A stretch of DNA of 64,000 nt. It comes from Ianthella basta. Taxonomy: Eukaryota > Porifera > Demospongiae > Verongiida > Ianthellidae. Shown piece by piece: positions 1 to 64,000 of this stretch. Below the pieces are notes generated by a model. That model made no database searches and was not told where the DNA came from. It saw only the letters and a list, made by a program, of their open reading frames with translations. The number at the start of each line of letters is the position of its first letter. Within the stretch, counting starts at the first letter, position 1. The stretch spans positions 12,767,430 to 12,831,429 of the forward strand of contig OZ025869.1 in NCBI GenBank assembly GCA_964019415.1, given 5' to 3'. Position numbers and translations under genes: made by a program.

Positions 1-40
1 CTTGCCTCATCTTGCAATGTCTTGCCTCATCTTGCAATAT

Positions 41-60
41 CTTGCTTTATCTTTCTACAT
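41..60 (+). repeat. Module marker cttgctttat + ctttctacat, first of many
   Basis: This 20-bp pair, usually followed by cttgcctcat, cttactaaat and a cttgtt unit, marks a recurring module. Starts I placed include 41, 421, 761, 971, 3361, 8125, 8758, 12069, 12908, 13811 and 14151, their copy-2 equivalents at +16,233, and 33587, 35467 and 36864. Where neighbouring copies are intact the spacing is 340-380 bp (41 to 421, 421 to 761, 13811 to 14151), which gives the medium-scale repeat length. Confidence 0.8.
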
Positions 61-1210
61 CTTGCCTCATCTTACTAAATCTTGTTATACCTTGCTACAT
101 CTTGCCTCATCTTGCTTCATCTTGCTACATCTTGCCTCATCTTGTAATGTCTTGCCTCATCTTGCCTAATCTTGCAATATCTTGCCTCGTCTTGCAATAT
201 CTTGCCTCATCTTGTAATGTCTTACCTCATCTTGCTACATCTTGCCTCATCTTGCAATATCCTGCCTCATCTTGCTATTTCTTGCTTCATCTTGCAATAT
301 CCTGCCTCATCATGCAATATCTATTCTAATCTTGCAATATCTTGCCTCATCTTGCAATATCTTGCCTCATCTTGCAATGTCTTACCTCATCTTGCTACAT
401 CTTGCCTCATCTTGCAATATCTTGCTTTATCTTTCTACATCTTGCCTCATCTTACTAAATCTTGTTATATCTTGCTACATCTTGCCTCATCTTGCTTCAT
501 CTTGCTACATCTTGCCTCATCTTGTAATGCCTTGCCTCATCTTGCCTAAACTTGCACTATCTTGCCTCATCTTACAATATCTTGCCTCATCTTGTAATAT
601 CTTGCCTCATCTTGCTATATCTTGCCTCATCTTGCAATATCCTGCCTCAACTTGCTATTTCTTGCCTCATCTTGCAATATCTCGCCTCATCTTACAATAT
701 CTTGCATCATCTTGCAATGTCTTACCTCATCTTGCTACATCTTGCCTCATCTTGCAATATCTTGCTTTATCTTTCTACATCTTGCCTCATCTTACTAAAT
801 CTTGTTTCATCTTGCTACATCTTGCCTCATCTTGCTACATCTTGCCTCATCTTGTAATGTCTTGCCTCATCTTGCCTAATCTTGCAATATCTTGCCTCGT
901 CTTGCTTCATCTTGCCTCATCTTGTAATGTCTTGCCTAATCTTGCTACATCTTGCCTCATCTTGCAATATCTTGCTTTATCTTTCTACATCTTGTCTCAT
1001 CTTACTAAATCTTGTTTCATCTTGCTACATCTTGCCTCATCTTGCTACATCTTGCCTCATCTTGTAAAGTCTTGCCTCATCTTGCCTAATCTTGCAATAT
1101 CTTGCCTCGTCTTGCAATATCTTGCCTCATCTTGTAATGTCTTACCTCATCTTGCTACATCTTGCCTCATCTTGCCTCAACTTGCTACATCTTGCCTAAT
1201 CTTGCAATGT

Positions 1211-1223
1211 CTTATTACCTTAT
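1211..1223 (+). repeat. 13-bp slipped unit, first of about 27
   Basis: A decamer cttacctcat is expanded to 13 bp (cttattacctcat; here its last part reads cttat), which shifts the 10-bp register by three. It usually follows cttgcaatgt and precedes ctcgctacat, so it marks one inherited module. Other starts: 2404, 7762, 8375, 9437, 14400, 14863; the copy-2 equivalents 17444, 18637, 23995, 24608, 25670, 30633, 31096; then 36141, 37634, 41506, 42579, 43222, 44575, 47928, 50000, 51321, 55938, 56441, 59695, and a degenerate form at 61298. Confidence 0.9.
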
Positions 1224-1563
1224 CTCGCTACATCTTGCCTCATCTCGCTACATCTTGCCTCATCTTGCTACATCTTGCCTCATCTTGCCACATCTGGCCT
1301 CATCTTCTTACATCTTGCCTCATCTTGCTATATCTTGCTTCATCTTGCTACATCTTGCCTCGTCTTGCTATATCTTGCCTCATCTTCTTACATCTTGCCT
1401 CATCTTGCTATTTCTTGCCTCATCTGGCTATGTCCTTCCTCATCTTGCTATTTCTTGCCTCATTCTGCCATATCTTGCCTCATCATGCAATATCTTGCCT
1501 AATCTTGCCATATCTTGCCTCGTCTTGCAATATCTTGCCTCATCTTGCAATGTCTTGCCTCAT

Positions 1564-1730
1564 CTTGCCAAATCTTGCAATATCTTGCCTCATCTTGCGT
1601 TATCTTGCTTCAGCTTCCTATATCTTGCCTCATCTTGCCTCATCTTGCAATATCTTGCGACATCTTACACTATCTTGCCTCATCTTACTACATCTTGCTT
1701 CATCTTGCTGTTAATTGCCTCATCTTGCTA
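1564..1730 (+). repeat. Module starting cttgccaaat, first of many
   Basis: An ordered string of variants: cttgccaaat, a cttgcgttat or cttgcattat unit, a cttcctatat unit, cttgcgacat, cttacactat, cttactacat, then cttgcttcat and a cttgctgtat-type unit. The same order recurs from 4021, 4975, 9920, 15216, 34087, 37907, 38127, 40126, 41879, 42922, 51554, 56858, 61571 and 61791, and in copy 2 at +16,233. The entry at 15216 and the one at 56858 share the private variant cttgcggcat. A shortened relative that lacks the gacat/acactat part starts at 14733 and 56251. Confidence 0.8.
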
Positions 1731-2640
1731 CATCTTGCCTCGTCTTGCAATATCTTGCCTAATCTTGCAATATCTTGCCTCATCTTGCAATATCTTGCCT
1801 CATCTTGCTATTTCTTGCTTCATCTTGCAATATCTTGCCTCATCATGCAATATCTTGCCTAATCTTGCAATCTCTTGCCTCATCTTGCAATATCTTGCCT
1901 CATCTTGCAATGTCTTACCTCATCTTGCTACATCTTGCCTCATCTTGCAATATCTTGCCTAATCTTGCTATTTCATGCTTCATCTTGCAATATCTTGCTT
2001 CATCGTGCTACATCTTGCCTCATCTTACTAAATCTTGTTTCATCTTGCTACATCTTGCCTCATCTTGCTTCATCTTGCTACATCTTGCCTCATCTTGTAA
2101 TGTCTTGCCTCATCTTGCCTCATCTTGCAATATCTTTCCTCGTCTTGCAATATCTAGCCTCATCTTGTAATGTCCTGCCTCATCTTGCCTCATCTTGCAA
2201 TATCTTGCCTCATTTTGCTATTTCTTGCCTCATCTTGCTATTTCTTGTCTCATCTTTCAATGTCTTACCTCATCTCGCTACATCTTGCCTCATCTTGCAA
2301 TATCTTGCCTCATCTTGCTATTTCTTGCTTCATCTTGCAATACCTAGCAACATCTTGCTAAATCTTGCCTCATCTTGCTACATCTTGCCTCATCTTGCAA
2401 TGCCTTATTACCTCATCTCGCTACATCTTGCCTCATCTTGCTCCTTCTTGCCTCATCTTGCTACATCTTGCTTCATCTTGCTATTTCTTGCCTCATCTTG
2501 CTATTTCTTGCCTCATCTTGCTATATTTTGCCTCATCTTGCTACATCTTGCCTCGTCCTGCAATATCTTGCCTCATCTTCTTACATCTTGCCTCATCTTG
2601 CTATTTCTTGCGTCATCTTGCTATTTCTTGCCTCATCTTG

Positions 2641-2655
2641 CTGTTTAAATTTCTT
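2641..2655 (+). other. Irregular unit with TTTAAATTT (also at 18874)
   Basis: The regular decamers are broken by ctgtttaaatttcttgc, an off-register join between two cttgctattt-type units. I see it only here and at the matching place in copy 2. It is a useful landmark for aligning the 16-kb copies and carries no sign of function. Confidence 0.75.
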
Positions 2656-3352
2656 GCTTCATCTTGCAATATCTTGCCTCATCATGCAATATCTTGTCTC
2701 ATCTTGCAATATCTTGCCTCATCTTGCAATATCTTGCCTCATCTTGCAATGTCTTGCCTCATCTTGCAATATCTTGCTATATCTTTCTACGTCTTGCCTC
2801 ATCTTACTAAATCTTGTTATATCTTGCTACATCTTGCCTCATCTTGCTTCATCTTGCTACATCTTGCCTCATCTTGTAATGTCTTGCCTCATCTTGCCTA
2901 ATCTTGCAATATCTTGCCTCGTCTTGCAATATCTTGCCTCATCTTGTAATGTCTTGCCTCATCTTGCTACATCTTGCTTCATCTTGCAATATCTTGCCTC
3001 ATCTTGCTATTTCTTGCTTTATCTTGCAATATCCTGACTCATCATGCAATATCTATCCTAATCCTTCAATATCTTGCCTCATCTTGCAATATCTTGCCTC
3101 ATCTTGCAATATCTTGCCTCATCTTGTAATGCCTTGCCTCATCTTGCCTAAACTTGCACTATCTTGCCTCATCTTACAATATCTTGCCTCATCTTGTAAT
3201 ATCTTGCCTCACCTTGCTACATCTTGCCTCATCTTGCAATATCCTGCCTCAACTTGCTATTTCTTTCCTCATCTTGCAATATCTCGCCTCATCTTACAAT
3301 ATCTTGCCTCATCTTGCAATGTCTTACCTCATCTTGCTACATCTTGCCTCAT

Positions 3353-3360
3353 CTTGATAT
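3353..3360 (+). other. Shortened 8-bp unit cttgatat
   Basis: A cttgcaatat unit has lost two bases, which shifts the 10-bp register just before a cttgctttat/ctttctacat marker. The same form is in copy 2 at 19586. Most other units in the region keep exactly 10 bp. Confidence 0.7.
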
Positions 3361-4871
3361 CTTGCTTTATCTTTCTACATCTTGCCTCATCTTACTAAAT
3401 CTTGTTTCATCTTGCTACATCTTGCCTCATCTTGCTACATCTTGCCTCATCTTGTAATGTCTTGCCTCATCTTGCCTAATCTTGCAATATCTTGCCTCGT
3501 CTTGCTTCATCTTGCCTCATCTTGTAATGTCTTGCCTCATCTTGCTACATCTTGCCTCATCTTGCCTCATCTTGCCTCATCTTGCTACATCTTGCCTCAT
3601 CTCGCTACATCTTGCCTCATCTCGCTACATCTTGCCTCATCTTGCTACATCTTGCCTCATCTTGCTACATCTGGCCTCATCTTGCTATATCTTGCCTCAT
3701 CTTGCTATATCTTGCCTCATCTTGCTACATTTTACCTCGTCTTGCAATATCTTGCCTCATCTTCTTACATCTTGCCTCATCTTGCTATATCTTGCCTCAT
3801 CTTGCTACATTTTACCTCGTCTTGCAATATCTTGCCTCATCTTCTTACATCTTGCCTCATCTTGCTATTTCTTACCTCATTTTGCTATTTCTTGCCTCAT
3901 CTTGCTATTTCTTGCCTCATTCTGCAATATCTTGCCTCATCATGCAATATCTTGCCTAATCTTGCAATATCTTGACTCGTCTTGCAATATCTTGCCTCAT
4001 CTTGCAATGTCTTGCAATATCTTGCCAAATGTTGCAATATCTTGCCTCATCATGCGTTATCTTGCTTCATCTTTCTATATCTTGCCTCATCTTGCCTCAT
4101 CTTGCAATATCTTGCGACATCTTACACTATCTTGCCTCATCTTACTACATCTTGCTTCATCTTGCTGTATCTTGGCTCATCTTGCTACATCTTGCCTCGT
4201 CTTGCAATATCTTGCCTCATCTTGCAATATCTTGCCTCATCTTGCAATATCTTGCCTCATCTTGCTATTTCTTGCTTCATCATGCACTATCTTGCCTCAT
4301 CATGCAATATCTTGCCTAATCTTGCAATATCTTGCCTCATCTTGCAATATCTTGCCTCATCTTGCAATGTCTTATATACCTCATCTTGCTACATCTTGCC
4401 TCATCTTACAATATCTTGTTTTATCTTGCTACATCTTGCCTCATCTTGCTTCATCTTACTACATTTTGCCTCATCTTGTAATGTCTTGCCTCATCTTGCC
4501 TAATCTTGCAATAACTTGCCTCGTCTTGCACTATCTGGCCTCATCTTGCTATATCTTGCCTCATCTTGCTACATCTTGCCTCGTCTTGCAATATCTTGCC
4601 TCATCTTCTTACATCTTGCTTCATCTTGCTATTTCTTGCTATTTCTTGCCTCATCTTGCTATTTCTTGCCTCATCTTGCTGCATCTTGCCTCATCTTGCT
4701 ACATCTGGCCTCATCTTGCTATATCTTGCCTCATCTTGCTATATCTTGCCTCATCTTGCTACATTTTACCTCGTCTTGCATTATCTTGCCTCATCTTCTT
4801 ACATCTTGCCTCATCTTGCTATTTCTTACCTCATCTTGCTATTTCTTGCCTCATCTTGCTATTTCTTGCCT

Positions 4872-4872
4872 T
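4872..4872 (+). other. Substitution between the 16-kb copies (T here, C at 21105)
   Basis: Copy 1 reads gccttgttctgc and copy 2 reads gcctcgttctgc at the matching place. It is one of only two differences I noticed between the copies. The C form makes a CpG, so a C-to-T change is a natural explanation if the difference is real. Confidence 0.85.
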
Positions 4873-5529
4873 GTTCTGCAATATCTTGCCTCATCATGCA
4901 ATATCTTGCCTAATCTTGCAATATCTTGCCTCGTCTTGCAATATCTTGCCTCATCTTGCAATGTCTTGCAATATCTTGCCAAATGTTGCAATATCTTGCC
5001 TCATCTTGCGTTATCTTGCTTCATCTTTCTATATCTTGCCTCATCTTGCCTCATCTTGCAATATCTTGCGACATCTTACACTATCTTGCCTAATCTTACT
5101 ACATCTTGCTTCATCTTGCTGTATCCTGCCTCATCTTGCTACATCTTGCCTCGTCTTGCAATATCTTGCCTAATCTTGCAATATCTTGCCTCATCTTGCA
5201 ATATCTTGCCTCATCTTGCTATTTCTTTCTTCATCTTGCACTATCTTGCCTCATCATGCAATATCTTGCCTAATCTTGCAATATCTTGCCTCATCTTGCA
5301 ATATCTTGCCTCATCTTGCAATGTCTTACCTCATCTTGCTACATCTTGCCTCATCTTACAATATCTTGTTTTATCTTGCTACATCTTGCCTCATCTTGCT
5401 TCATCTTACTACATTTTGCCTCATCTTGTAATGCCTTGCCTCATCTTGCCTAATCTTGCAATAACTTGCCTCGTCTTGCACTATCTGACCTCATCTTGCT
5501 ATATCTTGCCTCATCTTGCTACATCTTGC

Positions 5530-5539
5530 CTCGAGCTCG
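5530..5539 (+). other. CTCGAGCTCG insertion, unique to the 16-kb unit
   Basis: A cttgcctcgt unit is expanded to cttgcctcgagctcgt, a short duplication around ctcg with an added ag. It creates overlapping CTCGAG and GAGCTC hexamers. The only other place I see it is copy 2, at 21763-21772. It looks like a small replication error preserved by the large duplication. Confidence 0.8.
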
Positions 5540-8500
5540 TCTTGCAATATCTTGCCTCATCTTCTTACATCTTGCTTCATCTTGCTATTTCTTGCCTCAT
5601 CTTGCTATTTCTTGCCTCATCTTGCTATGTTTTGTCTCCTCTTGCTACATCTTGCCTCGTCCTGCAATATCTTGCCTCATCTTTTTACATCTTGCCTCAT
5701 CTTGCTATTTCTTGCCTCGTCTTGCTATTTCTTGCCTCATCTTGCTATTTCTTGCTTCATCTTGCAATATCTTGCCTCATCATGCAATATCTTGCCTCAT
5801 CATGCAATATCTTGCCTAATCTTGCAATATCTTGCCTCATCTTGCAATATCTTGCCTCATCTTGCTACATCTTGACTCATCTTGCAATATCTTACCTCAT
5901 CTTGCTACATCTTGCCTCATCTTGCAATATCTTGTTTTATCTTGCTACATCTTGCCTCATCTTACTTCATCTTGCTACATCTTGCCTCATCTTGTAATGT
6001 CTTGCCTCATCTTGCCTCATCTTGCAATATCTTGCCTCGTCTTGCAATATCTTGCCTCATCTTGCAATGTCTTGCCTCATCTTGCTACATCTTGCCTCGT
6101 CTTGCAATATCTTGCCTAATCTTGCAATATCTTGCCTCATCTTGCAATATCTTGCCTCATCTTGCTATTTCTTGCTTCATCTTGCACTATCTTGCCTCAT
6201 CATGCAATATCTTGCCTAATCTTGCATTATCTTGCCTCATCTTGCAATATCTTGCCTCATCTTGCAATGTCTTACCTCATCTTGCTACATCTTGCCTCAT
6301 CTTACAATATCTTGTTTTATCTTGCTACATCTTGCCTCAACTTGCATCATTTTACTACATTTTGCCTCATCTTGTAATGTCTTGCCACATCTTGCCTAAA
6401 CGTGCAATAACTTGCCTCGTCTTGCAATATCTGGCCTCATCTTGCTATATCTTGCCTCATCTTGCTACATCTTGCCTCGTCTTGCAATATCTTGCCTCAT
6501 CTTCTTACATCTTGCTTCATCTTGCTATTTCTTGCCTCATCTTGCTATGTTTTGCCTCCTCTTGCTACATCTTGCCTCGTCCTGCAATATCTAGCCTCAT
6601 CTTCTTACATCTTGCCTCATCTTGCTATTTCTTGCCTCATCTTGCTATTTCTTACCTAATCTTGCTATTTCTTACTTCATCTTGCAATATCTTGCCTCAT
6701 CATGCAATATCTTGCCTAATCTTGCAATATCTTGCCTCATCTTGCAATATCTTGCCTCATCTTGCTACATCTTGACTCATCTTGCAATATCTTACCTCAT
6801 CTTGCTACATCTTGCCTCATCTTGCAATATCTTGTTTTATCTTGCTACATCTTGCCTCATCTTGCTTCATCTTGCTACATCTTGCCTCATCTTGTAATGT
6901 CTTGCCTCATCTTGCCTAATCTTGCAATATCTTGCCTCGTCTTGCAATATCTTGCCTCATCTTGTAATGTCTTGCCTCATCTTGCTACATCTTGTCCTCA
7001 TCTTGCAATATCTTGCCTCATCTTGCTCTTTCTTGCTTCATCTTGCAATATCTTGCCTCATCATGCAATATCTTGCCTAATCTTGCAATATCTTGCCTCA
7101 TCTTGCTATTTCTTGCCTCATCTTGCAATGTCTTACCTCATCTTGCTTCATCTTGCCTCATCTTGCAATATCTTGCTTCATCTTTCTACATCTTGCCTCA
7201 TCTTACTAAATCTTGTTTTATCTTGGTACATCTTGCCTCATCTTGCTTCATCTTGCTACATCTTGCCTCATCTTGTAATGTCTTGCCTCATCTTGCCTAA
7301 ACTTGCACTATCTTGCCTCGTCTTGCAATATCTTGCCTCATCTTGTAATATCTTGCCTCATCTTGCTACATCTTGCATCGTCTTGCAATATCCTCCCTCA
7401 TCTTGCTATTTCTTGCCTAATCTTGCAATATCTTGCCTCATCTTGCAATACCTTGCCTCATCTTGTAATGTCTTACCTCATCTTGCTACATTTTGCCTCA
7501 TCTTGCAATATCTTGCTTTATCTTCCTACATCTAGCCTCATCTTACTAAATCTTGTTTCATCTTGCTACATCTAGCCTCATCTTGCTTCATCTTGCTACA
7601 TCTTGCCTCATCTTGTAATGTCTTGCCTCATCTTGCCTAATCTTGCAATATCTTGCCTCGTCTTGCAATATCTTGCCTCATCCTGTAATGTCTTGCCTCA
7701 TCTTGCTACATCTTGCCTCATCTTGCCTCATCTTGCTACATCTTGCCTCATCTTGCAATGTCTTATTACCTCATCTTACTAAATCTTTTTTCATCTTGCT
7801 ACATCTTGCCTCATCTTGCTTCATCTTGCTACATCTTGCCTCATCTTATACTGTCTTGCCTCATCTTGCCTGATCTTGCAATATCTTGCCTCGTCTTGCA
7901 ATATCTTGCCTCATCTTGTAATATCTTGCCTCATCTTGCTACATCTTGCTTCATCTTGCAATATCTTGCCTCATCTTGCTATTTCTTGCTTCATCTTACA
8001 ATATCTTGCATCATCATGCAATATCTTGCCTAATCTTGCAATATCTTGCCTCATCTTGCAACATCTTGCCTCATCTTGCAATGTCTTACCTCATCTTGCT
8101 ACATCTTGCCTCATCTTGCAATATCTTGCTTTATCTTTCTACATCTTGCCTCATCTTACTAAATCTTGTTTCATCTTGCTACATCTTGCCTCATCTTGCT
8201 TCATCTTGCTACATCTTGCCTCATCGTGTAATGTCATGCCTCATCTAGCCTAATCTTGCAATATCTTGCCTCGTCTTGCAATATCTTGCCTCATCCTGTA
8301 ATGTCTTGCCTCATCTTGCTACATCTTGCCTCATCTTGCCTCATCTTGCTACATCTTGCCTCATCTTGCAATGTCTTATTACCTCATCTCGCTACATCTT
8401 GCCTCATCTCGCTACATCTTGCCTCATCGTGCTACATCTTGCCTCATCTTGCTACATCTGGCCTCATCTTGCTATATCTTGCCTCATCTAGCTATTTCTT

Positions 8501-8850
8501 GCCTCATCTTGCTACATCTTGCCTCGTCTTGCAATATATTGCCTCATCTTCTTACATCTTGCCTCATCTTGCAATATCTTGCCTCATCTTGCTATTTCTT
8601 GCTTCATCTTGCACTATCTTGCCTCATCATGCAATATCTTGCCTAATCTTGCAATATCTTGCCTAATCTTGCAATATCTTGCCTCATCTTACAATATCTT
8701 GCCTCATCTTGCAATGTCTTACCTCATCTTGCTACATCTTGCCTCATCTTGCAATATCTTGCTTTATCTTTCTACATCTTGCCTCATCTTACTAAATCAT
8801 GTTATATCTTGCTACATCTTGCCTCATCTTGCTTCATCTTCTACATCTTG

Positions 8851-9170
8851 CCTCATCTTGTAATGTCATGCCTCATCTTGCTACATCTTGCATTGTCTTG
8901 CAATATCCTGCCTCTTGTTGCTATTTCTTGCTTCATTTTGCAATATCTTGCCTCATCTTACAATATCTTGCCTCATCTTGCAATGTCTTACCTCATCTTG
9001 CTACATCTTGCCTCATCCTGTAATATCTTGCCTCATCTTGCTACATCTTGCATTGTCTTGCAATATCCTGCCTCATCTTGCTATTTCTTGCTTCATTTTG
9101 CAATATCTTGCCTCATCTTACAATATCTTGCCTCATCTTGCAATGTCTTACCTCATCTTGCTACATCTTC
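8851..9170 (+). repeat. 160-bp local tandem duplication
   Basis: Two adjacent copies of about 160 bp (8851-9010 and 9011-9170) share the rare decamer string cttgcattgt, cttgcaatat, cctgcctc, and then cttcattttg. The first copy has cctcttgttg where the second has cctcatcttg. The related stretch at about 50.93 kb has a single copy, so the duplication arose after those two regions separated. It recurs in the second 16-kb copy at 25084-25403. Confidence 0.8.
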
Positions 9171-9339
9171 CCTCATCTTGCAATATCTTGCTTTATCTTT
9201 CTACTTCTTGCCTCATCTTACTAAATCTTGTTTCATCTTGCTACATCTTGCCTCATCTTGCTTCATCTTGCTAAATCTCGCCTCATCTTGTAATGTCTTG
9301 CCTGATCTTGCTTAATCTTGCAATATCTTGCCTCGTCTT

Positions 9340-9860
9340 GCAATATCTTGCCTCATCTTCTAATGTCTTGCCTCATCTTTCTGCATCTTGCCTCATCTTT
9401 CCTCATCTTGCTACATCTTGCCTCATCTTGCAATGTCTTATTACCTCATCTTACAACATCTTGCCTCATCTCGCTACATCTTGCCTCATCTCGCTACATC
9501 TTGCCTCATCTTGCTACATCTGGCCTCATCTGGCTATTTCTTGTCTCATCTTGCTATTTCTTGCCTCATTCTGCAATATCTTGCCTCATCATGCAATATC
9601 TTCCCTAATCTTGCAATATCTTGCCTCGTCTTGCAATATCTTGCCTCATCTTCTAATGACTTGCCTCATCTTGCTGCATCTTGCCTCATCTTGCCTCATC
9701 TCGCTACATCTTGCCTCATCTCACTACATCTTGCCTCATCTCGCTACATCTTGCCTCATCTTGCTACATCTGGCCTCATCTGGCTATTTCTTGTCTCATC
9801 TTGCTATTTCTTGCCTCATTCTGCAATATCTTGCCTCATCATGCAATATCTTTCCTAATC
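9340..9860 (+). repeat. 250-293-bp local tandem duplication
   Basis: The string catctggctatttc occurs at two places 250 bp apart (about 9527 and 9777), and the flanking units match before and after. Upstream the offset is 293 bp, because the second copy lacks the 13-bp slipped unit and three decamers. The related region at 51.2-51.5 kb has only one copy. The whole arrangement is repeated at about 25573-26093 in the second 16-kb copy. Confidence 0.75.
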
Positions 9861-10532
9861 TTGCAATATCTTGCCTCGTCTTGCAATATCTTGCCTCATC
9901 TTGCAATGTCTTGCCTCATCTTGCCAAATCTTGCAATATCTTGCCTCATCTTGCATTATCTTGCTTCATCTTCCTATATCTTGCCTCATCTTTCCTCATC
10001 TTGCAGTATCTTGCGACATCTTACACTATCTTGCCTCATCTTACTACATCTTGCTTCATCTTGCTGTATCTTGCCTCATCTTGCTACATCTTGCCTCGTC
10101 TTGCAATATCTTGCCTAATCTTGCAATATCTTGCCTCATCTTGCAATATCTTGCCTAATCTTGCAATATCTTGCCTCATCTTGCAATATCTTGCCTCATC
10201 ATGCAATATCATGCCTAATCTCTTGCCTCAATCTTGCCTCATCTTGCAATGTCTTACCTCATCTTGCTACATCTTGCCTCATCTTGCAATATCTTGCTTA
10301 ATCTTCCTATTTCTTGCTTCATCTTGCAATATCTTGCTTCATCGTGCTACATCTTGCCTCATCTTACTAAATCTTGCTTCATCTTGCTCCATCTTGCCTC
10401 ATCTGACTTCATCTTGCTGCATCTTGCCTCATCTTGCTATTTCTTGCCTCATCTTGCTATTTCTTGCCTCATCTTGCAGTATCTTGCCTCTTCTTGCTAT
10501 ATCTTGTCTCATCTTGATTCATCTTGCTATAT

Positions 10533-10640
10533 CGTTGCTCATCTTGCTACATCTTCCTCATCTTACTAAATCTTGCTTCATCTAACTACATCTTGACTCA
10601 TCTTGATTCATCTTGCTCCATCTTGCCTTATCTTGTAACG
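10533..10640 (+). repeat. Long-period landmark A
   Basis: The landmark starts at the irregular unit cgttgctcat, passes through cttactaaat, ctaactacat, cttgattcat and cttgctccat, and ends at cttgtaacg. Landmark A carries a private 2-base loss (ctacatcttcctcat) that is shared only with A' and A''. It is 108 bp long. No landmark precedes it in the first 10.5 kb. Confidence 0.9.
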
Positions 10641-13600
10641 TCTTGCCTCATCTTGCCTAATCTTGCAATATCTTGCCTCATCTTGCAATATCTTGCCTCA
10701 TCTTGCAATGTCTGCCTCATCTTGCCTAATCTTACAATATCTTGCCTCATCTTGCACTATCTTGCTTCATCTTGCTATATCTTACGACATCTTGCACTAT
10801 CTTGCCGTATCTTACTACATCTTGCTTTATTTTACTATATCTTGGCTCATCTTGCAATATCTCGCTACATCTTACTTCATCTTGTTATATCTTGCCTCAT
10901 CTTGCTTCATCTTGCTATATCTTGCCTCATCTTGCTATATCTTGTCTCATCTAGCAATATCTTGCCTCATCTTGCAATATCTTGTTACATCTTACTTCTT
11001 CTTGCTATATCTTGCCTTATCTTGCCTCATCTTACAATATCTTGCCTCATCTTGCTTCATCTTGCTTCATCTTGCTATATCATGCCTCATCTTGTTATAT
11101 CTTGCTTCATCTTGCAATATCTTGCCTCATCTTGCAACATCTTGCCCCATCTTGCTACATCTTGCCTCATCTTGTAATGTCTTGCCTCATCTTGCTACAT
11201 CTTGCCTCATCTTGCCTCATCTTGCTACATCTTGCCTCATCTTGTAATGTCTTGCCTCATCTTGCCTAATCTTGCAATATCTTGCCTCGTCTTGCAATAT
11301 CTTGCCTCATCTTGTAATATCTTGATTCATCTTGCTACATCTTGCCTCATCTTGCCTCATCTCGCTACATCTTGCCTCATCTTACTTAATCTTGTTTCAT
11401 CTTGCTACATCTTGCCTCATCTTGCTTCATCTTGCTACATCTTGCCTCATCTTGTAATGTCTTGCCTCATCTTGCCTAATCTTGCAATATCTTGCCTCGT
11501 CTTGCAATATCTTGCCTCATCTTGCTACATTTGCCTCATCTTGCTACATCTTGCCTCATCTTGCAATATCTTGCCTCATTTTGCTATTTCTTGCTTCATC
11601 TTGCAATACCTTGCCTCATCTTGCACTATCTTGCCTCATTTTGATATTTCTTGCTTCATCTTGCAATATCTTGCCTCATCATGCAATACCTGGCCTTATC
11701 TTGCAATATTGTGCCTCCTCTTGCTACATCTTGCCTCATCTTGCAATATCTTGCCTCGTCTTGCAATATCTTGCCTCATCTTGCAATGTCTTACCTCATC
11801 TTGCTACATCTTGCCTCATCTTGCAATATCTTGCCTCATCTTACTAAATCTTGCTTTATCTTGCTATATCTTGCCTCATCATCAATATCTTGCCTAATCT
11901 TGCAATATCTTGCCTCATCTTGCATTATCTTGCCTCATCTTGAATTGTCTTACCTCATCTTGCTACATCTTGCCTCATCTTGCAATATCTTGCCTCGTCT
12001 TGCATTATCTTGCCTCATCTTGCAATGTCTTACCTCATCTTGCTACATCTTGCCTCATCTTGCAATATCTTGCTTTATCTTTCTACATCTTGCCTCATCT
12101 TACTAAATCTTGTTTTATCTTGCTACATCTCTCCTCATCTTGCCTAATCTTGCAATATCTTGCCTCGTCTTGCAATATCTTGCCTCATCTTGTAATATCT
12201 TGCCTCATCTTGCTACATCTTGCCTCATCTTGCAATATCCTGCCTCATCTTGCTATTTCTTGCCTCATCTTACAATATCTTGCCTCATCTTACAATATCT
12301 TGCCTCATCTTGCAATGTCTTAGCTCATCTTGCTACATCTTGCCTCATCTTGCAATATTTTGCTTTAACTTTCTACATCTAGTCTCATCTTACTAAATCT
12401 TGTTTCATCTTGCTACATCTTGCCTCATCTTGTAATGTCTTACCTCATCTTGCCTAATCTTGCAATATCTTGCCTCGTCTTGCAATATCTTGCCTCATCT
12501 TGCTACATCTTGCCTCATCTTGCAATGTCTTGCCTCAACTTGTTATTTCTTGCTTCATCTTGCAATATCTTGCCTCATCATGCAATATCTTGCCTAATCT
12601 TGCAATATCTTGCCTCGTCTTGCAATATCTTGCCTCATCTTGCAATGTCTTGCCTCGTCTTGCAATATCTTGCCTCATCTTGCAATGTCTTACCTCATCT
12701 TGCTATATCTTGCCTCATCTTGCTACATCTTGCCTCATCTTGCAATGTCTTACCTCATCTTACTAAATCTTGCTTCATCTTGCAATATCTTGCCTCATCA
12801 TCAATATCTTGCCTAATCTTGCAATATCTTGCCTCATCTTGCTACATCTTGCCTCATCTTGCAATGTCTTACCTCATCTTGCTACATCTTGCCTCATCTT
12901 GCAATATCTTGCTTTATCTTTCTACATCTTGCCTCATCTTACTAAATCTTGTTTTATCTTGCTACAACTTGCCTCATCTTGTAATGTCTTGCCTCATCTT
13001 GCCTAATCTTGCAATATCTTGCCTCGTCTTGCAATATCTTGCCTCATCGTGTAATATCTTGCCTCATCTTGCTACATCTTGCCTCATCTTACAATATCCT
13101 GCCTCATCTTGCTTATTCTTGCCTCATCTTACAGTATCTTGCCTCATCTTACAATGTCTTGCCTCATCTTGCAATGTCTTAGCTCATCTTGCTACATCTT
13201 GCCTCATCTTGCAATATTTTGCCTCATCTTTCTACATCTTGCTTCATCTTACTAAATTTTGTTTCATCTTGCTACATCTTGCCTCATCTTGTAATGTCTG
13301 CCTCATCTTGCCTAATCTTGCAATATCTTGCCTCGTCTTGCAAAATCTTGCCTCATCTTGTAATATCTTGCCTCATCTTGCTACATACATCTTGCCTCAT
13401 CTTGCATTATCTTTCCTCATCTTGCTATTTCTTGGTTCATCTTGCAATATCTTACCTCATCATGCAATATCTTGCCTTATCTTGCAATATCTTGCCTTGT
13501 CATGCAATATCTTGCCTCATCTTGCAATGTCTTACCTCATCTTGCTACATCTTGCCTCATCTTGCAACATCTTGCCTCGTCTTGCAATATCTTACCTCAT

Positions 13601-15251
13601 CTTGCAATGTCTTACCTCATCTTGCTATATCTTGCCTCATCTTGCAATATCTTGCCTCATCTTACTAAATCTTGCTTCATCTTGCAATATCTTGCCTCAT
13701 CATGCAATATCTTGCCTAATCTTGCAATATCTTGCCTCATCTTGCTATATCTTGCCTCATCTTGCAATGTCTTACCTCATCTTGCTACATCTTGCCTCAT
13801 CTTGCAATATCTTGCTTTATCTTTCTACATCTTGCCTCATTTTACTAAATCTTGTTATATCTTGCTATATCTTGCCTCATCTTGCTTCATCTTGCTACAT
13901 CTTGCCTCATCTTGTAATGTCTTGCCTCATCTTGCCTTAACTTGCAATATCTTGCCTCGTCTTGCAATATCTTGCCTCATCCTGTAATATCTTGCCTCAT
14001 CTTGCTACATCTTGCCTCATCTTGCAATATCCTGCCTCATCTTGCTCTTTCTTGCCTCATCTTGCAATATCTTGCCTCATCTTACAATATCTTGCCTCAT
14101 CTTGCAATGTCTTACTTCATCTTGCTACATCTTGCCTCATCTTGCAATATCTTGCTTTATCTTTCTACATCTTGCCTAATCTTACTAAATCTTGTTATAT
14201 CTTGCTACATCTTGCCTCATCTTGCTTCATCTTGCTACATCTCGCCTCATCTTGTAATGTCTTCCTCATCTTTCCTAATCTTGCAATATCTTGCCTCGTC
14301 TTGCAATATCTTGCCTCATCTTGTAATGTCTTGCTTCATCTTGCTACATCTTGCCTCATCTTGCCTCATCTTGCTACATCTTGCCTCATCTTGCAATGTC
14401 TTATTACCTCATCTCGCTACATCTTGCCTCATCTTGCTACATCTTGCCTCATCTTGCTACATCTTGCCTCATCTTGCTACATCTTGCCTCAATTTTCTAC
14501 ATCTGGCCTCATCTTGCCATATCTTGCGTCATCTTGCTATATCTTGCCTCATCTTGCGACATCTTGCCTCGACTTGCAATATCTTGCCTCATCTTCTTAC
14601 ATCTTGCCTCATCTTTCTATTTCTTGCCTCATTCTGCAATAACTTGCCTCATCATGCAATATCTGACCTAATCCTGCAATATCTTGCCTCGTCTAGCAAT
14701 ATCTTGCCTCATCTTTCAATGTCTTGCCTCATCTTGCCAAATCTTGCAATATCTTGCCTCATCTTGCTACATCTTGCTTCATCTTCCTATATCTTGCCTC
14801 ATCTTGCCACATCTTGCCTCATCTTGTCTCATCTTGCTACATCTTGCCTCATCTTGCAATGTCTTATTACCTCATCTCGCTACATCTTGCCTCATCTCGC
14901 TACATCTTGCCTCATCTTGCTACATCTTGCCTCATCTTGCTACATCTGGCCTCATCCTGCTATATCTTGCTTCATCTTGCTATGTCTTGCCTCATCTTGC
15001 TATATCTTGCCTCGTCTTGCAATATCTTGCCTCATCTTCTTACATCTTGCCTCATCTTGCTATTTCTTGCCTCATCTTGCTCTTTCTTGCCTCATCTTGC
15101 TATTGCTTGACTTATTCTGCAATATCTTGCCTGATCATGCAATATCTTGCCTAATCTTGCAATATCTTGCCTCGTCTTCCAATATCTTGCCTCATCTTGC
15201 AATGTCTTGCCTCATCTTGCCAAATCTTGCAATATCTTGCCTCATCTTGCA

Positions 15252-15252
15252 T
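15252..15252 (+). other. Substitution between the 16-kb copies (T here, A at 31485)
   Basis: Copy 1 has the decamer cttgcattat and copy 2 has cttgcaatat at the same place. The related stretch near 56.88 kb has cttgcattat, which suggests that copy 2 carries the changed base. Confidence 0.85.
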
Positions 15253-15904
15253 TATCTTGTTTCATCTTCCTATATCTTGCCTCATCTTGCCTCATCTTGC
15301 AATATCTTGCGGCATCTTACGCTATCTTGCCTCATCTTACTACATCTTGCCTCGTCTCACAATATCTTGCCTCATCTTACTACATCTTGCCTCATCTTGC
15401 TGTATCTTGCTTCATCTTGCTACATCTTGCCTCATCTTGCTGTATCTTGCCTCATCTTGCTACATCTTGCCTCGTCTTGCAATATCTTGCCTCATCTTGC
15501 AATATCTTGCCTCATCTTGCAATATCTTGCCTCATCATGCAATATCTTGCCTAATCTTGCAATCTCTTGCCTCATCTTGCAATCTCTTGCCTCATCTTGC
15601 AATGTCTTACCTCATCTTGCTACATCTTGCCTCATCTTGCAATATCTTGCTTAATCTTGCTATTTCTTGCTTCATCTTGCAATATCTTGCTTCATCGTGC
15701 TACATCTTGCCTCATCTTACTAAATCTTGTTTCATCTTGCTACAACTAGCCTCATCTGACTTCATCTTGCTGCATCTTGCCTCATCTTGCTATTACTTGC
15801 CTCATCTTGCTATTTCTTGCCTCATCTTCTATTTCTTGCCTCATCTTGCAGTATCTTGCCTCATCTTGTTATATCTTGTCTCATCTTGAGTCATTTTGCT
15901 ATAT

Positions 15905-16013
15905 CGTTGCTCATCTTGCTACATCTTGACTCATCTTACTAAATCTTGCTTCATCTAACTACATCTTGCGTCATCTTGATTCATCTTGCTCCATCTTGCC
16001 TTATCTTGTAACG
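15905..16013 (+). repeat. Long-period landmark B
   Basis: This lies 5,372 bp downstream of landmark A. The preceding unit is cttgagtcat, and a ctacaactagcctcat string lies about 160 bp upstream; both are shared with B' and with B'' at 57468 but not with A, C or D. It is 109 bp long. Confidence 0.9.
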
Positions 16014-16221
16014 TCTTGCCTCATCTTGCCTATTCTTGCAATATCTTGCCTCATCTTGCAATATCTTGCCTCATCTTGCAATGTCTGCCTCATCTTGCCT
16101 AATCTTGCAATATCTTGCCTCATCTTGCAATATCTTGTTACATCTTACTTCTTCTTGCTATATCTTGCCTTATCTTGCCTCATCTTGCAACATCTTGCCT
16201 CATCTTGCTTCATCTAGCTTC

Positions 16222-16245
16222 ATCTTGCTATATCTTGCCTCATCT
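16222..16245 (+). other. Junction of the 16,233-bp duplication
   Basis: The end of copy 1 (cttcatcttgctatat) runs straight into the start of copy 2 (cttgcctcatcttgcaatgt). The 12 bases cttgcctcatct are shared by positions 1-12, 16234-16245 and 32467-32478, so the breakpoint can be placed only within that interval. Twelve bases of homology is expected by chance in this array. The expected continuation of the module, seen at 32479 onward, is missing here. Confidence 0.85.
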
Positions 16246-19200
16246 TGCAATGTCTTGCCTCATCTTGCAATATCTTGCTTTATCTTTCTACATCTTGCCT
16301 CATCTTACTAAATCTTGTTATACCTTGCTACATCTTGCCTCATCTTGCTTCATCTTGCTACATCTTGCCTCATCTTGTAATGTCTTGCCTCATCTTGCCT
16401 AATCTTGCAATATCTTGCCTCGTCTTGCAATATCTTGCCTCATCTTGTAATGTCTTACCTCATCTTGCTACATCTTGCCTCATCTTGCAATATCCTGCCT
16501 CATCTTGCTATTTCTTGCTTCATCTTGCAATATCCTGCCTCATCATGCAATATCTATTCTAATCTTGCAATATCTTGCCTCATCTTGCAATATCTTGCCT
16601 CATCTTGCAATGTCTTACCTCATCTTGCTACATCTTGCCTCATCTTGCAATATCTTGCTTTATCTTTCTACATCTTGCCTCATCTTACTAAATCTTGTTA
16701 TATCTTGCTACATCTTGCCTCATCTTGCTTCATCTTGCTACATCTTGCCTCATCTTGTAATGCCTTGCCTCATCTTGCCTAAACTTGCACTATCTTGCCT
16801 CATCTTACAATATCTTGCCTCATCTTGTAATATCTTGCCTCATCTTGCTATATCTTGCCTCATCTTGCAATATCCTGCCTCAACTTGCTATTTCTTGCCT
16901 CATCTTGCAATATCTCGCCTCATCTTACAATATCTTGCATCATCTTGCAATGTCTTACCTCATCTTGCTACATCTTGCCTCATCTTGCAATATCTTGCTT
17001 TATCTTTCTACATCTTGCCTCATCTTACTAAATCTTGTTTCATCTTGCTACATCTTGCCTCATCTTGCTACATCTTGCCTCATCTTGTAATGTCTTGCCT
17101 CATCTTGCCTAATCTTGCAATATCTTGCCTCGTCTTGCTTCATCTTGCCTCATCTTGTAATGTCTTGCCTAATCTTGCTACATCTTGCCTCATCTTGCAA
17201 TATCTTGCTTTATCTTTCTACATCTTGTCTCATCTTACTAAATCTTGTTTCATCTTGCTACATCTTGCCTCATCTTGCTACATCTTGCCTCATCTTGTAA
17301 AGTCTTGCCTCATCTTGCCTAATCTTGCAATATCTTGCCTCGTCTTGCAATATCTTGCCTCATCTTGTAATGTCTTACCTCATCTTGCTACATCTTGCCT
17401 CATCTTGCCTCAACTTGCTACATCTTGCCTAATCTTGCAATGTCTTATTACCTTATCTCGCTACATCTTGCCTCATCTCGCTACATCTTGCCTCATCTTG
17501 CTACATCTTGCCTCATCTTGCCACATCTGGCCTCATCTTCTTACATCTTGCCTCATCTTGCTATATCTTGCTTCATCTTGCTACATCTTGCCTCGTCTTG
17601 CTATATCTTGCCTCATCTTCTTACATCTTGCCTCATCTTGCTATTTCTTGCCTCATCTGGCTATGTCCTTCCTCATCTTGCTATTTCTTGCCTCATTCTG
17701 CCATATCTTGCCTCATCATGCAATATCTTGCCTAATCTTGCCATATCTTGCCTCGTCTTGCAATATCTTGCCTCATCTTGCAATGTCTTGCCTCATCTTG
17801 CCAAATCTTGCAATATCTTGCCTCATCTTGCGTTATCTTGCTTCAGCTTCCTATATCTTGCCTCATCTTGCCTCATCTTGCAATATCTTGCGACATCTTA
17901 CACTATCTTGCCTCATCTTACTACATCTTGCTTCATCTTGCTGTTAATTGCCTCATCTTGCTACATCTTGCCTCGTCTTGCAATATCTTGCCTAATCTTG
18001 CAATATCTTGCCTCATCTTGCAATATCTTGCCTCATCTTGCTATTTCTTGCTTCATCTTGCAATATCTTGCCTCATCATGCAATATCTTGCCTAATCTTG
18101 CAATCTCTTGCCTCATCTTGCAATATCTTGCCTCATCTTGCAATGTCTTACCTCATCTTGCTACATCTTGCCTCATCTTGCAATATCTTGCCTAATCTTG
18201 CTATTTCATGCTTCATCTTGCAATATCTTGCTTCATCGTGCTACATCTTGCCTCATCTTACTAAATCTTGTTTCATCTTGCTACATCTTGCCTCATCTTG
18301 CTTCATCTTGCTACATCTTGCCTCATCTTGTAATGTCTTGCCTCATCTTGCCTCATCTTGCAATATCTTTCCTCGTCTTGCAATATCTAGCCTCATCTTG
18401 TAATGTCCTGCCTCATCTTGCCTCATCTTGCAATATCTTGCCTCATTTTGCTATTTCTTGCCTCATCTTGCTATTTCTTGTCTCATCTTTCAATGTCTTA
18501 CCTCATCTCGCTACATCTTGCCTCATCTTGCAATATCTTGCCTCATCTTGCTATTTCTTGCTTCATCTTGCAATACCTAGCAACATCTTGCTAAATCTTG
18601 CCTCATCTTGCTACATCTTGCCTCATCTTGCAATGCCTTATTACCTCATCTCGCTACATCTTGCCTCATCTTGCTCCTTCTTGCCTCATCTTGCTACATC
18701 TTGCTTCATCTTGCTATTTCTTGCCTCATCTTGCTATTTCTTGCCTCATCTTGCTATATTTTGCCTCATCTTGCTACATCTTGCCTCGTCCTGCAATATC
18801 TTGCCTCATCTTCTTACATCTTGCCTCATCTTGCTATTTCTTGCGTCATCTTGCTATTTCTTGCCTCATCTTGCTGTTTAAATTTCTTGCTTCATCTTGC
18901 AATATCTTGCCTCATCATGCAATATCTTGTCTCATCTTGCAATATCTTGCCTCATCTTGCAATATCTTGCCTCATCTTGCAATGTCTTGCCTCATCTTGC
19001 AATATCTTGCTATATCTTTCTACGTCTTGCCTCATCTTACTAAATCTTGTTATATCTTGCTACATCTTGCCTCATCTTGCTTCATCTTGCTACATCTTGC
19101 CTCATCTTGTAATGTCTTGCCTCATCTTGCCTAATCTTGCAATATCTTGCCTCGTCTTGCAATATCTTGCCTCATCTTGTAATGTCTTGCCTCATCTTGC

Positions 19201-22200
19201 TACATCTTGCTTCATCTTGCAATATCTTGCCTCATCTTGCTATTTCTTGCTTTATCTTGCAATATCCTGACTCATCATGCAATATCTATCCTAATCCTTC
19301 AATATCTTGCCTCATCTTGCAATATCTTGCCTCATCTTGCAATATCTTGCCTCATCTTGTAATGCCTTGCCTCATCTTGCCTAAACTTGCACTATCTTGC
19401 CTCATCTTACAATATCTTGCCTCATCTTGTAATATCTTGCCTCACCTTGCTACATCTTGCCTCATCTTGCAATATCCTGCCTCAACTTGCTATTTCTTTC
19501 CTCATCTTGCAATATCTCGCCTCATCTTACAATATCTTGCCTCATCTTGCAATGTCTTACCTCATCTTGCTACATCTTGCCTCATCTTGATATCTTGCTT
19601 TATCTTTCTACATCTTGCCTCATCTTACTAAATCTTGTTTCATCTTGCTACATCTTGCCTCATCTTGCTACATCTTGCCTCATCTTGTAATGTCTTGCCT
19701 CATCTTGCCTAATCTTGCAATATCTTGCCTCGTCTTGCTTCATCTTGCCTCATCTTGTAATGTCTTGCCTCATCTTGCTACATCTTGCCTCATCTTGCCT
19801 CATCTTGCCTCATCTTGCTACATCTTGCCTCATCTCGCTACATCTTGCCTCATCTCGCTACATCTTGCCTCATCTTGCTACATCTTGCCTCATCTTGCTA
19901 CATCTGGCCTCATCTTGCTATATCTTGCCTCATCTTGCTATATCTTGCCTCATCTTGCTACATTTTACCTCGTCTTGCAATATCTTGCCTCATCTTCTTA
20001 CATCTTGCCTCATCTTGCTATATCTTGCCTCATCTTGCTACATTTTACCTCGTCTTGCAATATCTTGCCTCATCTTCTTACATCTTGCCTCATCTTGCTA
20101 TTTCTTACCTCATTTTGCTATTTCTTGCCTCATCTTGCTATTTCTTGCCTCATTCTGCAATATCTTGCCTCATCATGCAATATCTTGCCTAATCTTGCAA
20201 TATCTTGACTCGTCTTGCAATATCTTGCCTCATCTTGCAATGTCTTGCAATATCTTGCCAAATGTTGCAATATCTTGCCTCATCATGCGTTATCTTGCTT
20301 CATCTTTCTATATCTTGCCTCATCTTGCCTCATCTTGCAATATCTTGCGACATCTTACACTATCTTGCCTCATCTTACTACATCTTGCTTCATCTTGCTG
20401 TATCTTGGCTCATCTTGCTACATCTTGCCTCGTCTTGCAATATCTTGCCTCATCTTGCAATATCTTGCCTCATCTTGCAATATCTTGCCTCATCTTGCTA
20501 TTTCTTGCTTCATCATGCACTATCTTGCCTCATCATGCAATATCTTGCCTAATCTTGCAATATCTTGCCTCATCTTGCAATATCTTGCCTCATCTTGCAA
20601 TGTCTTATATACCTCATCTTGCTACATCTTGCCTCATCTTACAATATCTTGTTTTATCTTGCTACATCTTGCCTCATCTTGCTTCATCTTACTACATTTT
20701 GCCTCATCTTGTAATGTCTTGCCTCATCTTGCCTAATCTTGCAATAACTTGCCTCGTCTTGCACTATCTGGCCTCATCTTGCTATATCTTGCCTCATCTT
20801 GCTACATCTTGCCTCGTCTTGCAATATCTTGCCTCATCTTCTTACATCTTGCTTCATCTTGCTATTTCTTGCTATTTCTTGCCTCATCTTGCTATTTCTT
20901 GCCTCATCTTGCTGCATCTTGCCTCATCTTGCTACATCTGGCCTCATCTTGCTATATCTTGCCTCATCTTGCTATATCTTGCCTCATCTTGCTACATTTT
21001 ACCTCGTCTTGCATTATCTTGCCTCATCTTCTTACATCTTGCCTCATCTTGCTATTTCTTACCTCATCTTGCTATTTCTTGCCTCATCTTGCTATTTCTT
21101 GCCTCGTTCTGCAATATCTTGCCTCATCATGCAATATCTTGCCTAATCTTGCAATATCTTGCCTCGTCTTGCAATATCTTGCCTCATCTTGCAATGTCTT
21201 GCAATATCTTGCCAAATGTTGCAATATCTTGCCTCATCTTGCGTTATCTTGCTTCATCTTTCTATATCTTGCCTCATCTTGCCTCATCTTGCAATATCTT
21301 GCGACATCTTACACTATCTTGCCTAATCTTACTACATCTTGCTTCATCTTGCTGTATCCTGCCTCATCTTGCTACATCTTGCCTCGTCTTGCAATATCTT
21401 GCCTAATCTTGCAATATCTTGCCTCATCTTGCAATATCTTGCCTCATCTTGCTATTTCTTTCTTCATCTTGCACTATCTTGCCTCATCATGCAATATCTT
21501 GCCTAATCTTGCAATATCTTGCCTCATCTTGCAATATCTTGCCTCATCTTGCAATGTCTTACCTCATCTTGCTACATCTTGCCTCATCTTACAATATCTT
21601 GTTTTATCTTGCTACATCTTGCCTCATCTTGCTTCATCTTACTACATTTTGCCTCATCTTGTAATGCCTTGCCTCATCTTGCCTAATCTTGCAATAACTT
21701 GCCTCGTCTTGCACTATCTGACCTCATCTTGCTATATCTTGCCTCATCTTGCTACATCTTGCCTCGAGCTCGTCTTGCAATATCTTGCCTCATCTTCTTA
21801 CATCTTGCTTCATCTTGCTATTTCTTGCCTCATCTTGCTATTTCTTGCCTCATCTTGCTATGTTTTGTCTCCTCTTGCTACATCTTGCCTCGTCCTGCAA
21901 TATCTTGCCTCATCTTTTTACATCTTGCCTCATCTTGCTATTTCTTGCCTCGTCTTGCTATTTCTTGCCTCATCTTGCTATTTCTTGCTTCATCTTGCAA
22001 TATCTTGCCTCATCATGCAATATCTTGCCTCATCATGCAATATCTTGCCTAATCTTGCAATATCTTGCCTCATCTTGCAATATCTTGCCTCATCTTGCTA
22101 CATCTTGACTCATCTTGCAATATCTTACCTCATCTTGCTACATCTTGCCTCATCTTGCAATATCTTGTTTTATCTTGCTACATCTTGCCTCATCTTACTT

Positions 22201-25200
22201 CATCTTGCTACATCTTGCCTCATCTTGTAATGTCTTGCCTCATCTTGCCTCATCTTGCAATATCTTGCCTCGTCTTGCAATATCTTGCCTCATCTTGCAA
22301 TGTCTTGCCTCATCTTGCTACATCTTGCCTCGTCTTGCAATATCTTGCCTAATCTTGCAATATCTTGCCTCATCTTGCAATATCTTGCCTCATCTTGCTA
22401 TTTCTTGCTTCATCTTGCACTATCTTGCCTCATCATGCAATATCTTGCCTAATCTTGCATTATCTTGCCTCATCTTGCAATATCTTGCCTCATCTTGCAA
22501 TGTCTTACCTCATCTTGCTACATCTTGCCTCATCTTACAATATCTTGTTTTATCTTGCTACATCTTGCCTCAACTTGCATCATTTTACTACATTTTGCCT
22601 CATCTTGTAATGTCTTGCCACATCTTGCCTAAACGTGCAATAACTTGCCTCGTCTTGCAATATCTGGCCTCATCTTGCTATATCTTGCCTCATCTTGCTA
22701 CATCTTGCCTCGTCTTGCAATATCTTGCCTCATCTTCTTACATCTTGCTTCATCTTGCTATTTCTTGCCTCATCTTGCTATGTTTTGCCTCCTCTTGCTA
22801 CATCTTGCCTCGTCCTGCAATATCTAGCCTCATCTTCTTACATCTTGCCTCATCTTGCTATTTCTTGCCTCATCTTGCTATTTCTTACCTAATCTTGCTA
22901 TTTCTTACTTCATCTTGCAATATCTTGCCTCATCATGCAATATCTTGCCTAATCTTGCAATATCTTGCCTCATCTTGCAATATCTTGCCTCATCTTGCTA
23001 CATCTTGACTCATCTTGCAATATCTTACCTCATCTTGCTACATCTTGCCTCATCTTGCAATATCTTGTTTTATCTTGCTACATCTTGCCTCATCTTGCTT
23101 CATCTTGCTACATCTTGCCTCATCTTGTAATGTCTTGCCTCATCTTGCCTAATCTTGCAATATCTTGCCTCGTCTTGCAATATCTTGCCTCATCTTGTAA
23201 TGTCTTGCCTCATCTTGCTACATCTTGTCCTCATCTTGCAATATCTTGCCTCATCTTGCTCTTTCTTGCTTCATCTTGCAATATCTTGCCTCATCATGCA
23301 ATATCTTGCCTAATCTTGCAATATCTTGCCTCATCTTGCTATTTCTTGCCTCATCTTGCAATGTCTTACCTCATCTTGCTTCATCTTGCCTCATCTTGCA
23401 ATATCTTGCTTCATCTTTCTACATCTTGCCTCATCTTACTAAATCTTGTTTTATCTTGGTACATCTTGCCTCATCTTGCTTCATCTTGCTACATCTTGCC
23501 TCATCTTGTAATGTCTTGCCTCATCTTGCCTAAACTTGCACTATCTTGCCTCGTCTTGCAATATCTTGCCTCATCTTGTAATATCTTGCCTCATCTTGCT
23601 ACATCTTGCATCGTCTTGCAATATCCTCCCTCATCTTGCTATTTCTTGCCTAATCTTGCAATATCTTGCCTCATCTTGCAATACCTTGCCTCATCTTGTA
23701 ATGTCTTACCTCATCTTGCTACATTTTGCCTCATCTTGCAATATCTTGCTTTATCTTCCTACATCTAGCCTCATCTTACTAAATCTTGTTTCATCTTGCT
23801 ACATCTAGCCTCATCTTGCTTCATCTTGCTACATCTTGCCTCATCTTGTAATGTCTTGCCTCATCTTGCCTAATCTTGCAATATCTTGCCTCGTCTTGCA
23901 ATATCTTGCCTCATCCTGTAATGTCTTGCCTCATCTTGCTACATCTTGCCTCATCTTGCCTCATCTTGCTACATCTTGCCTCATCTTGCAATGTCTTATT
24001 ACCTCATCTTACTAAATCTTTTTTCATCTTGCTACATCTTGCCTCATCTTGCTTCATCTTGCTACATCTTGCCTCATCTTATACTGTCTTGCCTCATCTT
24101 GCCTGATCTTGCAATATCTTGCCTCGTCTTGCAATATCTTGCCTCATCTTGTAATATCTTGCCTCATCTTGCTACATCTTGCTTCATCTTGCAATATCTT
24201 GCCTCATCTTGCTATTTCTTGCTTCATCTTACAATATCTTGCATCATCATGCAATATCTTGCCTAATCTTGCAATATCTTGCCTCATCTTGCAACATCTT
24301 GCCTCATCTTGCAATGTCTTACCTCATCTTGCTACATCTTGCCTCATCTTGCAATATCTTGCTTTATCTTTCTACATCTTGCCTCATCTTACTAAATCTT
24401 GTTTCATCTTGCTACATCTTGCCTCATCTTGCTTCATCTTGCTACATCTTGCCTCATCGTGTAATGTCATGCCTCATCTAGCCTAATCTTGCAATATCTT
24501 GCCTCGTCTTGCAATATCTTGCCTCATCCTGTAATGTCTTGCCTCATCTTGCTACATCTTGCCTCATCTTGCCTCATCTTGCTACATCTTGCCTCATCTT
24601 GCAATGTCTTATTACCTCATCTCGCTACATCTTGCCTCATCTCGCTACATCTTGCCTCATCGTGCTACATCTTGCCTCATCTTGCTACATCTGGCCTCAT
24701 CTTGCTATATCTTGCCTCATCTAGCTATTTCTTGCCTCATCTTGCTACATCTTGCCTCGTCTTGCAATATATTGCCTCATCTTCTTACATCTTGCCTCAT
24801 CTTGCAATATCTTGCCTCATCTTGCTATTTCTTGCTTCATCTTGCACTATCTTGCCTCATCATGCAATATCTTGCCTAATCTTGCAATATCTTGCCTAAT
24901 CTTGCAATATCTTGCCTCATCTTACAATATCTTGCCTCATCTTGCAATGTCTTACCTCATCTTGCTACATCTTGCCTCATCTTGCAATATCTTGCTTTAT
25001 CTTTCTACATCTTGCCTCATCTTACTAAATCATGTTATATCTTGCTACATCTTGCCTCATCTTGCTTCATCTTCTACATCTTGCCTCATCTTGTAATGTC
25101 ATGCCTCATCTTGCTACATCTTGCATTGTCTTGCAATATCCTGCCTCTTGTTGCTATTTCTTGCTTCATTTTGCAATATCTTGCCTCATCTTACAATATC

Positions 25201-26765
25201 TTGCCTCATCTTGCAATGTCTTACCTCATCTTGCTACATCTTGCCTCATCCTGTAATATCTTGCCTCATCTTGCTACATCTTGCATTGTCTTGCAATATC
25301 CTGCCTCATCTTGCTATTTCTTGCTTCATTTTGCAATATCTTGCCTCATCTTACAATATCTTGCCTCATCTTGCAATGTCTTACCTCATCTTGCTACATC
25401 TTCCCTCATCTTGCAATATCTTGCTTTATCTTTCTACTTCTTGCCTCATCTTACTAAATCTTGTTTCATCTTGCTACATCTTGCCTCATCTTGCTTCATC
25501 TTGCTAAATCTCGCCTCATCTTGTAATGTCTTGCCTGATCTTGCTTAATCTTGCAATATCTTGCCTCGTCTTGCAATATCTTGCCTCATCTTCTAATGTC
25601 TTGCCTCATCTTTCTGCATCTTGCCTCATCTTTCCTCATCTTGCTACATCTTGCCTCATCTTGCAATGTCTTATTACCTCATCTTACAACATCTTGCCTC
25701 ATCTCGCTACATCTTGCCTCATCTCGCTACATCTTGCCTCATCTTGCTACATCTGGCCTCATCTGGCTATTTCTTGTCTCATCTTGCTATTTCTTGCCTC
25801 ATTCTGCAATATCTTGCCTCATCATGCAATATCTTCCCTAATCTTGCAATATCTTGCCTCGTCTTGCAATATCTTGCCTCATCTTCTAATGACTTGCCTC
25901 ATCTTGCTGCATCTTGCCTCATCTTGCCTCATCTCGCTACATCTTGCCTCATCTCACTACATCTTGCCTCATCTCGCTACATCTTGCCTCATCTTGCTAC
26001 ATCTGGCCTCATCTGGCTATTTCTTGTCTCATCTTGCTATTTCTTGCCTCATTCTGCAATATCTTGCCTCATCATGCAATATCTTTCCTAATCTTGCAAT
26101 ATCTTGCCTCGTCTTGCAATATCTTGCCTCATCTTGCAATGTCTTGCCTCATCTTGCCAAATCTTGCAATATCTTGCCTCATCTTGCATTATCTTGCTTC
26201 ATCTTCCTATATCTTGCCTCATCTTTCCTCATCTTGCAGTATCTTGCGACATCTTACACTATCTTGCCTCATCTTACTACATCTTGCTTCATCTTGCTGT
26301 ATCTTGCCTCATCTTGCTACATCTTGCCTCGTCTTGCAATATCTTGCCTAATCTTGCAATATCTTGCCTCATCTTGCAATATCTTGCCTAATCTTGCAAT
26401 ATCTTGCCTCATCTTGCAATATCTTGCCTCATCATGCAATATCATGCCTAATCTCTTGCCTCAATCTTGCCTCATCTTGCAATGTCTTACCTCATCTTGC
26501 TACATCTTGCCTCATCTTGCAATATCTTGCTTAATCTTCCTATTTCTTGCTTCATCTTGCAATATCTTGCTTCATCGTGCTACATCTTGCCTCATCTTAC
26601 TAAATCTTGCTTCATCTTGCTCCATCTTGCCTCATCTGACTTCATCTTGCTGCATCTTGCCTCATCTTGCTATTTCTTGCCTCATCTTGCTATTTCTTGC
26701 CTCATCTTGCAGTATCTTGCCTCTTCTTGCTATATCTTGTCTCATCTTGATTCATCTTGCTATAT

Positions 26766-26873
26766 CGTTGCTCATCTTGCTACATCTTCCTCATCTTACT
26801 AAATCTTGCTTCATCTAACTACATCTTGACTCATCTTGATTCATCTTGCTCCATCTTGCCTTATCTTGTAACG
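26766..26873 (+). repeat. Long-period landmark A'
   Basis: This is the copy of landmark A in the second 16-kb unit, identical as far as I compared. It lies 10,861 bp after B, an interval that contains the 16233/16234 junction and is about twice the usual spacing. Confidence 0.9.
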
Positions 26874-29800
26874 TCTTGCCTCATCTTGCCTAATCTTGCA
26901 ATATCTTGCCTCATCTTGCAATATCTTGCCTCATCTTGCAATGTCTGCCTCATCTTGCCTAATCTTACAATATCTTGCCTCATCTTGCACTATCTTGCTT
27001 CATCTTGCTATATCTTACGACATCTTGCACTATCTTGCCGTATCTTACTACATCTTGCTTTATTTTACTATATCTTGGCTCATCTTGCAATATCTCGCTA
27101 CATCTTACTTCATCTTGTTATATCTTGCCTCATCTTGCTTCATCTTGCTATATCTTGCCTCATCTTGCTATATCTTGTCTCATCTAGCAATATCTTGCCT
27201 CATCTTGCAATATCTTGTTACATCTTACTTCTTCTTGCTATATCTTGCCTTATCTTGCCTCATCTTACAATATCTTGCCTCATCTTGCTTCATCTTGCTT
27301 CATCTTGCTATATCATGCCTCATCTTGTTATATCTTGCTTCATCTTGCAATATCTTGCCTCATCTTGCAACATCTTGCCCCATCTTGCTACATCTTGCCT
27401 CATCTTGTAATGTCTTGCCTCATCTTGCTACATCTTGCCTCATCTTGCCTCATCTTGCTACATCTTGCCTCATCTTGTAATGTCTTGCCTCATCTTGCCT
27501 AATCTTGCAATATCTTGCCTCGTCTTGCAATATCTTGCCTCATCTTGTAATATCTTGATTCATCTTGCTACATCTTGCCTCATCTTGCCTCATCTCGCTA
27601 CATCTTGCCTCATCTTACTTAATCTTGTTTCATCTTGCTACATCTTGCCTCATCTTGCTTCATCTTGCTACATCTTGCCTCATCTTGTAATGTCTTGCCT
27701 CATCTTGCCTAATCTTGCAATATCTTGCCTCGTCTTGCAATATCTTGCCTCATCTTGCTACATTTGCCTCATCTTGCTACATCTTGCCTCATCTTGCAAT
27801 ATCTTGCCTCATTTTGCTATTTCTTGCTTCATCTTGCAATACCTTGCCTCATCTTGCACTATCTTGCCTCATTTTGATATTTCTTGCTTCATCTTGCAAT
27901 ATCTTGCCTCATCATGCAATACCTGGCCTTATCTTGCAATATTGTGCCTCCTCTTGCTACATCTTGCCTCATCTTGCAATATCTTGCCTCGTCTTGCAAT
28001 ATCTTGCCTCATCTTGCAATGTCTTACCTCATCTTGCTACATCTTGCCTCATCTTGCAATATCTTGCCTCATCTTACTAAATCTTGCTTTATCTTGCTAT
28101 ATCTTGCCTCATCATCAATATCTTGCCTAATCTTGCAATATCTTGCCTCATCTTGCATTATCTTGCCTCATCTTGAATTGTCTTACCTCATCTTGCTACA
28201 TCTTGCCTCATCTTGCAATATCTTGCCTCGTCTTGCATTATCTTGCCTCATCTTGCAATGTCTTACCTCATCTTGCTACATCTTGCCTCATCTTGCAATA
28301 TCTTGCTTTATCTTTCTACATCTTGCCTCATCTTACTAAATCTTGTTTTATCTTGCTACATCTCTCCTCATCTTGCCTAATCTTGCAATATCTTGCCTCG
28401 TCTTGCAATATCTTGCCTCATCTTGTAATATCTTGCCTCATCTTGCTACATCTTGCCTCATCTTGCAATATCCTGCCTCATCTTGCTATTTCTTGCCTCA
28501 TCTTACAATATCTTGCCTCATCTTACAATATCTTGCCTCATCTTGCAATGTCTTAGCTCATCTTGCTACATCTTGCCTCATCTTGCAATATTTTGCTTTA
28601 ACTTTCTACATCTAGTCTCATCTTACTAAATCTTGTTTCATCTTGCTACATCTTGCCTCATCTTGTAATGTCTTACCTCATCTTGCCTAATCTTGCAATA
28701 TCTTGCCTCGTCTTGCAATATCTTGCCTCATCTTGCTACATCTTGCCTCATCTTGCAATGTCTTGCCTCAACTTGTTATTTCTTGCTTCATCTTGCAATA
28801 TCTTGCCTCATCATGCAATATCTTGCCTAATCTTGCAATATCTTGCCTCGTCTTGCAATATCTTGCCTCATCTTGCAATGTCTTGCCTCGTCTTGCAATA
28901 TCTTGCCTCATCTTGCAATGTCTTACCTCATCTTGCTATATCTTGCCTCATCTTGCTACATCTTGCCTCATCTTGCAATGTCTTACCTCATCTTACTAAA
29001 TCTTGCTTCATCTTGCAATATCTTGCCTCATCATCAATATCTTGCCTAATCTTGCAATATCTTGCCTCATCTTGCTACATCTTGCCTCATCTTGCAATGT
29101 CTTACCTCATCTTGCTACATCTTGCCTCATCTTGCAATATCTTGCTTTATCTTTCTACATCTTGCCTCATCTTACTAAATCTTGTTTTATCTTGCTACAA
29201 CTTGCCTCATCTTGTAATGTCTTGCCTCATCTTGCCTAATCTTGCAATATCTTGCCTCGTCTTGCAATATCTTGCCTCATCGTGTAATATCTTGCCTCAT
29301 CTTGCTACATCTTGCCTCATCTTACAATATCCTGCCTCATCTTGCTTATTCTTGCCTCATCTTACAGTATCTTGCCTCATCTTACAATGTCTTGCCTCAT
29401 CTTGCAATGTCTTAGCTCATCTTGCTACATCTTGCCTCATCTTGCAATATTTTGCCTCATCTTTCTACATCTTGCTTCATCTTACTAAATTTTGTTTCAT
29501 CTTGCTACATCTTGCCTCATCTTGTAATGTCTGCCTCATCTTGCCTAATCTTGCAATATCTTGCCTCGTCTTGCAAAATCTTGCCTCATCTTGTAATATC
29601 TTGCCTCATCTTGCTACATACATCTTGCCTCATCTTGCATTATCTTTCCTCATCTTGCTATTTCTTGGTTCATCTTGCAATATCTTACCTCATCATGCAA
29701 TATCTTGCCTTATCTTGCAATATCTTGCCTTGTCATGCAATATCTTGCCTCATCTTGCAATGTCTTACCTCATCTTGCTACATCTTGCCTCATCTTGCAA

Positions 29801-32137
29801 CATCTTGCCTCGTCTTGCAATATCTTACCTCATCTTGCAATGTCTTACCTCATCTTGCTATATCTTGCCTCATCTTGCAATATCTTGCCTCATCTTACTA
29901 AATCTTGCTTCATCTTGCAATATCTTGCCTCATCATGCAATATCTTGCCTAATCTTGCAATATCTTGCCTCATCTTGCTATATCTTGCCTCATCTTGCAA
30001 TGTCTTACCTCATCTTGCTACATCTTGCCTCATCTTGCAATATCTTGCTTTATCTTTCTACATCTTGCCTCATTTTACTAAATCTTGTTATATCTTGCTA
30101 TATCTTGCCTCATCTTGCTTCATCTTGCTACATCTTGCCTCATCTTGTAATGTCTTGCCTCATCTTGCCTTAACTTGCAATATCTTGCCTCGTCTTGCAA
30201 TATCTTGCCTCATCCTGTAATATCTTGCCTCATCTTGCTACATCTTGCCTCATCTTGCAATATCCTGCCTCATCTTGCTCTTTCTTGCCTCATCTTGCAA
30301 TATCTTGCCTCATCTTACAATATCTTGCCTCATCTTGCAATGTCTTACTTCATCTTGCTACATCTTGCCTCATCTTGCAATATCTTGCTTTATCTTTCTA
30401 CATCTTGCCTAATCTTACTAAATCTTGTTATATCTTGCTACATCTTGCCTCATCTTGCTTCATCTTGCTACATCTCGCCTCATCTTGTAATGTCTTCCTC
30501 ATCTTTCCTAATCTTGCAATATCTTGCCTCGTCTTGCAATATCTTGCCTCATCTTGTAATGTCTTGCTTCATCTTGCTACATCTTGCCTCATCTTGCCTC
30601 ATCTTGCTACATCTTGCCTCATCTTGCAATGTCTTATTACCTCATCTCGCTACATCTTGCCTCATCTTGCTACATCTTGCCTCATCTTGCTACATCTTGC
30701 CTCATCTTGCTACATCTTGCCTCAATTTTCTACATCTGGCCTCATCTTGCCATATCTTGCGTCATCTTGCTATATCTTGCCTCATCTTGCGACATCTTGC
30801 CTCGACTTGCAATATCTTGCCTCATCTTCTTACATCTTGCCTCATCTTTCTATTTCTTGCCTCATTCTGCAATAACTTGCCTCATCATGCAATATCTGAC
30901 CTAATCCTGCAATATCTTGCCTCGTCTAGCAATATCTTGCCTCATCTTTCAATGTCTTGCCTCATCTTGCCAAATCTTGCAATATCTTGCCTCATCTTGC
31001 TACATCTTGCTTCATCTTCCTATATCTTGCCTCATCTTGCCACATCTTGCCTCATCTTGTCTCATCTTGCTACATCTTGCCTCATCTTGCAATGTCTTAT
31101 TACCTCATCTCGCTACATCTTGCCTCATCTCGCTACATCTTGCCTCATCTTGCTACATCTTGCCTCATCTTGCTACATCTGGCCTCATCCTGCTATATCT
31201 TGCTTCATCTTGCTATGTCTTGCCTCATCTTGCTATATCTTGCCTCGTCTTGCAATATCTTGCCTCATCTTCTTACATCTTGCCTCATCTTGCTATTTCT
31301 TGCCTCATCTTGCTCTTTCTTGCCTCATCTTGCTATTGCTTGACTTATTCTGCAATATCTTGCCTGATCATGCAATATCTTGCCTAATCTTGCAATATCT
31401 TGCCTCGTCTTCCAATATCTTGCCTCATCTTGCAATGTCTTGCCTCATCTTGCCAAATCTTGCAATATCTTGCCTCATCTTGCAATATCTTGTTTCATCT
31501 TCCTATATCTTGCCTCATCTTGCCTCATCTTGCAATATCTTGCGGCATCTTACGCTATCTTGCCTCATCTTACTACATCTTGCCTCGTCTCACAATATCT
31601 TGCCTCATCTTACTACATCTTGCCTCATCTTGCTGTATCTTGCTTCATCTTGCTACATCTTGCCTCATCTTGCTGTATCTTGCCTCATCTTGCTACATCT
31701 TGCCTCGTCTTGCAATATCTTGCCTCATCTTGCAATATCTTGCCTCATCTTGCAATATCTTGCCTCATCATGCAATATCTTGCCTAATCTTGCAATCTCT
31801 TGCCTCATCTTGCAATCTCTTGCCTCATCTTGCAATGTCTTACCTCATCTTGCTACATCTTGCCTCATCTTGCAATATCTTGCTTAATCTTGCTATTTCT
31901 TGCTTCATCTTGCAATATCTTGCTTCATCGTGCTACATCTTGCCTCATCTTACTAAATCTTGTTTCATCTTGCTACAACTAGCCTCATCTGACTTCATCT
32001 TGCTGCATCTTGCCTCATCTTGCTATTACTTGCCTCATCTTGCTATTTCTTGCCTCATCTTCTATTTCTTGCCTCATCTTGCAGTATCTTGCCTCATCTT
32101 GTTATATCTTGTCTCATCTTGAGTCATTTTGCTATAT

Positions 32138-32246
32138 CGTTGCTCATCTTGCTACATCTTGACTCATCTTACTAAATCTTGCTTCATCTAACTACATCTT
32201 GCGTCATCTTGATTCATCTTGCTCCATCTTGCCTTATCTTGTAACG
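32138..32246 (+). repeat. Long-period landmark B'
   Basis: This is the copy of landmark B in the second 16-kb unit, 5,372 bp after A'. The array downstream continues into a 460-bp duplicated module, whereas after B the same module is cut off at the 16-kb junction. Confidence 0.9.
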
Positions 32247-32430
32247 TCTTGCCTCATCTTGCCTATTCTTGCAATATCTTGCCTCATCTTGCAATATCTT
32301 GCCTCATCTTGCAATGTCTGCCTCATCTTGCCTAATCTTGCAATATCTTGCCTCATCTTGCAATATCTTGTTACATCTTACTTCTTCTTGCTATATCTTG
32401 CCTTATCTTGCCTCATCTTGCAACATCTTG

Positions 32431-33350
32431 CCTCATCTTGCTTCATCTAGCTTCATCTTGCTATATCTTGCCTCATCTCGTTATATCTTGCTTCATCTTG
32501 CAATATCTTGCCTCATCTTGCAACATCTTGCCCCATCTTGATTCATCTTGCCTCATTTTGCAATGTCTTGCCTCATCTTGCTACATCTTGCTTCATCTTG
32601 CTATTTCTTGCCTCATCTTGCTATTTCTAGCCTCATCTTGCTACATCTTGCCTCATCTTACAATATCTTGCCTCATCTTGCTATTTCTTAACTCATCTTT
32701 CTATTTCTTGCCTCATCTTGCAATATCTTGCCTCATCTTCATACATCTTGCCTCATCTTGCAATATCTTGCCTCATCTTGCTACATCTTGCCTCGTGTTG
32801 CTATTTCTTGCCTCATCTTGCTTTTTCTTGCCTCATTATGCAATATATTGCCTAATCTTGCTATTTCTTTCCTCATCTTGCAATATCTTCCCTCATCTTG
32901 CTTCATCTAGCTTCATCTTGCTATATCTTGCCTCATCTCGTTATATCTTGCTTCATCTTGCAATATCTTGCCTCATCTTGCAACATCTTGCCCCATCTTA
33001 ATTCATCTTGCCTCATTTTGCAATGTCTTGCCTCATCTTGCTACATCTTGCCTCATCTTGCTATTTCTTGCCTCATCTTGCTATTTCTAGCCTCATCTTG
33101 CTACATCTTGCCTCATCTTTCAATATCTTGCCTCATCTTGCTATTTCTTAACTCATCTTTCTATTTCTTGCCTCATCTTGCAATATCTTGCCTCATCTTC
33201 ATACATCTTGCCTCATCTTGCAATATCTTGCCTCATCTTGCTACATCTTGCCTCGTCTTGCTATTTCTTGCCTCATCTTGCTATTTCTTGCCTCATTATG
33301 CAATATCTTGCCTAATCTTGCTATTTCTTTCCTCATCTTGCAATATCTTC
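32431..33350 (+). repeat. 460-bp tandem duplication
   Basis: Copies 32431-32890 and 32891-33350 are in register with a constant 460-bp offset. They share rare units such as cttcatctag, ccccatctt, ctatttctta, cttcatacat and cctcattatg. Differences I see include 32540 (G/A), 32592 (T/C), 32660 (A/T) and 32796 (G/C), plus changes in the ctttttcttg and caatatattg units. The homologous stretch at about 57711-58170 has a single copy. The first 48 bases belong to the end of the second 16-kb copy. Confidence 0.88.
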
Positions 33351-35520
33351 CCTCATCTTGCAATATCTTGCCTCATCTTGCAATGTCTTACCTCATCTTG
33401 TTATATCTTGCCTCATCTTGCTATATCTTGCCTCATCTTACTAAATCTTGCTTCATCTTGCAATATCTTGCCTCATCATGCAATATCTTGCCTAATCTTC
33501 CCATATCTTGCCTCATCTGGCAATCTCTTGCCTCATCTTGCAATGTCTTACCTCATCTTGCTACATCTTGCCTCATCTTGCAATATCTTGCTTTATCTTT
33601 CTACATCTTGCCTCATCTTACTAAATCTTGTTTTATCTTGCTATATCTTGCCTCATCTTGCTTCATCTTGCTACATCTTGCCTCATCTTGTAATGTCTTG
33701 CCTCATCTTGCCTAATCTTGCAATATCTTGCCTCATCTTGCAATATCTTGCCTCATCTTGTAATATCTTGCCTCATCTTGCTACATCTTGCCTCATCTTG
33801 CCTCATCTTGTAATGTTTTGCCTGATCTTGCTACATCTTGCAATATCTTTCCTCATCATGCAATATCTTGCCTAATTTTGTAATGTCTTGGCTCATCTGG
33901 CCTCATCTTGCTACATCTTGCCTCATCTTCTTACATCTTGCCTCATCTTGCTATTTCTTGCCTCATCTTGCTGTTTCTTGCCTCATTCTGCAATATCTTG
34001 CCTCATCATGCAATATCTTGCCTAATCTTGCAATATCTTGCCTCGTCTTGCAATATCTTGCCTCATCTTGCAATGTCTTGCCTCATCTTGCCAAATCTTG
34101 CAATATCTTGCCTTATCATGCATTATCTTGCTTCATCTTCCTATTTCTTGCCTCATCTTGCGTGATCTTGCAATATCTTGCGACATCTTACACTATCTTG
34201 CCTCATCTTACTACATCTCGCTTCATCTTGCTGTATCTTGCCTCATCTTGCTACATCTTGCCTCGTCTTGCAATATCTTGCCTAATCTGGCAATATCTTG
34301 CCTCATCTTGCAATATCTCGCCTCATCTTGCTATTTCTTGCTTCATCTTGCAATATCTTGCCTCATTATGCAATATCTTGCCTCATCATGCAATATCTTG
34401 CCTCATCTTGCAATATCTTGCCTCTTCTTGCAATATCTTGCCTCATCTTGCAATATCTTGCCTCATTTTGCAATGTCTTACCTCATCTTTCTACATCTTG
34501 CCTCATCTTACTAAATCTTGCTATATCTTGCAACATCTTGCCTCATCTTGCTTCATCTTGTTACATCTTGCTTCATCTCTTAATGTCTAGCCTCATCTTG
34601 CCTAATCTTGCAATATCTTGCCTCGTCTTGCAATATCTTGCCTCATCTTGTAATATCTTGCCTCATCTTGCTACATCTTGTTTCATATTGCAATATCTTG
34701 CAACATCTAGCTACATTTTGCCTCATCTTACAAAATCTGGCTTCATCTTGCTACATCTTGCTTCATCTTGCCTCATCTTGCTACATCTTGCCTTATCTTG
34801 CTATTTCTTGCCTCATCTTGCTATTTCTTTCCTCATCTTGCTATATTTTACCTCATCTTGCTACATCTTGCCTCGTCCTGCAATATCTTGCCTCATCTTC
34901 TTACATCTTGCCTCATCTTGCTATTTCTTGCCTCATCTTGCTATTTCTTGCCTTATCTTGCAATATCTTGCCTCATCATGCAATATCTTGCCTAATCTTG
35001 CAATATCTTGCCTTATCTTGCAGTATCTTGCCTTATCTTGCAATATCTTACCTCAACTTGCTACATCTTGCCTCATCTTGCAATATCTTGCTTTATCTTT
35101 CTACATCATGCCTCATCTTACTAAATCTTGTTTCATCTTGCTACATCTTGCCTCATCTTGGTTCATCTTGCCACATCTTGCATCATCTTGTAATGTCTTG
35201 CCTCATCTTGCCTAATCTTGCAATATCTTGCCTCGTCTTGCAATATCTTGCCTCATCTTGTAATATCTTGCCTCATCTTGCTACATCTTGCCTCATCTTG
35301 CTATATCTTGCCTCATCTTGCTATTTCTTTATTCATCTCGCTATATTTTGCCTCATCTTGCTACATCTTGCCTCGTCCTGCAATATCTTGCCTCATCTTG
35401 CTACATCTTGCCTCATCTTGCAATGTCTTGCCTCATCTTGCTACATCTTGCCTCATCTTGCAATATCTTGCTTTATCTTTCTACATCTTGCCTCATCTTA
35501 CTAAATCTTGTTTTATCTTG

Positions 35521-35536
35521 CTACATCTTAAGTGCC
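35521..35536 (+). other. Irregular unit with CTTAAG
   Basis: The string ctacatcttaagtgcc breaks the decamer pattern; cttaag and the agtgcc that follows fit no common variant here. It appears to be an off-register join between two units, and I found no second copy in the window. Confidence 0.6.
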
Positions 35537-37886
35537 TTATCTTGCTTCATCTTGCTACATCTCGCCTCATCTTGTAATGTCTTGCCTCATCTTGCCTAAT
35601 CTTGCAATATCTTGCCTCGTCTTGCAATATCTTGCCTCATCTTGTAATATCTTGCCTCATCTTGTTAATTCTTGCTTCTTCTTGCAATATCTTGCCTCAT
35701 CATGCAATATCTTGCCTAATCTTGCAATATCTTGCCTCATCTTGCAATATCTTGCCTCATCTTGCAATGTCTTACCTCATCTTGCTACATCTTGCCTCAT
35801 CTTGCAATATCTTGCTTCATCTTGCAATATCTTGCCTCATCTTGCAATGTCTTACCTCATATTGCTACATCTTGCCTCATCTTGCAATATCTCGGTTTAT
35901 CTTTCTACATCTTGCCTCATCTTACTAAATCTTGTTATATCTTGCTACATCTTGCCTCATCTTGCTTCATCTTGCTACATCTTGCCTCATCTTGTAATTT
36001 ATTGCCTCATCTTACCTAATCTTGCAATATCTTGCCTCGTCTTGCAATATCTTGCCTCATCCTGTAATGTCTTGCCTCATCTTGCTACATCTTGCTTCAT
36101 CTTCCCTCGTCTTGCTACATCTTGCCTCATCTTGCAATGCCTTATTACCTCATCTCGCTACATCTTGCCTCATCTTGCTATTTCTTGCCTCATCTTGCTA
36201 TTTCTTACCTCATCTTGCTATATCTTGCCTCTTCTTGCTACATCTTGCCTCGTCCTGCAATATCTTGCCTCAGCTTCTTACATCTTGCCTCATCTTGCTA
36301 TTTCTTGCCTCATCTTGCGATTTCTTGCCTCATCTTGTTATTTCTTGCCTCGTCTTGCTATTTCTTGCCTTATCATGCAATATCTTGCCTCATCTTGCAA
36401 TATCTTGCCTCATCTTGCAATATCTTGCCTCATCTTGCAATGTCTTGCCTCATCTTGCTACATCTTGCCTCATCTTGCAATATTTTGCTTTGTCTTTCTA
36501 CATCTTGCCTCATCTTACTAAATCTTGTTTTATCTTGCTACATCTTGCCTCATCTTGCTTCATCTTGCTACATCTTGCCTCATCTTGTAATGTCTTGTCT
36601 CATCTTGCCTAATCTTGCAATATCTTGCCTCGTTTTGCAATATCTTGCCTCATCCTGTAATATCTTGCCTCATCTTGCTACATCTTGCCTCATCTTGCAA
36701 TATCTTGCCTCATCTTGCTATTTCTTGCTTCATCTTGCAATATCTTGCCTCATCATGCAATATCTTGCCTAATCTTGCAATATCTTGCCTCATCTTGCAA
36801 TATCTTGCCTCATCTTGCAATGTCTTACCTCATCTTGCTACATCTTGCCTCATCTTGCAATATCTTGCTTTATCTTTCTACATCTTGCTTCATCTTGCTA
36901 CATCTTGCCTCATCTTGCTTCATCTTGCTACATCTTGCCTCATCTTGTAATGTCTTGCCTCATCTTGCCTAATCGTGCAATATCTTGTCTCGTCTTGCAA
37001 TATCTTGCCTTATCTTGCAATATCTTGCCTCGTCTTGCTACATCTTGCCTCATCTTGCAATATCTTGCCTCATCTTGCTATTTCTTGCTTCATCTTGCAA
37101 TATCTTGCCTTATCATGCAATATCTTGCCTAATCTTGCAATATCTTGCCTCGTCTTGCAATATCTTGCCTCATCTTGCAATGTCTTACCTCATCTTGCTA
37201 CATCTTGCCTCATCTTGCAATATCTTGCTTCATCTTTCTACATCTTGCCTCATCTTACTAAATCTTGTTTCATCTTGCTACATCTTGCCTCATCTTGCTT
37301 CATCTATCTACATCTTGCCTCATCTTGTAATGTCTTGCCTCATCTTGCCTAATCTTGCAATATCTTGCCTCATCTTGCAATATCTTGCCTCATCTTGTAA
37401 TGTCTAGCCTTATCTTGCTACATCTTGCCTCATCTTGCCTCATCTTGCCTCATCTTGCTTCATCTTGCTACATCTTGCCTCATCTTGTAATGTCTTGCCT
37501 GATCTTGCCTAATCTTTCAATATCTTGCCTCGTCTTGCAATATCTTGCCTCATCTTGTAATGTCTTGCCTCATCTTGCTACATCTTGCCTTATCTTGCCT
37601 CATCTTGCTACATCTTGCCTCATCTTGCAATGTCTTATTACCTCATCTCGCTACATCTTGCCTCATCTCGCTACATCTTGCCTCTTCTTGCTACATCTTG
37701 CCTCATCTTGTTACATCTGGCCTCATCCTGCTATATCTTGCCTCATCTTGCTATATCTTGCCTCATCTTGCTACATCTTGCCTCGTCTTGCAATATCTTG
37801 CCTCATCTTCTTACATCTTGCCTCATCTAGCTATTTCTTGCCTCATTATGCAATATCTTGAATCATCATGCAATATCTTGCCTAAT

Positions 37887-38330
37887 CTTGCAATGTCTTG
37901 CCTCATCTTGCCAAATCTAGCAATATCTTGCCTCATCTTGCATTATCTCGCTTCATCTTCCTATATCTTGCCTCATCTTGCCTCATCTTGCAATATCTTG
38001 CGACATCTTACACTATCTTGCCTCATCTTACTACATCTTGCTTCATCTTGCTGTATCTTGGCTCATCTTGCAATATCTTGCCTCGTCTTGCAATATCTTG
38101 CCTCATCTTGCAATGTCTTGCCTCATCTTGCCAAATCTAGCAATATCTTGCCTCATCTTGCATTATCTCGCTTCATCTTCCTATATCTTGCCTCATCTTG
38201 CCTCATCTTGCAATATCTTGCGACATCTTACACTATCTTGCCTCATCTTACTACATCTTGCTTCATCTTGCTGTATCTTGGCTCATCTTGCTACATCTTG
38301 CCTCATCTTGTAATATCTTGCCTCATCTTA
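37887..38330 (+). repeat. 220-bp tandem duplication in block C
   Basis: A module with cttgccaaat (37907 and 38127) is repeated with a 220-bp offset. Both copies carry the variant ctagcaatat after cttgccaaat and the variant ctcgcttcat. The same 220-bp arrangement exists at 61571 and 61791, so the duplication is older than the split between block C and C''. Confidence 0.8.
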
Positions 38331-39036
38331 ATATTTCTTGTTTCATCTTGCAATATCTTGCCTCATCATGCAATATCTTGCCTAATCTTGCAATCTCTTG
38401 CCTCATCTTGCAATATCTTGCCTCGTCTTGCAATGTCTTGCCTCATCTTGCAATATCTTGCCTAATCTTGCAATATCTTGCTTCATCTTACAATATCTTG
38501 CTTCATCGTGCTACATCTTGCCTCATCTTACTAAATCTTGTTTCATCTTGCTACATCTTGTCTCATCTTGCTTCATCTTGCTACATCTTGCCTCATCTTT
38601 TAATGTCTTGCCTGATCTTGCCTAATCTTGCAATATCTTGCTTCATCTTGCAATATCTTGTTTCATCGTGCTACATCTTGCCTCATCTTACTAAATCTTG
38701 CCTAATCTTGCAATCTCTTGCTTCATCTTGCATTATCTTGCCTCATCTTGCAATGTCTTACCTCATCTTGCTACATCTTGCCTCATCTTGCAATGTCTTG
38801 CTTAATCTTGCTATTTCTTGCTTCATCTTGCAATATCCTGCTTCATCGTGCTACATCTTGCCTCATCTTACTAAATCTTGCTTCATCTTGCTACATCTTG
38901 CCTCATCTGACTTCATCTTGCTGCATCTTGCCTCATCTTGCTATTTCTTGCCTCATCTTGCTATTTCTTGCCTCATCTTGCAGTATCTTGCCTCTTCTTG
39001 TTATATCTTGTCTCATCTTGATTCATCTTGCTATAT

Positions 39037-39145
39037 CGTTGCTCATCTTGCTACATCTTGCCTCATCTTACTAGATCTTGCTTCATCTAACTACATCTTG
39101 ACTCATCTTGATTCATCTTGCTCCAACTTGACTTATCTTGTAACG
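39037..39145 (+). repeat. Long-period landmark C
   Basis: This lies 6,899 bp after B'. It carries private changes (cttactagat in place of cttactaaat; cttgctccaacttgactt) within the usual order. A ccttaattactac string about 170 bp downstream is shared only with C''. Confidence 0.9.
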
Positions 39146-40250
39146 TCTTGCCTCATCTTGCCTAATCCTGCAAAATCTTGCCTCATCTTGCAATATCTTG
39201 CCTCATCTTGCAATGTCTTGCCTCATCTTGCCTAATCTTGCAATATCTTGCCTCATCTTGCACTATCTTGCTTCATCTTGCTATATCTTGCGACATCTTG
39301 CTATATCTTGCCTTAATTACTACATCTTGCTTTATTTTGCCATATCTTGCCTCATCTTGCAATATCTTGCCTCATCTTGCAATATCTCAATACATCTTAC
39401 TTCATCTTGTTATATCTTCCCTCATCTTGCTTCATCTTGCTATATCTTGCCTCATCTTGCTATATCTTGTCTTATCTAGCAATATCTTACCTCATCTTGC
39501 AATATCTTACTTCTTCTTGCTATATCTTGCCTTATCTTGCCTAATCTTGCAATATCTTGCCTCATCTTGCTTCATCTTGCTTCATCTTGCTATATCTTGC
39601 CTCATCTTATTATATCTTGCTTCATCTTGCAATACCTTGCCTCATCTTGCAACATCTTGCCCCATCTTGCTACATCTTGCCTCATTTTGCAATGTCTTGC
39701 CTCATCTTGCTACATCTTGCCTCATTTTGCTATTTCTTACCTCATCTTACTATTTCTTGCCTCATCTTGCTACATCTTGCCTCATCTTGCAATATCTTGC
39801 CTCATCTTGCTATTTCTTGCCTCATCTTTCTATTTCTTGCCTCATCTTGCAATATCTTGCCTCATCTTGCTACATCTTGCCTCATCTTGCAAAATCTTGC
39901 CTCATCTTGCTACATCTTGCCTCGCCTTGCTATTTCTTGCCTCATCTTGCTATTTCTTGCCTCATCTTGCAATATCTTGCCTCATCTGGCTATTTCTTGC
40001 CTCATCTTGCTATTTCTTGCCTCATTCTGCAATATCTTGCCTCATCATGCAATATCTTCCCTAATCTTGCAATATCTTGCTTCGTCTTGCAATATCTTGC
40101 CTCATCTTGCAATGTCTTGCCTCATCTTGCCAAATCTTGCAATATCTTGCCTCATCATGCAATATCTTTTCTAATCTTGCAATATCTTGCCTCGTCTTGA
40201 TATATCTTGCCTCATCTTGCAATGACTTGCCTCATATTGCCAAATCTTGC

Positions 40251-43200
40251 AATATCTTGTCTCATCTTGCATTATCTTGCTTCATCTTCCTATATCTTGC
40301 CTCATCTTGTCTCATCTTGCAATATCTTGCGACGTCTTACACTATCTTGCCTCATCTTACTAAATCTTGCTTCATCTTGCTGTATCTTGCCTCATCTTGC
40401 TACATCTTGCCTCGTCTTGCAATATCTTGCCTAATCTTGTAATATCTTGCCTCATCTTGCAATATCTTGCTTCATCTTGCTATTTCTTGCTTCATCTTGC
40501 AATATCTTGCCTCATCATGCAATATCTAGCCTAATCTTGTAATCTCTTGCCTCATCTTGCAATATCTTGCCTCATCTTGCAATGTCTTACCTCATCTTGC
40601 TACATCTTGCCTCATCTTGCAATATCTTGCATAATCTTGCTATTTCTTGCTTCATCTTGCAATATCTTGCCTCATCTTGCAATATCTTGCTTTATCTTTC
40701 TACATCTTGCTTCATCTTGCTACATCTTGCCTCATCTTGCTTCATCTTGCTACATCTTGCCTCATCTTGTAATGTCTTGCCTCATCTTGCCTAATCTTGC
40801 AACATCTTGCCTCGTCTTGCAATATCTTGCCTCATCTTGTAATGTCCTGCCTCATCTTGCCTCATCTTGCAATATCTTGCCTCATCTTGCTATTTCTTGC
40901 CTCATCTTGCTATTTCTTGTCTCATCTTTCAATGTCTTACCTCATCTCGCTACATCTTGCCTCATCTTGCTATTTCTTGCCTCATCTTGCTATTTCTTGC
41001 CTCATCTTGCTATATTTTGCCTCATCTTGCTACATCTTGCCTCGTCCTGCAATATGTTGCCTCATCTTCTTACATCTTGCCTCATCTTGCTATTTCTTGC
41101 CTCATCTTGCTATTTCTTGCCTCATCTTGCAATATCTTGCCTCATCATGCCATATCTTGCCTAATCTTGCAATATCTTGCCTTATCTTGCAATATCTTGC
41201 CTCATCTTGCAATGTCTTACCTCATCTTGCTACATCGTGCCTCATCTTGCAATATCTTGCTTTATCTTTCTACATCTTGCCTCATCTTACTAAATCTTGT
41301 TTCATCTTGCTACATCTTGCCTCATCTTAATTCATCTTGCTACATCTTGCCTCATCTTGCCTAATCTTGCAATATCTTGCCTCATCTTGCAATATCTTGC
41401 CTCATCTTGTAATATCTTGCCTCATCTTGCTACATCTTGCCTCATCTTGCTACATCTTGCCTCATCTTGCTTCATCTTGCTACATCTTGCCTCATCTTGC
41501 AATGTCTTATTACCTCATCTAGCTACATCTTGCCTCATCTCGCTACATCTTGCCTCATCTTGCTACATCTTGCCTCATCTTGCTACATCTGGCCTCATCT
41601 TGCTATATCTTGCCTCATCTTGCTATATCTTGCCTCATCTTGCTACATCTTGCCTCGTCTTGCAATATCTTGCCTCATCTTCTTACATCTTGCCTCATCT
41701 TGCTATTTCTTGCCTCATCTTCCTATTTCTTGCCTCATCTTGCTATTTCTTGCCTCATCTTGCTATTTCTTGCCTCATTCTGCAATATCTTGCCTCATCA
41801 TGCAAAATCTTACCTAATCTTGCAATATCTTGCCTCGTCTTGCAATATCTTGCCTCATCTTGCAATGTCTTGCCTCATCTTGCCAAATCTTGCAATATCT
41901 TGCCTCATCTTGCATTATCTTGCTTCATCTTCCTATATCTTGCCTCATCTTGCCTCATCTTACAATATTTTGCGACATCTTACACTATCTTGCCTCATCT
42001 TACTACATCTTGCTTCATCTTGCTGTATCTTGCCTCATCTTGCTACATCTTGCCTCGTCTTGCAATATCTTGCCTAATCTTGCAATATCTTGCCTCATCT
42101 TGCAATATCTTGCCTCATTTTGCTATTCCTTGCCTCGTCTTGCAATGTCTTGCCTCATCTTGTAATATCTTGCCTCATCTTGCTACATCTTGCATCGTCT
42201 TGCAATATCCTGCCTCATCTTGCTATCTCTTGCCTCATCTTGCAATATCTTTCCTCATCTTACAATATCTTGCCACATCTTGCAATGTCTTACCTCATCT
42301 TGCTACATCTTGCCTCATCTTGCAATATCTTGCTATATCTTTCTACATCTAGCCTCATCTTACTAAATCTTGTTTCATCTTGCTACATCTTGCCTCATCT
42401 TGCTTCATCTTGCTACATCTTGCCTCATCTTGTAATGTCTTGCCTGATCTCGCCTAATCTTTCAATATCTTGCCTCGTCTTGCAATATCTTGCCTCATTT
42501 TGTGATGTCTTGCCTCATCTTGCTACATCTTCCCTCATCTTGGCTCATCTTGCTACATCTTGCTTCATCTTGCAATGTCTTATTACCTCATCTCGCTACA
42601 TCTTGCCTCATCTCGCTACATCTTGCCTCATCGTGCTACATCTTGCCTCATCTTGCTACATCTGGCCTCATCTTGCTATATCTTGCCTCATCTTGCTATT
42701 TCTTGCTACATCTTGCCTCGTCTTGCTATATCTTGCCTCATCTTCTTACACCTTGCCTCATCTTGCTATTTCTTGCCTCAGTTGGCTATTTCTTGCCTCA
42801 TCTTGCTATTTCTTGCCTCATTCTGCAATATCTTGCCTCATCATGCAACATCTTGCCTAATCTTGCAATATCTTGCTTCGTCTTGCAATATCTTGCCTCA
42901 TCTTGCAATGTCTTGCCTCATCTTGCCAAATCTTGCAATATCTTGCCTCATCTTGCATTATCTTGCTTCATCTTCCTATATCTTGCCTCATCTTGCCTCA
43001 TCTTGCAATATCTTGCGACATCTTACACTATCTTGCCTCATCTTACTACATCTCGCTTCATCTTGCTGTATCTTGCCTCATCTTGCTACATCTTGCCTCG
43101 TCTTGCAATATCTTGCCTCATCTTGTAATGTCCTGCCTCATCTTGCCTCATCTTGCAATATCTTGCCTCATCTTGCTATTTCTTGCCTCATCTTGCTATT

Positions 43201-44840
43201 TCTTGTCTCATGTTTCAATGCCTTATTACCTCAACTCGCTACATCTTGCCTCATCTTGCTACACCTTGCCTCATCTTGCTACATCTTGCCTCATCTTGCT
43301 ATTTCTTGCCTCATCTTGCTATTTCTTGCCTCATCTTGCTATATTTTGCCTCATCTTGCTACATCTTGCCTCGTCCTGCAATATCTTACCTCATCTTCTT
43401 ACATCTTGCCTCATCTTGCTATTTCTTGCCTCATCTTGCTATTTCTTGCCTCATCTTGCTATTTCTTGCCTCATCTTTCTATTTCTTGCCTCAACATGCA
43501 ATATCTTGCCTAATCTTGCAATATCTTGCCTCATCTTGCAATATCTTGCCTCATCTTGCAATGTCTTACCGCATCGTGTTACATCTTGCCTCATCTTGCA
43601 ATATCTTGCTTTATCTTTCTACATCTTGCCTCATCTTACTAAATCTTGTTTCATCTTGCTACATCTTGCCTCATCTTGCTTCATCTTGCTACATCTTGCC
43701 TCATCTTGTACTGTCTTGCCTCATCTTGCCTAATCTTGCAATATCTTGCCTCGTCTTGCAATATCTTGCCTCATCTTGTAATATCTTGCCTCATCTTGCT
43801 ACATATTGCTTCATCTTGCAATATCTTGCCTCATCTTGCTATTTCTTCCTTCATCTTACAATATCTTACCTCATCATGCAATATCTTGCCTAATCTTGCA
43901 ATATCTTGCCTCATCTTGCAATATCTTGCCTCATCTTGCAATGTCTTGCCTCATCTTGCTACATCTTGCCTCATCTTGCAATATCTTGCTTTATCTTTCC
44001 ACATCTTGCCTCATCTTACTGAATCTTGTTATATCTTGCTACATCTTGTCTCATCTTGCTTCATCTTGCTACATCTTGCCTCATCTTGTAATGTCTTGCC
44101 TCATCTTGCCTAAACTTGCAATATCTTGCCTCGTCTTGCAATATCTTGCCTCATCTTGTAATGTCTTGCCTCATCTTGCTACATCTTGCCTCGTCTTGCA
44201 ATATCCTGCCTCATCTTGCTATTTCTTGCCTCATCTTGCAATATCTTGCCTCATCTTACAATATCTTTCCTCATCTTGCAATGTCTTACCTCATCTTGCT
44301 ACATCTTGCCTCATCTTGCAATATCTTGCTTTATCTTTCTACATCTTGCCTAATCTTACTAAATCTTGTTTCATCTTGCTACATCTTGCCTCATCTTGCT
44401 TCATCTTGCTACATCTTGCCTCATCTTGTAATGTCATGCCTCATCTTGCCTAATCTTGCTATATCTTGCCTCATCTTGCAATATCTTGCCTCATCTTGTA
44501 ATGTCTTGCCTCATCTTGCTACATCTTGCCTCATCTTGCCTCATCTTGCTACATCTTGCCTCATCTTGCAATGTCTTATTACCTCATCTCGCTAAATCTT
44601 GCCTCATCTCGCTACATCTTTCCTCATCGTGCTACATCTTGCCTCATCTTGCTACATCTGGCCTCATCTTGCTATATCTTGCCTCATCTAGCTATTTCTT
44701 GCCTCATTTTGCTACATCTTGCCTCGTCTTGCAATATATTGCCTCATCTTCTTACATCTTGCCTCATCTTGCAATATCTTGCCTCATCTTGCTATTTCTT
44801 GCTTCATCTTGCAATATCTTGCCTCATCATGCAATATCTT
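40251..44840 (+). repeat. Mosaic array segment upstream of landmark D
   Basis: This is ordinary decamer array containing the 13-bp slipped units at 41506, 42579, 43222 and 44575. Parts are colinear with the first 9 kb and so with the second 16-kb copy: about 40.8-41.4 kb resembles 2.1-2.9 kb (18.4-19.1 kb), and about 43.6-44.9 kb resembles 7.8-8.7 kb (24.0-24.9 kb). The second match includes the private unit cttgcaatatattgcc near 8530 and 44730. Offsets differ between the two, so indels lie between them. Confidence 0.6.
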
Positions 44841-45132
44841 GCCTCATCTTGCAATGTCTTACCTCAACTTGCTAAATCTTGCCTCATCTTGCAATATCTT
44901 GCCTAATCTTGCAATATCTTGCTTCATCTTGCAATATCTTGCTTCATCGTGCTACATCTTGCCTCATCTTACTAAATCTTGCCTAATTTTAACAATCTCT
45001 TGCCTCATCTTGCAATATCTTGCCTCATCTTACAATGTCTTACCTCATCTTGCTACATCTTGCCTCATCTTGCAATATCTCTCCTAATCTTGCTATTTCT
45101 TCTTCATCTTGCAATATCTTGCTTCATCGTGC

Positions 45133-45192
45133 AAGCAAGATTTAGTAAGATGAGGCAAGATGTAGCTTGCCTCATCTTACTAAATCTTGCTT
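45133..45192 (+). other. Perfect 27-bp hairpin with 6-base loop, copy 1
   Basis: The left arm, 45133-45159 (begins aagcaagatt, ends gaggcaag), is the exact reverse complement of the right arm, 45166-45192 (begins cttgcctcat, ends aatcttgctt). The loop, 45160-45165, is atgtag. The left arm plus loop is the inverse of a normal ctacat-to-cttgctt stretch, and the usual ctacat at this point is replaced by its inverse in the loop. That is the pattern expected from a strand or template switch during replication. The array otherwise never reverses strand here. A DNA cruciform is possible; there is no evidence of an RNA or terminator role. Confidence 0.93.
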
Positions 45193-45344
45193 CATCTTGC
45201 TACATCTTTCCTCATCTGACTTCATCTTGCTGCATCTTGCCTCATCTTGCTATTTCTTGCCTCATCTTGCTATTTCTTGCCTCATCTTGCAGTATCTTGC
45301 CTCATCATGTTATATCTTGTTCATCTTGATTCATCTTGCTATAT

Positions 45345-45453
45345 CGTTGCTCATCTTGCTACATCTTGCCTCATCTTACTAAATCTTGCTTCATCTAACT
45401 ACATCTTGCCTCATCTTGATTCATCTTGCTCCATCATTCCTTATCTTGTAACG
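45345..45453 (+). repeat. Long-period landmark D
   Basis: This lies 6,308 bp after C. It has cttgcctcat where A, B and C have variants of the unit before cttgattcat, and a private catcattcctt in place of catcttgcctt. It lies between segments P and Q of the scrambled block. Confidence 0.9.
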
Positions 45454-46557
45454 TCTTGCCTCATCTAGCCTAATCTTGCAATATCTTGCCTCATCTTGCA
45501 ATGTCTTGCCTCATCTTGCCTAATCTTGCAATATCTTGCCTCATCTTGCACTATCTTGCTTCATCTTGCTATATCTTGCCTCATCTTGCAATATCTTGCC
45601 TCATCTTACTTCATCTTGTTATATCTTGCCTCATCTTGCTATATCTTGTCTCATCTAGCAATATCTTGCCTCATCTTGCAATATCTTGTTACATCTTACT
45701 TCTTCTTGCTATATCTTGCCTTATCTTGCCTCATCTTGCAATATCTTGCCTCATCTTGCTTCATCTTGCTTCATTTTGCTATATCTTGCCTAATCTTGTT
45801 ATATCTTGCTTCATCTTGCAATATCTTGCCTCATCTTGCAACATCTTGCCCCATCTTGCTACATCTTGCCTCATTTTGCAATGTCTTGCCTCATCTTGCT
45901 ACATCTTGCCTCATCTTGCTATTTCTTGCCTCATCTTGCTATTTCTAGCCTCATCTTGCTACATCTTGCCTAATCTCAATATCTTGCCTCATCTTGCTAT
46001 TTCTTGCCTCATCTTTCTATTTCTTGCCTCATCTTGCAATATCTTGCCTCATCTTGCAACATCTTGCCTCATCTTACAATGTCTTGCCTCATCTTGCTAC
46101 ATCTTGCCTCGTCTTGCTATTTCTTGCCTCATCTTGCTATTTCTTGCCTCATCTTGCGATATCTTGCCTCATCTGGCTATTTCTTGCCTCATCTTGCAAT
46201 ATCTTGCCTCATCTTGCAATATCTTGCCTCATCTTGCAATGTCTTACCTCATCTTGCTATATCTTGCCTCATCTTGCAATGTCTTACCTCAACTTGCTAA
46301 ATCTTGCCTCATCTTGCAATATCTTGCCTAATCTTGCAATATCTTGCTTCATCTTGCAATATCTTGCTTCATCGTGCTACATCTTGCCTCATCTTACTAA
46401 ATCTTGCCTAATTTTAACAATCTCTTGCCTCATCTTGCAATATCTTGCCTCATCTTGCAATGTCTTACCTCATCTTGCTACATCTTGCCTCATCTTGCAA
46501 TATCTCTCCTAATCTTGCTATTTCTTCTTCATCTTGCAATATCTTGATTCATCGTGC

Positions 46558-46617
46558 AAGCAAGATTTAGTAAGATGAGGCAAGATGTAGCTTGCCTCAT
46601 CTTACTAAATCTTGCTT
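46558..46617 (+). other. Perfect 27-bp hairpin with 6-base loop, copy 2
   Basis: The same hairpin occurs 1,425 bases downstream of the first: arms 46558-46584 and 46591-46617, loop 46585-46590. Arms, loop and immediate flanks are identical to copy 1 apart from cttgattcat for cttgcttcat just upstream. The inversion therefore happened once and was then carried along when segment P was duplicated. Confidence 0.93.
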
Positions 46618-47070
46618 CATCTTGCTACATCTTTCCTCATCTTGCTATTTCTTGCCTCATCTTGCTATTTCTAGCCTCATCTTGCTACATCTTGCCTAAT
46701 CTCAATATCTTGCCTCATCTTGCTATTTCTTGCCTCATCTTTCTATTTCTTGCCTCATCTTGCAATATCTTGCCTCATCTTGCAACATCTTGCCTCATCT
46801 TACAATGTCTTGCCTCATCTTGCTACATCTTGCCTCGTCTTGCTATTTCTTGCCTCATCTTGCTATTTCTTGCCTCATCTTGCGATATCTTGCCTCATCT
46901 GGCTATTTCTTGCCTCATCTTGCAATATCTTGCCTCATCTTGCAATATCTTGCCTCATCTCGCAATGTCTTACCTCATCTTGCTATATCTTGCCTCATCT
47001 TGCAATGTCTTACCTCAACTTGCTAAATCTTGCCTCATCTTGCAATATCTTGCCTCATCATGCAATATCT

Positions 47071-50000
47071 TGCCTAATCTTACAATATCTTGCCTTATCT
47101 TGCAATATCTTGCCTCATCTTGCAATGTCTTACCTCATCTTGTTACATCTTGCCTCATCTTGCAATATCTTTCTTTATCTTTCTACATCTTGCCTCATTT
47201 ACTAAATCTTGTTTTATCTTTCTACATCTTGACTCATCTTGCTTCATCTTGCTAAATCTTGCCTCATCTCGTAATGTCTTACCTCATCTTGCCTAATCTT
47301 GCAATATCTTACCTCGTCTAGCAATATCTTGCCTTGTCTTGTAATATCTTGCTTCATCTTGCTGCATCTTGCCTCATCTTGCAATATCTTGCCTCATCTT
47401 GCTATTTCTTGCTTCATCTTGCAATATCTTGCCTCATCATGCAATATCTTGCCTCATCTTGCAATGTCTTACCTCATCTTGCTACATCTGGCCTCATCTT
47501 GCTATATATTGCCTCATCTTGCTACATCACGCCTCGTCTTGCAATATCTTGCCTCATCTTACTACATCTTGCTTCATCTTGCTGTATCTTGCCTCATCTT
47601 GCTACATCTTGCCTCGTCTTGCAATATCTTGCCTCATCTTGCCTCGTCTTGCAATATCTTGCCTAATCTTGCTACATCTTGCCTCATCTTGCAATATCTT
47701 GCCTCATCTTGCTATTTCTTGTTTCATCTTGCGATATCTTGCCTCATCATGCAATATCTTGCCTAATCTTGCAATCTCTTGCCTCATCTTGCTATTTCTT
47801 GCTTCATCTTGCAATACCTTGCAACATCTTGCTACATCTTGCCTCATCTTACTAAATCTGGCTTCATCTTGCTACATCTTGCTTCATCGTGCCTCATCTT
47901 GCTACATCTTGCCTCATCTTGCAATGCCTTATTACCTCATCTCGCTACATCTTACCTCATCTTGCTATACCTTGCCTCATCTTGCTACATCTTGCCTCAT
48001 CTTGCTATTTCTTGCCTCATCTTGCTATTTCTTGCCTCATCTTGCTATATTTTGCCTCATCTTGCTACATCATGCCTCGTCCTGCAATATCTTGCCTCAT
48101 CTTCTTACATCTTGCCTCAACTTGCTATTTCTTGCCTCATCTTGCTATTTCTTGCCTCATGTTGCTATTTCTTGTCTCATCTTGCTATTTCTTGCCTCAT
48201 CTTGCAATATCTTGCCTCATCATGCAATATCTTGCCTAATCTTGCAATATCTCGCCTCATCTTGCAATATTTTGCCTCATCTTGCAATGTCTTACCTCAT
48301 CTTGCTACATCTTGCCTCATCTTGCAATATCTTGCTTTATCTTTCTACATCTTGCCTCATCTTACTAAATCTTGTTTTATCTAGCTACATCTTGCCTCAT
48401 CTTGCTTCATCTTGCTACATCTTGCCTCATCTTGTAATGTCTTGCCTCATCTTACCTAATCTTGCAATATCTTGCCTCGTCTTGCAAAATCTTGCCTCAT
48501 CTTGTAATGTCTTGCCTCATCTTGCGACATCTTGCCTCATCTTGCAATATCTTGCTTCATCTTGCTATTTCTTGCTTCATCTTGCACTATCTTGCCTCAT
48601 CATGCAATATCTTGCCTAATCTTGCAATATCTTGCCTCATCTTGCAATATCTTGCCTCATCTTGCAATGTCTTACCTCATCTTGCTACATCTTGCCTCAT
48701 CTTGCAATATCTTGCCTCATCTTGCAATGTCTTACCTCATCTTGCTACATCTTGCCTAATCTTACAATATCTTGCCTTATCTTGCAATATCTTGCCTCAT
48801 CTTGCAATGTCTTACCTCATCTTGTTACATCTTGCCTCATCTTGCAATATCTTTCTTTATCTTTCTACATCTTGCCTCATTTACTAAATCTTGTTTTATC
48901 TTGCTACATCTTGCCTCATCTTGCTAAATCTTGCCTCATCTTGTAATGTCTTACCTCATCTTGCCTAATCTTGCAATATCTTGCCTCGTCTAGCAATATC
49001 TTGCCTCGTCTTGTAATATCTTGCTTCATCTTGCTACATCTTGCCTCATCTTGCAATATCTTGCCTCATCTTGCTATTTCTTGCTTCATCTTGCAATATC
49101 TTGCCTCATCATGCAATATCTTGCCTCATCTTGCAATGTCTTACCTCATCTTGCTACATCTGGCCTCATCTTGCTATATATTGCCTCATCTTGCTACATC
49201 ACGCCTCGTCTTGCAATATCTTGCCTCATCTTACTACATCTTGCTTCATCTTGCTGTATCTTGCCTCATCTTGCTACATCTTGCCTCGTCTTGTAATATC
49301 TTGCCTGATCTTGCTACATCTTGCCTCATCTTGCAATATCTTGCCTCATCTTGCTATTTCTTGTTTCATCTTGCAATATCTTGCCTCATCATGTAATATC
49401 TTGCCTAATCTTGCAATCTCTTGCCTCATCTTGCAATCTCTTGCCTCATCTTGCAATGTCTTACCTCATCTTGCTACATCTTGACTCATCTTGCAATATC
49501 TTGCCTAATCTTGCTATTTCTTACTTCATCTTGCAATATCTTGCTTCATCGTGCTGCATCTTCCCTCATCTTGCTAAATCTTGTTTCATCTTGCTACATC
49601 TTGCCTCATCTTGCTTCATCTTGCTACATCTTGCCTCATCTTGTAATGTCTTGCCTCATCTTGCCTAATCTTGCAACATCTTGCCTCATCTTGCAATATC
49701 TTGCCTCATCTTGTAATGTCCTGCCTCGTCTTGCCTCATCTTGCAATATCTTGCCTCATCTTGCTATTTCTTGCCTCATCTTGCTATTTCTTGTCTCATC
49801 TTTCAATGTCTTACCTCATCTTGCTACATCTTGCCTCATCTTGCAATATCTTGCCTCATCTTGCTATTTCTTGCTTCATCTTGCAATACCTTGCAACATC
49901 TTGCTACATCTTGCCTCATCTTACTAAATCTGGCTTCATCTTGCTACATCTTGCTTCATCGTGCCTCATCTTGCTACATCTTGCCTCATCTTGCAATGCC

Positions 50001-50787
50001 TTATTACCTCATCTCGCTACATCTTGCCTCATCTTGCTATACCTTGCCTCATCTTGCTACATCTTGCCTCATCTTGCTATTTCTTGCCTCATCTTGCTAT
50101 TTCTTGCCTCATCTTGCTATATTTTCCTCATCTTGCTACATCATGCCTCGTCCTGCAATATCTTGCCTCATCTTCTTACATCTTGCCTCAACTTGCTATT
50201 TCTTGCCTCATCTTGCTATTTCTTGCCTCATGTTGCTATTTCTTGTCTCATCTTGCTATTTCTTGCCTCATCTTGCAATATCTTGCCTCATCATGCAATA
50301 TCTTGCCCAATCTTGCAATATCTCGCCTCATCTTGCAATATTTTGCCTCATCTTGCAATGTCTTACCTCATCTTGCTACATCTTGCCTCATCTTGCAATA
50401 TCTTGCTTTATCTTTCTACATCTTGCCTCATCTTACTAAATCTTGTTCTATCTAGCTACATCTTGCCTCATCTCGCTTCATCTTGCTACATCTTGCCTCA
50501 TCTTGTAATGTCTTGCCTCATCTTGCCTAATCTTGCAATATCTTGCCTCGTCTTGCAAAATCTTGCCTCATCTTGTAATGTCTTGCCTCATCTTGCTACA
50601 TCTTGCCTCATCTTGCAATATCTTGCCTCATCTTGCTATTTCTTGCTTCATCTTGCACTATCTTGCCTCATCATGCAATATCTTGCCTAATCTTGCAATA
50701 TCTTGCCTCATCTTGCAATATCTTGCCTCATCTTGCAATGTCTTACTTCATCTTCCTACATCTTGCCTCATCTTGCAATATCTTGCT
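47071..50787 (+). repeat. Tandem duplication of 1.65-2.03 kb
   Basis: Copy 1 is about 47071-48716 and copy 2 about 48753-50787. The offset starts at 1,682, becomes 1,672 near 47230 after loss of one decamer, 1,632 near 47640 after loss of 40 bp, then 2,072 from about 47780, and 2,071 after a small loss near 50126 (tttgcctcat against tttcctcat). The step to 2,072 reflects about 430 bp, 49421-49850, present only in copy 2 and resembling 40.55-40.95 kb. Shared rare units include a 9-bp unit in cctcatttactaaatc, catcacgcctcgtc, and ttgcaacatcttgctac after cttgcaatacc. Confidence 0.8.
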
Positions 50788-52194
50788 TTATCTTTCTACA
50801 TCTTGCCTCATCTTACCAAATCTTGTTATATCTTGCTACATCTTGCCTCATCTTGCTTCATCTTGCTACATCTTGCCTCGTCTTGTAATATCTTGCCTCA
50901 TCCTGTAATATCTTGCCTCATTTTGCTACATCTTGCATTGTCTTGCAATATCCTGCCTCATCTTGCTATTTCTTGCTTCATCTTGCAATATCTTGCCTAA
51001 TCTTACAATATCTTGCCTCATCTTGCAATGTCTTACCTCATCTTCTTCATCTTGCCTCATCTTGCAATATCTTGCTTTATCTTTCTACATCTTGCCTCAT
51101 CTTACTAAATCTTGTTTCATCTTGCTACATCTTGCCTCATCTTGCTTCATCTTGCTACATCTTGCCTCATCGTGTAATGTCTTGCCTGATCTTGCCTAAT
51201 CTTGCAATATCTTGCCTCGTCTTGCAATATCTTGCCTCATCTTCTAATGTCTTGCCTCATCTTGCTGCATCTTGCCTCATCTTGCCTCATCTTGCTACAT
51301 CTTGCCTCATCTTGCAATGTCTTATTACCTCATCTCGCTACATCTTGCCTCATCTCGCTACATCTTGCCTCATCTCGCTACATCTTGCCTCATCTTTCTA
51401 CATCTGGCCTCATCTGGCTATTTCTTGTCTCATCTTGCTATTTCTTGCCTCATTCTGCAATATCTTGCCTCATCATGCAATATCTTCCCTAATCTTGCAA
51501 TATCTTGCCTCGTCTTGCAATATCTTGCCACATCTTGCAATGTCTTGCCTCATCTTGCCAAATCTTGCAATATCTTGCCTCATCTTGCATTATCTTGCTT
51601 CATCTTCCTATATCTTGCCTCATCTTTCCTCATCTTGCAATATCTTGCGACATCTTATACTATCTTGCCTCATCTTACTACATCTCGCTTCATCTTGCTG
51701 TATCTTGCCTCATCTTGCTACATCTTGCCTCGTCTTGCAATATCTTGCCTCGTCTTGCAATATCTTGCCTCATCTTGCAATATCTTGCCTCATCTTGCTA
51801 TTTCTTGCTTCATCTTGCAATATCTTGCCTCATCATGCAATATCTTGCCTAATCTTGCAATCTTTTGCCTCAATCATGCCTCATCTTGCAATATCTTGCC
51901 TCATCTTGCAATGTCTTACCTCATCTTGCTACATCTTGCCTCATCTTGCAATATCTTGCTTAATCTTGCTATTTCTTGCTTCATCTTGCAATATCTTGCT
52001 TCATCGTGCTACATCTTGCCTCATCTTACTAAATCTTGCTTCATCTTGCTACATCTTGCCTCATCTGACTTCATCTTGCTGCATCTTGCCTCATCTTGCT
52101 ATTTCTTGCCTCATCTTGCTATTTCTTGCCTCATCTTGAAGTATCTTGCCTCTTCTTGTTATATCTTGTCTCATCTTGATTCATCTTGCTATAT

Positions 52195-52302
52195 CGTTGC
52201 TCATCTTGCTACATCTTCCTCATCTTACTAAATCTTGCTTCATCTTACTACATCTTGCCTCATCTTGATTCATCTTGCTCCATCTTGCCTTATCTTGTAA
52301 CG
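52195..52302 (+). repeat. Long-period landmark A''
   Basis: This lies 6,850 bp after D. It shares with A and A' the 2-base loss in ctacatcttcctcat, and about 1 kb downstream the 9-bp unit in ctacatttgcctcat and the shortened catcatcaatatc. It differs from A in having cttactacat for ctaactacat. Confidence 0.9.
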
Positions 52303-55300
52303 TCTTGCCTCATCTTGCCTAATCTTGCAATATCTTGCCTCATCTTGCAATATCTTGCCTCATCTTGCAATGTCTTGCCTCATCTTGCCTAATCTTGCAA
52401 TATCTTGCCTCATCTTGCACTATCTTGCTTCATCTTGCTATATCTTGCGACATCTTGCACTATCTTGCCATATCTTACTACATCTTGCTTTATTTTACTA
52501 TATCTTGGCTCATCTTACAATATCTCGCTACATCTTACTTCATCTTGTTATATCTTGCCTCATCTTGCTTCATCTTGCTATATCTTGCCTCATCTTGCTA
52601 TATCTTGTCTCATCTAGCAATATCTTGCCTCATCTTGCAATATCTTGTTACATCTTACTTCTTCTTGCTATATCTTGCCTTATCTTGCCTCATCTTACAA
52701 TATCTTGCCTCATCTTGCTTCATCTTGCTTCATCTTGCTATATCATGCCTCATCTTGTTATATCTTGCTTCATATTGCAATATCTTGCCTCATCTTGCAA
52801 CATCTTGCCCCATCTTGCTACATCTTGCCTCATCTTGTAATGTCTTGCCTCATCTTGCTACATCTTGCCTCATCTTGCTTCATCTTACTACATCTTGCCT
52901 CATCTTGTAATGTCTTGCCTCATCTTGCCTAATCTTGCAATATCTTACCTCGTCTTGCAATATCTTGCCTCATCTTGTAATATCTTGCCTCATCTTGCTA
53001 CATCTTGCCTCATCTTGCCTCATCTCGCTACATCTTGCCTCATCTTACTAAATCTTGTTTCATCTTGCTACATCTTGCCTCATCTTGTTTCATCTTGCTA
53101 CATCTTGCCTCATCTTGTAATGTCTTGCCTCATCTTGCCTAATCTTGCAATATCTTGCCTCGTCTTGCAATATCTTGCCTCATCTTGCTACATTTGCCTC
53201 ATCTTGCTACATCTTGCCTCATCTTGCAATATCTTGCCTCATTTTGCTATTTCTTGCTTCATCTTGCAATATCTTGCCTCATCTTGCAATATCTTGCCTC
53301 ATTTTGCTATTTCTTGCTTCATCTTGCAATATCTTGCCTCATCATGCAATACCTGGCCTTATCTTGCAATATCGTGCCTCCTCTTGCTACATCTTGCCTC
53401 ATCTTGCAATAGCTTGCCTCGTCTTGCAATATCTTGCCTCATCTTGCAATGTCTTACCTCATCTTGCTACATCTTGCCTCATCTTGCAATATCTTGCCTC
53501 ATCTTACTAAATCTTGCTTTATCTTGCTATATCTTGCCTCATCATCAATATCTTGCCTAATCTTGTAATATCTTGCCTCATCTTGCATTATCTTGCCTCA
53601 TCTTGCAATGTCTTACCTCATCTTGCTACATCTTGCCTCATCTTGCAATATCTTGCCTCGTCTTGCAATATCTTGCCTCATCTTGCAATGTCTTACCTCA
53701 TCTTGCTACACCTTGCCTCATCTTGCAATATCTTGCCTCATCTTACTAAATCTTGCTTCATCTTGCAATATCTTGCCTCATCATCAATATCTTGCCTAAT
53801 CTTGCAATATCTTGCCTCATCTTGCATTATCTTGCCTCATCTTGCAATGTCTTACCTCATCTTGCTACATCTTGCCTCATCTTGCAATATCTTACTTTAT
53901 CTTTCTACATCTTGCCTCATCTTACTAAATCTTGTTTTATCTTGCTACATCTCTCCTCATCTTGCCTAATCTTGCAATATCTTGCCTCGTCTTGCAATAT
54001 CTTGCTTCATCTTGCAATATCCTGCCTCATCTTGCTATTTCTTGCCTCTTCTTACAATATCTTGCCTCATCTTACAATATCTTGCCTCATCTTGCAATGT
54101 CTTAGCTCATGTTGCTACATCTTGCCTCATCTTGCAATATTTTGCTTTAACTTTCTACATCTAGTCTCATCTTACTAAATCTTGTTTCATCTTGCTACAT
54201 CTTGCCTCATCTTGCATCATCTTGCTACATCTTGCCTCATCTTCTAATGTCTTACCTCATCTTGCCTCATCTTGCAATGTCTTACCTCGTCTTGCAATAT
54301 CTTGCCTCATCTTGTAATATCTTGCCTCATCTTGCTACATCTTGCCTCATCTTGCAATGTCTTGCCTCATCTTGCTATTTCTTGCTTCATCTTGCAATAT
54401 CTTGCCTCATCATGCAATATCTTGCCTAATCTTGCAATATCTTGCCTCGTCTTGCAATATCTTGCCTCATCTTGCAATGTCTTGCCTCGTCTTGCAATAT
54501 CTTGCCTCATCTTGCAATGTCTTACCTCATCTTGCTATATCTTGCCTCATCTTGCAATATCTTGCCTCATCTTACTAAATCTTGCTTCATCTTGCAATAT
54601 CTTGCCTCATCATCAATATCTTGCCTAATCTTGCAATATCTTGCCTCATCTTGCATTATCTTGTTTCATCTTGCAATGTCTTACCTCATCTTGCTACATC
54701 TTGTCTCATCTTGCAATATCTTGCTTTATCTTTCTACATCTTGCCTCATCTTACTAAATCTTGTTATATCTTGCTACAACTTGCCTCATCTTGCAATATT
54801 TTTCTACATCTTGCCTCATCTTACTAAATCTTGTTTCATCTTGCTACATCTTGCCTCATCTTGCTTCATCTTACTACATCTTGCCTCATCTTGTAATGTC
54901 TGCCACATCTTGCCTAATCTTGCAATATCTTGCCTTGTCTTGCAATATCTTGCCTCATCTTGTAATATCTTGCCTCATCTTGCATTATCTTTCCTCATCT
55001 TGCTATTTCTTGCTTCATCTTGCAATATCTTGCCTCATCATGCAATATCTTGCCTTATCTTGCAATATCTTGCCTTGTCATGCAATATCTTGCCTCATCT
55101 TGCAATGTCTTACCTCATCTTGCTACATCTTGCCTCATCTTGCAATATCTTGCCTCGTCTTGCAATATCTTACCTCATCTTGCAATGTCTTACCTCATCT
55201 TGCTATATCTTGCCTCATCTTGCAATATCTTGCTTCATCTTACTAAATCTTGCTTCATCTTGCAATATCTTGCCTCATCATGCAATATCTTGCCTTATCT

Positions 55301-57467
55301 TGCAATATCTTCCCTCATCTTGCAATATCGTGCCTCATCTTGCAATGTCTTACCTCATCTTGCTACATCTTGCCTCATCTTGCAATATCTTGCTTTATCT
55401 TTCTACATCTTGCCTCATCTTACTAAATCTTGTTATATCTTGCTATATCTTGCCTCATCTTGCTTCATCTTGCTACATCTTGCCTCATCTTGTAATGTCT
55501 TGCCTCATCTTGCCTAAACTTGCAATATCTTGCCTCATCTTGCTACATCTTGCCTCGTCTTGCAATATCCTGCCTCATCTTGCTTTTTCTTGCCTCATCT
55601 TGCAATATCTTGCCTCATCTTAAAATATCTTGCCTCATCTTGCAATGTCTTACCTCATCTTGCTACATCTTGCCTCATCTTGCAATATCTTGCTTTATCT
55701 TTCTACATCTTGCCTCATCTTACTAATCTTGTTATATCTTGCTACATCTTGCCTCATCTTGCTTCATCTTGCTACATCTCGCCTCATCTTGTAATGTCTT
55801 GCCTCATCTTTCCTAATCTTGCAATATCTTGCCTCGTCTTGCAATATCTTGCCTCATCCTGTAATGTCTTGCATCATCTTTCTACATCTTGCCTCATCTT
55901 GCCTCATCTTGCTTCATCTTGCCTCATCTTGCAATGTCTTATTACCTCATCTCGCTACATCTTGCCTCATCTCGCTACATCTTGCCTCATCTCGCTACAT
56001 CTTGCCTCATCTTTCTACATCTGGCCTCATCTTGCCATATCTTGCGTCATCTTGCTATATCTTGCCTCATCTTGCGACATCTTGCCTCGACTTGCATTAT
56101 CTTGCCTCATCTTCTTACATCTTGCCTCATCTTTCTATTTCTTGCCTCATTCTGCAATATCTTGCCTCATCATGCAATATCTGGCCTAATCTTGCAATAT
56201 CTTGCCTAGTCTTGCAATATCTTGTTTCATCTTTCAATGTCTTGCCTCATCTTGCCAAATCTTGCAATATCTTGCCTCATCTTGCTACATCTTGCTTCAT
56301 CTTCCTATATCTTGCCTCATCTTGCCTAATCTTGCAATATCTTGCCTCGTCTTGCAGTATCTTGCCTTATCTTGTAATGTCTTGCCTCATCTTGCTACAT
56401 CTTGCCTCATCTTGCCTCATCTTGCCTCATCTTGCAATGTCTTATTACCTCATCTCGCTACATCTTGCCTCATCTCGCTACATCTTGCCTCACCTTCCTA
56501 CATCTTGCCTCATCTTGCTACATCTGGCCTCATCTTGCTATATCTTGCCTCATCTAGCTATTTCTTGCCTCATCTTGCTATATACATCTTGCCTCATCCT
56601 GCTATATCATGCTTCATCTTGCTATATCTTGCCTCATCTTGCTACATCTTGCCTCGTCTTGCAATATCTTGCCTCATCTTCTTACATCTTGCCTCATCTT
56701 GCTATTTCTTGCCTCATCTTGCTATTTCTTGCCTCATCTTGCTATTTCTTGCCTCATTCTGCAATATCTTGCCTCATCATGCAATATCTTGCCTAATCTT
56801 GCAATATCTTGCCTCGTCTTGCAATATCTTGCCTCATCTTGCAATGTCTTGCCTCATCTTGCCAAATCTTGCAATATCTTGCCTCATCTTGCATTATCTT
56901 GTTTCATCTTCCTATATCTTGCCTCATCTTGCCTCATCTTGCAATATCTTGCGGCATCTTACACTATCTTGCCTCATCTTACTACATCTTGCTTCATCTT
57001 GCTGTATCTTGCCTCATCTTGCTACATCTTGCCTCGTCTTGCAATATCTTGCCTCATTTTGCAATATCTTGCCTAATCTTGCAATATCTTGCCTCATCAT
57101 GCAATATCTTGCCTAATCTTGCAATCTCTTGCCTCATCTTGCAATATCTTGCCTCATCTTGCAATGTCTTACCTCATCTTGCTACATCTTGCCTCATCTT
57201 GCAATATCTTGCCTAATCTTGCTATTTCTTGCTTCATCTTGCAATATCTTGCTTCATCGTGCTACATCTTGCCTCATCTTACTACATCTTGTTTCATCTT
57301 GCTACAACTAGCCTCATCTGACTTCATCTTGCTGCATCTTGCCTCATCTTGCTATTACTTGCCTCATCTTGCTATTTCTTGCCTCATCTTGCTATTTCTT
57401 GCCTCATCTTGCAGTATCTTGCCTCATCTTGTTATATCTTGTCTCATCTTGAGTCATTTTGCTATAT

Positions 57468-57575
57468 CGTTGCTCATCTTGCTACATCTTGCCTCATCTA
57501 CTAAATCTTGCTTCATCTAACTACATCTTGCCTCATCTTGATTCGTCTTGCTTCATCTTGCCTTATCTTGTAACG
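57468..57575 (+). repeat. Long-period landmark B''
   Basis: This lies 5,273 bp after A''. It shares cttgagtcat upstream with B and B', but has a private one-base loss (catctactaaat) and cttgattcgt. It is followed by the module that is cut at the end of the first 16-kb copy and complete here. Confidence 0.9.
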
Positions 57576-60500
57576 TCTTGCCTCATCTTGCCTATTCTTG
57601 CAATATCTTGCCTCATCTTGCAATATCTTGCCTCATCTTGCAATATCTTGTTACATATTACTTCTTCTTGCTATATCTTGCCTTATCTTGCCTCATCTTA
57701 CAACATCTTGCCTCATCTTGCTTCATCTTGCTTCATTTTGCTATATCTTGCCTCATCTCGTTATATCTTGCTTCATCTTGCAGTATCTTGCCTCATCTTG
57801 CAACATCTTGCCCCATCTTGATTCATCTTGCCTCATTTTGCAATGTCTTGCCTCATCTTGCTACATCTTGCCTCATCTTGCTATTTCTTGCCTCATCTTG
57901 CTGTTTCTAGCCTCATCTTGCTACATCTTGCCTCATCTTGCAATATCTTGCCTCATCTTGCTATTTCTTGCCTCATCTTTCTATTTCTTGCCTCATCTTG
58001 CAATATCTTGCCTCATCTTCATACATCTTGCCTCATCTTGCAATATCTTGCCTCATCTTGCTACATCTTGCCTCGTCTTGCTATTTCTTGCCTCATCTTG
58101 CTATTTCTTGCCTCATCTTGCAATATATTGCCTAATCTTGCTATTTCTTTCCTCATCTTGCAATATCTTTCCTCATCTTGCAATGTCTTACCTCATCTTG
58201 CTATATCTTGCCTCATCTTGCTATATCTTGCCTCATCTTACTACATCTTGCTTCATCTTGCAATATCTTGCCTCATTATGCAATATCTTGCCTAATCTTG
58301 CAATATCTTGCCTCATCTGGCAATATCTTGCTTCATCTTGCAATGTCTTACCTCATCTTGCTTCATCTTGCCTCATCTTGCAATATCTTGCTTTATCTTT
58401 CTACATCTTGCCTCATCTTACGAAATCTTGTTTTATCTTGCTATATCTTGCCTCATCTTGCTTCATCTTGCTAAATCTTGTCTCATCTTGTAATGTCTTC
58501 CCTCATCTTGCCTAATCTTGCAATATCTTGCCTCATCTTGCAATATCTTGCCTCATCTTGCAATATCTTGCCTCATCTTGCAATATCTTGTCTCATCTTG
58601 CTACATCTTGCCTCATCTTGCAATATCCTGCCTCATCTTGCTATTTCATGCCTCATCTTGCTTCATCTTGCTACATCTTGCCTCATCATGTAATGTTTTG
58701 CCTGATCTTGCTACATCTTGCAATATCTTGCCTCATCATGAAATATCTTGCCTAATCTTGTTATGTCTTGCCTCATCTGGCCTCATCTTGCTACATCTTG
58801 CCTCATCTTGCTATATCTTACCTCGTCTTGCTATATCTTGCCTCATCTTCTTACATCTTGCCTAATCTTGCTATTTCTTGCCTCATCTGGCTATTTCTTG
58901 CCTCATCTTGCTGTTTCTTGCCTCATTCTGCAATATCTTGCCTCATCATGCAATATCTTGCCTCATTTTGCTACATCTTGCCTCATCTTGCAATATCTTG
59001 CCTCATCTTGCTATTTCTTGCTTCATCTTGCAATATCTTGCTCATCATGCAAAAGCATGCCTCATCTTGCAATGTCTTACCTCATCTTGCTACATCTTGC
59101 AATGTCTTACCTCATCTTGCTACATCTTGCCTCATCTTGCAATATCTTGCTTTATCTTTCTACATCTTGCCTCATCTTGCTTCATCTTGCTACATCTTGC
59201 CTCATCTTGTAATGTCTTGCCTCATCTTGCCTAATCTTGCGATATCTTGCCTCGTCTTGCAATATCTTACCACATCTTGTAATATCTTGCCTCATCTTGC
59301 TACATCTTGCCTCTTCTTGCAATATCCTGCCTCATCTTGCTATTTCTTGACTCATCTTGCAATATCTTGCCTCATCTTACAATATCTTGCCTCATCTTGC
59401 AATGTCTTACCTCATCTTGCTACATCTTGCCTCATCTTGCAATATCTTGCTTCATCTTTCTACATCTTGCCTCATCTTACTAAATCTTGTTTCATCTTGC
59501 TACATCTTGCCTCATCTTGCTTCATCTTGCTACATCTCGCCTCATCGTGTAATGTCTTCCTGATCTTGCCTAATCTTGCAATATCTTGCCTCATCTTACA
59601 ATATCTTGCCTCATCTTGTAATGTCTTACCTCATCTTGCCACATCTTGCCTCATCTTGCCTCATCTTGCTACATCTTACCTCATCTTGCAATGTCTTATT
59701 ACCTCATCTCGCTACATCTTGCCTCATCTCGCTACATCTTGCCTCATCTTGCTACATCTTGCCTCATCTTGCTACATCTTGCTTCATCTTGCTACATCTG
59801 GCCTCATCTTGCTATATCTTGCCTCATTCTGCAATATCTTGCCTAATCTTGCAATATCTTACCTCATCTTGCAATATCTTGCCTCATCTTGCAATATCTT
59901 GCTTCATCTTTCTACATCTTGCCTCATCTTACTAAATCTTGTTATATCTTGCTACATCTTGCCTCATCTTGCTTCATCTTGCTACATCTTGCCTCATCTT
60001 GCAATGTCTTGCCTCATCTTGCCTCATCTTGCAATATCTTGCCTCATCTTACAATATCTTTCCTCATCTTACAATGTCTTACCTCATCTTGCTACATCTC
60101 GCCTCATCTTGAAATATTTTGCTTTATCTTTCCACATCTTGCCTCATCTTACTAAATCTTGTTTCATCTTGCTACATCTTGCCTCATCTTGCTTCATCTT
60201 GCTACATCTTGCCTCATCTTGTAATGTCTTGCCTCATCTTGCCTAATCTTGCAATATCTTGCCTCGTCTTGCAATATATTGCCTCATCTTGTAATGTCTT
60301 GCCTCATCTTGCTACATCTTGCCTCATCTTGCAATATCTTGCCTCATCTTGCTATTTCTTGCTTCATCTTGCAATATCTTGCCTCATCATGCAATATCTT
60401 GCCTAATCTTGCCATATCTTGCCTAATCTTGCAATATCTTGCCTCATCTTGCAATGTCTTACCTCATCTTGCTACATCTTGCCTCATCTTGCAATATCTT

Positions 60501-61570
60501 GCTTTATCTTTCTACATCTTGCTTCATCTTGCTACATCTTGCCTCATCTTGCTTCATCTTGCTACATCTTGCCTCATCTTGTAATGTCTTGCCTCATCTT
60601 GCCTAATCTTGCAATATCTTGCCTCGTCTTGCAATATCTTGCCTTATCTTGCAATATCTTGCCTCGTCTTGCTACATCTTGCCTCGTCTTGCAATATCTT
60701 GCCTTATCTTGTAATATCTTGCCTCATCTTGCTATATCTTGCCTCATCTTGCAATATCTTGCCTCATCTTGCTATTTCTTGCTTCATCTTGCAATATCTT
60801 GCCTCATCATGCAATATCTTGCCTTATCTTGCAATATCTTGCCTCATCTTGCAATATCTTGCCTCATCTTGCAATGTCTTACCTCATCTTGCTACATCTT
60901 GCCTCATCTTGCAATATCTTGCTTTATATTTCTACATCTTGCCTCATCTTACTAAATCTTGTTTCATCCTGCTACATCTTGCCTCATCTTCCTTCATCTT
61001 GCTACATCTTGCCTCATCTTGTAATGTCTTGCCTGATCTTGCCTAATCTTGCAATATCTTGCCTCGTCTTGCAATATCTTGCCTCATCTTGTAATGTCCT
61101 GCCTCATCTTGCTACATCTTGCCTCATCTTGCCTCATCTTGCCTCATCTTGCTTCATCTTGCTACATCTTGCCTCATCTTGTAATGTCTTGCCTGATCTT
61201 GCCTAATCTTTCAATATCTTGCCTCGTCTTGCAATATCTTGCCTCATCTTGTAATGTCTTGCCTCATCTTGCTACATCTTGCCTCATCTTGCAATGTCTC
61301 ATTACCTCATCTCGCTACATCTTGCCTCATCTCGCTACATCTTGCCTCATCTTGCTACATCTTGCCTCATCTTGTTACATCTTGCCTCATCCTGCTATAT
61401 CTTGCCTCATCTTGCTATATCTTGCCTCATCTTGCTACATCTTGCCTCGTCTTGCAATATCTTGCCTCATCTTCTTACATCTTGCCTGATCTTGCTATTT
61501 CTTGCCTCATTATGCAATATCTTGAATCATCACGCAATATCTTGCCTAATCTTGCAATGTCTTGCCTCAT

Positions 61571-62010
61571 CTTGCCAAATCTAGCAATATCATACCTCAT
61601 CTTGCATTATCTCGCTTCATCTTCCTATATCTTGCCTCTTCTTGCCTCATCTTGCAATATCTTGCGACATCTTACACTATCTTGCCTCATCTTACTACAT
61701 CTTGCTTCATCTTGCTGTATCTTGCCTCATCTTGCTACATCTTGCCTCGTCTTGCAATATCTTGCCTCATCTTGCAATGTCATGCCTCATCTTGCCAAAT
61801 CTTGCAATATCTTGCCTCATCTTGCATTATCTCGCTTCATCTTCCTATATCTTGCCTCATCTTGCCTCATCTTGCAATATCTTGCGACATCTTACACTAT
61901 CTTGCCTCATCTTACTACATCTTGCTTCATCTTGCTGTATCTTGGCTCATCTTGCTACATCTTGCCTCGTCTTGCAATATCTTGCCTAATCTTGCACTAT
62001 CTTGCCTCAT
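61571..62010 (+). repeat. 220-bp tandem duplication in block C''
   Basis: Modules starting at 61571 and 61791 repeat with the same 220-bp offset as 37907 and 38127. The first keeps ctagcaatat as in block C; the second has the common cttgcaatat. The copies have therefore diverged, or been partly homogenised, since the superrepeat split. Confidence 0.78.
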
Positions 62011-62700
62011 CTTGCCATATCTTGCCTCATCTTGCTATTTCTTGTTTCATCTTGCAATCTCTTGCCTCATCTTGCAATATCTTGCCTCATCTTGCAATGT
62101 CTTGCCTCATCTTGCAATATCTTGCCTCATCTTGCTGTATCTTGCTTCATCTTGCAATATTTTGCTTCATCGTGCTACATCTTGCCTCATCTTACTAAAT
62201 CTTGTTTCATCTTGCTACATCTTGCCTCATCTTGCTTCATCTTGCTACATCTTGCCTCATCTTGTAATGTCTTGCCTGATCTTGCCTAATCTTGCAATAT
62301 CTTGCTTCATCTTGCAATATCTTGCTTCATCGTGCTACATCTTGCCTCATCTTACTAAATCTTGCCTAATCTTGCAATATCTTGCCTCATCTTGCAATAT
62401 CTTGCCTCATCTTTCAATGTCTTACCTCATCTTGCTACATCTTGCCTCATCTTGCAATATCTTGCTTAATCTTGCTATTTCTTGCTTCATCTTGCAATAT
62501 CCTGCTTCATCGTGCTACATCTTGCCTCATCTTACTAAATCTTGCTTCATCTTGCTACATCTTGCCTCATCTGACTTCATCTTGCTGCATCTTGCCTCAT
62601 CTTGCTATTTCTTGCCTCATCTTGCTATTTCTTGCCTCATCTTGCAGTATCTTGCCTCATCTTGTTATATCTTGTCTCATCTTGATTCATCTTGCTATAT

Positions 62701-62809
62701 CGTTGCTCATCTTGCTACATCTTGCCTCATCTTACTAAATCTTGCTTCATCTAACTACATCTTGCCTCATCTTGATTCATCTTGCTCCATCTTGCCTTAT
62801 CTTGTAACG
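62701..62809 (+). repeat. Long-period landmark C''
   Basis: This lies 5,233 bp after B'' and 23,664 bp after C. The internal order is the standard one. A ccttaattactac string downstream (about 62981) ties it to C. The array continues past the window edge. Confidence 0.9.
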
Positions 62810-64000
62810 TCTTGCCTCATCTTGCCTAATCTTGCAATATCTTGCCTCATCTTGAAATATCTTGCCTCATCTTGCAATGTCTTGCCTCATCTTGCCTAAT
62901 CTTGCAATATCTTGCCTCATCTTGCACAATCTTGCTTCATCTTGCTATATCTTGCGACATCTTGCACTATCTTGCCTTAATTACTACATCTTGCTTTATT
63001 TTGCTATATCTTGCCTCATCTTGCAATATCTTGCCTCAACTTGCAATATCTCGCTACATCTTACTTCATCTTGTTATATCTTGCCTCATCTTGCTTCATC
63101 TTGCTATATCTTGCCTCATCTTGCTATATCTTGCCTCATCTAGCAATATCTTGCCTCATCTTGCAATATCTTACTTCTTCTTGCTATATCTTGCCTTATC
63201 TTGCTCATCTTGCAATATCTTGCCTCATCTTGCTTCATCTTGCTTCATCTTGCTATATCTTGCCTCATCTTGCAATATCTTGCTTCATCTTGCAATACCT
63301 TGCCTCATCTTGCAACATCTTGCCCCATCTTGCTACATCTTGCCTCATTTTGCAATGTCTTGCCTCATCTTGCTACATTTTGCCTCATTTTGCTATTTCC
63401 TGCCTCATCTTACTATTTCTTGCCTCATCTTGCTACATCTTGCCTCATCTTGCAATATCTTGCCTCATCTTGCTATTTCTTGCCTCATCTTTCTATTTCT
63501 TGCCTCATCTTGCAATATCTTGCCTCATCTTGCTACATCTTGCCTCGTCTTGCAATGTCTTGCCTCATCTTGCTACATCTTGCCTCGTCTTGCTATTTCT
63601 TGCCTCATCTTGCTATTTCTTGCCTCATCTTGCAATATCTTGCCTCATCTGGCTATTTCTTGCCTCATCTTGCTATTTCTTGCCTCATTCTGCAATATCT
63701 TGCCTCATCATGCAATATCTTTTCTAATCTTGCAATATCTTGCCTCGTCTTGATATATCTTGCCTCATCTTGCAATGACTTGCCTCATATTGCCAAATCT
63801 TGCAATATCTTGTCTCATCTTGCATTATCTTGCTTCATCTTGCTGTATCTTGCCTCATCTTGCTACATCTTGCCTCGTCTTGCAATATCTTGCCTAATCT
63901 TGCAATATCTTGCCTCATCTTGCAATATCTTGCTTCATCTTGCTATTTCTTGGTTCATCTTGCAGTATCTTGCCTCATCATACAATATCTTGCCTAATCT

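Follow-up and report, generated by a model that had tools for sequence, protein, structure and literature searches.

The satellite array

The stretch of DNA analysed here, 64,000 bp in length and called the window throughout, corresponds to C2:12767430-12831429 of the 209-Mb, 96-contig Ianthella basta genome, in which contig C2 measures 15,762,857 bp. A single satellite occupies the whole of it:

1..64000, forward strand: satellite array with a 20-bp unit made of two related 10-mers, 79% matches

The 20-bp unit is CTTGCCTCATCTTGCAATAT. Positions are given relative to window position 1 and may be negative. The array spans about -38.3 kb to +132.1 kb; its continuity is broken by two inserts of non-satellite sequence, one at about -23.4 to -20.8 kb and the other at 78.7 to 81.9 kb, and, for a short distance, near -34 kb. 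All 2484 places at which the unit was found in the 264 kb around the window are in the forward orientation; genome-wide, a search allowing one mismatch returned 4437 forward and 3645 reverse places. Among the matches listed, the satellite also occurs at C1:16.53-16.58 Mb, which is at that contig's end, at C2:0.12-0.14 and 11.24-11.35 Mb, at C7:0.20 Mb and at C12:7.78 Mb, on both strands. A second array on C2, of which 40 kb was examined, shares at most 61 bp of exact sequence with the array in the window, suggesting local homogenisation. A run of exactly 5,000 N lies at -67.0 to -62.0 kb and may be an assembly gap.

Open reading frames in the window were rejected as genes, as they are frames through the repeat, and a comparison with 4227 Rfam families gave no match at the gathering score. 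Within the upstream insert (about -23.5 to -20.9 kb), an open frame of 879 codons matches RVT_1 (E 3e-21). Because this frame opens with satellite codons, the element may be a 5'-truncated non-LTR retroelement. The downstream insert (about 78.6-82.0 kb) carries direct repeats at an offset of 2635, with 2 differences in 761 positions, and a reverse-transcriptase-like open reading frame whose RVT_1 match is weak (E 1.9e-4, below Pfam's cut-off). From its C-terminal GIY-YIG-like motif, we take this insert to be a Penelope-like candidate.

A near-identical 16,233-bp tandem duplication

Within the array lie two adjacent copies of one 16,233-bp unit:

1..16233, forward strand: copy 1 of the 16,233-bp unit; its left limit could fall anywhere in -3..13, since 16 bases are shared
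16234..32466, forward strand: copy 2 of the 16,233-bp unit; the run as a whole has 16,249 aligned positions, two of which differ
32467..32478, forward strand: 12 further bases, past the end of copy 2, in which the match to the start of the unit persists; the true edge is at or before 32478

Self-comparison of the window, combined with fetched upstream sequence, aligns -3..16245 with 16230..32478 at an offset of 16,233, with two substitutions and no indels. Within positions 1-16245 the mismatches fall solely at 4872 (T/C) and 15252 (T/A). The original prediction of an unbroken, constant-offset match between 1-16245 and 16234-32478 with two substitutions therefore had its coordinates right. Upstream sequence adds four matching bases, to -3, and there the match ends; the next differences to the left of position 1 are 5, 15, 18, 23, 24, and 25 bases away. 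The three longest exact tracts of the array are all pieces of this pair (10,379, 4,875, and 993 bp), and the fourth measures 455 bp. The near-identity of the two copies is far above chance and above the rest of the array.

Two 60-mers specific to the unit gave exact matches in a genome search only at the two copies; the second gave one extra match, with three mismatches, at window position 56139. With up to three mismatches allowed, these two 60-mers identified no third copy and no alternative allele in other contigs. A 35-mer across the junction proved not to be specific, with matches at seven places.

The two differences between the copies

4872, forward strand: difference 1; T in copy 1, C in copy 2 (21105)
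15252, forward strand: difference 2; T in copy 1, A in copy 2 (31485)

Each difference was compared with the closest places in the surrounding satellite (the 14 best of 264 kb, both copies included, leaving 12 others). At 4872, 10 of the 12 other places listed have C and two have T; the two T-bearing relatives, 15113 and 31346, are mutual copies. Copy 1 looks derived at this site. At 15252, T is present in all 12 of the other places listed, and here it is copy 2 that looks derived. One private substitution per copy seems to be the pattern, some of the closest places used for polarity being pairs created by the 16,233-bp duplication itself. The absence of indels between the copies counts weakly against raw sequencing error. 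Further, since the two copies are indistinguishable over at most 10,379 bp at a time, accurate reads slightly longer than this could separate them, and the assembly need not have had reads of more than 16 kb to resolve them.

By way of illustration, two differences over two 16.2-kb copies correspond to about 6 x 10^-5 differences per site in each copy. With the mutation rate given for human centromeres in PMC12240836 (4.94 x 10^-8 per bp per generation), a rate that is the human's and not this organism's, the duplication would be on the order of a thousand generations old.

The left edge

Position 1 lies 12.77 Mb into the 15.76-Mb contig, and the satellite continues about 38 kb upstream. An upstream continuation of the 16,233-bp period is absent from the fetched sequence. 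The sequence around position 1 has an older relative inside copy 1:

933..3032, forward strand: older tandem relative of -1800..300, the stretch that spans position 1; at an offset of 2732, 2,101 positions contain 44 differences

This relative is unbroken where it aligns across position 1, at 2733, with identities on the two sides of 0.985/0.985 for 200-bp arms, 0.98/0.977 for 300-bp arms, and 0.98/0.916 for 500-bp arms. Because a relative of 98% crosses position 1, the left flank and the start of the unit belong together, and the left edge is old sequence. The same relative makes a hidden gapless join at position 1 appear unlikely.

The junction and the right edge

16230..16245, forward strand: junction zone; 16 bases (4 + 12) common to the left edge, the junction, and the right edge, in the 10/20-bp register

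The repeat phase is identical at 1, 16234, and 32467, and the sequence contains no N, either at the junction or elsewhere in the array. Over +-60 bp, the partner sites are 0.858 identical at shift 0, the best of all shifts from -45 to +45; the next-best shifts are +20 (0.842) and -20 (0.825), corresponding to the 20-bp register. Among 3,000 random pairs in phase, 4.9% are as similar as the partner sites, and a shared run of at least 16 occurs in 11% of 2,031 in-phase pairs. When 60,000 random pairs were drawn in any phase, 252 reached the identity of the junction, 669 had a run of at least 16, and 103 had both. A homology-driven join predicts a match of this kind, whereas arbitrarily abutted read or contig ends would rarely give such agreement. 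Ungapped agreement between the partners falls beyond 100 bp on the left (0.53 at 200 bp) and stays at about 0.8 to 400 bp on the right. The region 16100-16400 contains no inverted repeats of at least 10 bp that could form a hairpin at the junction.

A long homologous block predating the duplication at its breakpoints, with an older period of about 16.25 kb as seen in one chain, did not hold up. In 250-bp steps at this spacing, the 24 steps on the right included one at 0.956 and two at 0.89-0.91, and the 24 on the left reached at most 0.876, against a background 99% point of 0.916 in 1,245 pairs. Neither these steps nor the scan for spanning relatives found a long near-identical block at a breakpoint.

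Across the junction, the best relative matching on both sides scores 0.80 with 200-bp arms, 0.797 with 300-bp arms, and 0.738 with 500-bp arms. For comparison, 120 array places were drawn at random, of which 82 remained once draws within the duplicated part or the upstream insert had been removed. Their median with 300-bp arms is 0.912 and the 5% point is 0.807, so the junction, at 0.797, is unusual. The right edge at 32467 is spanned at 0.82, 0.817, and 0.738 for the same three arm lengths, hardly above the junction. The end of the unit alone has few close relatives (best 0.865, 0.90, and 0.738), which limits both the junction test and the right-edge test. An old right edge, with novelty confined to the junction, is the simplest reading but has the standing of an interpretation. 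A right edge that lacks a spanning relative fits a true duplication and a false one alike, and it leaves the odds of the readings discussed below unchanged.

Other tandem events in the array

Windows of 500 bp with at most five differences were found at 28 offsets of at least 100 bp, 16,233 included; three of these (18965, 41663, and 85420) mirror others through the duplication. An offset of 4186 gives 13 differences in 2,031 positions at 82.04-84.07 kb, outside the window, and an offset of 783 gives 4 differences in 766. The tract at offset 4186 begins near the right end of the Penelope-like candidate insert. A 455-bp exact match at 64245/65028 lies just outside the window. The original prediction of visible divergence in all other repeat pairs is correct for the long pairs of the window and needs qualifying for shorter tracts, some of which are young, among them the tract at offset 2732 across position 1. 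The longest older chains extend over 4 to 6 kb at identities of 0.90-0.965 (about 95% at up to 6 kb), identity being counted over matched 200-bp blocks alone, each required to reach at least 86%.

The array thus shows tandem relatives of differing ages, of which the 16-kb pair is the youngest and the longest. We found nothing in the array of intermediate size or age between this pair and the tracts of about 2 kb at 99.4%. No second many-kilobase near-identical pair was seen in this array, nor in the second C2 array, in whose 40 kb the longest exact repeat is 360 bp.

Origin of the duplication

Unequal crossing over drives satellite arrays in Smith's model, in which in-register misalignment leads to tandem duplication. 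The locus resembles this model in its in-register tandem duplication and in the presence, within one array, of earlier duplications that differ in age. It differs in having no long near-identical block at the breakpoints, and template switching would leave the same footprint.

We consider that the 16,233-bp repeat is probably a real, very recent, and ordinary tandem satellite duplication. Its anatomy in the assembly is left flank, S, S, right flank, where S is the 16,233-bp unit, present twice and in register, and the order of divergence is likewise seen in the sequence; its presence in the real chromosome and the recombination route are what we infer. A single misaligned exchange, or a replication template switch, between places 16.2 kb apart would produce this arrangement. 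The similarity inherent in the satellite (86% over 120 bp, 16 bp perfect), and not long near-identical blocks, would have kept the partners in the 20-bp register, and the duplication would be the most recent visible step in a recurring enlargement of the array. The original prediction had offered two origins, a very recent duplication or the double placement of a read at a contig end. The first is favoured by the in-register, gap-free junction, the apparently private substitutions, and the older duplications nearby; the contig-end premise of the second fails for this assembly. Counting against a real duplication are its standing as an outlier in both size and age, a length of about 16 kb that is near that of a read, and a right edge that is not clearly old.

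A broader proposal is that a single step can add 16 kb to a diverged 10/20-bp satellite via short in-register homology, here 86% over 120 bp with a perfect core of 16 bp, for example by template switching during replication, with no need for long near-identical blocks. We offer this tentatively and regard it as rather doubtful.

The best-surviving alternative, though an unlikely one, is a homotype false duplication, in which two contigs whose ends overlap by roughly the length of a read (left flank plus S, and S plus right flank) were abutted unmerged at 16234. Errors of this type, as described in PMC8081667, are near read length and often at contig boundaries, and the locus is like them in being near-identical, tandem, and possibly read-sized: 16,233 bp is compatible with accurate long reads. 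According to the same description, however, scaffolding leaves a gap between the copies, and here neither the junction nor the array contains one. A contig boundary is likewise not visible, position 1 being well inside its contig, although a gap-filled or gapless join would be invisible. No relative spans the junction above 0.80, which a false join would also give, but arbitrary read ends should meet in random phase, and 103 of the 60,000 random pairs match as well as the junction does. In addition, each copy seems to carry its own private change, unlike the homotype case.

A heterotype duplication, with two haplotypes of one locus placed in tandem and the substitutions being heterozygous sites, is a good deal less probable. 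The differences are of substitution type, apparently one private to each copy, as alleles might be, but their density (2/16,249, or 0.012%) is below the genome heterozygosities of 0.1-1.6% cited in PMC8081667, and such errors are described there as accompanying high heterozygosity. The gap-free, in-register junction also argues against two haplotypes, as does the failure of the two 60-mers to match any other contig exactly.

It is scarcely credible that window position 1 is a contig end where one read was entered twice: this would fit a duplication edge within four bases of that position, but the contig continues 12.77 Mb upstream, the satellite runs on, and the 98% relative spans the site, so that for this assembly such an end is refuted unless a gapless join is hidden exactly there. 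The coincidence itself is real to within those four bases; the contig end that had been proposed as its cause does not account for it, and it may reflect the choice of window. Position 1 falls within an edge zone of 17 positions (-3..13); for a random 64-kb window, the corresponding figure is about 17 in 64,000.

Comparison with known satellite changes and significance

For a real, recent duplication there is a precedent in human alpha-satellite DNA: PMC12240836 reports changes that arose de novo within a single transmission and measure 680 to 12,228 bp, so one-step changes of this order are real in satellites. As described there, the alpha-satellite structural variants share with the present locus a kilobase-scale gain, a kept register, and near-perfect copies. 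In contrast to them, the sponge repeat is a diverged 10/20-bp satellite whose partner sites share 86% over 120 bp. Its 16.2 kb also exceeds the reported alpha-satellite range and is known from an assembly, not from an observed transmission.

The kind of event is already known whether the duplication is real or false, and its general interest is modest. If false, it would caution against taking the lengths of satellites in assemblies at face value, since they can be inflated. If real, as we think probable, it would be a fresh footprint of satellite array growth in this sponge, caught before later changes blur it and with the similarity at its breakpoints still directly readable.
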